This document shows, piece by piece, positions 1-64,000 of a DNA stretch of 64,000 nt; within the stretch, counting starts at the first letter, position 1, and every line of letters starts with the position of its first letter. Below the pieces are notes generated by a model. That model was not told the DNA's origin and searched no databases. It saw nothing but the letters and a program-made list of their open reading frames with translations. The position numbers were made by a program, and so were the translations under genes. This stretch comes from Odiellus spinosus (lineage: Eukaryota > Arthropoda > Arachnida > Opiliones > Phalangiidae): assembly GCA_963920705.1 (NCBI GenBank), contig CAWUCO010000289.1:902001-966000 (forward strand), in the 5' to 3' direction.

Positions 1-313
1 GCAACTTTTTGGATTCAAAAATCCTCTCGTTATTGGTGAACTTCAAGAATTAAACCAAGGAACCGAGCATCGGTGGTTCAGTGGTAGAATGCTCGCCTGC
101 CACGCTGGCGGCCCGGGTTCGGTTCCCGGCCGATGCAACTATTTGGATTCAAAAATCGTCTCATTATTGGTGAACTTCAAGAATTAAACCAAGGAACCGA
201 GCATGGGTGGTTCAGTGGTAGAATGCTCGCCTGCCACGCGGGCCGATGCAACTTTTTGGATTCAAAAATCCTCTCGTTATTGGTGAACTTCAAGAATTAA
301 ACCAAGGAACCGA

Positions 314-363
314 GCATCGGTGGTTCATTGGTAGAATGCTCGCCTGCCACGCGGGCCGATGCA
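314..363 (+). pseudogene. T-armless tRNA-Gly unit (T- class, example)
   Basis: 50-nt derivative: acceptor GCATCGG, D arm, anticodon arm CTCGC-CTGCCAC-GCGGG, then directly CCGATGCA. Compared with a full gene, exactly 21 nt are missing: the 4-nt variable loop plus the 17-nt T arm. The acceptor stem and anticodon are intact, but there is no B box. The breakpoints share GGC, so a simple microhomology deletion explains the origin. This class is very abundant (most 113-bp units up to 13 kb, scattered later). It is normally followed by a good T5 tract. Confidence 0.85.
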
Positions 364-2184
364 ACTTTTTGGATTCAAAAATCCTCTCGTTATTGGTGAA
401 CTTCAAGAATTAAACCAAGGAACCGAGCATCGGTGGTTCAGTGGTTGAATGCTCGCCTGCCACGCGGGCCGATGCAACTTTTTGGATTCAAAAATCCTCT
501 CGTTATTGGTGAACTTCAAGAATTAAACCAAGGAACCGAGCATCGGTGGTTCAGTGGTAGAATGCTCGCCTGCCACGCGGGCCGATGCAACTTTTTGGAT
601 TCAAAAATCCTCTCGTTATTGGTGAACTTCAAGAATTAAACCAAGGAACCGAGCATCGGTGGTTCAGTGGTTGAATGCTCGCCTGCCACGCGGGCCGATG
701 CAACTTTTTGGATTCAAAAATCCTCTCGTTATTGGTGAACTTCAAGAATTAAACCAAGGAACCGAGCATCGGTGGTTCAGTGGTAGAATGCTCGCCTGCC
801 ACGCGGGCCGATGCAACTTTTTGGATTCAAAAATCCTCTCGTTATTGGTGAACTTCAAGAATTAAACCAAGGAACCGAGCATCGGTGGTTCATTGGTAGA
901 ATGCTCGCCTGCCACGCGGGCGGCCCGGGTTCGATTCCTGGCCGATGCAACTTTTTGGATTCAAAAATCCTCTCGTTATTGGTGAACTTCAAGAATTAAA
1001 CCAAGGAACCGAGCATCGGTGGTTCAGTGGTTGAATGCTCGCCTGCCACGCGGGCCGATGCAACTTTTTGGATTCAAAAATCCTCTCGTTATTGGTGAAC
1101 TTCAAGAATTAAACCAAGGAACCGAGCATCGGTGGTTCAGTGGTAGAATTTTCGCCTGCCACGCGGGTGGCTCGGGTTCGGTTCCCGGCCGATGCAACTT
1201 TTTGGATTCAAAAATCCTCTCATTATTGGTGAACTTCAAGAATTAAACCAAGGAACCGAGCATCGGTAGTTCAGTGGTAGAATGCTCGCCTGCCACGCGG
1301 GCCGATGCAACTTTTTGGATTCAAAAATCCTCTCGTTATTGGTGAACTTCAAGAATTAAACCAAGGAACCGAGCATCGGTGGTTCAGTGGTAGAATGCTC
1401 GCCTGCCACGCGGGCCGATGCAACTTTTTGGATTCAAAAATCCTCCCATTATTGGTGAACTTCAAGAATTAAACCAAGGAACCGAGCATCGGTAGTTCAG
1501 TGGTAGAATGCTCGCCTGCCACGCGGGCCGATGCAACTTTTTGGATTCAAAAATCCTCTCGTTATTGGTGAACTTCAAGAATTAAACCAAGGAACCGAGC
1601 ATCGGTGGTTCAGTGGTTGAATGCTCGCCTGCCACGCGGGCCGATGCAACTTTTTGGATTCAAAAATCCTCTCGTTATTGGTGAACTTCAAGAATTAAAC
1701 CAAGGAACCGAGCATCGGTGGTTCAGTGGTAGAATGCTCACCTGCCACGCGGGCCGATGCAACTTTTTGGATTCAAAAATCCTCTCGTTATTGGTGAACT
1801 TCAAGAATTAAACCAAGGAACCGAGCATCGGTAGTTCAGTGGTAGAATGCTCGCCTGCCACGCGGGCGGCCCGGGTTCGATTCCCGGCCGATGCAACTAT
1901 TTGGATTCAAAAATCCTCTCATTATTGGTGAACTTCAAGAATTAAACCAAGGAACCGAGCATCGGTGGTTCAGTGGTAGAATGCTCGCCTGCCACGCGGG
2001 CCGATGGAACTTTTTGGATTCAAAAATCCTCTCGTTATTGGTGAACTTCAAGAATTAAACCAAGGAACCGAGCATCGGTGGTTCAGTGGTAGAATGCTCG
2101 CCTGCCACGCGGGCCGATGCAACTTTTTGGATTCAAAAATCCTCTCGTTATTGGTGAACTTCAAGAATTAAACCAAGGAACCGA

Positions 2185-2255
2185 GCATCGGTAGTTCAGT
2201 GGTAGAATGCTCGCATGCTACGCGGGCGGCCCGGGTTCGATTCCCGGCCGATGCA
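2185..2255 (+). tRNA. tRNA-Gly body with anticodon GCT
   Basis: Full-length Gly-type body whose anticodon loop is ATGCTAC instead of CTGCCAC. The anticodon (2217-2219) therefore reads GCT, complementary to Ser AGC/AGT codons. The D arm starts TAGTTCAGTGG. Stems and B box are intact. It may be a pseudogene; the anticodon change alone does not show that it is charged or used. Confidence 0.65.
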
Positions 2256-2544
2256 ACTATTTGGATTCAAAAATCCTCTCATTATTGGTGAACTTCAAGA
2301 ATTAAACCAAGGAACAGAGCATCGGTGGTTCAGTGGTAGAATGCTCGCCTGCCACGCGGGCCGATGCAACTTTTTGGATTCAAAAATCCTCTCGTTATTG
2401 GTGAACTTCAAGAATTAAACCAAGGAACCGAGCATCGGTGGTTCAGTGGTAGAATGCTCGCCTGCCACGCGGGCCGATGCAACTTTTTGGATTCAAAAAT
2501 CCTCTCGTTATTGGTGAACTTCAAGAATTAAACCAAGGAACCGA

Positions 2545-2615
2545 GCATCGGTGGTTCAGTGGTAGAATGCTCGCCTGCCACGCGGGCGGCCCGGGTTCGA
2601 TTCCCGGCCGATGCA
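2545..2615 (+). tRNA. tRNA-Gly (GCC), canonical
   Basis: Full 71-nt tRNA: 7-bp acceptor stem GCATCGG/CCGATGC, anticodon loop CTGCCAC, B box GGTTCGATTCC, discriminator A. I recall the insect nuclear tRNA-Gly(GCC) as having this sequence. The downstream tract is CTATTTGG, not T5, so termination at the gene end is doubtful. Other canonical copies below differ mainly in flanks. Confidence 0.85.
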
Positions 2616-3017
2616 ACTATTTGGATTCAAAAATCCTCTCATTATTGGTGAACTTCAAGAATTAAACCAAGGAACCGAGCATCGGTGGTTCAGTGGTAGA
2701 ATGCTCGCCAGCCACGCGGGCCGATGCAAATTTTTGGATTCAAAAATCCTCTCATTATTGGTGAACTTCAAGAATTAAACCAAGGAACCGAGCATCGGTG
2801 GTTCTGTGGTAGAATGCTCGCCTGCCACGCGGGCCGATGCAACTTTTTGGATTCAAAAATCCTCTCGTTATTGGTGAACTTCAAGAATTAAACCAAGGAA
2901 CCGAGCATCGGTGGTTCATTGGTAGAATGCTCGCCTGCCACGCGGGCCGATGCAACTTTTTGGATTCAAAAATCCTCTCGTTATTGGTGAACTTCAAGAA
3001 TTAAACCAAGGAACCGT

Positions 3018-3088
3018 GCATCGGTGGTTCAGTGGTAGAATGCTCGCCTGCAACGCTGGCGGCCCGGGTTCGATTCCCGGCCGATGCA
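3018..3088 (+). tRNA. tRNA-Gly body with anticodon GCA
   Basis: The loop CTGCAAC gives anticodon GCA (3050-3052), complementary to Cys codons. The B box is intact, but the anticodon stem 3' strand is GCTGG instead of GCGGG, which breaks one pair. Probably a pseudogene. Confidence 0.5.
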
Positions 3089-4231
3089 ACTATTTGGATT
3101 CAAAAATCCTCCCATTATTGGTGAACTTCAAGAATTAAACCAAGGAACCGAGCATCGGTGGTTCAGTGGTAGAATGCTCGCCTGCCACGCGGGCCGATGC
3201 AACTTTTTGGATTCAAAAATCCTCTCGTTATTGGTGAACTTCAACAATTAAACAAAGGAACCGAGGATCGGTAGTTCAGTGGTAGAATGCTCGCCTGCCA
3301 CGCGGGCGGCCCGGGTTCGATTCCCGGCCGATGCGACTATTTGGATTCAAAAATCCTCTCATTATTGGTGAACTTCAAGAATTAAACCAAGGAACCGAGC
3401 ATCGGTGATTCAGTGGTAGAATGCTCGCCTGCCACGCGGGCCGATGCAACTTTTTGGATTCAAAAATCCTCTTGTTATTGGTGAACTTCAAGAATTAAAC
3501 CAAGGAACCGAGCATCGGTGGTTCAGTGGTAGAATGCTCGCCTGCCACGCGGGCGGCCCGGGTTCGATTCCCGGCCCATGCAACTATTTGGATTCAAAAA
3601 TCCTCTCATTATTGGTGAACTTCAAGAATTAAACCAAGGAACCGAGCATCGGTGGTTCAGTGGTAGAATGCTCGCCTGCCACGCGGGCCGATGCAAATTT
3701 TTGGATTCAAAAATCCTCTCATTATTGGTGAACTTCAAGAATTAAACCAAGGAACCGAGCATCGGTGGTTCTGTGGTAGAATGCTCGCCTGCCACGCGGG
3801 CCGATGCAACTTTTTGGATTCAAAAATCCTCTCGTTATTGGTGAACTTCAAGAATTAAACCAAGGAACCGTGCATCGGTGGTTCAGTGGTAGAATGCTCG
3901 CCTGCCACGCTGGCGGTCCGGGTTCGATTCCCGGCCGATGCAACTATTTGGATTCAAAAATCCTCTCGTTATTGGTGAACTTCAAGAATTAAACCAAGGA
4001 ACCGAGCATCGGTGGTTCATTGGTAGAATGCTCGCCTGCCACGCGGGCCGATGCAACTTTTTGGATTCAAAAATCCTCTCGTTATTGGTGAACTTCAAGA
4101 ATTAAACCAAGGAACCGAGCATCGGTGGTTCAGTGGTAGAATGCTCGCCTGCCACGCGGGCCGATGCAACCTTTTGGATTCAAAAATCCTCTCGTTATTG
4201 GTGAACTTCAAGAATTAAACCAAGGAACCGA

Positions 4232-4302
4232 GCATCGGTGGTTCAGTGGTAGAATGCTCGCCTGCCACGCGGGCGGCCCGGGTTCGATTCCCGGCCGATG
4301 CA
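4232..4302 (+). tRNA. tRNA-Gly (GCC), canonical
   Basis: Exact 71-nt canonical copy. Followed by CTATTTGG; the next unit is T-armless. Confidence 0.85.
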
Positions 4303-6772
4303 ACTATTTGGATTCAAAAATCCTCTCATTATTGGTGAACTTCAAGAATTAAACCAAGGAACCGAGCATCGGTGGTTCAGTGGTAGAATGCTCGCCAGCC
4401 ACGCGGGCCGATGCAAATTTTTGGATTCAAAAATCCTCTCATTATTGGTGAACTTCAAGAATTAAACCAAGGAACCGAGCATCGGTGGTTCTGTGGTAGA
4501 ATGATCGCCTGCCACGCGGGCCGATGCAACTTTTTGGATTCAAAAATCCTCTCGTTATTGGTGAACTTCAAGAATTAAACCAAGGAACCGAGCATCGGTG
4601 GTTCATTGGTAGAATGCTCGCCTGCCACGCGGGCCGATGCAACTTTTTGGATTCAAAAATCCTCTCGTTATTGGTGAACTTCAAGAATTGAACCAAGCAA
4701 CCGTGCATCGGTGGTTCAGTGGTAGAATGCTCGCCTGCCACGCTGGCGGCCCGGGTTCGACTCCCGGCCGATGCAACTATTTGGATTCAAAAATCCTCCC
4801 ATTATTGGTGAACTTCAAGAATTAAACCAAGGAACCGAGCATCGGTGGTTCAGTGGTAGAATGCTCGCCTGCCACGCGGGCCGATGCAACTTTTTGGATT
4901 CAAAAATCCTCTCGTTATTGGTGAACTTCAACAATTAAACAAAGGAACCGAGGATCGGTAGTTCAGTGGTAGAATGCTCGCCTGCCACGCGGGCGGCCCG
5001 GGTTCGATTCCCGGCCGATGCAACTATTTGGATTCAAAAATCCTCTCATTATTGGTGAACTTCAAAAATTAAACCAAGGAACCGAGCATCGGTGATTCAG
5101 TGGTAGAATGCTCGCCTGCCACGCGGGCCGATGCAAATTTTTGGATTCAAAAATCCTCTCATTATTGGTGAACTTCAAGAATTAAACCAAGGAACCGAGC
5201 ATCGGTGGTTCTGTGGTAGAATGCTCGCCTGCCACGCGGGCCGATGCAACTTTTTGGATTCAAAAATCCTCTCGTTATTGGTGAACTTCAAGAATTAAAC
5301 CAAGGAACCGTGCATCGGTGGTTCAGTGGTAGAATGCTCGCCTGCCACGCTGGCGGTCCGGGTTCGATTCCCGGCCGATGCAACTATTTGGATTCAAAAA
5401 TCCTCTCGTTATTGGTGAACTTCAAGAATTAAGCCAAGGAACCGAGCATCGGTGGTTCATTGGTAGAATGCTCGCCTGCCACGCGGGCCGATGCAACTTT
5501 TTGGATTCAAAAATCCTCTCGTTATTGGTGAACTTCAAGAATTAAACCAAGGAACCGTGCATCGGTGGTTCAGTGGTAGAATGCTCGCCTGCCACGCTGG
5601 CGGCCCGGGTTCGATTCCCGGCCGATGCAACTATTTGGATTCAAAAATCCTCTCATTATTGGTGAACTTCAAGAATTAAACCAAGGAACCGAGCATCGGT
5701 GGTTCAGTGGTAGAATGCTCGCCTGCCACGCGGGCCGATGCAAATTTTTGGATTCAAAAATCCTCTCATTATTGGTGAACTTCAAGAATTAAACCAAGGA
5801 ACCGAGCATCGGTGGTTCTGTGGTAGAATGCTCGCCTGCCACGCGGGCCGATGCAACTTTTTGGATTCAAAAATCCTCTCGTTATTGGTGAACTTCAAGA
5901 ATTAAACCAAGGAACCGTGCATCGGTGGTTCAGTGGTAGAATGCTCGCCTGCCACGCTGGCGGTCCGGGTTCGATTCCCGGCCGATGCAACTATTTGGAT
6001 TCAAAAATCCTCTCGTTATTGGTGAACTTCAAGAATTAAACCAAGGAACCGAGCATCGGTGGTTCATTGGTAGAATGCTCGCCTGCCACGCGGGCCGATG
6101 CAACTTTTTGGATTCAAAAATCCTCTCGTTATTGGTGAACTTCAAGAATTAAACCAAGGAACCGTGCATCGGTGGTTCAGTGGTAGAATGCTCGCCTGCC
6201 ACGCTGGCGGCCTGGGTTCGATTCCCGGCCGATGCAACTATTTGGATTCAAAAATCCTCTCATTATTGGTGAACTTCAAGAATTAAACCAAGGAACAGAG
6301 CATCGGTGGTTCAGTGGTAGAATGCTCGCCTGCCACGCGGGCCGATGCAACTTTTTGGATTCAAAAATCCTCTCGTTATTGGTGAACTTCAAGAATTAAA
6401 CCAAGGAACCGAGCATCGGTGGTTCAGTGGTAGAATGCTCGCCTGCCACGCGGGCCGATGCAACTTTTTGGATTCAAAAATCCTCTCGTTATTGGTGAAC
6501 TTCAAGAATTAAACCAAGGAACCGAGCATCGGTGGTTCAGTGGTAGAATGCTCGCCTGCCACGCTGGCGGTCCGGGTTCGATTCCCGGCCGATGCAACTA
6601 TTTGGATTCAAAAATCCTCTCGTTATTGGTGAACTTCAAGAATTAAGCCAAGGAACCGAGCATCGGTGGTTCATTGGTAGAATGCTCGCCTGCCACGCGG
6701 GCCGATGCAACTTTTTGGATTCAAAAATCCTCTCGTTATTGGTGAACTTCAAGAATTAAACCAAGGAACCGT

Positions 6773-6843
6773 GCATCGGTGGTTCAGTGGTAGAATGCTC
6801 GCCTGCCACGCGGGCGGCCCGGGTTCGATTCCCGGCCGATGCA
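6773..6843 (+). tRNA. tRNA-Gly (GCC), canonical
   Basis: Exact copy inside the 607-bp repeat. The base before the gene is T (ACCGT) rather than A. Followed by CTATTTGG. Confidence 0.85.
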
Positions 6844-7132
6844 ACTATTTGGATTCAAAAATCCTCTCATTATTGGTGAACTTCAAGAATTAAACCAAGG
6901 AACCGAGCATCGGTGGTTCAGTGGTAGAATGCTCGCCTGCCACGCGGGCCGATGCAAATTTTTGGATTCAAAAATCCTCTCATTATTGGTGAACTTCAAG
7001 AATTAAACCAAGGAACCGAGCATCGGTGGTTCTGTGGTAGAATGCTCGCCTGCCACGCGGGCCGATGCAACTTTTTGGATTCAAAAATCCTCTCGTTATT
7101 GGTGAACTTCAAGAATTAAACCAAGGAACCGA

Positions 7133-7203
7133 GCATCGGTGGTTCAGTGGTAGAATGCTCGCCTGCCACGCGGGCGGCCCGGGTTCGATTCCCGGCCGAT
7201 GCA
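7133..7203 (+). tRNA. tRNA-Gly (GCC), canonical
   Basis: Exact copy; downstream CTATTTGG, then a T-armless unit. Confidence 0.85.
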
Positions 7204-8712
7204 ACTATTTGGATTCAAAAATCCTCTCATTATTGGTGAACTTCAAGAATTAAACCAAGGAACCGAGCATCGGTGGTTCAGTGGTAGAATGCTCGCCAGC
7301 CACGCGGGCCGATGCAAATTTTTGGATTCAAAAATCCTCTCATTATTGGTGAACTTCAAGAATTAAACCAAGGAACCGAGCATCGGTGGTTCTGTGGTAG
7401 AATGCTCGCCTGCCACGCGGGCCGATGCAACTTTTTGGATTCAAAAATCCTCTCGTTATTGGTGAACTTCAAGAATTAAACCAAGGAACCGAGCATCGGT
7501 GGTCATTGGTAGAATGCTCGCCTGCCACGCGGGCCGATGCAACTTTTTGGATTCAAAAATCCTCTCGTTATTGGTGAACTTCAAGAATTAAACCAAGCAA
7601 CCGTGCATCGGTGGTTCAGTGGTAGAATGCTCGCCTGCCACGCTGGCGGCCCGGGTTCGATTCCCGGCCGATGCAACTATTTGGATTCAAAAATCCTTCC
7701 ATTATTGGTTAACTTCAAGAATTAAACCAAGGAACCGAGCATCGGTGGTTCAGTGGTAGAATGCTCGCCTGCCACGCGGGCCGATGCAACTTTTTGGATT
7801 CAAAAATCCTCTCGTTATTGGTGAACTTCAACAATTAAACAAAGGAACCGAGGATCGGTAGTTCAGTGGTAGAATGCTCGCCTGCCACGCGGGCGGCCCG
7901 GGTTCGATTCCCGGCCGATGCAACTATTTGGATTCAAAAATCCTCTCATTATTGGTGAACTTCAAAAATTAAACCAAGGAACCGAGCATCGGTGATTCAG
8001 TGGTAGAATGCTCGCCTGCCACGCGGGCCGATGCAAACTTTTGGATTCAAAAATCCTCTCATTATTGGTGAACTTCAAGAATTAAACCAAGGAACCGAGC
8101 ATCGGTGGTTCTGTGGTAGAATGCTCGCCTGCCACGCGGGCCGATGCAACTTTTTGGATTCAAAAATCCTCTCGTTATTGGTGAACTTCAAGAATTAAAC
8201 CAAGGAACCGTGCATCGGTGGTTCAGTGGTAGAATGCTCGCCTGCCACGCTGGCGGTCCGGGTTCGATTCCCGGCCGATGCAACTATTTGGATTCAAAAA
8301 TCCTCTCGTTATTGGTGAACTTCAAGAATTAAGCCAAGGAACCGAGCATCGGTGGTTCATTGGTAGAATGCTCGCCTGCCACGCGGGCCGATGCAACTTT
8401 TTGGATTCAAAAATCCTCTCGTTATTGGTGAACTTCAAGAATTAAACCAAGGAACCGTGCATCGGTGGTTCAGTGGTAGAATGCTCGCCTGCCACGCTGG
8501 CGGCCCGGGTTCGATTCCCGGCTGATGCAACTATTTGGATTCAAAAATCCTCTCATTATTGGTGAACTTCAAGAATTAAACCAAGGAACCGAGCATCGGT
8601 GTTTCAGTGGTAGAATGCTCGCCTGCCACGCGGGCCGATGCAACTTTTTGGATTCAAAAATCCTCTCGTTATTGGTGAACTTCAAGAATTAAACCAAGGA
8701 ACCGAGCATCGG

Positions 8713-8723
8713 TGGTTCAGTGG
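8713..8723 (+). promoter_or_regulatory. Internal Pol III A box (example copy)
   Basis: TGGTTCAGTGG in the D arm matches the A-box consensus TRGYNNANNNG. All unit classes keep it. Some have TAGTTCAGTGG (still a match); others carry CATTGG or CTGTGG, which alter the 3' part. Confidence 0.8.
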
Positions 8724-8754
8724 TAGAATGCTCGCCTGCCACGCGGGCGGCCCG

Positions 8755-8765
8755 GGTTCGATTCC
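8755..8765 (+). promoter_or_regulatory. Internal Pol III B box (example copy)
   Basis: GGTTCGATTCC matches the B-box consensus GGTTCRANTCC, the TFIIIC contact site. It is entirely missing from T-armless units and mutated in many full-length ones (GGTTTGATTCC or GGTGAGATTCC). Confidence 0.8.
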
Positions 8766-8778
8766 CGGCCGATGCAAC

Positions 8779-8783
8779 TTTTT
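8779..8783 (+). terminator. Pol III T5 terminator (example copy)
   Basis: Five T residues start four bases after the last acceptor-stem base, followed by the GGATT-CAAA-AATCC hairpin. This T5 is found in most spacers but is TATTT after many full-length genes. Confidence 0.7.
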
Positions 8784-8839
8784 GGATTCAAAAATCCACT
8801 CGTTATTGGTGAACTTCAAGAATTAAACCAAGGAACCGA

Positions 8840-8910
8840 GCATCGGTGGTTCAGTGGTAGAATGCTCGCATGCTACGCGGGCGGCCCGGGTTCGATTCCC
8901 GGCCGATGCA
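8840..8910 (+). tRNA. tRNA-Gly body with anticodon GCT
   Basis: Otherwise canonical 71 nt; loop ATGCTAC, anticodon GCT at 8872-8874. CTATTTGG follows. Confidence 0.7.
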
Positions 8911-9086
8911 ACTATTTGGATTCAAAAATCCTCTCATTATTGGTGAACTTCAAGAATTAAACCAAGGAACCGAGCATCGGTGGTTCAGTGGTAGAATGCT
9001 CGCCTGCCACGCGGGCCGATGCAACTTTTTGGATTCAAAAATCCTCTCGTTATTGGTGAACTTCAAGAATTAAACAAAAGAACCGA

Positions 9087-9157
9087 GCATCGGTGGTTCA
9101 GTGGTAGAATGCTCGCCTGCCACGCGGGCGGCCCGGGTTCGATTCCCGGCCGATGCA
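9087..9157 (+). tRNA. tRNA-Gly (GCC), canonical
   Basis: Exact copy with T5 downstream; 5' flank AACAAAAGAACCGA. Confidence 0.88.
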
Positions 9158-9333
9158 ACTTTTTGGATTCAAAAATCCTCTCATTATTGGTGAACTTCAA
9201 GAATTAAACCAAGGAACCGAGCATCGGTGGTACAGTGGTAGAATGCTCGCCTGCCACGCGGGCCGATGCAACTTTTTGGATTCAAAAATCCTCTCGTTAT
9301 TGGTGAACTTCAAGAATTAAACCAAGGAACCGA

Positions 9334-9404
9334 GCATCGGTGGTTCAGTGGTAGAATGCTCGCCTGCCACGCGGGCGGCCCGGGTTCGATTCCCGGCCGA
9401 TGCA
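9334..9404 (+). tRNA. tRNA-Gly (GCC), canonical
   Basis: Exact copy; CTATTTGG downstream. Confidence 0.85.
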
Positions 9405-10185
9405 ACTATTTGGATTCAAAAATCCTCTCATTATTGGTGAACTTCAAGAATTAAACCAAGGAACCGAGCATCGGTGGTTCAGTGGTAGAATGCTCGCCTG
9501 CCACGCGGGCCGATGCAAATTTTTGGATTCAAAAATCCTCTCATTATTGGTGAACTTCAAGAATTAAACCAAGGAACCGAGCATCGGTGGTTCTGTGGTA
9601 GAATGCTCGCCTGCCACGCGGGCCGATGCAACTTTTTGGATTCAAAAATCCTCTCGTTATTGGTGAACTTCAAGAATTAAACCAAGGAACCGTGCATCGG
9701 TGGTTCAGTGGTAGAATGCTCGCCTGCCACGCTGGCGGTCCGGGTTCGATTCCCGGCCGATGCAACTATTTGGATTCAAAAATCCTCTCGTTATTGGTGA
9801 ACTTCAAGAATTAAGCCAAGGAACCGAGCATCGGTGGTTCATTGGTAGAATGCTCGCCTGCCACGCGGGCCGATGCAACTTTTTGGATTCAAAAATCCTC
9901 TCGTTATTGGTGAACTTCAAGAATTAAACCAAGGAACCGTGCATCGGTGGTTCAGTGGTAGAATGCTCGCCTGCCACGCTGGCGGCCCGGGTTCGATTCC
10001 CGGCCGATGCAACTATTTGGATTCAAAAATCCTCAATATTGGTGAACTTCAAGAATTAAACCAAGGAACCGAGCATCGGTGTTTCAGTGGTAGAATGCTC
10101 GCCTGCCACGCGGGCCGATGCAACTTTTTGGATTCAAAAATCCTCTCGTTATTGGTGAACTTCAAGAATTAAACCAAGGAACCGA

Positions 10186-10256
10186 GCATCGGTGGTTCAG
10201 TGGTAGAATGCTCGCCTGCCACGCGGGCGGCCCGGGTTCGATTCCCGGCCGATGCA
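10186..10256 (+). tRNA. tRNA-Gly (GCC), canonical
   Basis: Exact copy with T5 downstream; counterpart of 8706-8776, 1480 bp later. Confidence 0.88.
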
Positions 10257-10319
10257 ACTTTTTGGATTCAAAAATCCACTCGTTATTGGTGAACTTCAAG
10301 AATTAAACCAAGGAACCGA

Positions 10320-10390
10320 GCATCGGTGGTTCAGTGGTAGAATGCTCGCATGCTACGCGGGCGGCCCGGGTTCGATTCCCGGCCGATGCA
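10320..10390 (+). tRNA. tRNA-Gly body with anticodon GCT
   Basis: Counterpart of 8840-8910 in the 1480-bp repeat; anticodon GCT at 10352-10354. Confidence 0.7.
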
Positions 10391-10566
10391 ACTATTTGGA
10401 TTCAAAAATCCTCTCATTATTGGTGAACTTCAAGAATTAAACCAAGGAACAGAGCATCGGTGGTTCAGTGGTAGAATGCTCGCCTGCCACGCGGGCCGAG
10501 GCAACTTTTTGGATTCAAAAATCCTCTCGTTATTGGTGAACTTCAAGAATTAAACCAAGGAACCGA

Positions 10567-10637
10567 GCATCGGTGGTTCAGTGGTAGAATGCTCGCCTGC
10601 CACGCGGGCGGCCCGGGTTCGATTCCCGGCCGATGCA
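10567..10637 (+). tRNA. tRNA-Gly (GCC), canonical
   Basis: Exact copy with T5 downstream. Confidence 0.88.
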
Positions 10638-11060
10638 ACTTTTTGGATTCAAAAATCCTCTCATTATTGGTGAACTTCAAGAATTAAACCAAGGAACCGA
10701 GCATCGGTGGTTCAGTGGTAGAATGCTCGCCTGCCACGCGGGCCGATGCAACTTTTTGGATTCAAAAATCCTCTCGTTATTGGTGAACTTCAAGAATTAA
10801 ACAAAAGAACCGAGCATCGGTGGTTCAGTGGTAGAATACTCGCCTGCCACGCGGGCGGCCCGGGTTCGATTCCCGGCCGATGCAACTTTTTGGATTCAAA
10901 AATCCTCTCATTATTGGTGAACTTCAAGAATTAAACCAAGGAACCGAGCATCGGTGGTACAGTGGTAGAATGCTCGCCTGCCACGCGGGCCGATGCAACT
11001 TTTTGGATTCAAAAATCCTCTCGTTATTGGTGAACTTCAAGAATTAAACCAAGGAACCGA

Positions 11061-11131
11061 GCATCGGTGGTTCAGTGGTAGAATGCTCGCCTGCCACGCG
11101 GGCGGCCCGGGTTCGATTCCCGGCCGATGCA
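11061..11131 (+). tRNA. tRNA-Gly (GCC), canonical
   Basis: Exact copy with T5 downstream. Confidence 0.88.
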
Positions 11132-11307
11132 ACTTTTTGGATTCAAAAATCCTCTCATTATTGGTGAACTTCAAGAATTAAACCAAGGAACCGAGCATCG
11201 GTGGTACAGTGGTAGAATGCTCGCCTGCCACGCGGGCCGATGCAACTTTTTGGATTCAAAAATCCTCTCGTTATTGGTGAACTTCAAGAATTAAACCAAG
11301 GAACCGA

Positions 11308-11378
11308 GCATCGGTGGTTCAGTGGTAGAATGCTCGCCTGCCACGCGGGCGGCCCGGGTTCGATTCCCGGCCGATGCA
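11308..11378 (+). tRNA. tRNA-Gly (GCC), canonical
   Basis: Exact copy; the downstream tract is only T4 (CTTTTCGG). Confidence 0.86.
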
Positions 11379-11441
11379 ACTTTTCGGATTCAAAAATCCA
11401 CTCGTTATTGGTGAACTTCAAGAATTAAACCAAGGAACCGA

Positions 11442-11512
11442 GCATCGGTGGTTCAGTGGTAGAATGCTCGCATGCTACGCGGGCGGCCCGGGTTCGATTC
11501 CCGGCCGATGCA
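11442..11512 (+). tRNA. tRNA-Gly body with anticodon GCT
   Basis: Third homologous copy, 1122 bp after the previous one; anticodon GCT at 11474-11476. Confidence 0.7.
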
Positions 11513-11688
11513 ACTATTTGGATTCAAAAATCCTCTCATTATTGGTGAACTTCAAGAATTAAACCAAGGAACAGAGCATCGGTGGTTCAGTGGTAGAATG
11601 CTCGCCTGCCACGCGGGCCGAGGCAACTTTTTGGATTCAAAAATCCTCTCGTTATTGGTGAACTTCAAGAATTAAACCAAGGAACCGA

Positions 11689-11759
11689 GCATCGGTGGTT
11701 CAGTGGTAGAATGCTCGCCTGCCACGCGGGCGGCCCGGGTTCGATTCCCGGCCGATGCA
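11689..11759 (+). tRNA. tRNA-Gly (GCC), canonical
   Basis: Exact copy with T5 downstream; the following full unit has a mutated B box (GGTTTGATTCC). Confidence 0.88.
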
Positions 11760-12090
11760 ACTTTTTGGATTCAAAAATCCTCTCATTATTGGTGAACTTC
11801 AAGAATTAAACCAAGGAACCGAGCATCGGTGGTTCAGTGGTAGAATGCTCGCCTGCCACGCGGGCGGACCGGGTTTGATTCCCGGCCGACGCAACTTTTT
11901 GGATTCAAAAATCCTCTCGTTATTGGTGAACTTCAAGAATTAAACCAAAGAACCGAGCATCGGTGGTTCAGTGGTAGAACGCTCGCCTGCCACGCGGGCG
12001 GACCGGGTTTGATTCGCGGCCGATGCAACTTTTTGGATTCAAAAATCCTCTCGTTATTGGTGAACTTCAAGAATTAAACCAAGGAACCGA

Positions 12091-12161
12091 GCATCGGTGG
12101 TTCAGTGGTAGAATGCTCGCCTGCCACGCGGGCGGCCCGGGTTCGATTCCCGGCCGATGCA
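12091..12161 (+). tRNA. tRNA-Gly (GCC), canonical
   Basis: Exact copy; CTATTTGG downstream. Confidence 0.85.
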
Positions 12162-13232
12162 ACTATTTGGATTCAAAAATCCACTCGTTATTGGTGAACT
12201 TCAAGAATTAAACCAAAGAACCGAGCATCGGTAGTTCAGTGGTAGAATGCTCGCCTGCCACGCAGGCGGCCCGGGTTCGATTCCTGGCCGATGCAACTTT
12301 TTGGATTCAAAAATCCACCCGTTATTGGTGAACTGCAAGAATTAAACCAAGGAACCGAGCATCGATGGTTCAGTGGTAGAATGCTCGCCTGCCACGCGGG
12401 CCGATGCAACTTTTTGGATTCAAAAATCCACTCGTTATTGGTGAACTTCAAGAATTAAACAAAGGAACCGAGCATCGGTGGTTCAGTGGTAGAATGCTCG
12501 CCTGCCACGCGGGCGGACCGGGTTTGATTCCCGGCCGATGCAACTTTTTGGATTCAAAAATCCTCTCGTTATTGGTGAACTTCAAGAATTAAACCAAAGA
12601 ACCGAACATCGGTGGTTCAGTGGTAGAATGCTCGCCTGCCACGCGGGCGGCCCGGGTTCGATTCCCGGCCGATGCAACATTTTGGATTCAAAAATCCACT
12701 CGTTATTGGTGAACTTCAAGAATTAAACCAAGGAACCGAGCATCGGTGGTTCAGTGGTAGTATGCTCGCATGCCACGGGGGCGGACCGGGTTTGATTCCC
12801 GGCCAACGCAACTTTTTGGATTCAAAAATCCACTCGTTATTGGTGAACTGCAAGAATTAAACCAAGGAACCGAGCATCGGTGGTTCAGTGGTAGAATGCT
12901 CGCCTGCCACGCGGGCCGATGCAACTTTTTGGATTCAAAAATCCACTCGTTATTGGTGAACTTCAAGAATTAAACCAAGGAACCGAGCATCGGTGGTTCA
13001 GTGGTAGAATGCTCGCCTGCCACGCGGGCCGATGCAACTTTTTGATTCAAAAATCCTCTCGTTATTGGTGAACTTCAAGAATTAAACTAAAGAACCGAAC
13101 ATCGGTGGTTCAGTGGTAGAATGCTCGCCTGCCACGCGGGCGGCCCGGGTTCGATTCCCGGCCGATGCAACTTTTTGGATTCAAAAATCCTCTCATTATT
13201 GGTGAACTTCAAGAATTAAACCAAGGCACCGA

Positions 13233-13303
13233 GCATCGGTGGTTCAGTGGTAGAATGCTCGCCTGCCACGCGGGCGGCCCGGGTTCGATTCCCGGCCGAT
13301 GCA
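13233..13303 (+). tRNA. tRNA-Gly (GCC), canonical
   Basis: Exact copy with T5 downstream; 5' flank CCAAGGCACCGA. Confidence 0.88.
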
Positions 13304-13726
13304 ACTTTTTGGATTCAAAAATCCTCTCATTATTGGTGAACTTCAAGAATTAAACCAAGTAACCGAGCATCGGTGGTTCAGTGGTAGAATGCTCGCCTGC
13401 CACGCGGGCCGATGCAACTTTTTGGATTCAAAAATCCTCTCATTATTGGTGAACTTCAAGAATTAAACCAAGGAACCGAGCATCGGTGGTTCAGTGGTAG
13501 AATGCTCGCCTGCCACGCGGGCGGACCGGGTTTGATTCCCGGCCGATGAAACTTTTTGGATTCAAAAATCCTCTCATTATTGGTGAACTTCAAGAATTAA
13601 ACCAAGGAACCGAGCATCGGTGGTTCAGTGGTAGAATGCTCGCCTGCCACGCGGGCCGATGCAACTTTTTGGATTCAAAAATCCTCTCGTTATTGGTGAG
13701 CTTCAAGAATTTAACCAAGGAACCGA

Positions 13727-13788
13727 GCATCGGTGGTTCAGTGGTAGAATGCTCGCGGGCGGCTCGGGTTCGATTCCCGGCCGATGGA
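13727..13788 (+). pseudogene. Anticodon-less tRNA-Gly unit (AC- class, example)
   Basis: 62-nt derivative in which 9 nt (CCTGCCACG) are deleted from the anticodon arm, leaving GCTCGCGGGCGG. A box, intact B box GGTTCGATTCC, T arm and acceptor stem remain. It could bind TFIIIC and be transcribed but cannot decode. The class appears from about 13.7 kb and is frequent in the 3.78- and 8.65-kb repeats; one copy is in array 2 at about 50260. Confidence 0.85.
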
Positions 13789-14812
13789 ACTTTTTGGATT
13801 CAAAAATCCTCTCGTTATTGGTGAACTTCAAGATTTTAACCAAGGAACCGAGCATCGGTGGTTCAGTGGTAGAATGCTCGCGGGCGGCTCGGGTTCGATT
13901 CCCGGCCGATGCAACTTTTTGGATTCAAAAATCCTCTCATTATTGGTGAACTTCAAGAATTAAACCAGGGAACCGAGCATCGGTGGTTCAGTGGTAGAAT
14001 GCTCGCCTGCCACGCGGGCCGATGCAACTTTTTGGATTCAAAAATCCTCTCATTATTGGTGAACTTCAAGAATTAAACCAAGTAACTAAGCATCGGTGGT
14101 TCAGTGGTAGAATGCTCGCCTGCCACGCGGGCCGATGCAACTTTTTGGATTCAAAAATCCTCTCATTATTGGTGAACTTCAAGAATTAAACCAAGGAACC
14201 GAGCATCGGTGGTTCAGTGGTAGAATGCTCGCCTGCCACGCGGGCGGACCGGGTTTGATTCCCGGCCGATGCAACTTTTTGGATTCAAAAATCCTCTCAT
14301 TATTGGTGAACTTCAAGAATTAAACCAAGGAACCGAGCATCGGTGGTTCAGTGGTAGAATGCTCGCCTGCCACGCGGGCCGATGCAACTTTTTGGATTCA
14401 AAAATCCTCTCGTTATTGGTGAGCTTCAAGAATTTAACCAAGGAACCGGGCATCGGTGGTTCAGTGGTAGAATGCTCGCGGGCGGCTCGGGTTCGATTCC
14501 CGGCCGATGGAACTTTTTGGATTCAAAAATCCTCTCGTTATTGGTGAACTTCAAGATTTTAACCAAGGAACCGAGCATCGGTGGTTCAGTGGTAGAATGC
14601 TCGCGGGCGGCTCGGGTTCGATTCCCGGCCGATGCAACTTTTTGGATTCAAAAATCCTCTCATTATTGGTGAACTTCAAGAATTAAACCAGGGAACCGAG
14701 CATCGGTGGTTCAGTGGTAGAATGCTCGCCTGCCACGCGGGCCGATGCAACTTTTTGGATTCAAAAATCCTCTCGTTATTGGTGAACTTCAAGAATTAAA
14801 CCACAGAACCGA

Positions 14813-14883
14813 GCATCGGTGGTTCAGTGGTAGAATGCTCGCCTGCCACGCGGGCGGCCCGGGTGAGATTCCCGGCCGTTGCA
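14813..14883 (+). pseudogene. Full-length tRNA-Gly unit with destroyed B box (example)
   Basis: Anticodon arm is normal, but the T loop reads GGGTGAGATTC in place of GGGTTCGATTC, and the 3' acceptor is CCGTTGC, adding a mismatch in the stem. This variant recurs throughout the 15-33 kb repeats. A milder class has GGTTTGATTCC with GGACC before it. Confidence 0.75.
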
Positions 14884-17800
14884 ACTTTTTGGATTCAAAA
14901 ATCCTCTCGTTATTGGTGAACTTCAAGAATTTAACCAAGGAACCGAGCATCGGTGGTACAGTGGTAGAATGCTCGCCTGCCACGCGGGCGGACCGGGTTC
15001 GATTCACGGCCGATGCAACTTTTTGGATTCAAAAATCCTCTCGTTATTGGTGAGCTTCAAGAATTTAGCCAAGGAACCGAGCATCGGTGGTGCAGCGGTA
15101 GTATGCTCGCGGGCGGCTCGGGTTCGATTCCCGGCCGATGCAACTTTTTGGATTCAAAAATCCTCTCATTATTGGTGAACTTCAAGAATTAAACAGGGAA
15201 CCGAGCATCGGTGGTTCAGTGTTAGAATGCTCGCCTGCCACGCGGGCCGATGCATCTTTTTGGATTCAAAAATCCTCTCGTTATTGGTGAACTTCAAGAA
15301 TTACACCAAAGAACCTAGCATCGGTGGTTCAGTGGTACAATGCTCGCCTGCCACGCGGGCGGACCGGGTTCGATTCCCGGCCGATGATACTTTTTGGATT
15401 CAAAAATCCTCTCGTTATTGGTGAACTTCAAGAATTAAATCAAGGAAGCGAGCATCGGTGGTTCAGTGGTAGAATGCTCGCCTGCCACGCGGGCGGACCG
15501 GGTTTGATTCCCGGCCGATGCAACTTTTTGGATTCAAAAATCCACTCGTTATTGGTGAAATTCAAGAATTAAACCAAGTAACCGAGCATCGGTGGTTCAG
15601 TGGTAGAATGCTCGCCTGCCACGCGGGCGGACCGGGTTTGATTCCCGGCCGATGGAACTTTTTGGATTCAAAAATCCCCTCATTATTGGTGAACTTCAAG
15701 AATTAAACCAAGGAACCGAGCATCGGTGGTTAGTGGTAGAATGCTCGCCTGCCACGCGGGCCGATGCAACTTTTTGGAGTCAAAAATCCTCTCGTTATTG
15801 GTGAACTTCAAGAATTAACAAAAGGAACCGAGCATCGGTGGTTCAGTGGTAGAATGCTCGCCTGCCATGCGGGCGGCCCGGGTTCGATTCCCGGCCGATG
15901 CAACTTTTTGGATTCAAAAATCCTCTCATTATTGGTGAACTTCAAGAATTAAACCAAGGAACCGAGCATCGGTGGTTCAGTGGTAGAATGCTCGCCTGCC
16001 ACGCGGGCCGATGCAACTTTTTGGATTCAAAAATCCTCTCGTTATTGGTGAGCTTCAAGAATTTAGCCAAGGAACCGAGCATCGGTGGTGCAGCGGTAGT
16101 ATGCTCGCGGGCGGCTCGGGTTCGATTCCCGGCCGATGCAACTTTTTGGATTCAAAAATCCTCTCATTATTGGTGAACTTCAAGAATTAAACCAGGGAAC
16201 CGAGCATCGGTGGTTCAGTGCTACAATGCTCGCCTGCCACAAGGGCCGATGCAACTTTTTGGATTCAAAATCCTCTCGTTATTGGTGAACTTCAAGAATT
16301 AAACCACAGAACCGAGCATCGGTGGTTCAGTGGTAGAATGCTCGCCTGCCACGCGGGCGGCCCGGGTGAGATTCCCGGCCGTTGCAACTTTTTGGATTCA
16401 AAAATCCTCTCGTTATTGGTGAACGTCAAGAATTACACCAAGGAGCCGAGCATCGGTGGTTCAGTGGTAAAATGCTCGCCTGCCACGCGGGCAGCCCGGG
16501 TTTGATTCCCGGCCGATGCAACTTTTTGGATTCAAAAATCCTCTCATTATTGGTGAACTACAAGAATTAAACCAAGGAACCGAGCATCGGTGGTTCAGTG
16601 GTAGAATGCTCGCCTACCACGCGGGCCGATGCAACTTTTTGGATTCAAAATCCTCTCGTTATTGGTGAGCTTCAAGAATTTAACCAAGGAACCGAGCATC
16701 GGTGGTTCAGTGGTAGAATGCTCGCGGGCGGCTCGGGTTCGATTCCCGGCCGATGGAACTTTTTGGATTCAAAAATCCTCTCGTTATTGGTGAACTTCAA
16801 GATTTTAACCAAGGAACCGAGCATCGGTGGTTCAGTGGTAGAATGCTCGCGGGCGGCTCGGGTTCGATTCCCGGCCGATGCAACTTTTTGGATTCAAAAA
16901 TCCTCTCATTATTGGTGAACTTCAAGAATTAAACCAGGGAACCGAGCATCGGTGGTTCAGTGGTAGAATGCTCGCCTGCCACGAGGGCCGATGCAACTTT
17001 TTGGATTCAAAAATCCTCTCGTTATTGGTGAACTTCAAGAATTAAACCACAGAACCGAGCATCGGTGGTTCAGTGGTAGAATGCTCGCCTGCCACGCGGG
17101 CGGCCCGGGTGAGATTCCCGGCCGTTGAACTTTTTGGATTCAAAAATCCTCTCGTTATTGGTGAACTTCAAGAATTAAACCAAGGAACCGAGCATCGGTG
17201 GTACAGTGGTAGAATGCTCGCCTGCCACGCGGGCGGACCGGGTTCGATTCACGGCCGATGCAACTTTTTGGATTCAAAAATCCTCTCGTTATTGGTGAGC
17301 TTCAAGAATTTAGCCAAGGAACCGAGCATCGGTGGTGCAGCGGTAGTATGCTCGCGGGCGGCTCGGGTTCGATTCCCGGCCGATGCAACTTTTTGGATTC
17401 AAAAATCCTCTCATTATTGGTGAACTTCAAGAATTAAACAGGGAACCGAGCATCGGTGGTTCAGTGGTAGAATGCTCGCCTTCCACGCGGGCCGATGCAA
17501 CTTTTTGGATTCAAAATCCTCTCGTTATTGGTGAACTTCAAGAATTAAACCACAGAACCGAGCGTCGGTGGTTCAGTGGTAGAATGCTCGCCTGCCACGC
17601 GGGCCGATGCAACTTTTTGGATTCAAAAATCCTCTCGTTATTGGTGAGCTTCAAGAATTACACCAAGGAGCCGAGCATCGGTGGTTCAGTGGTAAAATGC
17701 TCGCCTGCCACGCGGGCAGCCCGGGTTTGATTCCCGGTCGATGCAACTTTTTGGATTCAAAAATCCTCTCGTTATTGGTGAACTTCAAGAATTAAACCAA

Positions 17801-18703
17801 GGAACCGAGCATCGGTGGTTCAGTGGTAGAATGCTCGCCTGCCACGCGGGCGGCTCGGGTTCGATTCCCGGCCGATGCAACTATTTGGATTCAAAAATCC
17901 ACTCGTTATTGGTGAACTTCAAGAATTAAACCAAGGAACCGAGCATCGGTGGTTCAGTGTTAGAATGCTCGCCTGCCACGCGGGCCGATGCATCTTTTTG
18001 GATTCAAAAATCCTCTCGTTATTGGTGAACTTCAAGAATTAAACCAAAGAACCTAGCATCGGTGGTTCAGTGGTACAATGCTCGCCTGCCACGCGGGCGG
18101 ACCGGGTTCGATTCCCGGCCGATGATACTTTTTGGATTCAAAAATCCTCTCGTTATTGGTGAACTTCAAGAATTAAATCAAGGAAGCGAGCATCGGTGGT
18201 TCAGTGGTAGAATGCTCGCCTGCCACGCGGGCGGACCGGGTTTGATTCCCGGCCGATGCAACTTTTTGGATTCAAAAATCCACTCGTTATTGGTGAAATT
18301 CAAGAATTAAACCAAGTAACCGAGCATCGGTGGTTCAGTGGTAGAATGCTCGCCTGCCACGCGGGCGGACCGGGTTTGATTCCCGGCCGATGGAACTTTT
18401 TGGATTCAAAAATCCCCTCATTATTGGTGAACTTCAAGAATTAAACCAAGGAACCGAGCATCGGTGGTTAGTGGTAGAATGCTCGCCTGCCACGCGGGCC
18501 GATGCAACTTTTTGGAGTCAAAAATCCTCTCGTTATTGGTGAACTTCAAGAATTAACCCAAGGAACCGAGCATCGGTGGTTCAGTGGTAGAATGCTCGCC
18601 TGCCATGCGGGCGGCCCGGGTTCGATTCCCGGCCGATGCAACTATTTGGATTCAAAAATCCACTCGTTATTGGTGAACTTCAAGAATTAAACCAAGGAAC
18701 CGA

Positions 18704-18774
18704 GCATCGGTGGTTCAGTGGTAGAATGCTCGCCTGCAACGCGGGCGGACCGGGTTTGATTCCCGGCCGATGCA
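18704..18774 (+). pseudogene. tRNA-Gly-like, anticodon GCA, damaged B box
   Basis: Loop CTGCAAC (anticodon GCA at 18736-18738) with B box GGTTTGATTCC, which loses the normally invariant C. Recurs at 22486, 27378 and 31160. Confidence 0.6.
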
Positions 18775-21209
18775 ACTTTTTGGATTCAAAAATCCTCTCA
18801 TTATTGGTGAACTTCAAGAATTAAGCCAAGGAACCGAGCATCGTTGGTTCAGTGGTAGAATGCTCGCCTGCCACGCGGGCCGATGCAACTTTTTGGATTC
18901 AAAAATCCTCTCGTTATTGGTGAACTTGAAGAATTAAACCAAAGAACCGAGCATCGGTGGTTCAGTGGTAGAATGCTCGCCTGCCACGCGGGCGGCCCGA
19001 GTTCGATTCCCGGCCGATGCAACTTTTTGGATTCAAAAATCCTCTCATTATTGGTGAACTTCAAGAATTAAACCAAGGAACCGAGCATCGGTGGTTCAGT
19101 GGTAGAATGCTCGCCTGCACGCGGGCGGACCGGGTTTGATTCCCGGCCGATGCAACTTTTTGGATTCAAAAATCCTCTCATTATTGGTGAACTTCAAGAA
19201 TTAAACCAAGGAACCGAGCATCGGTGGTTCAGTGGTAGAATGCTCGCCTGCCACGCGGGCCGATGCAACTTTTTGGATTCAAAAATCCTCTCGTTATTGG
19301 TGAGCTTCAAGAATTTAACCAAGGAACCGAGCATCGGTGGTTCAGTGGTAGAATGCTCGCGGGCGGCTCGGGTTCGATTCCCGGCCGATGCAACTTTTTG
19401 GATTCAAAAATCCTCTCATTATTGGTGAACTTCAAGAATTAAACCAGGGAACCGAGCATCGGTGGTTCAGTGGTAGAATGCTCGCCTGCCACGCGGGCCG
19501 ATGCAACTTTTTGGATTCAAAAATCCTCTCGTTATTGGTGAACTTCAAGAATTAAACCACAGAACCGAGCATCGGTGGTTCAGTGGTAGAATGCTCGCCT
19601 GCCACGCGGGCGGCCCGGGTGAGATTCCCGGCCGTTGCAACTTTTTGGATTCAAAAATCCTCTCGTTATTGGTGAACTTCAAGAATTAAACCAAGGAACC
19701 GAGCATCGGTGGTACAGTGGTAGAATGCTCGCCTGCCACGCGGGCGGACCGGGTTCGATTCACGGCCGATGCAACTTTTTGGATTCAAAAATCCTCTCGT
19801 TATTGGTGAGCTTCAAGAATTTAGCCAAGGAACCGAGCATCGGTGGTGCAGTGGTAGTATGCTCGCGGGCGGCTCGGGTTCGATTCCCGGCCGATGCAAC
19901 TTTTTGGATTCAAAAATCCTCTCATTATTGGTGAACTTCAAGAATTAAACCAGGGAACCGAGCATCGGTGGTTCAGTGGTAGAATGCTCGCCTGCCACGC
20001 GGGCCGATGCAACTTTTTGGATTCAAAATCCTCTCGTTATTGGTGAACTTCAAGAATTAAACCACAGAACCGAGCATCGGTGGTTCAGTGGTAGAATGCT
20101 CGCCTGCCACGCGGGCGGCCCGGGTGAGATTCCCGGCCGTTGCAACTTTTTGGATTCAAAAATCCTCTCGTTATTGGTGAACTTCAAGAATTAAACCAAA
20201 GAACCTAGCATCGGTGGTTCAGTGGTACAATGCTCGCCTGCCACGCGGGCGGACCGGGTTCGATTCCCGGCCGATGATACTTTTTGGATTCAAAAATCCT
20301 CTCGTTATTGGTGAGCTTCAAGAATTTAACCAAGGAACCGAGCATCGGTGGTTCAGTGGTAGAATGCTCGCGGGCGGCTCGGGTTCGATTCCCGGCCGAT
20401 GGAACTTTTTGGATTCAAAAATCCTCTCGTTATTGGTGAACTTCAAGATTTTAACCAAGGAACCGAGCATCGGTGGTTCAGTGGTAGAATGCTCGCGGGC
20501 GGCTCGGGTTCGATTCCCGGCCGATGCAACTTTTTGGATTCAAAAATCCTCTCATTATTGGTGAACTTCAAGAATTAAACCAGGGAACCGAGCATCGGTG
20601 GTTCAGTGGTAGAATGCTCGCCTGCCACGCGGGCCGATGCAACTTTTTGGATTCAAAAATCCTCTCGTTATTGGTGAGCTTCAAGAATTTAGCCAAGGAA
20701 CCGAGCATCGGTGGTGCAGTGGTAGTATGCTCGCGGGCGGCTCGGGTTCGATTCCCGGCCGATGCAACTTTTTGGATTCAAAAATCCTCTCATTATTGGT
20801 GAACTTCAAGAATTAAACCAGGGAACCGAGCATCGGTGGTTCAGTGGTAGAATGCTCGCCTGCCACGCGGGCCGATGCAACTTTTTGGATTCAAAATCCT
20901 CTCGTTATTGGTGAACTTCAAGAATTAAACCACAGAACCGAGCATCGGTGGTTCAGTGGTAGAATGCTCGCCTGCCACGCGGGCGGCCCGGGTGAGATTC
21001 CCGGCCGTTGCAACTTTTTGGATTCAAAAATCCTCTCGTTATTGGTGAACTTCAAGAATTACACTAAGGAACCGAGCATCGGTGGTTCAGTGGTAGAATG
21101 CTCGCCTGCCACGCGGGCAGCCCGGGTTTGATTCCCGGTCGATGCAACTTTTTGGATTCAAAAATCCTCTCGTTATTGGTGAACTTCAAGAATTAAACCA
21201 AGGAACCGA

Positions 21210-21280
21210 GCATCGGTGGTTCAGTGGTAGAATGCTCGCCTGCCACGCGGGCGGCCCGGGTTCGATTCCCGGCCGATGCA
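21210..21280 (+). tRNA. tRNA-Gly (GCC), canonical
   Basis: Exact copy; CTATTTGG downstream; next unit T-armless with GTGTTAG in the D arm. Confidence 0.85.
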
Positions 21281-21590
21281 ACTATTTGGATTCAAAAATC
21301 CACTCGTTATTGGTGAATTTCAAGAATTAAACCAAGGAACCGAGCATCGGTGGTTCAGTGTTAGAATGCTCGCCTGCCACGCGGGCCGATGCATCTTTTT
21401 GGATTCAAAAATCCTCTCGTTATTGGTGAACTTCAAGAATTAAACCAAAGAACCTAGCATCGGTGGTTCAGTGGTACAATGCTCGCCTGCCACGCGGGCG
21501 GACCGGGTTCGATTCCCGGCCGATGATACTTTTTGGATTCAAAAATCCTCTCGTTATTGGTGAACTTCAAGAATTAAATCAAGGAAGCGA

Positions 21591-21661
21591 GCATCGGTGG
21601 TTCAGTGGTAGAATGCTCGCCTGCCACGCGGGCGGCCCGGGTTCGATTCCCGGCCGATGCA
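21591..21661 (+). tRNA. tRNA-Gly (GCC), canonical
   Basis: Exact copy in the locally duplicated 381-bp block; 5' flank GGAAGCGA; CTATTTGG downstream. Confidence 0.85.
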
Positions 21662-22485
21662 ACTATTTGGATTCAAAAATCCACTCGTTATTGGTGAATT
21701 TCAAGAATTAAACCAAGGAACCGAGCATCGGTGGTTCAGTGTTAGAATGCTCGCCTGCCACGCGGGCCGATGCATCTTTTTGGATTCAAAAATCCTCTCG
21801 TTATTGGTGAACTTCAAGAATTAAACCAAAGAACCTAGCATCGGTGGTTCAGTGGTACAATGCTCGCCTGCCACGCGGGCGGACCGGGTTCGATTCCCGG
21901 CCGATGATACTTTTTGGATTCAAAAATCCTCTCGTTATTGGTGAACTTCAAGAATTAAATCAAGGAAGCGAGCATCGGTGGTTCAGTGGTAGAATGCTCG
22001 CCTGCCACGCGGGCGGACCGGGTTTGATTCCCGGCCGATGCAACTTTTTGGATTCAAAAATCCACTCGTTATTGGTGAAATTCAAGAATTAAACCAAGTA
22101 ACCGAGCATCGGTGGTTCAGTGGTAGAATGCTCGCCTGCCACGCGGGCGGACCGGGTTTGATTCCCGGCCGATGGAACTTTTTGGATTCAAAAATCCCCT
22201 CATTATTGGTGAACTTCAAGAATTAAACCAAGGAACCGAGCATCGGTGGTTAGTGGTAGAATGCTCGCCTGCCACGCGGGCCGATGCAACTTTTTGGAGT
22301 CAAAAATCCTCTCGTTATTGGTGAACTTCAAGAATTAACCCAAGGAACCGAGCATCGGTGGTTCAGTGGTAGAATGCTCGCCTGCCATGCGGGCGGCCCG
22401 GGTTCGATTCCCGGCCGATGCAACTATTTGGATTCAAAAATCCACTCGTTATTGGTGAACTTCAAGAATTAAACCAAGGAACCGA

Positions 22486-22556
22486 GCATCGGTGGTTCAG
22501 TGGTAGAATGCTCGCCTGCAACGCGGGCGGACCGGGTTTGATTCCCGGCCGATGCA
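22486..22556 (+). pseudogene. tRNA-Gly-like, anticodon GCA, damaged B box
   Basis: Copy of 18704-18774, 3782 bp downstream. Confidence 0.6.
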
Positions 22557-25500
22557 ACTTTTTGGATTCAAAAATCCTCTCATTATTGGTGAACTTCAAG
22601 AATTAAGCCAAGGAACCGAGCATCGTTGGTTCAGTGGTAGAATGCTCGCCTGCCACGCGGGCCGATGCAACTTTTTGGATTCAAAAATCCTCTCGTTATT
22701 GGTGAACTTGAAGAATTAAACCAAAGAACCGAGCATCGGTGGTTCAGTGGTAGAATGCTCGCCTGCCACGCGGGCGGCCCGAGTTCGATTCCCGGCCGAT
22801 GCAACTTTTTGGATTCAAAAATCCTCTCATTATTGGTGAACTTCAAGAATTAAACCAAGGAACCGAGCATCGGTGGTTCAGTGGTAGAATGCTCGCCTGC
22901 CACGCGGGCGGACCGGGTTTGATTCCCGGCCGATGCAACTTTTTGGATTCAAAAATCCTCTCATTATTGGTGAACTTCAAGAATTAAACCAAGGAACCGA
23001 GCATCGGTGGTTCAGTGGTAGAATGCTCGCCTGCCACGCGGGCCGATGCAACTTTTTGGATTCAAAAATCCTCTCGTTATTGGTGAGCTTCAAGAATTTA
23101 ACCAAGGAACCGAGCATCGGTGGTTCAGTGGTAGAATGCTCGCGGGCGGCTCGGGTTCGATTCCCGGCCGATGCAACTTTTTGGATTCAAAAATCCTCTC
23201 ATTATTGGTGAACTTCAAGAATTAAACCAGGGAACCGAGCATCGGTGGTTCAGTGGTAGAATGCTCGCCTGCCACGCGGGCCGATGCAACTTTTTGGATT
23301 CAAAAATCCTCTCGTTATTGGTGAACTTCAAGAATTAAACCACAGAACCGAGCATCGGTGGTTCAGTGGTAGAATGCTCGCCTGCCACGCGGGCGGCCCG
23401 GGTGAGATTCCCGGCCGTTGCAACTTTTTGGATTCAAAAATCCTCTCGTTATTGGTGAACTTCAAGAATTAAACCAAGGAACCGAGCATCGGTGGTACAG
23501 TGGTAGAATGCTCGCCTGCCACGCGGGCGGACCGGGTTCGATTCACGGCCGATGCAACTTTTTGGATTCAAAAATCCTCTCGTTATTGGTGAGCTTCAAG
23601 AATTTAGCCAAGGAACCGAGCATCGGTGGTGCAGTGGTAGTATGCTCGCGGGCGGCTCGGGTTCGATTCCCGGCCGATGCAACTTTTTGGATTCAAAAAT
23701 CCTCTCATTATTGGTGAACTTCAAGAATTAAACCAGGGAACCGAGCATCGGTGGTTCAGTGGTAGAATGCTCGCCTGCCACGCGGGCCGATGCAACTTTT
23801 TGGATTCAAAATCCTCTCGTTATTGGTGAACTTCAAGAATTAAACCACAGAACCGAGCATCGGTGGTTCAGTGTTAGAATGCTCGCCTGCCACGCGGGCC
23901 GATGCATCTTTTTGGATTCAAAAATCCTCTCGTTATTGGTGAACTTCAAGAATTAAACCAAAGAACCTAGCATCGGTGGTTCAGTGGTACAATGCTCGCC
24001 TGCCACGCGGGCGGACCGGGTTCGATTCCCGGCCGATGATACTTTTTGGATTCAAAAATCCTCTCGTTATTGGTGAACTTCAAGAATTAAATCAAGGAAG
24101 CGAGCATCGGTGGTTCAGTGGTAGAATGCTCGCCTGCCACGCGGGCGGACCGGGTTTGATTCCCGGCCGATGCAACTTTTTGGATTCAAAAATCCACTCG
24201 TTATTGGTGAAATTCAAGAATTAAACCAAGTAACCGAGCATCGGTGGTTCAGTGGTAGAATGCTCGCCTGCCACGCGGGCGGACCGGGTTTGATTCCCGG
24301 CCGATGGAACTTTTTGGATTCAAAAATCCCCTCATTATTGGTGAACTTCAAGAATTAAACCAAGGAACCGAGCATCGGTGGTTAGTGGTAGAATGCTCGC
24401 CTGCCACGCGGGCCGATGCAACTTTTTGGAGTCAAAAATCCTCTCGTTATTGGTGAACTTCAAGAATTAACCCAAGGAACCGAGCATCGGTGGTTCAGTG
24501 GTAGAATGCTCGCCTGCCATGCGGGCGGCCCGGGTTCGATTCCCGGCCGATGCAACTTTTTGGATTCAAAAATCCTCTCATTATTGGTGAACTTCAAGAA
24601 TTAAACCAAGGAACCGAGCATCGGTGGTTCAGTGGTAGAATGCTCGCCTGCCACGCGGGCCGATGCAACTTTTTGGATTCAAAAATCCTCTCGTTATTGG
24701 TGAGCTTCAAGAATTTAGCCAAGGAACCGAGCATCGGTGGTGCAGCGGTAGTATGCTCGCGGGCGGCTCGGGTTCGATTCCCGGCCGATGCAACTTTTTG
24801 GATTCAAAAATCCTCTCATTATTGGTGAACTTCAAGAATTAAACCAGGGAACCGAGCATCGGTGGTTCAGTGCTACAATGCTCGCCTGCCACAAGGGCCG
24901 ATGCAACTTTTTGGATTCAAAATCCTCTCGTTATTGGTGAACTTCAAGAATTAAACCACAGAACCGAGCATCGGTGGTTCAGTGGTAGAATGCTCGCCTG
25001 CCACGCGGGCGGCCCGGGTGAGATTCCCGGCCGTTGCAACTTTTTGGATTCAAAAATCCTCTCGTTATTGGTGAACGTCAAGAATTACACCAAGGAGCCG
25101 AGCATCGGTGGTTCAGTGGTAAAATGCTCGCCTGCCACGCGGGCAGCCCGGGTTTGATTCCCGGCCGATGCAACTTTTTGGATTCAAAAATCCTCTCATT
25201 ATTGGTGAACTACAAGAATTAAACCAAGGAACCGAGCATCGGTGGTTCAGTGGTAGAATGCTCGCCTACCACGCGGGCCGATGCAACTTTTTGGATTCAA
25301 AAATCCTCTCGTTATTGGTGAGCTTCAAGAATTTAACCAAGGAACCGAGCATCGGTGGTTCAGTGGTAGAATGCTCGCGGGCGGCTCGGGTTCGATTCCC
25401 GGCCGATGGAACTTTTTGGATTCAAAAATCCTCTCGTTATTGGTGAACTTCAAGATTTTAACCAAGGAACCGAGCATCGGTGGTTCAGTGGTAGAATGCT

Positions 25501-27377
25501 CGCGGGCGGCTCGGGTTCGATTCCCGGCCGATGCAACTTTTTGGATTCAAAAATCCTCTCATTATTGGTGAACTTCAAGAATTAAACCAGGGAACCGAGC
25601 ATCGGTGGTTCAGTGGTAGAATGCTCGCCTGCCACGAGGGCCGATGCAACTTTTTGGATTCAAAAATCCTCTCGTTATTGGTGAACTTCAAGAATTAAAC
25701 CACAGAACCGAGCATCGGTGGTTCAGTGGTAGAATGCTCGCCTGCCACGCGGGCGGCCCGGGTGAGATTCCCGGCCGTTGAACTTTTTGGATTCAAAAAT
25801 CCTCTCGTTATTGGTGAACTTCAAGAATTAAACCAAGGAACCGAGCATCGGTGGTACAGTGGTAGAATGCTCGCCTGCCACGCGGGCGGACCGGGTTCGA
25901 TTCACGGCCGATGCAACTTTTTGGATTCAAAAATCCTCTCGTTATTGGTGAGCTTCAAGAATTTAGCCAAGGAACCGAGCATCGGTGGTGCAGCGGTAGT
26001 ATGCTCGCGGGCGGCTCGGGTTCGATTCCCGGCCGATGCAACTTTTTGGATTCAAAAATCCTCTCATTATTGGTGAACTTCAAGAATTAAACAGGGAACC
26101 GAGCATCGGTGGTTCAGTGGTAGAATGCTCGCCTTCCACGCGGGCCGATGCAACTTTTTGGATTCAAAATCCTCTCGTTATTGGTGAACTTCAAGAATTA
26201 AACCACAGAACCGAGCGTCGGTGGTTCAGTGGTAGAATGCTCGCCTGCCACGCGGGCGGCCCGGGTGAGATTCCCGGCCGTTGCAACTTTTTGGATTCAA
26301 AAATCCTCTCGTTATTGGTGAACTTCAAGAATTACACCAAGGAGCCGAGCATCGGTGGTTCAGTGGTAAAATGCTCGCCTGCCACGCGGGCAGCCCGGGT
26401 TTGATTCCCGGTCGATGCAACTTTTTGGATTCAAAAATCCTCTCGTTATTGGTGAACTTCAAGAATTAAACCAAGGAACCGAGCATCGGTGGTTCAGTGG
26501 TAGAATGCTCGCCTGCCACGCGGGCGGCTCGGGTTCGATTCCCGGCCGATGCAACTATTTGGATTCAAAAATCCACTCGTTATTGGTGAACTTCAAGAAT
26601 TAAACCAAGGAACCGAGCATCGGTGGTTCAGTGTTAGAATGCTCGCCTGCCACGCGGGCCGATGCATCTTTTTGGATTCAAAAATCCTCTCGTTATTGGT
26701 GAACTTCAAGAATTAAACCAAAGAACCTAGCATCGGTGGTTCAGTGGTACAATGCTCGCCTGCCACGCGGGCGGACCGGGTTCGATTCCCGGCCGATGAT
26801 ACTTTTTGGATTCAAAAATCCTCTCGTTATTGGTGAACTTCAAGAATTAAATCAAGGAAGCGAGCATCGGTGGTTCAGTGGTAGAATGCTCGCCTGCCAC
26901 GCGGGCGGACCGGGTTTGATTCCCGGCCGATGCAACTTTTTGGATTCAAAAATCCACTCGTTATTGGTGAAATTCAAGAATTAAACCAAGTAACCGAGCA
27001 TCGGTGGTTCAGTGGTAGAATGCTCGCCTGCCACGCGGGCGGACCGGGTTTGATTCCCGGCCGATGGAACTTTTTGGATTCAAAAATCCCCTCATTATTG
27101 GTGAACTTCAAGAATTAAACCAAGGAACCGAGCATCGGTGGTTAGTGGTAGAATGCTCGCCTGCCACGCGGGCCGATGCAACTTTTTGGAGTCAAAAATC
27201 CTCTCGTTATTGGTGAACTTCAAGAATTAACCCAAGGAACCGAGCATCGGTGGTTCAGTGGTAGAATGCTCGCCTGCCATGCGGGCGGCCCGGGTTCGAT
27301 TCCCGGCCGATGCAACTATTTGGATTCAAAAATCCACTCGTTATTGGTGAACTTCAAGAATTAAACCAAGGAACCGA

Positions 27378-27448
27378 GCATCGGTGGTTCAGTGGTAGAA
27401 TGCTCGCCTGCAACGCGGGCGGACCGGGTTTGATTCCCGGCCGATGCA
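27378..27448 (+). pseudogene. tRNA-Gly-like, anticodon GCA, damaged B box
   Basis: Copy of 18704-18774, 8674 bp downstream. Confidence 0.6.
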
Positions 27449-29883
27449 ACTTTTTGGATTCAAAAATCCTCTCATTATTGGTGAACTTCAAGAATTAAGC
27501 CAAGGAACCGAGCATCGTTGGTTCAGTGGTAGAATGCTCGCCTGCCACGCGGGCCGATGCAACTTTTTGGATTCAAAAATCCTCTCGTTATTGGTGAACT
27601 TGAAGAATTAAACCAAAGAACCGAGCATCGGTGGTTCAGTGGTAGAATGCTCGCCTGCCACGCGGGCGGCCCGAGTTCGATTCCCGGCCGATGCAACTTT
27701 TTGGATTCAAAAATCCTCTCATTATTGGTGAACTTCAAGAATTAAACCAAGGAACCGAGCATCGGTGGTTCAGTGGTAGAATGCTCGCCTGCACGCGGGC
27801 GGACCGGGTTTGATTCCCGGCCGATGCAACTTTTTGGATTCAAAAATCCTCTCATTATTGGTGAACTTCAAGAATTAAACCAAGGAACCGAGCATCGGTG
27901 GTTCAGTGGTAGAATGCTCGCCTGCCACGCGGGCCGATGCAACTTTTTGGATTCAAAAATCCTCTCGTTATTGGTGAGCTTCAAGAATTTAACCAAGGAA
28001 CCGAGCATCGGTGGTTCAGTGGTAGAATGCTCGCGGGCGGCTCGGGTTCGATTCCCGGCCGATGCAACTTTTTGGATTCAAAAATCCTCTCATTATTGGT
28101 GAACTTCAAGAATTAAACCAGGGAACCGAGCATCGGTGGTTCAGTGGTAGAATGCTCGCCTGCCACGCGGGCCGATGCAACTTTTTGGATTCAAAAATCC
28201 TCTCGTTATTGGTGAACTTCAAGAATTAAACCACAGAACCGAGCATCGGTGGTTCAGTGGTAGAATGCTCGCCTGCCACGCGGGCGGCCCGGGTGAGATT
28301 CCCGGCCGTTGCAACTTTTTGGATTCAAAAATCCTCTCGTTATTGGTGAACTTCAAGAATTAAACCAAGGAACCGAGCATCGGTGGTACAGTGGTAGAAT
28401 GCTCGCCTGCCACGCGGGCGGACCGGGTTCGATTCACGGCCGATGCAACTTTTTGGATTCAAAAATCCTCTCGTTATTGGTGAGCTTCAAGAATTTAGCC
28501 AAGGAACCGAGCATCGGTGGTGCAGTGGTAGTATGCTCGCGGGCGGCTCGGGTTCGATTCCCGGCCGATGCAACTTTTTGGATTCAAAAATCCTCTCATT
28601 ATTGGTGAACTTCAAGAATTAAACCAGGGAACCGAGCATCGGTGGTTCAGTGGTAGAATGCTCGCCTGCCACGCGGGCCGATGCAACTTTTTGGATTCAA
28701 AATCCTCTCGTTATTGGTGAACTTCAAGAATTAAACCACAGAACCGAGCATCGGTGGTTCAGTGGTAGAATGCTCGCCTGCCACGCGGGCGGCCCGGGTG
28801 AGATTCCCGGCCGTTGCAACTTTTTGGATTCAAAAATCCTCTCGTTATTGGTGAACTTCAAGAATTAAACCAAAGAACCTAGCATCGGTGGTTCAGTGGT
28901 ACAATGCTCGCCTGCCACGCGGGCGGACCGGGTTCGATTCCCGGCCGATGATACTTTTTGGATTCAAAAATCCTCTCGTTATTGGTGAGCTTCAAGAATT
29001 TAACCAAGGAACCGAGCATCGGTGGTTCAGTGGTAGAATGCTCGCGGGCGGCTCGGGTTCGATTCCCGGCCGATGGAACTTTTTGGATTCAAAAATCCTC
29101 TCGTTATTGGTGAACTTCAAGATTTTAACCAAGGAACCGAGCATCGGTGGTTCAGTGGTAGAATGCTCGCGGGCGGCTCGGGTTCGATTCCCGGCCGATG
29201 CAACTTTTTGGATTCAAAAATCCTCTCATTATTGGTGAACTTCAAGAATTAAACCAGGGAACCGAGCATCGGTGGTTCAGTGGTAGAATGCTCGCCTGCC
29301 ACGCGGGCCGATGCAACTTTTTGGATTCAAAAATCCTCTCGTTATTGGTGAGCTTCAAGAATTTAGCCAAGGAACCGAGCATCGGTGGTGCAGTGGTAGT
29401 ATGCTCGCGGGCGGCTCGGGTTCGATTCCCGGCCGATGCAACTTTTTGGATTCAAAAATCCTCTCATTATTGGTGAACTTCAAGAATTAAACCAGGGAAC
29501 CGAGCATCGGTGGTTCAGTGGTAGAATGCTCGCCTGCCACGCGGGCCGATGCAACTTTTTGGATTCAAAATCCTCTCGTTATTGGTGAACTTCAAGAATT
29601 AAACCACAGAACCGAGCATCGGTGGTTCAGTGGTAGAATGCTCGCCTGCCACGCGGGCGGCCCGGGTGAGATTCCCGGCCGTTGCAACTTTTTGGATTCA
29701 AAAATCCTCTCGTTATTGGTGAACTTCAAGAATTACACTAAGGAACCGAGTATCGGTGGTTCAGTGGTAGAATGCTCGCCTGCCACGCGGGCAGCCCGGG
29801 TTTGATTCCCGGTCGATGCAACTTTTTGGATTCAAAAATCCTCTCGTTATTGGTGAACTTCAAGAATTAAACCAAGGAACCGA

Positions 29884-29954
29884 GCATCGGTGGTTCAGTG
29901 GTAGAATGCTCGCCTGCCACGCGGGCGGCCCGGGTTCGATTCCCGGCCGATGCA
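29884..29954 (+). tRNA. tRNA-Gly (GCC), canonical
   Basis: Exact copy; 8674-bp counterpart of 21210-21280. Confidence 0.85.
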
Positions 29955-30264
29955 ACTATTTGGATTCAAAAATCCACTCGTTATTGGTGAATTTCAAGAA
30001 TTAAACCAAGGAACCGAGCATCGGTGGTTCAGTGTTAGAATGCTCGCCTGCCACGCGGGCCGATGCATCTTTTTGGATTCAAAAATCCTCTCGTTATTGG
30101 TGAACTTCAAGAATTAAACCAAAGAACCTAGCATCGGTGGTTCAGTGGTACAATGCTCGCCTGCCACGCGGGCGGACCGGGTTCGATTCCCGGCCGATGA
30201 TACTTTTTGGATTCAAAAATCCTCTCGTTATTGGTGAACTTCAAGAATTAAATCAAGGAAGCGA

Positions 30265-30335
30265 GCATCGGTGGTTCAGTGGTAGAATGCTCGCCTGCCA
30301 CGCGGGCGGCCCGGGTTCGATTCCCGGCCGATGCA
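30265..30335 (+). tRNA. tRNA-Gly (GCC), canonical
   Basis: Exact copy; 8674-bp counterpart of 21591-21661. Confidence 0.85.
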
Positions 30336-31159
30336 ACTATTTGGATTCAAAAATCCACTCGTTATTGGTGAATTTCAAGAATTAAACCAAGGAACCGAGC
30401 ATCGGTGGTTCAGTGTTAGAATGCTCGCCTGCCACGCGGGCCGATGCATCTTTTTGGATTCAAAAATCCTCTCGTTATTGGTGAACTTCAAGAATTAAAC
30501 CAAAGAACCTAGCATCGGTGGTTCAGTGGTACAATGCTCGCCTGCCACGCGGGCGGACCGGGTTCGATTCCCGGCCGATGATACTTTTTGGATTCAAAAA
30601 TCCTCTCGTTATTGGTGAACTTCAAGAATTAAATCAAGGAAGCGAGCATCGGTGGTTCAGTGGTAGAATGCTCGCCTGCCACGCGGGCGGACCGGGTTTG
30701 ATTCCCGGCCGATGCAACTTTTTGGATTCAAAAATCCACTCGTTATTGGTGAAATTCAAGAATTAAACCAAGTAACCGAGCATCGGTGGTTCAGTGGTAG
30801 AATGCTCGCCTGCCACGCGGGCGGACCGGGTTTGATTCCCGGCCGATGGAACTTTTTGGATTCAAAAATCCCCTCATTATTGGTGAACTTCAAGAATTAA
30901 ACCAAGGAACCGAGCATCGGTGGTTAGTGGTAGAATGCTCGCCTGCCACGCGGGCCGATGCAACTTTTTGGAGTCAAAAATCCTCTCGTTATTGGTGAAC
31001 TTCAAGAATTAACCCAAGGAACCGAGCATCGGTGGTTCAGTGGTAGAATGCTCGCCTGCCATGCGGGCGGCCCGGGTTCGATTCCCGGCCGATGCAACTA
31101 TTTGGATTCAAAAATCCACTCGTTATTGGTGAACTTCAAGAATTAAACCAAGGAACCGA

Positions 31160-31230
31160 GCATCGGTGGTTCAGTGGTAGAATGCTCGCCTGCAACGCGG
31201 GCGGACCGGGTTTGATTCCCGGCCGATGCA
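31160..31230 (+). pseudogene. tRNA-Gly-like, anticodon GCA, damaged B box
   Basis: Copy of 22486-22556, 8674 bp downstream. Confidence 0.6.
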
Positions 31231-32798
31231 ACTTTTTGGATTCAAAAATCCTCTCATTATTGGTGAACTTCAAGAATTAAGCCAAGGAACCGAGCATCGT
31301 TGGTTCAGTGGTAGAATGCTCGCCTGCCACGCGGGCCGATGCAACTTTTTGGATTCAAAAATCCTCTCGTTATTGGTGAACTTGAAGAATTAAACCAAAG
31401 AACCGAGCATCGGTGGTTCAGTGGTAGAATGCTCGCCTGCCACGCGGGCGGCCCGAGTTCGATTCCCGGCCGATGCAACTTTTTGGATTCAAAAATCCTC
31501 TCATTATTGGTGAACTTCAAGAATTAAACCAAGGAACCGAGCATCGGTGGTTCAGTGGTAGAATGCTCGCCTGCCACGCGGGCGGACCGGGTTTGATTCC
31601 CGGCCGATGCAACTTTTTGGATTCAAAAATCCTCTCATTATTGGTGAACTTCAAGAATTAAACCAAGGAACCGAGCATCGGTGGTTCAGTGGTAGAATGC
31701 TCGCCTGCCACGCGGGCCGATGCAACTTTTTGGATTCAAAAATCCTCTCGTTATTGGTGAGCTTCAAGAATTTAACCAAGGAACCGAGCATCGGTGGTTC
31801 AGTGGTAGAATGCTCGCGGGCGGCTCGGGTTCGATTCCCGGCCGATGCAACTTTTTGGATTCAAAAATCCTCTCATTATTGGTGAACTTCAAGAATTAAA
31901 CCAGGGAACCGAGCATCGGTGGTTCAGTGGTAGAATGCTCGCCTGCCACGCGGGCCGATGCAACTTTTTGGATTCAAAAATCCTCTCGTTATTGGTGAAC
32001 TTCAAGAATTAAACCACAGAACCGAGCATCGGTGGTTCAGTGGTAGAATGCTCGCCTGCCACGCGGGCGGCCCGGGTGAGATTCCCGGCCGTTGCAACTT
32101 TTTGGATTCAAAAATCCTCTCGTTATTGGTGAACTTCAAGAATTAAACCAAGGAACCGAGCATCGGTGGTACAGTGGTAGAATGCTCGCCTGCCACGCGG
32201 GCGGACCGGGTTCGATTCACGGCCGATGCAACTTTTTGGATTCAAAAATCCTCTCGTTATTGGTGAGCTTCAAGAATTTAGCCAAGGAACCGAGCATCGG
32301 TGGTGCAGTGGTAGTATGCTCGCGGGCGGCTCGGGTTCGATTCCCGGCCGATGCAACTTTTTGGATTCAAAAATCCTCTCATTATTGGTGAACTTCAAGA
32401 ATTAAACCAGGGAACCGAGCATCGGTGGTTCAGTGGTAGAATGCTCGCCTGCCACGCGGGCCGATGCAACTTTTTGGATTCAAAATCCTCTCGTTATTGG
32501 TGAACTTCAAGAATTAAACCACAGAACCGAGCATCGGTGGTTCAGTGGTAGAATGCTCGCCTGCCACGCGGGCGGCCCGGGTGAGATTCCCGGCCGTTGC
32601 AACTTTTTGGATTCAAAAATCCTCTCGTTATTGGTGAACTTCAAGAATTACACTAAGGAACCGAGCATCGGTGGTTCAGTGGTAGAATGCTCGCCTGCCA
32701 CGCGGGCAGCCCGGGTTTGATTCCCGGTCGATGCAACTTTTTGGATTCAAAAATCCTCTCGTTATTGGTGAACTTCAAGAATTAAACCAAGGAACCGA

Positions 32799-32869
32799 GC
32801 ATCGGTGGTTCAGTGGTAGAATGCTCGCCTGCCACGCGGGCGGCCCGGGTTCGATTCCCGGCCGATGCA
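32799..32869 (+). tRNA. tRNA-Gly (GCC), canonical
   Basis: Exact copy just beyond the end of the 8.65-kb duplication; CTATTTGG downstream. Confidence 0.85.
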
Positions 32870-34469
32870 ACTATTTGGATTCAAAAATCCACTCGTTATT
32901 GGTGAATTTCAAGAATTAAACCAAGGAACCGAGCATCGGTGGTTCAGTGTTAGAATGCTCGCCTGCCACGCGGGCCGATGCATCTTTTTGGATTCAAAAA
33001 TCCTCTCGTTATTGGTGAACTTCAAGAATTAAACCAAAGAACCTAGCATCGGTGGTTCAGTGGTACAATGCTCGCCTGCCACGCGGGCGGACCGGGTTCG
33101 ATTCCCGGCCGATGATACTTTTTGGATTCAAAAATCCTCTCGTTATTGGTGAACTTCAAGAATTAAATCAAGGAAGCGAGCATCGGTGGTTCAGTGGTAG
33201 AATGCTCGCCTGCCACGCGGGCGGACCGGGTTTGATTCCCGGCCGATGCAACTTTTTGGATTCAAAAATCCACTCGTTATTGGTGAAATTCAAGAATTAA
33301 ACCAAGTAACCGAGCATCGGTGGTTCAGTGGTAGAATGCTCGCCTGCCACGCGGGCGGACCGGGTTTGATTCCCGGCCGATGCAACTTTTTGGATTCAAA
33401 AATCCTCTCGTTATTGGTGAACTTCAAGAATTAAACCAAGGAAGCGAGCATCGGTGGTTCAGTGGTAGAATGCTCGCCTGCCACGCTGGCGGCCCGGGTG
33501 CGATTCCCGGCCGTTGCAACTCTTTGGATTCAAAAATCCTCTCGTTATTGGTGAGCTTCAAGATTTTAACCAAGGAACCGAGCATCGGAGGTTCAGTGGT
33601 AGAATGCTCGCGGGCGGCTCGGGTTCGATTCCCGGCCGATGGAACTTCTTGGATTCAAAAATCCTCTCATTATTGGTGAACTTCAAGATTTTAACCAAGG
33701 AACCGAGCATCGGTGGTTCAGTGGTAGAATGCTCGCCTGCCACGCGGTCAGGGTTCGATTCCCGGCCACGCAACTTTTTGGATTCAAAAATCCTCTCGTT
33801 ATTGGTGAACTTCAAGATTTTAACCAAATAACCGAGCATCGGTGGTTCAGTGGTAGAATGCTCGCCTGCCACGCGGTCAGGGTTCGATTCCCGGCCACGC
33901 AACTTTTTGGATTCAAAAATCCTCTCGTTATTGATGAACTTCAAGAATTAATCGAACGAACCGAGCATCGGTGGTTCAGTGGTAGTATGCTCGCGGGCGG
34001 CTCGGGTTCGATTCCCGGCCTATGGAACTTTTTGGATTCAAAAATCCTCTCATTATTGGTGAACTTCAAGAATTAAACCAGGGAACCGAGCATCGGTGGT
34101 TCAGTGGTAGAATGCTCGCCTGCCACGCGGGCCGATGCAACTTTTTGGACTCAAAAATCCTCTCGTTATTGGTGCACTTCAAGAATTAAACCAAAGAACC
34201 GAGCATCGGTAGTTCAGTGGTAGAATGCTCGCCTGCCACGCGGGCGGACCGGGGGCGATTCCCGGCCGTTGCAACTTTTTGGATTCAAAAATCCTCTCGT
34301 TATTGGTGAACTTCAAGAATTAAAACAAGGAACCGAGCATCGGTGGTCAGTGGTAGAATGCTCGCCTGCCACGCGGGCGGCCCGGGTTCGATTCCCGGCC
34401 GATGCAACTATTTGGATTCAAAAATCCACTCGTTATTGGAGAACTACAAGAATTAAACCAAGGAACCGA

Positions 34470-34540
34470 GCATCGGTGGTTCAGTGGTAGAATGCTCGCC
34501 TGCCACGCGGGCGGCCCGGGTTCGATTCCCGGCCGATGCA
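34470..34540 (+). tRNA. tRNA-Gly (GCC), canonical
   Basis: Exact copy, the last perfect one before array 1 ends; CTATTTGG downstream. The preceding unit (34336) has lost one T in the D arm. Confidence 0.85.
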
Positions 34541-35194
34541 ACTATTTGGATTCAAAAATCCACTCGTTATTGGTGAACTTCAAGAATTAAACCAAGGAAC
34601 CGAGCATCGGTGGTTCAGTGGTAGAATGCTCGCGTGCCACGCGGGCGGACCGGGTTCGATTCCCGGCCGATGCAACTTTTTGGATTCAAAAATCCTCTCG
34701 TTATTGGTGAACTTCAAGAATTAAACCAAGGAAGCGAGCATCGGTGGTTCAGTGGTAGAATGCTCGCCTGCCACGCGGGCGGCCCGGGTGCGATTCCCGG
34801 CCGTTGCAACTCTTTGGATTCAAAAATCCTCTCGTTATTGGTGAGCTTCAAGAATTTAACCAAGGAACCGAGCATCGGAGGTTCAGTGGTAGAATGCTCG
34901 CGGGCGGCTCGGGTTCGATTCCCGGCCGATGGAAATTCTTGGATTCAAAAATCCTCTCGTTATTGGTGAACTTCAAGATTTTAACCAAGGAACCGAGCAT
35001 CGGTAGTTCAGTGGTAGAATGCTCGCCTGCCACGCGGTCAGGGTTCGATTCCCGGCCACGCAACTTTTTGGATTCAAAAATCCTCTCGTTATTGGTGAAC
35101 TTCAAGAATTAATCGAACGAACCGAGCATCGGTGGTTCAGCGGTAGTATGCACGCGGGCGGCTCGGGTTCGATTCCCGGCCTATGGAACTTTTT

Positions 35195-36300
35195 ACCTCC
35201 CCGACTGAAGGGGGAGGTTTTACACTGTGTGTGTGTGTGTGTGTCTGTGTGTGTGTCACTTCCTGTGTAACCGGATATCCTGTGTACGCGGATATCACGT
35301 GACCTAGCTCGTAGAGCCAAAAGTCTAGAGACATTATTATACCAGCTTATCGTTCAATTCCGTTTAACGGGAATTACCTCCTTTAAGCGTGGCTGCAACA
35401 TTAAATTTCAAGTGTCGTGCAATGATATGCAACAGGACGTCTCCAATTGCATATTATCACCTTCCACCATCCACTTTACGGTCAAACCTCGATGCTGGAC
35501 AGTTGAAGGCGATTATACACAATGGGACGTCTCCCACTGTTATAATCACCTCCGTCCATCACGCATCAAGGTCCAACCACTAGTGTCGGATGTCAGCGGG
35601 CCATACTAGCGAGGCGTCCCTCACTAATATGGTCCACATCGACCCTCCACTCTCCAAACATCGCCCCCCAAGGGTAAATTGGCCGACACGTGAGCACTCA
35701 GGGTTACGATAAACGTCTGAGCATTGATAAGGTGGGATCTCCACCAGATCTTATAACAATCGGATACTGTATAATGGCATTCGATTCGCTTATATAGTCT
35801 CTTTGGAAGTATAGTACATTGTAGCATTATGGCGTGATATCTTTTAGTGAATTGAAACAAAATATTAATTTAAAATATAATTCAAAATATTATAATTATG
35901 TCTCTTAATCTTATTAATAATGTAGCTGAAAATTAAATTTTAAATTTGCGATAGTTTTGAAGATATTTAAGAAATTCTCTAAATATTTGACCGTTTAATA
36001 GCAGCTTGAGTTGACAGCACGCGCTAAGCTATTTTCCATATATCATTTAGTTAAAATAGCAAAGGTATAAAGGGCCGTATAGGCTTAGGCTTGCTGCAAA
36101 CTCGGGGTGGATTGAAAAATTTAAGCCAATTTCTATACTAATACCAGCTTGAGTTGACAGCAAGCGCTAAGCTATTTTCCATATATCATTTAGTAAAAAA
36201 AGCCGAGGTATAACGGGCAGTATAGGTTTTGGCTTTCTGCAAACTCGGGGTGGATTGAAGAATTTAAATAACATTATAGACCAATTTGTATACTTTTGTT
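35195..36300 (+). repeat. Unclassified interspersed repeat, copy 1 (5' part)
   Basis: Begins ACCTCCCCGACTGA right after the array's T5 tract and is closely similar to 44396-45840. It opens with a hairpin (ACCTCCCC/GGGGGAGGT), then a short GT microsatellite (35226-35255), then about 600 bp of conserved sequence with no long open frame. A module of about 120 bp containing CAGCTTGAGTTG and GGGGTGGATTGAA occurs at 35990-36116 and again at 36141-36262. No coding capacity seen; family unknown. Confidence 0.7.
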
Positions 36301-37631
36301 TTTTATCTATTTTTGGTTAAAAAGTAGACTAGATATAATTTTTAACTTTGTATAAGCATCGCTTCTCGGGGTATAAATAAGCGAGATTATCATTTTTCCC
36401 ACTCAATGATAACCTTGTGTAGGGCGAGGAGAGGTTCACGTTAGGCTTTCACGCTAGCGGTGTTGCCTCATTGATTCGGCAACGGCTCTTGGTTGCTAAG
36501 GCGGTGGTAAAACGCACCTATTATCACATATTTTGAGTAGTGTGTTTAAATAAGGCACGTATTTCTTGCAAGAACCCTTTGCAAGTACCTATTTTTCGGC
36601 GACTTTATTCGCAATTCTTAGACTGTAAGGCAAGTATGACTTTACAATAGGGAAAAAAAATACGATCAAGTTGGACATCCTACACCAAGTGCTCAATTAT
36701 ACTTAAAATCCTAATCTCTACTTTATTTATAAATGTATTTGAGTCCCGCGACTAGGATGTGCTATAGAGTATAGACCCAGACTTTAATAAATGGACAACT
36801 ACTCAATAGCAGCCCCATTCCTACTACTAGGATAGGCTATACGGTAATTAAGGTAGGCAAGTTCAATAAGCCGCCACACACTTCCGGTCTGCAATTAGTT
36901 CACTAGAGTACTTGTTCGATTTGCGAACTTGCTTTAAGTTGTACAAACTTCGCAACTGTGATCCCGCGAAAAGATCGAGCCGGTTTACACTCGACAAGTT
37001 GCAAAAATTCCATAAGCGGATGCACATTGAAGTTGTTCGAGAAATCAAATATGCTTGAAACTCGCGCGAGGGTTTAAATTTCGCGTGTGTCAGGAGAAGC
37101 GCTGGATTTGCAGTATAGTCCTGGTCGATTTCCAAAACCGGAAGTCTAGAGACCCTCGCGAAAATTTTGGCGGGGAAAACTTTTGTCACGTGATCGTCCG
37201 CCATCTTTTGTAGTGTGAATATAGCGACAGACTAACCAACGCCTCCTATATTTTATCATATCGGAGGTGTTGGACTTACAACTTGAATTTGGTTTGTGGG
37301 AAATAAAATTAGAAATAGTCTGGCAACCTGTTACTGCAAAAAGATGGCGGCGCGGCTATGAGACAAGCGCCCATTTCCGGCAAATCGACGAAAGTCGCGC
37401 GAAGAAGTAGGCCTTAAATATTTTGAAAAATATTCTAGTTAGTTTGTCGTCATATGACGTTGTTTCCCAACTTGGTGTAATTTTACTCTGATCTGTCCTG
37501 CCTTAAAAGAATATATTTTATTCTTCACTCACAGCCTTAATCCACAAAGAAGGTTAACTTAAAAAAAGGTCACTTAAAACTTTCTGTACAGACAAGTAGA
37601 GTATATGTAGACCGAGTAGCGCAAATAAGCG
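36301..37631. other. Gene-poor stretch with short stem-loops and ATGGCGG motifs
   Basis: No convincing gene. From 36359 to 36483 there are consecutive potential stem-loops: TCGCTT/AAGCGA (36359-36384), TTATCATT/AATGATAA (36387-36412), CGTTAG/CTAGCG (36439-36459) and GTTGCC/GGCAAC (36462-36483). AAGATGGCGG, a YY1/Pho-like motif, occurs on the - strand near 37207 and on the + strand near 37343. A 113-codon frame on the - strand (36863-37204) starts at the first of these motifs but resembles nothing that I know. Confidence 0.4.
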
Positions 37632-37716
37632 AAAGAACAACAGCAACTCCCCATAAGAGTCTGGGTCCACGTAATGTTAAAAATTTTCGTCTCTTTTATG
37701 ATAAACTAGCTGAAAG

Positions 37717-37733
37717 CCCGCCCTACGGGCGGG
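37717..37733 (-). terminator. Helitron 3' hairpin
   Basis: Perfect 7-bp GC stem with a 3-nt loop, seven bases from the CTAG terminus. This is the hallmark replication-termination structure of Helitrons. Confidence 0.85.
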
Positions 37734-37863
37734 TTTCATCCAGTTGCTTCGGGCCTAATGAAATTGTATTAAAATCTGAGTTTCCACGCGCCTGCCATAT
37801 GAAAAGAGGTGAAAAGGATTGAACAGTGTTATAATTAGTAACAGCATGTAACGATACCAAATC

Positions 37864-37999
37864 GAAGATTTAATTTTTCACTTAATTCTAATTTTAAGAA
37901 GATTTAATTTTTCACTTAATTCTAATTTTAAGAAGATTTAATTTTTCACTTAATTCTAATTTTAAGAAGATTTAATTTTTCACTTAATTCTAATTTTTA
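37864..37999. repeat. 34-bp tandem repeat, four copies
   Basis: Four copies of a unit containing GAAGATTTAATTTTTCA inside the Helitron. A related single copy, with the same upstream GTAACGATACCAAATC, lies near the other end at 39503-39551. Confidence 0.85.
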
Positions 38000-38045
38000 T
38001 TTTCATCTTTTTAAGGGCGGTCCTCTTCCTTTCCACCTTATTTTC

Positions 38046-39110
38046 GGCGGCCATCTTGCTTTTCATGCGGCCATCTTACTTTTCATCTTTTTTTTCATGC
38101 GGCCATCTTACTTTTCATCTTTTTTCATGCGGCCATCTTACTTTTCATCTTTTTTCATGCGGCCATCTTACTTTTCATCTTTTTTCATGCGGCCATCTTA
38201 CTTTTCATCTTTTTTTTCATGCGGCCATCTTACTTTTCATCTTTTTTCATGCGGCCATCTTACTTTTCATCTTTTTTCATGCGGCCATCTTACTTTTCAT
38301 CTTTTTTCATGCGGCCATCTTACTTTTCATCTTTTTTCATGCGGCCATCTTACTTTTCATCTTTTTTAAGGCGGCCATCTTGCTTTTCATCTTTTTTCAT
38401 GCTTCCATCTTAATTTTCATCCTTTTTTTCAGGCGGCCATCTTGCTTTTCATCTTTTTTTCATGCGGCCATCTTACTTTTCATCTTTTTTCATGCGGCCA
38501 TCTTACTTTTCATCTTTTTTCATGCGGCCATCTTACTTTTCATCTTTTTTCATGCGGCCATCTTACTTTTCATCTTTTTTAAGGCGGCCATCTTGCTTTT
38601 CATCTTTTTTCATGCTTCCATCTTAATTTTCATCTTTTTTTTCAGGCGGCCATCTTGCTTCATCTTTTTTCATGCGGCCATCTTACTTCTCATCTTTTTT
38701 CATGCGGCCATCTTACTTTTCTTTTTTAAGGCGGCCATCTTGCTTTTCATCTTTTTTCATGCTTCCATCTTAATTTTCATCTTTTTTTTCAGGCGGCCAT
38801 CTTGCTTTTCATCTTTTTTTTCAGGCGGCCATCTTGCTTTTCATCTTTTTTTTCATGCGGCCATCTTACTTTTCATCTTTTTTCATGCGGCCATCTTACT
38901 TTTCATCTTTTTTCATGCGGCCATCTTACTTTTCATCTTTTTTCATGCGGCCATCTTACTTTTCATCTCTTTAAGGCGGCCATCTTGCTTTTCATCTTTT
39001 TTCATGCTTCCATCTTAATTTTCATCTTTTTTTTCAGGCGGCCAACTTGCTTTTCATCTTTTTTCAGGCGTCCATCTAACTCTCATCTTTTTGCAGGCGG
39101 CCATCTTGAT
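38046..39110. repeat. 30-bp minisatellite inside the Helitron
   Basis: About 35 copies of a 30-bp unit, core GCGGCCATCTTACTTTTCAT, with variants (AAGGCGGCCATCTTG, ATGCTTCCATCTTAA) that recur in blocks, so the array has its own higher-order pattern. Because 30 is a multiple of 3, frames stay open by chance; the apparent 320-codon frame is a decapeptide shadow. Confidence 0.92.
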
Positions 39111-40297
39111 GTTCGACTTTTTCCGTTAGTTTAAAAGGTTCCGTTTAAAATTTATTACCACTCCATTTTTAAATGCTCCCTGTAATGCTAAGCGGGGTTT
39201 TAATATATAAGACTACTACTCCGCGTCTAACAATCCTCCGTGGGAAAAAAAAAAGACCCTACACTATACAAATCATTATCAACCAATGGGAGGCCGGCGT
39301 TAAGGCGAGGCATCCCGCAACGGGATCCTCCTGAAACGACAGATTATCGTGTTAACGAACGGAAGCCTTTATCGAACTGGAATTTTTAACTTTAATTTTA
39401 ATTTAAAAAGAGTAAAAAGCGGTACGAACCCCGATTAAATTTTATAATTTAAACTGAGCGGAGGCCTAACAGGAAGAAAATTAACGAAACACTGAAACGT
39501 TTGTAACGATACCAAATCGAAGATTTAATTTTTCAATTAATTCTAATTTTAATTTAAAACGAACTACGAACCCAGATTAAATTTTGTTCCGTAGACGGCG
39601 TGTTTCTCCAAGAGCAATAAAATTAGCGAACTCGTGGGGGGCCGGAACGGCTCGGAATAAATTCCCCCGCGAAAAAACGAACCAACGAACGACGAACGAA
39701 CGAACGAACGTCGTGGTTTTTATATATAAGATTCGTATTATATTATTAAAATAGGGTAGTTGGGGGATAATTTAAAGCTAAAATTCGAGCTCACAACTGT
39801 AAATTTTGGGAATTACAACGAATGGAAGGTTTCTTCCATAATGTAAAGAATAGGAAGAATCTATGACTTCCGTGCCGGATATGAAAGCCTTCCCCCACAC
39901 GAAAATCTTGAACGGTTATTATTTTAGATTCATAATTATGTTAGGAAAATATTAGGAAAGAATTATTTTGTAACTGCCACGGGTATAGTGATGGCGGCAA
40001 AATGAAATTCGTATATTTTTGGTCTACTATGCCTCGAAATCCTCGAAAACGCCTGTAGAAGTGTTCCACTTGTCAAGCATTCATGCAGTAGGCTTTTGCT
40101 AGCTTTACAGGGGCCGTGCAAAGACTATATAGCTTACTTGAATAGTCTTTGGTGTAGAAGAAACTCGAAAAATAAATAGAGAAATCATACCAATTAGAAG
40201 ATACTGGAGTAGTATCTTTAATTTTTATTTCATATTAAACAAAACACACTTGTATAAAACGGACAAATTATTCATTTAACGCTAAGGTTTTCTACGT

Positions 40298-41542
40298 TTA
40301 ACGTATGTCTGGTAGTTCAAGCTCAGTGGCATCTTCACACACTACACGCAATTTTGACTGGTACCAACTGCCTCGATCTTCATGGCGACGATAACCAAGA
40401 TACCAGATTACGCTGCTAACGTGAACACAAGTACCTATCGTCAAACTACCACCTTTGCAATTGCAATACCAGCCTTTAATGGCATTTGCACCTGTCCCGT
40501 TCGGTACATAACGAATTAGAGCTTGGTGAACAGCTGAGGTGGAAAATTGACCAGGCACGCGTATACGAATTAAGTCATGTTCAACTTTGGACACTTCGAC
40601 GCTGAAAGAGCCGGATTTCTCTATAGTCAACGCCACATAAGATTCAGCGCGTTTCGTTTTAAAGTCGCTCATTACCACCTCACGTACATCACTTTCACGA
40701 AGTACAGGGAAGTCTTGAAATTCACTATCCTCAATTCGTTGCTATTTAGACGGGTTGCGAAGCAGATTATCGCGCTCAACTACTTCCTTAAGAGGATTTT
40801 CTTTCGTAGAGACTGCCAGCATTTTTTTGACGGAGTCTTCCCAGGAACCTTTAAGATGTAACTCCGGGTGGTAGGCGTTCAACAGCGCAGCAGCAATTTG
40901 AAGAAGTTCCGGAACTAATGGTAACATATGCACAGGTATACGGTTTTGAAAAAAACGATACACCGTCTGCAAATGCCCATTCCTAACTTCAACCGGCCAC
41001 CTGAGGTGCGTTACTTGTCGGGAACGATTAACTTCTTGCGTGTTTACTTGCTTCTCGCCTTTAGTCAAGAACGAAGGCATTTGTAAATCCACACCCAGTT
41101 CAGTCAGTACGCTGTTGGAGTCTCGAAAACCGCGGTCTGCCAGTACAACGTCACCAACTTGAAAGAAAGACTGGAGTTCTTCTCTCTTTTTGATAGAATG
41201 GTTTAAAATGCGCGCGTCGTTATTGCGACCATTAGCAAAGTAGGGTCCAATTATATCTATTATGTAACCCGTAGTTGTTACCATTAACATTGGCTTGAGG
41301 ATATGCTGGCCTTTGTGCACACAGAAGGATTTGTGAAGAACGGTATAGTCCTTGGATCTTCCAACCTTGATATAGGTGTCATCTACAATGGTAATAAGAC
41401 AATTAGGCTTGTTGTTAGCAAAGAGTTTTACTGCTGCTCCAGATTGATGGTTTGTTATCAGATTGTCACGTGATAAGTGTTGCAGGCCAAAATGATGTGG
41501 CACGAAATGCTCCGATAAAGTTATAATAACCGCTTTTACCGT
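40298..41542 (-). pseudogene. DDE_Tnp_4-like transposase with SWIM zinc finger, left copy (nonsense)
   Basis: Cut-and-paste transposase of the IS5/Harbinger-related DDE superfamily. Visible: IVDDTYIKVG (first acidic residue), VLADRGFRD (second), PVEVRNGHLQTVYRFF (candidate third acidic residue), and a C-terminal SWIM-type motif C-N-C...C-V-H in WYCNCKGG...GTCVHVSSVIW. A TAG at 40742-40744 replaces the Trp codon seen in the right copy, truncating the protein before the SWIM part, which continues in the same frame to 40298. The glycine usually after the first Asp is Asp here. A SWIM domain joined to this DDE type recalls ISL2EU-like elements, but I am not certain of the family. An upstream frame extends to 41773 into the unique centre. 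Confidence 0.8.
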
Positions 41543-41581
41543 GTTTGATACCGATCTTTCAGTTAAATGAAATAAAGTTGA

Positions 41582-41675
41582 TAAAGACGTCTTTAATATT
41601 TTTTGCCAGCCAGGTTGGCGAAAAATATTAAAGACGTCTTTAATATTTTTTGCCAGCCAGGTTGGCGAAAAATAA
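41582..41675. repeat. 47-bp direct repeat at the palindrome centre
   Basis: Two adjacent copies, each containing the palindrome AAAGACGTCTTT and a near-perfect inverted repeat TTTTTTGCCAGCC/GGTTGGCGAAAAA. It lies between the two transposase arms and is absent from both. Confidence 0.85.
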
Positions 41676-41726
41676 TTAAACCTGTTTTTATAAACATTAA
41701 AAAAATTGTAATATCTGGTTTGAACC

Positions 41727-43176
41727 ATGATCTTAAGAACTTTCCTTATCAATAACATCAATGTGAGAGTCACTTGGAATTTGGAGATGGCTCCAAATAC
41801 ATGTTACGCGTGCAATCGGAAAGTTACCAATAGTACAAGTAGAGGTATAGGCACTCACGTAAAGGCTGGCTTTGCTCGTTTTCTTCGTTTTAGTAAAGGG
41901 TTATTACCACTTGTAATTAATAGCAAAACAACGGTAAAAGCGGTTATTATGGCTTTATCGGAGCATTTCGTGCCACATCATTTTGGCCTGCAACACTTAT
42001 CACGTGCAAATCTGATAACAAACCATCAATCTGGAGCAGCAGTAAAACTCTTTGCTAACAACAAGCCTAATTGTCTTATTACCATTGTAGATGGCACCTA
42101 TATCAAGGTTGGAAGATCCAAGGACTATACCGTTCTTCACAAATCCTTCTGTGTGCACAAAGGCCAGCATATCCTCAAGCCAATGTTAATGGTAACAACT
42201 ACGGGTTACATAATAGATATAATCGGAGCCTACTTTGCTAATGGTCGCAATAACGACGCGCGCATTTTAAACCATTCTATCAAAAAAGAGAGAAGAACTC
42301 CAGTCTTTCTTTCAAGTTGGTGACGTTGTACTGGCAGACCGCGGTTTTCGAGACTCCAACAGCGTACTGACTGAACTGGGTGTGGATTTACAAATGCCTT
42401 CGTTCTTGTCTAAAGGCGAGAAGCAAGTAAACACGCAAGAAGTTAATCGTTCCCGACAAGTAACGTACCTCAGGTGGCCGGTTGAAGTTAGGAATGGGCA
42501 TTTGCAGACGGTGTATCGTTTTTTTCAAAACCGTATACCTGTGCATATGTTACCATTAGTTCCGGAACTTCTTCAAATTGCTGCTGCGCTGTTGAACGCC
42601 TACCACCCGGAGTTGCATCTTAAAGGTTCCTGGGAAGACTCCGTCGAAAAAATGCTGGCAGTCTCTACGAAAGAAAATCCTCTTAAGGAAGTAGTTGAGC
42701 GCGATAATCTGCTTCGCAAACCGTCTAAATGGCAACGAATTGAGGATAGTGAATTTCAAGACTTCCCTGTACTTCGTGAAAGTGATGTACGTGAGGTGGT
42801 AATGAGCGACTTTAAAACGAAACGCGCTGAATCTTATGTGGCGTTGACTATAGAGAAATCCGGCTCTTTCAGCGTCGAAGTGTCCAAAGTTGAACATGAC
42901 TTAATTCGTATACGCGTGCCTGGTCAATTTTCCACCTCAGCTGTTCACCAAGCTCTAATTCGTTATGTACCGAACGGGACAGGTGCAAATGCCATTAAAG
43001 GCTGGTATTGCAATTGCAAAGGTGGTAGTTTGACGATAGGTACTTGTGTTCACGTTAGCAGCGTAATCTGGTATCTTGGTTATCGTCGCCATGAAGATCG
43101 AGGCAGTTGGTACCAGTCAAAATTGCGTGTAGTGTGTGAAGATGCCACTGAGCTTGAACTACCAGACATACGTTAA
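41727..43176 (+). pseudogene. DDE_Tnp_4-like transposase with SWIM zinc finger, right copy (frameshift)
   Basis: Same protein as the left copy, in opposite orientation. It has IVDGTYIKVG and, after a +1 A in an A-run near 42284-42289, the downstream part in another frame (LADRGFRD, then 42382-43176 with RWPVEVRNGHL and the SWIM motif ending WYLGYRRHEDRGSWYQ). The Trp codon that is stop in the left copy is intact here. The N-terminal part before 41931 (MAPNTCYACNRKV...) is not shared with the left copy; its CxxC...H pattern might be a small zinc-binding element, but this is weak. Confidence 0.8.
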
Positions 43177-43816
43177 ACGTAGAAAACCTTAGCGTTAAAT
43201 GAATAATTTGTCCGTTTTATACAAGTGTGTTTTGTTTAATATGAAATAAAAATTAAAGATACTACTCCAGTATCTTCTAATTGGTATGATTTCTCTATTT
43301 ATTTTTCGAGTTTCTTCTACACCAAAGACTATTCAAGTAAGCTATATAGTCTTTGCACGGCCCCTGTAAAGCTAGCAAAAGCCTACTGCATGAATGCTTG
43401 ACAAGTGGAACACTTCTACAGGCGTTTTCGAGGATTTCGAGGCATAGTAGACCAAAAATATACGAATTTCATTTTGCCGCCAGCACTATACCCGTGGCAG
43501 TTACAAAATAATTCTTTCCTAATATTTTCCTAACATAATTATGAATCTAAAATAATAACCGTTCAAGATTTTCGTGTGGGGGAAGGCTTTCATATCCGGC
43601 ACGGAAGTCATAGATTCTTCCTATTCTTTACATTATGGAAGAAACCTTCCATTCGTTGTAATTCCCAAAATTTACAGTTGTGAGCTCGAATTTTAGCTTT
43701 AAATTATCCCCCAACTACCCTATTTTAATAATATAATACGAATTTATCATAAAAGAGACGAAAATTTTTAACATTACGTGGACCCAGACTCTTATGGGGA
43801 GTTGCTGTTGTTCTTT

Positions 43817-44395
43817 TACATCGTAATTTTTAGTTTAACCTGATATACGGAAAGCCAATGCGTTAGTTGTTTATTGATAGGTTTATTAGGGTTGTGTTGT
43901 ATACTGAAGCCATGTATAGGTTCAATGTGATATAACATTTTGCCTTTTCACGTTACTTGGTCTACAAATACTCTACAACCGTCAAAATTCTGATATGGTT
44001 TTAAAAGAAGAACCTTGACCTTGTGTATTTAATCTCATATCGAGATTAAATGTTTTTCGCATCTAATTTTAATTGGTTTATCAATATGTTATTTGTATAT
44101 ATATTTTTTTAAGATTTTATATTTTTTAGATTAAAATAAATTTATTATTCAGGAAGATTTTGTAGAACCTAGTTCTCAGGATTACCGGTGTTAAAAATTT
44201 ATTTTGCTAATGTTATCTTGATGTCTGTGTTTTCTGCCAGCTATTTGGTAGTGGTAAGATTAATATTTTTCATTTTAATTAATTGACTTATTTGGCGTTT
44301 ATTTGATAATTTGCTTTACATAAATTGTTCGTGTAAGGGCTATTTTACATATTACCAAAGGTTGCTAATTTCAGTTGTCTTAATTCTGACTTTTT
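43817..44395. repeat. Unclassified repeat, copy 1 (3' part)
   Basis: No gene. About 160 bp (43888-44050) with GTTCAATGTGATATAA and GAACCTTGACCTTG is repeated at 47228-47385. The order 5' module, interior, 3' module is the same in both places, so 35195-44395 and 44396-47677 look like two same-orientation copies of one family, the first split by the inverted transposon pair. Confidence 0.55.
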
Positions 44396-45840
44396 ACCTC
44401 CCCGACTGAACTTTAGTTCAGGGGGAGGTTTTACACTGGTCGTGTCTGTGTGTGTGTCACTTCCTGTGTAAGCGGATATCCTGTGTAACCGGAAATCACG
44501 TGACCTAGCTCGTGGAGCCAAAAGTCTAGAGACATTATCATACCAGCTTATCGTTCAATTCCGTTTAACGGGAATTACCTCCTTTAAGCGTGGCTGCCAC
44601 AATGAGTTTCAGGTGTCGTGCAATTATATACAACAGGACGTCTCCAATTGTATATTATCGCATGCCACCATCCACTTTACGGTCAAACCTCGATGCTGGA
44701 CAGTTGAAGGCGATTATACGCAATGGGACGTCTCCCACTGTTATAATCACCTCCGACCATCCTCACACCAAGGTCTAACCTCTAGTGTCCGATCTCAGCG
44801 GGCCATATTAGCGAGGCGTCCCTCACTAATATAGTCCACATCAACCTTCCACTCCAGTCATCTCCTCCCTCTACGGGTCTTTGTGGTGCAGTTACCGAAT
44901 GCCTAGGGTTACGATAAACGTCTAGACGTTGAGAAGGGGGGGTTTTCCCCAACTCTTATCGGTTACTCGCTCGGTTAATAAAGGTTAGCGAAAGCTATAT
45001 ATACCCCTTTTCCATGCCCTAACTATTTTGGCCTTATGCCGCGATATCTTTTAGTGAATTGAAGCGTATAATTCATTTAAATTTTAATTTAATATAATAA
45101 TATTGTTAAACTGAATCTAATTAATAAAGAAGCTGAAAAATCAATTAAAAATTCGAGAAAGTTTAGAAGATATTTAAGAAATTTCCCAAAAATTTAATGA
45201 AATGTGACCGTTTAATACCAGCTTGAGTTGGCAACACGCGCTTAGCTGTTTTCCATATATCATGTAGTCCAAAAAGCAAAGGTATAACGGGCAGTATGGC
45301 TGCAAACTTGGGGTGGATTGAAGAATCTAAATAAAAGTGCGTTTACACCGTCCACTGAATTCAAATTAATACAGACAAAGGTACTTTGACAAAATTTGAT
45401 AAGACTTCTTTCGGTACGAGAGTTTCTCTAGTTAAACACAGATTTAAATAATGAAATATTGATAAATTATATGAAGTAATAGAGAGTAAGGTGCCTGAAT
45501 TGGTTACAAAAGGGTGAAATCATAAGCTTAGCCTATTTGTATTAATTGCTTCAAAATGATAAACAAAAATTTTATTTCTTAAACAGTAGAATGATAAGGA
45601 ATATCCATTGAATTCGAGCTAATAGAGAGAAAGTATAGTTTATTGTTTACGAGTGCTTCTCTTAGTTAAACAAAGATTTAATGAAATGTGACCGTTTAAT
45701 ACCAGCTTGAGTTGGCAACACGCGCTAAGCTGTTTTCCATATATCATTTAGTCCAAAAAGCAAAGGTATAACGGGCAGTATAGGCTAAGGCTTGCTGCAA
45801 ACTTGGGGTGGATTGAAGAATCTAAATAAAGGTACATTTA
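44396..45840 (+). repeat. Unclassified interspersed repeat, copy 2 (5' part)
   Basis: Starts ACCTCCCCGACTGAAC after a T5 tract, like 35195. The opening hairpin is complete here, with an inner CTGAAC-TTTA-GTTCAG stem and an outer ACCTCCCC/GGGGAGGT stem. Modules of about 120 bp with CAGCTTGAGTTGGCAACACG are at 45210-45330 and 45694-45820. Confidence 0.7.
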
Positions 45841-46157
45841 CACGGGCATCCAAGATAGAAACGACATAAGATTTAAAGCTGAGGCGGATTGATACAAAAT
45901 GTTAAACCTCTTAAGAAAAATTATAGTCGTGAAAACTCCCCTTGGACAGAAGTACAGTAGGTTTCCCGTGTTTAAAAAAACATCAGTTTTGAATAAAAAA
46001 TGCTTATCTGATGTTGGAAAAAAATAGGCTTCAGATTTCTCCACTATAAAACCAAGAAACATTTCCGATTATTTTCATAATCAAAAGAAGCCGTGTAGAG
46101 TGAGACCAGACGAAAGAGAGCTATAGTGACTTAAGTGAGAAAATCAACCAGCGCAGA
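45841..46157. other. Non-coding stretch, possible degenerate frame
   Basis: A 42-codon frame from ATG 45898 continues an upstream frame across one TGA and ends at 46026. It could be a decayed exon; no family recognised. Confidence 0.2.
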
Positions 46158-46588
46158 ATGTCATCACCATTTGAAGTCAACAGAGCAGCGACACGGCTTT
46201 CATTTATCACCAGAAAGAGACGGCCTGGCTACGAAGAATTGAAACACGTAAGCAGTGAGTGTTTTCGGACTCGACATATGAGATTCTTACAGTCAGTAAA
46301 AGCTCAACAGTTCTTCATACGGCCTCGTTATTCTAAACATAAAAGGAGCTATTCAAGTATAAATTTTAACGGTATGGAAATTAGTCTATTTCAGTATTCA
46401 AGATATTTTTTTTATCATAGGAGTGGAAGCTAACGTCTTGTCAGCCGGATTGGAAAATAACCTCTAGACCAGCTCAATCCTTTGATTCTTCCAATGACTG
46501 GGATCACTTACATGATGAAAATATCAGTAATGGTCCTCTATTAGCACGTCAAAACAAGAATTTTAGACGAAAACTGTACCGGAAGTAA
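46158..46588 (+). CDS. Possible small two-exon gene, function unknown
   Basis: Proposed exon 1 is 46158-46247 (ATG, 30 codons: MSSPFEVNRAATRL...RPGYEELKH), followed by donor GTAAGC. Proposed exon 2 is 46421-46588 after acceptor TTTTTTTTATCATAG, giving EWKLTSCQPDWK... and ending LYRK-stop. Both junctions are phase 0 and the spliced product is about 85 residues, basic and without a recognised domain. An internal exon using other AG sites is possible. It may be a fragment of a larger gene or of the surrounding repeat. AATAAA lies at 46837-46842. Confidence 0.3.
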
Positions 46589-47677
46589 TTGCCGATCATC
46601 TACCGAAAATGGGTTGTAAATGGAACATTCAGTCTACAATATTTCTTGGTTTGTCTAAGAGGAACTTGCTACAAAATCTTCGTCGTTTTAATTCCTTGTC
46701 TTCATTGCCATCCCAGACTAAATCCTTCGTCTTTATCAAATCAGTGGATTATCTCGAAGATAATCACACAGTACAGCCTATGCTCTAATGATAATTTATA
46801 TTATAAGAAGATGTATTTTACATATTTATTTAGAAAATAAATTTCATTTGGTGTGTCAATTATGAACTCTACGCCATGCCGCATATAATTATGGGTAACG
46901 CATGACATTCTTTTGCATTCTCTGTATCCTTGAGGTTAAGGGAAAATACTTATACTCCGTAAAATAGAGAATAATGATTGAAATGCACGCTGTTTCCTCT
47001 ACTCATCCAATACTCTACATTTCTTTTCATCTTTTATTTTAGGTAGGGTTAGGTTAGATTAGATTACCTTAACGTCGGGGTCGGGGAGGTTATATTTTGG
47101 TTTCCCAACTTGTTTGTTTTAATACTGAATTATGGACTGGATTATTTATCTTGAAATCTATATGGTTATATCTTATATATTTTCCTTTTTTTCTCTAGTT
47201 AGGTTTGGTTTTAAGTAGAGAATTATTTAGGGTTGTGTTGGTATACTGAAGAAATGCTTATAGGTTCAATGTGATATAATATTTTGCCTATTGGCGTTAC
47301 TTGTTCTGCAAAAACTCTAGAGCCTTCAAAATTATTATATGGTTTTAAAACAAGAACCTTGACCTTGCTTATTTTACTCGATACGCATTTATATTAAAAT
47401 TAATTCATTATTCAGCAAATTTTTTTCCGACTCTGGTTCTCAAAATTTTATTTTGAATTAAGTTTGATTCTTTTGCATTCAAATTTATCTTGATAAGAAG
47501 TATATTTTTGATCTGAATTATTGGTTTAATATATTTAGTGTTTAATTGAGATATTATTTCTTTTTGCTTTCAATCTTCGTCTTCCACAAATGCCATAAAT
47601 TTTAAAATTTTAGGTAAGGTTAGGTTAGTTAACATCACGTGGTTGTCGGGGAGGTATTATTTTGGTTTCCCAACTTG
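46589..47677. repeat. Unclassified repeat, copy 2 (3' part), with TTAGG-like islands
   Basis: No gene. A segment with GGTTAGGTTAG, GTCGGGGAGGT and TTTTGGTTTCCCAACTTG occurs at about 47040-47115 and again at 47610-47675, the second running straight into array 2. GTCGGGGAGGT is the reverse complement of ACCTCCCCGAC, which starts copies 1 and 2, so these may be the family's inverted ends. 47228-47385 matches 43888-44050. Confidence 0.5.
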
Positions 47678-50600
47678 TTGGATTCAAAAATCCTCTCATT
47701 ATTGGTGAACTTCAAGAATTAAACCAGGGAACCGAGCATCGGTGGTTCAGTGGTAGAATGCTCGCCTGCCACGCGGGCGGACCGGGGGCGATTCCCGGCC
47801 GTTGCAACTTTTTGGATTCAAAAATCCTCTCGTTATTGGTGAACTTCAAGAATTAAACCAAAGAACCGAGCATCGGTAGATCAGTGGTAGAATGCTCGCC
47901 TGCCACGCGGGCGGACCGGGGGCGATTCCCGGCCGTTGCAACTTTTTGGATTCAAAAATCCTCTCGTTATTGGTGAACTTCAAGAATTAAACCAAGGAAC
48001 CGAGCATCGGTGGTTCAGTGGTTGAATGCTCGCCTGCCACGCGGGCCGATGCAACTTTTTGGATTCAAAAATCCTCTCGTTATTGGTGAACTTCAAGAAT
48101 TAAACCAAGGAACCGAGCATCGGTGGTTCAGTGGTAGAATGCTCGCCTGCCACGCGGGCGGACCGGGGGCGATTCCCGGCCGTTGCAACTTTTTGGATTC
48201 AAAAATCCTCTCGTTATTGGTGAACTTCAAGAATTAAACCAAAGAACCGAGCATCGGTAGATCAGTGGTAGAATGCTCGCCTGCCACGCGGGCGGACCGG
48301 GGGCGATTCCCGGCCGTTGCAACTTTTTGGATTCAAAAATCCTCTCGTTATTGGTGAACTTCAAGAATTAAACCAAGGAACCGAGCATCGGTGGTTCAGT
48401 GGTAGAATGCTCGCCTGCCACGCGGGCGGCCCGGGTTCAATTCCCGGCCGATGCAACTATTTGGATTCAAAAATCCTCTCGTTATTGTTGAACTTCAAGA
48501 ATTGAACCAAGGAACCGAGCATCGGTGGTTCAGTGGTAGAATGCTCGCCTGCCACGCGGGCGGACCGGCTTCGATTCCCGGCCGATGCAACTTTTTTTGG
48601 ATTCAAAAATCCTCTCGTTATTGTTGAACTTCAAGAATTGAACCAACGAACCGAGCATCAGTGGTCCAGTGGTAGAATGCTCGCCTGCCACGCGGGCGGC
48701 CCGGGTTCGATTCCGGCCGATGGAACTTTTTGGATTCAAAAATCCTCTCGTTATTGGTGAGCTTCAAGAATTTGACCAAGTAACCGAACATCGGTGGTTC
48801 AGTGGTGGAATGCTCGCCTGCCACGCGGGTGGCCCCGGTTCGATTCCCGGCCGTTGCAACTTTTTGGATTCAAAAATCATCTCGTTATTGGTGAACTTCA
48901 AGAATTTAGCCAAAGAACCGAGCATCGGTGGTTCAGTGGTAGAATGCTCGCCTGCCACGCGGGCGGCCCGGATTCGGTTCCCGGCCGATGCAACTTTTTG
49001 GATTCAAAAATACTCTCGTTATTGGTGAACTTCAAGCATTTAACCAAGGAACCGACCATCGGTGGTTCAGTGGTAAAATGCTCGCCTGCCACGCGGGCGG
49101 CCGGAGGTCGTTTCCCGGCCGATGAAACTTTTTGGATTCAAAAAATCCTCTCGTTATTGGTGAACTTCAAGAATTTAACCAAAGAACCGAGTATCGGTGG
49201 TTCAGTGGTAGAATGCTCGCCTGCCACGCGGGCGGCCCGGGTTCGATTCCCGGCCGATGCAACTTTTTGGATTCAAAAATACTCTCGTTATTGGTGAACT
49301 TCAAGCATTTTACCAAGGAACCGACCATCGGTGGTTCAGTGGTAAAATGCTCGCCTGCCACGCGGGCGGCCGGAGTTCGTTTCCCGGCCGATGCAACTTT
49401 TTGGATTCAAAAATCCTCTCGTTATTGGTGAACTTCAAGAATTAAACCAAGGAACTGAGCATCGGTGGTTCAGTGGTGGAATGCTCGCCTGCCAAGCGGG
49501 TGGCCCGGGTTCGATTCCCGGCAGATGCTACTTTTTGGATTCAAAAATCCTCTCGTTATTGGTGAACTTCAAGAATTAAACCAAGGAACTGAGCATCGGT
49601 GGTTCAGTGATGGAATGCTCGCCTGCCACGCGGGCGGCCCGGGTTCGATTCCCGGCCGATGCAACTTTTTGGATTCAAAAATACTCTCGTTATTGGTGAA
49701 CTTCAAGCATTTTACCAATGAACCGACCATCGGTGGTTCAGTGGTAAAATGCTCGCCTGCCACGCGGGCGGCCGGAGTTCGTTTCCCGGCCGATGCAACT
49801 TTTTGGATTCAAAAATCCACTCGTTATTGGTGAGCTTCAAGAATTTATCCAAGGAACCGAGCATCGGTGGTTCAGTGGTAGAATGCTCGCCTGCCTCTCG
49901 GGCGGCCGGAGTTCGATTCCCGGCCTATGCAACTTTTGGATTCAAAAATCCTCTCGTTATTGGTGAACTTCAAGAATTAAACCAATGAACCGAGCATCGG
50001 TGGTTCAGTGGTAGAATTCTCGCCTGCCACGCGGGCGGCCGGAGTTCGATTCCGGCCGATGGAACTTTTTGGATTCAAAAATCCTCTCGTTATTGGTGAA
50101 CTTCAAGAATTAAGCCGAGGAACCGAGCATCGGTGGTTCAGGGGTAGAATGCTCGCCTGCCAAGCGGGCGGCCAGGGCTCGATTCCCGGCCACGCTACTT
50201 TTTGGATTCAAAAATCCTCTCGTTATTGGTGAACTTCAAGAATTAAACCAAGGAACCGAGCATCGGTGGTTCAGTGGTAGTATGCTCGCGGGCGGCTCGG
50301 GTTCGATTCCCGGCCGATGCAACTTTTTGGATTCAAAAATCCTCTCATTATTGGTGAACTTCAAGAATTAAACCAAGGAACCGAGCATCGGTGGTTCAGT
50401 GGTAGAATGCTCGCCTGCCACGCGGGCGGCACGGGTTCGATTCCCGGCCGATGCAACATTTTGGATTCAAAAATCCTCTCGTTATTGGTGAACTTCAAGA
50501 ATTAAACCATGGAACCGAGCACCGGTGGTTCAGTGGTAGAGTGCTACACTGCCACGCAGGCGGCCCGGGTTCGATTCCCGGCCGATGCAACTTTTTGGAT

Positions 50601-50687
50601 TCAAAAATCCTCTCGTTATTGGTGAACTTCAAGAATTAAACCAAGGAACCGAGCATCGGTCGTTCAGAGGTAGAATGCTCGCCTGCC
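47678..50687 (+). repeat. Tandem array of tRNA-Gly(GCC)-derived units (array 2)
   Basis: About 23 further units of the same family and orientation as array 1, more diverged from each other. The array starts inside a spacer at TTGGATTC, the position where array 1 was left, and ends abruptly inside the anticodon loop of a last partial unit (GCATCGGTCG at about 50653, ending near 50687). Variants shared with the end of array 1 include a T-loop change GGGGGCGATTC with 3' acceptor CCGTTGC (around 34250 and 47788). Several units have acceptor or anticodon-arm mutations, so few look like functional tRNA genes. Confidence 0.95.
48385..48455 (+). tRNA. tRNA-Gly (GCC), near-canonical, array 2
   Basis: Full-length copy with one change, GGTTCAATTCC, which still fits the B-box consensus (R at that position). 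The downstream tract is CTATTTGG. It is the least damaged copy that I see in array 2. Confidence 0.75.
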
Positions 50688-50830
50688 TTTAGATTTTTTT
50701 TAAATGGGGTACCCCTTTTAAAACATCAATTTCGATTTATTTTCGATTTTTTTATAACGGGTAGGCCTACCCCTGGTAAGAAAAGCGAAAATAAATAAAT
50801 TGTAATCTTATAACGTGTAAAAAAAACTAC
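50688..50830. other. Array 2 boundary with short palindromes
   Basis: AT-rich sequence holding GGGGTACCCC (50706-50715) and GGGTAGGCCTACCC (50759-50772), both perfect palindromes, just past the truncated last tRNA unit. No gene. Confidence 0.5.
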
Positions 50831-50991
50831 CAAAATTTGCAAAATGAACCACTCGCGCACCTCCAATCTAGAAACGAGTGTCACCAATGGATTCCTTGGC
50901 CAAATTTAACTACAAAGAGGCGGAATTAGCGCGGTTGGTGACACTCGTTTCTCAATCCGAGGCGCGGAAGTGGTTTCTTTAGCAAATTTTG
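50831..50991. mobile_element. MITE-like inverted repeat, about 160 bp
   Basis: Arms 50831-50887 and 50935-50991 are imperfect reverse complements of about 57 bp (outer CAAAATTTGC, inner GAAACGAGTGTCACCAA) around a 47-bp loop. No coding capacity; no clear target duplication. Confidence 0.7.
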
Positions 50992-51670
50992 GGATTTTAT
51001 CGTATACTTTAGCGCGCCGTTAAGAATTAGAAATTCTTAGACATATTTTGAAATTACGTTTTCGCGGAGAGTTAGTGGCCAAATTCTGGGCTTGAGAAGT
51101 TTATTTTATAGCGTGAAACTCTTAACTTTACGAAGAAATTGAGCGCGTAAGCCTGGACCGAAAAGGAAACGTTCCCTTAAAAACGGTCTAATTAATTAGA
51201 CAAATTATCGCGGTTGGAATTATTAGCGTTCAGAATTAGGCGACCCTACCATAGATATAGTTACTTTGATATTTTTAAATTATAATTTAAATGAATATTA
51301 GGTTTCAATTTGCTCGAAGTTATCGTCTGCTACATGGTCGTCCATCGTAGATTCCCCATGGAAGTATGTTGGTGGTCTAGTTGATCAAATTGGCTGATTG
51401 GTTTCAAATTAATTAGCCACTGCTGGATCGATGGGCTTGTAACACAAAGTATCAATCTTAAGAATTCTCACACCTTTTTACAAATAGACTAAACCATTTA
51501 AAACTACATTAAAAATTACCTAATTTCCCTTTAAGATGGTTTTTTTTAGGATTTTTCCCTCTTAAGGTTTTAAGTAATTTATGGAGGTTATTTTATTGAT
51601 TTAAACATTATCGCGTTTATCTTAATATCATCTCAAAATTTTCTTTTAATTGTAGTGGTACTCTTAGTAC

Positions 51671-51946
51671 AGAAGGGAATTTAAACAAGCAGGACCCAAT
51701 TTAGATCAATGACAAATAAATATTAGTGGGAAAGTTTTAAAATAAATCAAAGGGGCTAATGACTTTTTCACTGGAACGATTAATAAATTTATTGTAAGAT
51801 AAGCTTTAACATATGAAAGGTTACGACTGGAAAGCTTCCATTGTTTTATTATAGTTTAATCTAAACCCTTTTTTCTCCATAAGGTAGCAGTTCGTTTACA
51901 ATTTTTAAAAACTTGAATATTTCAACTTCGTTAAAATTACGCTGAT
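51671..51946. repeat. 276-bp repeat, copy 1, flanked by CTTAGTAC
   Basis: By eye identical to 53776-54051. Immediately before and after stands CTTAGTAC (8 bp; 9 if the preceding T is counted), which looks like a target-site duplication. No coding frame and no clear terminal inverted repeat. The flanks at 50992-51670 and 51947-52173 hold no gene. Confidence 0.75.
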
Positions 51947-52173
51947 CTTAGTACCACTAGATGCCTCTTATCTCCATCTCTTTATGACATAGTAACAATT
52001 TTGTTTTTACCTCCAGAGAGATAATCTTTTAATCTTTCAGACCTTAATCTATTTTTTTGGCGCCGCTCTTTAGGGAAATCAATATTAATGGCAGAATGAA
52101 GTTCGAAAACAATTTAATTTCTAGCGAGAATCGCCAACTTATCCTAAAACTATTGTAAAGGTAATTATACAGA

Positions 52174-52580
52174 GTGTTTCGAAAATGGTGATAGGACCAA
52201 GCTACAGTGGGTTCTATGGGTCATTTTAGGACGAAAATGTTTTATGAAGTTTTGTCGTACGGGGCGCCATTTCAGAGTCCACAAGAGGGACAGGCTAGTT
52301 CGAGTGATTAATTAACCTAACCTAATCTTATAATATAACAAGAGGGACAGGCTAGTTCGAGTGATTAACTAACCTAACCTAAGGTAACCTAACATAACCT
52401 CAAATGAACACTGCGCAAATGGAAACTGCGGAAATGGAAAACTGCGCAAATGAAAATTGCGCAAAAGGAAATGCGTGAGTGGGAATTTCGCAATAGGGAA
52501 CTGCGCAATTGGAACCTTACCTTAAAAATGACATTTAGAGCCCACTGTAGTTCGATCCTATACCACCATTTTCGAAACAC
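52174..52580. mobile_element. MITE-like element with about 60-bp TIRs, about 400 bp
   Basis: The left arm GTGTTTCGAAAATGGTG...(52174-52235) and right arm (52522-52580, reverse complement) match over about 60 bp with a few differences. The interior has a 57-bp tandem duplication (52281 and 52338), CCTAA-type telomere-like islands and a run of degenerate GCGCAAATGGAAA-like repeats (52405-52520). Confidence 0.75.
52281..52400. repeat. 57-bp tandem duplication with TTAGG-type islands
   Basis: Two copies of a unit starting ACAAGAGGGACAGGC, each followed by AACCTAACCTAA; the second continues GGTAACCTAACATAACC. CCTAA is the insect telomere repeat (TTAGG) read from the other strand. Confidence 0.75.
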
Positions 52581-52634
52581 ACTTGTGTATCTTCAACTCA
52601 TTCAGGAAGTAGGCCATAGTAGATCTATGGCGAA

Positions 52635-52787
52635 ATAACAAAACCTGGCGTTCTTAAGCGTCCTCTACCGTCGAACAGTGGCAAAAAATAGAACTAACAT
52701 TACTTAGTGCGTGGCAGACGACCGCGTGATTTTCTTAGTTTCTTATTTTGCCACTTTTTGCCATTATTCAACGCCAGGTTTTGTTAT
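52635..52787. mobile_element. 153-bp MITE with perfect 18-bp TIRs
   Basis: ATAACAAAACCTGGCGTT at 52635-52652 is perfectly inverted at 52770-52787. ATCTATGG occurs just outside on both sides (52623-52630 and 52796-52803), a possible 8-bp duplication separated from the TIRs by 4 and 8 bases. No coding capacity. Confidence 0.75.
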
Positions 52788-52803
52788 CCGTCTTTATCTA
52801 TGG

Positions 52804-53775
52804 AGCTAGATATCCATTAATAATAGTCCTACGTACAATTCGGAAAGACGATAAATAAGAGGCACGGACTTTATTAGAACTATTAAAAGGGGTTTAAAAG
52901 CACCCTAGTTTTCTAGCTGGACCAAGTAGGTCTGCTGGATTCCCATTACAATAACTAAATTTGAAACCAAGTAAAATGAATTTTGCCTATTTGAAGGGTA
53001 AGAAATCGATGGAATAAACTTCATTCCACCTTCAACTGAATAATGCAAGAGGATGAAGATCAAGTTTAAATAAGTCACGCAATCTTTAGAACAGGTGTTA
53101 TAAAATACATCACCTTCCCCATAAAGCGAATTTCTTCCAATTGAAAACCGTACAAATACGGCAGACTCAATTCCAGTTTATTATCTTCTCCGTTACTTTA
53201 CTTAAAAGACGAGAAATACTTGAGAAAATGATTCACCAAATCCTTTTTTCACTTTACTATGCGGCATTGCTTCAGCGCAGAAAGCCATTTCTTTTACTAG
53301 CTGTGGTAAGTAGTTTTAACTATTTGCAAAATCCAAAATTAGTAAATTATATTTAAGGGATAGTTTTCAGTGAGACTGAGAATTGCAAAATTATAACGTG
53401 GTTTATTAGACTAGTTAGGTTATATCAGTAAACTCGCGCTGCTTAGGGTAATTCCTGGTTTTGCCAGCTTGCAGACGCCATTACTAGGAATACCATATAT
53501 CACGTTTTACATAACAGAGTGACTGTGGCAAATTATATTATTTAATACCATTAAATGAATAGAAGTAGAAACATTATTAAGTGCGAGACGCGTGAATTGA
53601 GATGATTCTTGTCGCTCGTAGGAGAAAACTAAAAACTAGTAAGACTGCACTCTACCCAGTTGTAATAATATGACGCGTTTAAAAACGTTATCTTTAAGTT
53701 TTAAATACGATTATGTCGAAATAGATTTTGATATATAATACGACAAAGATTGTGTGCAAGGAAACCGGTTGGTAT
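52804..53775. other. Non-coding stretch
   Basis: AT-rich. I see no gene, RNA or element in it; the 71-codon frame at 53141-53356 has no recognisable features. Confidence 0.5.
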
Positions 53776-54051
53776 AGAAGGGAATTTAAACAAGCAGGAC
53801 CCAATTTAGATCAATGACAAATAAATATTAGTGGGAAAGTTTTAAAATAAATCAAAGGGGCTAATGACTTTTTCACTGGAACGATTAATAAATTTATTGT
53901 AAGATAAGCTTTAACATATGAAAGGTTACGACTGGAAAGCTTCCATTGTTTTATTATAGTTTAATCTAAACCCTTTTTTCTCCATAAGGTAGCAGTTCGT
54001 TTACAATTTTTAAAAACTTGAATATTTCAACTTCGTTAAAATTACGCTGAT
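53776..54051. repeat. 276-bp repeat, copy 2
   Basis: Same length and sequence, by eye, as 51671-51946. Its flanks (GGTTGGTAT and ATTAAAATT) show no target duplication, unlike copy 1. The stretch 54052-54526 after it has no gene that I recognise. Confidence 0.8.
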
Positions 54052-54526
54052 ATTAAAATTGGCAAGGCGGTCAGACAACAATTTTCTAAAGTGAATGTAA
54101 CAACTCATTAATTTACTACCCATAATAGAAAATAGCCAACTCTGGCTTCAACAAGAGTATATAGAAAGTGGAAGACACCACTGAATCCTGTTCTTTAATA
54201 TTAAAAAAAACAAAATGTGGTTTTCAGGTGGTACCGTAACAGAAGTGCGAGGCAATCCGTGCTCAACAGAGCCCTGCTCTTTCGTGAAGGGTCAAACAAC
54301 CGAAATTGAGATTGATTTTCTTTCAAATAACTCGGAAACAAGCACTTACACGTACACGTGAAATCACAAACATTTGCTATTTTCAGATCAAGATACGTCA
54401 AATCTTAAACTAAGCATTGTAACGAACTTTTTCGTTACGATATTATTTAAATTATATTTTATATATAATTGCTTCTGCTAAAAACCCAAGATCTATTTGT
54501 AGACTCGAGGTCGCCTATTTTTGTTA

Positions 54527-54712
54527 AGCCTATAGAAAATCTTAACCATCCCTTTTTGTAGTAATGGGCGTCCAGGGGTTTTTACCTAGTTCCTTAAAAG
54601 CGGCCAGTTGAATAGCGTTGCCAATAGTAATTCCCATCCCTTTCCAAGCGGTCCGAACAAAGACGAACTCGCCGCTCGGGACCCTCTCTTTTTCTTTTAC
54701 AAAAAACCCAAG
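54527..54712. repeat. 186-bp direct repeat, left
   Basis: Matches 55345-55530 with under ten differences. On the - strand it keeps an open frame (GFFVKEKER...GEFVFVRTAWKG) that ends in a stop just inside the repeat, so it may be the 3' end of an unknown coding sequence. Confidence 0.8.
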
Positions 54713-55320
54713 AGAGTCACCAATATTGGGATGAAGGTTTACAGCAGTTCGTTATGGCGTTGCGCAGTTCTAAAAACGAGTCCACAGGGTTTTCACCCGC
54801 ATTTTTAAATTTTGGTAGAGATATTCGAGAAGCGCCCATAATGAACGTGAACAATAACCAATTATCAAACGCCTGCGAGCAGATAGGCCCGCTTAGCAGA
54901 GCGAAATTAATTAGTAGCGCCATAAAGAAGGCCCAGGGAAATTTAGTAGAATCCCAGAAAAAGAAAGCGGCCATTTATGATAAAAAGAAGCGAGAGTTTG
55001 AATTTATAGAGGGAGATATAGTTTTGAAAAAAACCCACTTCCAATCGTCGGCAGGTGACAGGTTTTCCGCGAAGCTAGCACCAACATGGGAAGGTCCCTT
55101 CGTAATAGCATAAAAAATGTCTCCCTACACATACAAACTACGCCCAAAGAATAATAGCCAGGAGTTGAAGGGGACATTTAACTTAAGGGAACTTAAGCTC
55201 TATACCGAGCGTGACCAAGTTAATGAGGAGCCCCAAATATCCAAACCAAAAGCGAAACCCAATATTGTTCGTCCTCCAGCCGACAATAGTTTCCACATGA
55301 ATTTGCGTTCTCGCAAATAA
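54713..55320 (+). pseudogene. Ty3/gypsy-type integrase C-terminal remnant
   Basis: The frame reads HQYWDEGLQQFV (54718 on), then SPAFLNFGRDI, a charged helix, GDIVL, and FSAKLAPTWEGPFVIA, the typical end of a gypsy-family integrase. One TAA at 55111-55113 interrupts the frame before SPYTYKLRPKN...TFNLRELKLY, and it ends at 55320. Nothing upstream encodes the rest of a polyprotein, so this is a fragment and cannot be active. Confidence 0.75.
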
Positions 55321-55344
55321 ATTTACGGCGTTAAAGGACTCTAT

Positions 55345-55530
55345 AGCCTATAGAAAATCTTAACTATCCCTTTTTGTAGTAATGGGCGTCCAGGGGTTTT
55401 TACCTAGATCCTTAAAAGCGGCCAGTTGAATAGCGTTGCCAATAGTAATCCCCATCCCTTTCCAAGCGGTCCGAACAAAGACGAACTCGCCGCTCGTGAC
55501 CCTCTCTTTTTCTTTTACAAAAAACCCAAG
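55345..55530. repeat. 186-bp direct repeat, right
   Basis: Second copy of 54527-54712; the pair brackets the integrase remnant exactly. The - strand frame persists (55360-55542) with conservative changes. Confidence 0.8.
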
Positions 55531-56093
55531 CCATACCGGCAATCGTATTTCCCCCTCTTAGGGGCATTCATGAATTTATCAAATGTCATAGATGTATTTT
55601 GTTTTGTAAGGTTAAACCTATTCGCTTTATTTCCTGTTTTTGTATGGGTACATTATATCATAGTATGCATGTTCCGCATGACTCTAACCATTGCCAGAGC
55701 TTACTGACCAAATGCCAAAATATATAGTAGCTTGAATAGATAGTATAGTAATTACGCCGCCGTGTGAAAGTGCGCGTCCGCCTAAACTTGAATGAAGAAG
55801 GGCTAAAATAAGAAAACCCCAACGTCATCGGTTTTTCACCAAGGCGAGTCGAAATATTGAAAACCCGACGCATCGGTTTCTGATTGGTGTTCGAAGCCAA
55901 GACCGATGTTGGAAGCCACGTGACCGAAGGGTTTAAAAACTCGGACACACCATTGTAAATAATTAATTCCGGATCCAGCTCTTAACCTGGAACCACTTGT
56001 AAGCAGACGAACGAAGCCATAAGGGGACGAGATGATCCTTCATCCCCTGGAAGCCACTTTGGGAAATAGTCTCCGCGCTGGCCGCAACTATTA
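55531..56093 (+). other. Possible LTR sequence of a retroelement
   Basis: No gene. Short repeated blocks (ACGTCATCGG and ACGCATCGG with GAAAACCC), a TTTAAAAA core-promoter-like motif at about 55932, and a position downstream of an integrase tail suggest the 3' LTR of the same element. The LTR seems to continue at 60254-60460, split by the Harbinger. Boundaries are not determined. Confidence 0.35.
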
Positions 56094-56115
56094 AGGCGGA
56101 TGCCCACAGACGTCG
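56094..56115 (+). repeat. Harbinger left TIR
   Basis: AGGCGGATGCCCACAGACGT then CG; paired with 60232-60253. Confidence 0.9.
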
Positions 56116-56364
56116 AAACTGCATTTCGCGCGAAAATTTCGCGCGTGCGCATGCGCAGATCGAGGCAGCGACGTCGCGCGGAAATTTATACGCGTTCGCG
56201 CGACGACTTGCGAAATTGGGCGAGACTCCTATTTTCGTAAGTTCCCGCGCGAAATTTTACGCGACAGACGGCAGCACAGCCGTGATTTTTCCTTTTAAAC
56301 AATCGTCGTCTGCCATAATAATTAGTAGCTAAGTTCGTAGAGACGTGTGTACTGGTGTAGTAAA

Positions 56365-57545
56365 ATGGATTTTGATGCTAAACTAATCGAGGAAGTGAAA
56401 AAATATGAACATATATACAATTTTAAACATCAGAATCACCGGAAACGAGAGGTTGTTCAAAATTCATGGCGTTCCATCGCTTTATCGATGGATTCCGATG
56501 GTGAGTGAATTACGAATATTCTAATAAACCTAAGGCTTAACAAGTTTATGTAGAGATGAAATTCCAGAAACAATTTGATCATCTTATTTTAAACTTTAAT
56601 TTGTATATGGTTTATTACCTAGGTTTCGAATTATAAATTCTGTTCATTTTCAGTTCAAGCGGTACAAAAAAGATGGAAAGCTATCCGAGATAAGTTTGTA
56701 AAGGAGCGAAAAAGGCCAAGTGGAAGTGCCGCCCTTTCAGTTTGGCCACTGTTTCAAATGCTTTTGTTTTTAACAGATCATGTGCAACATAGACAGTAAG
56801 ATATTTCCGTTATATAATTAATATTAATTACACTTTACTAAAATCTAGTAATCCCACATACACAATTAAAATCTCAATGCCACACATTTTGGTTTATTTC
56901 AGGTCATCTTCAAACTTTGGAAATAATGGCAAGGAGAATGATAGACCTGAATCGTATAAAGCCGATAACAATGATGACAATCTCTTGGGAGAGCAGTTTT
57001 TTCGCGAAGAATCAAATAAAAAATCATCAGAAGAAGAATTATTGGATAATCAACTTGCTGAGAATATTCTGGAAACATTGGCAAATGGAGATGTCTTAGA
57101 TTTAACAGAGAGCAACGATGAAGACTCTAGTCTAATTAATGATCAAATGCAAGATAAGATACTTGAAAAGGAAATTAGTGACTCAAGTTCCAAACATTTT
57201 GAGGATGAGGAAAGTGTGGTACCTTTGAAAAGCGAAAATTGTAGTGTTTCAAGCTTTGCCTCTCGTAAGAGCAAATTGCCACAACATGTGCAAGAATCGA
57301 GAGTGGGAAAGAAAAGAAAAAAGGCTGATGATGATTCGAAACATTTGTTAAATATGTTGAAAAGCACTGACGATCTAATCATCAATGCTTGTCAGTCCAG
57401 TAAGGCATTGGATAAAGATGATTACTTTGGTCAACAAGTTGCAGAAGAACTAAAAAGCTTCTCAGCTTATAAAAGTTCCTTGGCCAAAGTTAAAATTCAA
57501 CAAATTTTAATGGAAGTGAACTTTATGACTGATGAAAACCACTAG
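56365..57545 (+). CDS. Harbinger MADF-BESS DNA-binding protein (three exons)
   Basis: Exons 56365-56500, 56654-56795 and 56903-57545; introns start GTGAGT and GTAAGA and end TTTTCAG and ATTTCAG. Phases fit, giving about 306 residues. The N-terminal MADF domain (Myb/SANT-like, residues 1-92) runs MDFDAKLIEEVKKYEHIYN...REVVQNSWRSIA...VQKRWKAIRDKFVKERKRPSGS...WPLFQMLLFL. An acidic, Ser-rich middle follows. A C-terminal BESS-like motif is seen in DDYFGQQVAEELKSF...KVKIQQILMEVNF. In Harbinger elements the Myb-like partner is known to bind the transposase and the TIRs. An AATAAA at 57602-57607 follows the stop. It could also be a captured host gene, but its place between the TIRs argues for an element gene. 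Confidence 0.85.
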
Positions 57546-57601
57546 AATCCTTGTTTAAATACGAATTTTCATTTTTAATGCCAAGCATACTTCCAATGGG
57601 A

Positions 57602-57607
57602 AATAAA
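57602..57607 (+). promoter_or_regulatory. Poly(A) signal of the MADF-BESS gene
   Basis: AATAAA 57 bp after the stop codon. Confidence 0.6.
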
Positions 57608-58566
57608 GGGTTCATGTGATCATGAACTAACCCCTTCTTATCAAAGTTGTCGTTTCTGCAGAAGACTTCCAAGTTTTCTAGCCACCATTGATCAGATTGA
57701 GCTCTTTTGCTATTTATATTTCCAGTCAGCCGCTAAATCCTACCAAGTTGCACGATGGAAGAAAACTTCATAATATACTTTTTAGAACAGATGGCCCATT
57801 TTAAAATACCTTGCTACAGTGTATATGGAAAGTTGAAACACATATTAATGCCTTAAATACTTTTTAAGAAGACCATGAAATGTTTTGTTCGTTGTTTAAG
57901 AAAAAACACATTTTCTTAATTTTAATTGAATACATATGTCAGGAGGATGGAACCCTAGGTAAAAACAAACCTTGTAAACATCTGGTCTGGTTCCTGAAAG
58001 TACAAGTGCCCGTCGAATGGTCCTGCCATTGAACATTACTTATTTTCAGTTACAAAATTAGGACGCATAAAGAAGTACGGCTTTGATAAGCTACCTATAT
58101 TGATAATCCACGGAAACATTAATAAATCGAGATGGTTGTTAATTAAACAGGCAATTATAGCAAGTTTGGATAATAGTTGATAAACTTGAATGACCTTAAA
58201 TTTAAGGAACCGGACCAGAAGGCTATTTGCTTCATATAGGAATGTACCTGTGATAACCTCGCATGAAGTCACCCCTCACTGTTTGTCACCCTGTATATGT
58301 ATACTCGTTACTATAGCAATTTTAAATATTTCATAAAACATTGTTTAGATACATAAATGTCGTTTTAATATTAACTAATATAGTTTAAATATATCTTGTT
58401 TAAATATTAAATACACGTTTAAGTTACGTAAATTTTTCTTCGTTCCTTGTGTAAATCTTTTCACTACCTTAATGGACTTTATATAGTTATGTACCACTTG
58501 TAAGTTCTTTATCTCCTCCCTTTAAATGTCTTTTTTTGTTGAGATTAAAGTATTTTGATCATATTT
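57608..58566. other. Non-coding interval between the two Harbinger genes
   Basis: AT-rich DNA between convergent 3' ends. The 78-codon - strand frame at 58036-58272 shows no recognisable feature. Confidence 0.5.
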
Positions 58567-60098
58567 TTAGTTGTTTGGTCTGGTTCCATTCAAAACAATT
58601 TCCAATTGCCACGGTACCTCTCCTTGTGGGCTGTTGAAGAATTTAACAAACTCGTGTTGTATATCTTTTGCGTTTTCAGAACTTCTATTGGAATGGAACG
58701 TTGATACATTTCGTAACCCCAAACTGGGTCCCTCTTTTCTCCACTCTCCCTGTTGTACAATTCCTGTTTCATTAACATGATCTACGTAGGAAGGAGGGCA
58801 ATAGCGTTTGTCAGGGCTTTTTGACGTATCATCCGTTACTTTTAGGAAATTGTGCAACGCGCAAGTGGCTTGTACAATTCTCTCAACAGTTTCCACTTTC
58901 GCTATAATTGGTCTTCGGTAAATCCTCCAACGAGATGTCAATATGCCGAAAGCATTTTCTATGATTCTTCTGGCTCTTGATTGACGATAATTATAAATTT
59001 GTCTCTTAAGTCGTAGTTCCGGATCGTCATTTACATTGTTTAATTCGCGGCCTGAGTAGGGTCGCATTAAATATGTTTTACAAGGGAAAGCTTCGTCTCC
59101 CACAAATACATGAGGGATATTTAGCCCTCTGGTTCCAGGCAGAGCCTTGGGAGGTGGAAGCCTTAGTTCTCCATTTTCCATGGCTTTTCCGAAAGCGCAT
59201 TGGGAGAAAACTCCACCATCACTATGATGACCAGAGTCACCAATATCTACTAATGTGAAACAATATTTAGCATCGCATACCGCCATCAGAACAAGACTGT
59301 GCGACCCTTTGTAATTGTAATACAGAGAGCCCCCTTTCTCTGGGCATTGCATAACGCAGTGCTTTCCATCTATAGCTCCTACGCAATTTGGAAAGTCCCA
59401 AAAATCCCAAAAGTCATTCGCGATAGCGCCCCATTCTATTTCGTTTGGAACGGGTAGATAAATCGAGCGTAAAATGTCCCAAATGACTTGACAAGTTTCT
59501 TGAATAATTTTTGAGACTGTCGAATGACCTATTCGGAAGCTGTAGCTGATGCTAATCATACCATCTCCAGAAGCCAAATATCTAAAAAATGTTTTATTAA
59601 TGTATTACCATATAGGCATGAAGAAAGTTTGAATTTAGCGGTATAAAATCGACAGCACGTAAAGTTTGCACGCATTTGAAGCCCGCGGTTTTTAAATTAC
59701 CTTAAAGTACAGGCAAGCCTTTCTGCAGGTGAAATAGGCTCTCTTGAATTTGTCGCTGTTTTTTCCAAACTTTGGCCAACCATTTGTAAGAGAACTTCAA
59801 ATACATCTGGAGTCATCCGAAGGTAATTGAAATATCCTTATTGTTATTATAGAAATCTCAGTTAATTTTACGTCCATAATACAGATCAACGGCAATTTAG
59901 GCCTTGGCATAACCTACCTCTATGATCGGAAATTTTCAAATCCGCTAACAAATTGTGAAAATCTCCTTGCTGTTGTCGCTTGAGAAATAATTCCCTTACC
60001 CAAATGGACCGTTTATTCTTCTTTTTAATTGAAATTAGGAGCGAAATTAAAACTTTTCTCCTACGTAAAAGCAGTAACTGCTGTTTGAAATCGCTCAT
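58567..60098 (-). CDS. Harbinger DDE transposase (three exons)
   Basis: Exons on the - strand: 60098-59918 (MSDFKQQLLLLRRR...FHNLLADLKISDHR), 59836-59701 (YFNYLRMTPDVFEVLLQMV...PAERLACTLR) and 59581-58567 (YLASGDGMISISYSFRIG onward). Donors are GTAGGT and GTAATT; acceptors end AATAAG and TTTTAG; phases agree. The product is about 440 residues, normal for the family. The DDE nuclease has Asp in CVGAIDGKH, Asp in FVGDEAFPCK and Glu in RRIIENAFGIL, with the usual SGH.SDGGVF and LRPYSG-like region. It should cut at the TIRs and insert at TWA sites. All motifs are present and no stop or frameshift is seen. Confidence 0.88.
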
Positions 60099-60231
60099 TT
60101 TCGTCTGTCTGCTACAATATCGTTTTTTACGCGACTGTCACGCGGCAAAAAATTCTATATGTATGGTTTTCGCGTGGAACGCGCGAAATTTCTACGCGCT
60201 CACGCGTTTCGCGCGAAAGTGAAATTTCGAG

Positions 60232-60253
60232 CGATGTCTGTGTGCATCCGCCT
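60232..60253 (-). repeat. Harbinger right TIR
   Basis: Reverse complement reads AGGCGGATGCACACAGACAT then CG; paired with 56094-56115; TTA follows at 60254-60256. Confidence 0.9.
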
Positions 60254-60256
60254 TTA

Positions 60257-61703
60257 CCGAGATGTAATCAGGGGTTACTGAAGTCTCCGTCCCGGACTTT
60301 TGGCCGATCGTCATCGCCACGTCTATAGCCGACGTATTTCGTAGAAGCCTCACGCATCGTCTCAGCCTTAATCTTCTCTCCTTCAACACTATTGACACCT
60401 TCCTAAATTCTACGTTCTTCATCTTCCAAGTCTCGAGACCAACAACAAAGTGATGAGTACATTGAAACGCGCTTATATAGTATATTGTAGATAGTAGTTA
60501 TTTAATTTAATCTGGCATTGGTCGAGTATTACGCGCCGCATGTTATTATTTTGGGGGTAGTGTAATTTAGTAGTAGTGTTTTTCATTAGTTATGTCATTT
60601 AGTAGTATCGATTAATTATATTAGTATCGATTAATTATAGTAGTATCGATAATTATTATTATCAATGATTAGTAGTTTTGTTAATCGTATAACGTCAATA
60701 GTGACGTATATTTTGTTTAGTTTGTTTAATATTAAAATGTGACTCTTGGTATGGCAATAACTTGTCCCTAATTATTATTCATCCTTAATTTTCGTTTAAT
60801 CGTAGTAGTTGTAGTAGCTAATGTCAACGCTTGGCTTAGTTAGGCCGTTAGTAGTAGCAAAAGCGCTACAGCATTTCGGCTAGAGCGTTTGGAATTGAGG
60901 CTTCTTTCCCCGGAATGGAAGATGGTGCTGATGGCTGTAGCGGAAGTGGGATTTCTTGTCCAATTAAAAATGGCCAAGGGCTTACTTTCAAAACTACTCT
61001 CGCTGTCCCTTCATACGCTCCTTCTGTAAGTTTACAGTTTCAAGCAATTTTTTTAACAATATAACAATGAAAACCAGAGACTAAAGTCTATAGCCTTGAT
61101 TTCCCGTTATTTTTGCTTCGTCATCACTCCACGTAAAAATTGCAGGAGAAGAGACTCATGGAAAAATAAAATATATAATTGCAAAGAGCTTTAGGCCTCG
61201 TTAAACCTTTATCAATCTGTTAAGTAATATGATTGATAAGGGTAATCAGCGTTGCCAGATCAAAAGTCTAAAATTATAGTACCTGGTTCCAAAAATTATC
61301 GATTTTTCTAGAAAATTATAGTACGCTATATTTTTGGCTCGAATTTTGAATTGAAATGCAAATATATATGACGTCGCCCACGAAAATGTTATTTTGTTAC
61401 GAACAAACTCTTGAGCAGCCTACACTTCACTGGCAGTGGCACGCGGGGAACCTAGCGGCAGTTAAAACATTACTTGTATCCCTATTGCCAAGGCTAACTC
61501 GGAGCTCTCGGGCTAGCCTATCACACGCTTGCCTCTATGGAAATACAAAGCTGTAGGCTGTGGATCCCTAAGAGAGGAGTAATACTAAGAGGGGGCCATG
61601 AGACGAAGCACAAAGTTGACGGAAATAGAGATTTTAATGAAAGTTTAGGCGATATAAAGAAATATGAAGGCCGAAGGTTCACGGCAACCTGAATTTGAAA
61701 CAC

Positions 61704-61707
<4 letters not shown>
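60257..61707. other. Mostly non-coding; possible LTR continuation then AT-rich DNA
   Basis: 60257-60460 may continue the LTR interrupted by the Harbinger. The rest is AT-rich with short repeats of TAGTATCGATTAAT (60601-60660). No gene recognised. The last 300 bp before the poly(A) tract could be a retroposon 3' end. Confidence 0.35.

Positions 61708-61740
<33 letters not shown>
61708..61740 (+). repeat. Poly(A) tract, 33 A
   Basis: Uninterrupted A33. It may mark the 3' end of a retroposed sequence lying upstream on the + strand; I find no AATAAA close before it and no convincing target duplication. Confidence 0.9.
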
Positions 61741-61743
<3 letters not shown>

Positions 61744-64000
61744 ACAAGTTTAATTACACTTTTTCTTAAATATTTTATCTGAAAACCACCGCAACATTTA
61801 AAGCTGAAGGAGATAATGGCTCCTGATAAAGTAAATAGTATATACAACAAAATGAAATTATTTTGTTTTGATTAATATATACCTTTGTAAATTCTGGATT
61901 TTAAAGTAAATGATTTACATCATTAAAAACAGCTTTGTGATTAATTTAGATTTAAAATTAGAACATAATATTTTTAATAAGAAACCGCTTAAGCGGAGAA
62001 ACTAGTTAAAATACTTAACTTCACCTAACCATTATTATTATAGAATTTCATATACATATATTATTTCGTGTCGCAGATATTATTAAATAGTGAGCAATAA
62101 ATAAATAAATTATACGTCGGAATCTATTTCGCTCACAACTTGATCCATTAATAGTTACTTCTTAAATTAACCGAGCTTAAATGCGGCTCAACAACTGTCT
62201 CTGCAGTATTATCTTTATTTGAAACCTACAGTAACAAAACAAATTCAGCATGACAACTATAATTATTAAAAATAAAATTAACACTAATGCTTCATCTAAG
62301 GATGATACAACGGCGAGCACCATTGACAGCAGTTGCAAAAATCATCTACGTAATTAAATTTACCGAAAATATTATGTCAATGCCTAGTTTTGATTTGACA
62401 TCCTCCATAATCTCCCTAAAACCATTAATTATTATTATTGCTAACTAAATATCTTGACCAAAATCTGCTTTATAAATATGAAGACTTGAAAACAAATACG
62501 AGTAAAATAAACCATTCGAATCTGGTGTTAGCTACTACTTCCTCCTACTATGGTCGAATTCTACCTATCGTGGTTTTTTCTTTTAGTATTGTTTTCTTCC
62601 CTCCTTACTCCTCCTTAGAGATGTCTGCTGGGATTTTCGAGGTTATTCGGTTTTACATTTAAGGGCGACGAAGTATTAGGGTGAAATGATAAATAAACAT
62701 TTAGAAAAAAGGGAATCACAGAATCGCAGGGTTAGCTAAAGTTTCCCAAATAGAAGAGAAGAAGCTTCTTAACAAACAACGGAGTCAAACTGAGCCAAGT
62801 AAGTTAAGCCTTCATCTTAACATGATAATACCGGATATATACAACAATGCCATCATTGTATTCCTGTTTATCTGAAGAGCAACTTTTAAAAGATTGATCT
62901 TTGAAGGCGAGTTGTAACGTGATTTTCCGTAGCTTGCGGTCCAGAGTAGAAACCATTCTAAAGGTGTACGTCGAATAAAGGTACGTCTTTGCTTATTCGC
63001 AGCATTCATTATGCAACGGGGGGCCAGCAGTTCGAAAAGCCCGCCAAAACAATTTTCGGGCTTAGTAGAACTGGTGGCGCCCCCTTGCACTTCCCCTCCT
63101 TCATAAAAAGAAGAGAAAATATAATTTCGTTTCGTTTTCTGACAGAGGCAGTTCCTCTCAGACTCTTCTACTGTCGAGTTAGATATAATTAGGTTTATAA
63201 TCAGTGACAGTTTGGTAGTAAAATAAATAATTAAATAAAAGGATTAAAAGCATAAAAATAAATTGGGAACAATTATTTAATAGAGAAAACATAGAAACGA
63301 AAGGAAAACGAAGTGGATCCTCATGGCGAATAGAAAGGTAAGCCTAGGCTTCTAGAAGCCAGTAATATAAAAAGAATAAAGAATAATTTTAACAATAAGC
63401 AAAACGAATTGCCTTTCCCAAAAGGGAATTCAGTAATAAAATCACTAATTAATAGCTAATTATAACAGTAGATAGGCCACCATAGTAGACAATAGAAGGG
63501 ATATCGGGAATGCTTATATGTAAAGTGGTCATATCTGGCCGGGGCTTAAAAGGACTATCCTTTTTTAAATCCCCTTTAAAGTCGCCTTCTTTTCTGGCTT
63601 AGCAGACGACGTTGTACAAAACAAGTTGTACAGTCAAACCTAGACTGTGCGCTTAAGGGAAGAGCATTTTAAAGGGGCAAATTTCAAAACAAGGATTGCC
63701 AAGGATTTCAGTCATATTTGCGGCGATTTTTTTTTTAATATGACCCAGCATGGATTAATAATTGGCGCGCCAATCACTAATCTAATTACTAATTACTTAA
63801 TTAATACGTCAATCATTAATTTATGAGCCCAGTTAACATGAAATATTCGCAAGTCGGGAGTGGAAACTATCGCCGCGCCAACTTGCCGGGCTCTGTAGAT
63901 AACATAGATGGATTAAATATGAACTAGATCCACAACCTACCCAAGACACGCGGCCAAAAAAGTCAGGAATAGGAAATATTTTCACGCGCTAATGCTCGCC
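61741..64000. other. Non-coding stretch to the window end
   Basis: AT-rich intergenic DNA with no supported gene. A - strand frame of 92 codons (62812-63090) and shorter ones lack recognisable features. The window ends AATGCTCGCC, a 10-base match to the tRNA-Gly unit that cannot be extended. Confidence 0.5.

Follow-up and report, generated by a model that had tools for sequence, protein, structure and literature searches.

A giant tandem array of tRNA-Gly(GCC) units, probably a decayed gene array turned satellite, and its better preserved sister array

Tandem arrays of tRNA genes have been called uncommon outside Entamoeba (PMC4041453). In Entamoeba, long tandem arrays of short units with up to 5 tRNA genes each are kept alike by concerted evolution, and the authors found no clear evidence of pseudogenes (PMC2652664). 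The tRNA VNTR at human 1q23.3 varies strongly in copy number, with 9–43 copies of a 7.3-kb unit that contains several different tRNA genes (PMC4041453). The Arabidopsis SYY (tRNA-Ser/Tyr/Tyr) cluster, with three genes per unit, has grown by tandem duplication and is silent in most tissues; 13 of its 54 clustered Tyr genes give tRNA-like RNAs, and a core of major-type genes has flanks richer in variants and pseudogenes (PMC12308677). The tRNA clusters of zebrafish chromosome 4 comprise 5,227 genes of many isotypes, highly CpG-methylated and mostly inaccessible, and copy number is therefore no predictor of supply (PMC11574265). Squamates have tandem satellite-like repeats derived from part of a SINE (PMC10702118). 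In the non-autonomous LTR elements Helenus and Ajax the LTRs are tRNA-like, and tandem arrays are mentioned for one element of this type (PMC10886601). A literature search that covered few subscription papers gave no recognised insect example of a giant tRNA array of one isotype.

The window, i.e. the whole stretch of 64,000 nt analysed here, contains 306 tRNA-Gly(GCC) units, each with a 63-nt linker, arranged head-to-tail on the + strand only. The count rests on 16-nt linker anchors allowing ≤3 mismatches, which gave 306 hits on the + strand and none on the other. A previous sequence-only reading had put the array at roughly 280–290 units with about 23 more at 47.7–50.7 kb, and the anchors agree, giving 283 and 23. 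The main block (1..35194, + strand), also delineated by tandem repeats and tRNA calls, is already underway at the window start. The second block (47678..50687, + strand) consists mostly of full-length units with diverged genes, and its end falls inside a tRNA gene. Unit spacing inside blocks is 105–136 bp, with 134 bp occurring 135 times, 113 bp 102 times, 125 bp 30 times, 133 bp 17 times and 112 bp 13 times; five other values occur 7 times in total, and one 12,610-bp gap separates the blocks. Nested transposons split the array at this point (35195..47677, no strand assigned), as judged from sequence, repeats and DDE_Tnp_4 frames. The outer transposon starts ACCTCCCCGACTGAA following TTTTT and finishes GTTTCCCAACTTG, and an inner copy with the same ends is located at 44,396–47,112. 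The surroundings of the array are rich in transposons.

Upstream of the window, on the same contig (C280), 118 further units lie beyond a transposon (C280:883,394–897,297). The whole C280 array thus has approximately 424 units in blocks of 118, 283 and 23, and units of 113–134 bp cover about 52 kb of it. Higher-order repeats are present, the clearest being a pair 8,674 bp apart (17,599–23,903 versus 26,273–32,577, + strand) with 9 mismatches in 6,305 bp. In its short tandem unit, its length and its higher-order repeats the locus has the organization of a satellite; its tRNA genes set head-to-tail in a common unit, with all 306 anchors on one strand, are also what a functional gene array would show.

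Like the Entamoeba arrays, this locus is a long tandem array of short tRNA units, but most units are broken (PMC2652664). It shares strong copy-number variation with the human VNTR, although its unit is 113–134 bp and holds one gene (PMC4041453). Growth by tandem duplication of tRNA genes is common to it and the SYY cluster, and the core-and-flank layout of the latter is counted as a further likeness; unlike SYY, there is one gene per unit, there are hundreds of units, about half carry one of two standard truncations, and the sister array is intact (PMC12308677). As on zebrafish chromosome 4, very many predicted tRNA genes are clustered, yet in smaller number and with a single isotype per array (PMC11574265). 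The squamate satellites are likewise tandem repeats from a short dispersed or gene-like repeat, whereas here a whole tRNA gene and its own linker are repeated, and an exact linker 21-mer is absent outside the arrays (PMC10702118). A tRNA-like sequence with A and B boxes inside a multiplied repeat recalls Helenus/Ajax, but there is no internal portion flanked by terminal repeats, nor are there dispersed linker copies (PMC10886601).

Dissection of 304 of the 306 anchored units (the other two are block-terminal, with no complete unit) yielded 154 full-length units, 116 without a T arm, 31 without an anticodon loop and 3 others. The T-armless class has lost exactly 21 bp, corresponding to the variable loop and T arm, and with them the B box; the 50-nt gene at 1260..1309 (+ strand, Rfam 36.0 bits) is an example. 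The anticodon-loop-less class is missing 9 bp, as in the 62-nt gene at 50260..50321 (+ strand, 39.5 bits), in which the B box is kept. A microhomology of 3 bp is found at each of the two deletions. By unit length, a cruder rule than the window dissection, the whole C280 array (421 units) divides into 187 full, 200 T-armless, 31 anticodon-less and 3 other units.

Genes were called intact if stem pairs, A box, B box, anticodon and discriminator were all unaltered. Within the window, 32 of the 154 full units carry intact genes, 13 of them with a terminator of T4 or longer, and 150 of 304 units are truncated; thus, most units do not encode an intact tRNA with an internal promoter. The near-perfect full gene at 1825..1895 (+ strand, unit 1767, 68.0 bits) is intact and is followed by ACTATTT, with no T4 terminator. 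Nine of the 13 intact genes with T4 or longer lie in a single stretch (8706..13303, + strand; unit starts 8648 to 13175, gene start +58 bases). The sequence-only reading described perfect genes alternating with standard truncated kinds, the units having their own Pol III elements. The alternation is real, although perfect genes are only 20 of the 154 full units; the Pol III elements hold in part, the consensus B box being retained in 75 full units, changed in 79 and deleted in all 116 T-armless ones. Scoring of the units as real tRNAs, a check proposed with that description, gave 163 ARAGORN calls in the window and Rfam tRNA matches above the gathering score numbering 138 in 1–35,300 and 21 in 35,000–64,000.

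Genome-wide comparisons were made within the 443-Mb assembly that contains the window. COX1 is located on its 16-kb contig C286, where every frame translated contained stops; the COX1 DNA and the tRNA sequences look like those of an insect. A second contig, C9, bears the same locus with approximately 407 units, and contig C2 bears a sister array with a homologous linker, comprising 221 genes of which 209 are full and 129 perfect. Trailers read ACTTTTT in C280 and CGTTTTT in C2. Six dispersed tRNA-Gly genes outside the arrays are identical and perfect. Intact full genes number 42 of 185 in C280 (counts of 185, or 152 for the window, apply at a mismatch limit of 10), 36 of 171 in C9 and 135 of 209 in C2, where the majority therefore do encode an intact tRNA with its internal promoter. 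Per-site variation of the tRNA versus the linker is 3.43 versus 3.45 % in C280, 3.45 versus 3.55 % in C9 and 0.90 versus 3.29 % in C2. Bootstrapped ratios of tRNA to downstream-linker variation are 1.05 (0.88–1.26), 1.00 (0.85–1.18) and 0.40 (0.30–0.52), respectively; linker statistics use full genes with acceptable flanks (173 of 185, 161 of 171 and 204 of 209), too-mismatched flanks being excluded. The tRNA is thus better conserved than its spacer in C2 and not in C280 or C9. With a tRNA that varies as much as the linker, as is typical of a satellite, the window array gives no indication of selective constraint. Additionally, among distinct genes 101 stem pairs are broken and 0 compensated in C280, and 94 are broken and 1 compensated in C9. 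Linker variation is similar in both Gly arrays, so the contrast between them isolates selection on the tRNA itself. Higher-order repeats make the units non-independent; collapsing identical haplotypes raises the C2 ratio to 0.63 (0.39–0.96), i.e. weaker constraint, and by distinct variants per site the C2 tRNA (0.451) is not lower than the downstream linker (0.435).

On these observations the window array is quite probably a once functional tRNA gene array in decay, by now a tRNA-derived satellite. Of the three roles suggested previously with no choice among them, satellite DNA with a tRNA gene as its source is the best supported. Supply of Gly-tRNA finds no support for the window array because tRNA and linker vary equally and few full genes of the C280 array are intact; this role fits C2, with its higher share of intact genes and a tRNA far less variable than the linker. 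Tandem multiplication of one ancestral tRNA-Gly(GCC) gene together with its terminator linker would have given related arrays at two genomic places, C280/C9 and C2. The C2 genes would have stayed near-perfect because C2, with the six dispersed genes, probably supplies the tRNA. In the window array constraint would have been lost, and two deletions at the 3-bp microhomologies would have created the T-armless unit without a B box and the anticodon-less unit. Unequal exchange, slippage or conversion may then have spread both truncated forms, and the same processes may have generated higher-order repeats as long as 8.7 kb and altered the number of units between assembled copies. From the sequences we infer this order of events, with C2 transcribed and the window array mostly silent.

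The array could instead be a working reserve in which a minority of intact Gly-tRNA genes suffices and selection sees their summed output, not each unit, so that broken units are carried along as passengers; we regard this as unlikely. Intact genes in the window, some with T4 or longer, would serve such a reserve. Moreover, the C280 array contains 24 perfect genes where even decay predicts 16.2, an excess that leans against a complete lack of constraint, and 17 intact genes with T4 or longer; some may therefore work. The C280 consensus is still the canonical gene, and the A box is unaltered in 179 of the 185 full genes. However, average constraint is absent by the C280 ratio, the B box is changed in half of the full window genes, and C2 alone holds its 129 perfect genes in addition to the six dispersed ones.

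Less probable still, and by a clear distance from likely, is the third suggested role, a TFIIIC-bound boundary or architectural block in which B boxes would be binding sites and tRNA output would be unimportant. The C280 array has 133 exact consensus B boxes in its 69.5 kb, the box is kept in each of the 31 window units of the anticodon-less class (7 sequence types), and PMC4041453 discusses boundary functions of tandem tRNA repeats. Nevertheless, the consensus box is lost from 79 of 154 full and 116 of 116 T-armless window units, and in full units the T arm varies more than the linker (5.8 versus 2.9 %, distinct haplotypes). Decay into a satellite remains the preferred interpretation.

The contig C9 bears on a further doubt, namely that repeats were collapsed, joined chimerically or falsely expanded in assembly. 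The near-identical higher-order repeats are the hardest case for assemblers, C280 ends exactly where the window ends, a distant C280 piece matches C9 at an unexpected place and orientation, and the two contigs, C280 and C9, might represent a single locus assembled twice. Yet the two array-bearing contigs have matching flanks (3 mismatches over about 10.4 kb and 8 over about 29 kb), 317 units lie in collinear identical runs, distinct unit sequences number 199 in C280 and 187 in C9, and each contig has its own inserted elements. That a second contig has the same locus, with an array of similar size in a different arrangement, speaks against a pure artefact, which we consider very improbable. The arrays differ by blocks of approximately 34 and 72 units, and the blocks of 118, 283 and 23 units in C280 correspond to 28, 356 and 23 in C9, a change of copy number between locus copies as in satellites. 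Differing arrangement between near-identical flanks suggests how fast such arrays change.

A functional class of T-armless units, as nuclear minigenes that encode either a regulatory hairpin RNA or a T-armless glycine tRNA of 50 nt, is scarcely credible. In its favour, the loss coincides exactly with variable loop and T arm, the acceptor stem can still pair, T4 or longer follows 116 of 116 window units, and the 50-nt form is unmutated in 45 of these. On the other side, the microhomology explains the loss, the B box is absent, and the predicted fold is a single long hairpin and not three arms; tRNA positions 1–42 of these units have 0.52 distinct variants per site and the linker 0.35, hence no sign of constraint.

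Three other candidates were rejected. All 552 copies of the exact linker 21-mer in the assembly lie within the C280, C9 and C2 arrays, which argues against a dispersed tRNA-derived SINE; the 63-nt linker as read has no A-rich tail. A small LTR element of the Helenus type would have an internal portion between units and a dispersed linker, and neither was found. Lepidopteran-type Gly-Ala silk as the driver, one form of the silk demand suggested by the sequence-only reading, did not hold up: GGNGCN repeated four times, the (Gly-Ala)4 signature, has 11 matches at 5 places genome-wide versus 17 in the reversed control, a test that covers (Gly-Ala)4 runs only, among the possible Gly-rich silk, cuticle and poly-Gly proteins. 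Exact linker patterns gave 0 matches in IMG/VR and GTDB contigs, from which records of this genome were possibly excluded.

A third giant array, on contig C17, consists of at least 125 tRNA-Ala genes with UGC and CGC anticodons approximately equal in number. The genome-wide Rfam search scored 63 of its 60,283 first-look candidates, so other arrays may exist. In one genome, then, the same tRNA-Gly gene with a homologous linker forms two arrays that have fared in opposite ways, and a giant tRNA-Ala array is present as well. A tentative suggestion, to which we would give somewhat less than even chances, is that much Gly and Ala tRNA gene supply has moved into rDNA-like, single-isotype tandem arrays, each of which arises and perishes in its entirety; the window array would then be a dead or dying sibling of C2. 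In that case a genome with both live and dead arrays of one gene would provide a natural test of the factors that keep such arrays working. For annotation this is a warning, since gene counts from genomes of this kind, such as the ARAGORN total of 163 in the window alone, would overstate Gly-tRNA capacity.

Units derived from tRNA-Gly(GCC) fill two plus-strand blocks of the window, at 1–35,194 (283 linker anchors, i.e. 16-nt linker matches) and 47,678–50,687 (23 anchors), which bears out the roughly 280–290 units, with about 23 more at 47.7–50.7 kb, of the sequence-only reading. All 306 anchors share one orientation; none was found on the opposite strand of the window. In the consensus unit, the gene spans 71 nt and the linker after it, which begins ACTTTTTGGATTC, spans 63 nt. 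Of 304 units dissected, 154 are full, 116 carry an exact 21-bp deletion, 31 carry a 9-bp deletion and 3 are of other kinds. The 21-bp deletion comprises the variable loop (4 bp) and the entire T arm (17 bp); thus the acceptor stem can still close and the B box is absent. The 9-bp deletion takes out the anticodon loop, and 3 bp of microhomology is present at each deletion. Scoring of the units as genuine tRNAs, which had been proposed, placed 138 above the Rfam cut-off within 1–35,300 and 21 within 35,000–64,000.

The window corresponds to bases 902,001–966,000 of contig C280 in a 443-Mb assembly. The array starts at 883,394 on C280, with transposons separating blocks of 118, 283 and 23 units. 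A second contig, C9, holds blocks of 28, 356 and 23 units at the same locus; between the flanks of the two there are 3 mismatches (with 89 gap positions) in ~10.4 kb and 8 (with 12 gap positions) in 29 kb. C280 ends at the window end (966,000), and the right flank beyond it is visible on C9 alone. Of the complete units (421 in C280, 404 in C9), 317 lie in collinear identical runs. Relative to each other, C9 has ~34 additional units close to one end and C280 has ~72 mid-array, roughly one 8.7-kb higher-order repeat. Each copy also contains an inserted element missing from the other at that place; a ~1.1-kb element with long terminal inverted repeats lies in the C9 array (1,039,769–1,038,644) and is not there in C280. 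The two copies are either allelic or the products of a very recent duplication; a distant piece of C280, matching C9 at an unexpected place and orientation, complicates the choice between the two.

A sister array of 221 genes with a homologous linker is located on contig C2 (32.793–32.831 Mb). Of its genes 209 are full, 129 are perfect (unmutated full genes) and 12 share the 9-bp anticodon deletion of the window units. The C2 and C280 arrays have identical tRNA consensus sequences; in the linker, the shorter C2 form shows 5 changes and one indel relative to that of C280 (64 columns). The C2 array has a higher-order repeat of 9,159 bp (10 mismatches in 7,068 bp). Genome-wide, an exact linker 21-mer occurs 552 times (C280 209, C9 202, C2 141) and nowhere outside these contigs. 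Exact copies of the final 66 nt of the tRNA gene number 181: 129 in C2, 27 in C280, 19 in C9 and 6 dispersed (four on C14, one each on C16 and C17). All six dispersed genes are perfect across 71 nt, with a run of at least four T (T4) within ~16 nt.

Per-site variation in tRNA and linker is 3.43 % and 3.45 % in C280, 3.45 % and 3.55 % in C9, and 0.90 % and 3.29 % in C2. Bootstrapped ratios of tRNA to downstream linker are 1.05 (0.88–1.26), 1.00 (0.85–1.18) and 0.40 (0.30–0.52), respectively; with identical haplotypes collapsed they are 0.99 (0.78–1.25), 1.00 (0.80–1.25) and 0.63 (0.39–0.96). Distinct variants in tRNA and linker number 98 and 63 in C280 and 32 and 48 in C2 (Fisher p 0.0026 if variants are treated as independent). 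Per site, C2 has 0.451 distinct variants in the tRNA, 0.435 in the downstream linker and 1.12 in the upstream linker, with a mean of 4.3 copies per tRNA variant versus 11.0 per downstream linker variant. Perfect genes number 24 in C280, 18 in C9 and 129 in C2, versus 16.2, 14.8 and 110.1 predicted under even decay. Counts of broken and compensated stem pairs among distinct genes are 101 and 0 in C280 (77 genes), 94 and 1 in C9, and 23 and 0 in C2 (24 genes). From these sequence patterns it was concluded that the window array is under no, or hardly any, selection for tRNA; the C2 array probably is under such selection.

Within the window, 20 of the 154 full units are perfect, and 32 retain all stem pairs, the A box, a consensus B box, the anticodon and the discriminator; 13 of these 32 also have T4 or longer downstream. 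T4 is absent from 45 of 154 full units versus 2 of 147 truncated units. ACTATTT, from which the T5 run has been removed, lies downstream of 12 of the 20 perfect genes, and is restricted to full units (8.7–34.5 kb). Because linked variants spread together, the near-restriction of T4 loss to full genes probably reflects history and not function.

The simplest account is that the window array was once a functional tRNA-Gly array, which would have lost constraint once its linker and the C2 linker had diverged; truncated units may then have entered and spread by unequal exchange. Its consensus is still the canonical gene, and the decay would therefore be recent relative to the split of the two arrays. 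The Arabidopsis SYY cluster (PMC12308677), the human 1q23.3 repeat (PMC4041453), Entamoeba arrays (PMC2652664) and zebrafish clusters (PMC11574265) are among the closest described cases. Compared with these, the window array is set apart by its size as a single-tRNA array, by how far two standard truncated forms predominate in it, and by an intact sister array that serves as a control.

A genome search with Rfam, in which 63 of 60,283 candidates were scored, pointed to C17:8.32 Mb. A giant tandem array of at least 125 tRNA-Ala genes, mostly at 159–160 bp spacing, occupies C17:8,320,001–8,340,000; it exceeds the left edge of the 20 kb examined and reaches within 25 bases of the right edge. ARAGORN identified 37 tRNA-Ala genes in the first 6 kb (CGC 20, TGC 17), and the two anticodons are about equally frequent across the 125 genes. 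The tRNA is far better conserved than the linker (1.8 % variation versus 6.4 % in the 40 nt that follow, from the 118 of 124 flanks retained). Giant single-isotype arrays are therefore not limited to Gly in this genome. Together, Gly and Ala arrays suggested silk as an explanation, yet (Gly-Ala)4 coding runs showed no excess genome-wide (11, versus 17 for the reversed pattern). Less compact groups of tRNA genes with high scores, spaced by kilobases, are present at C16:6.176–6.193, C4:15.331–15.350 and C5:9.530–9.541 Mb. The nuclear contig C17 also carries, at ~1.1–4.4 Mb, nine of the genome's 13 COX1 matches, which are probably mitochondrial insertions.

A transposon family with ends ACCTCCCCGA and CCCAACTTG occupies window positions 35,195–47,677, with an inner copy at 44,396–47,112, and recurs at C280 ~897,420–901,880. 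All three insertions lie directly after TTTTT; two are within tRNA linker, in opposite orientations. On these three cases, the family may favour T-runs, for example Pol III terminators. A tandem repeat (30-bp unit, 213-bp higher period) lies at 38,060–39,107, and a large inverted repeat at 39,720–43,754 (1,472-nt arms, 99 % complementary) contains two opposed DDE_Tnp_4 transposase-like frames. A further frame of 345 residues, on the minus strand at 58,567–59,604, also matches DDE_Tnp_4 (E 2e-28).
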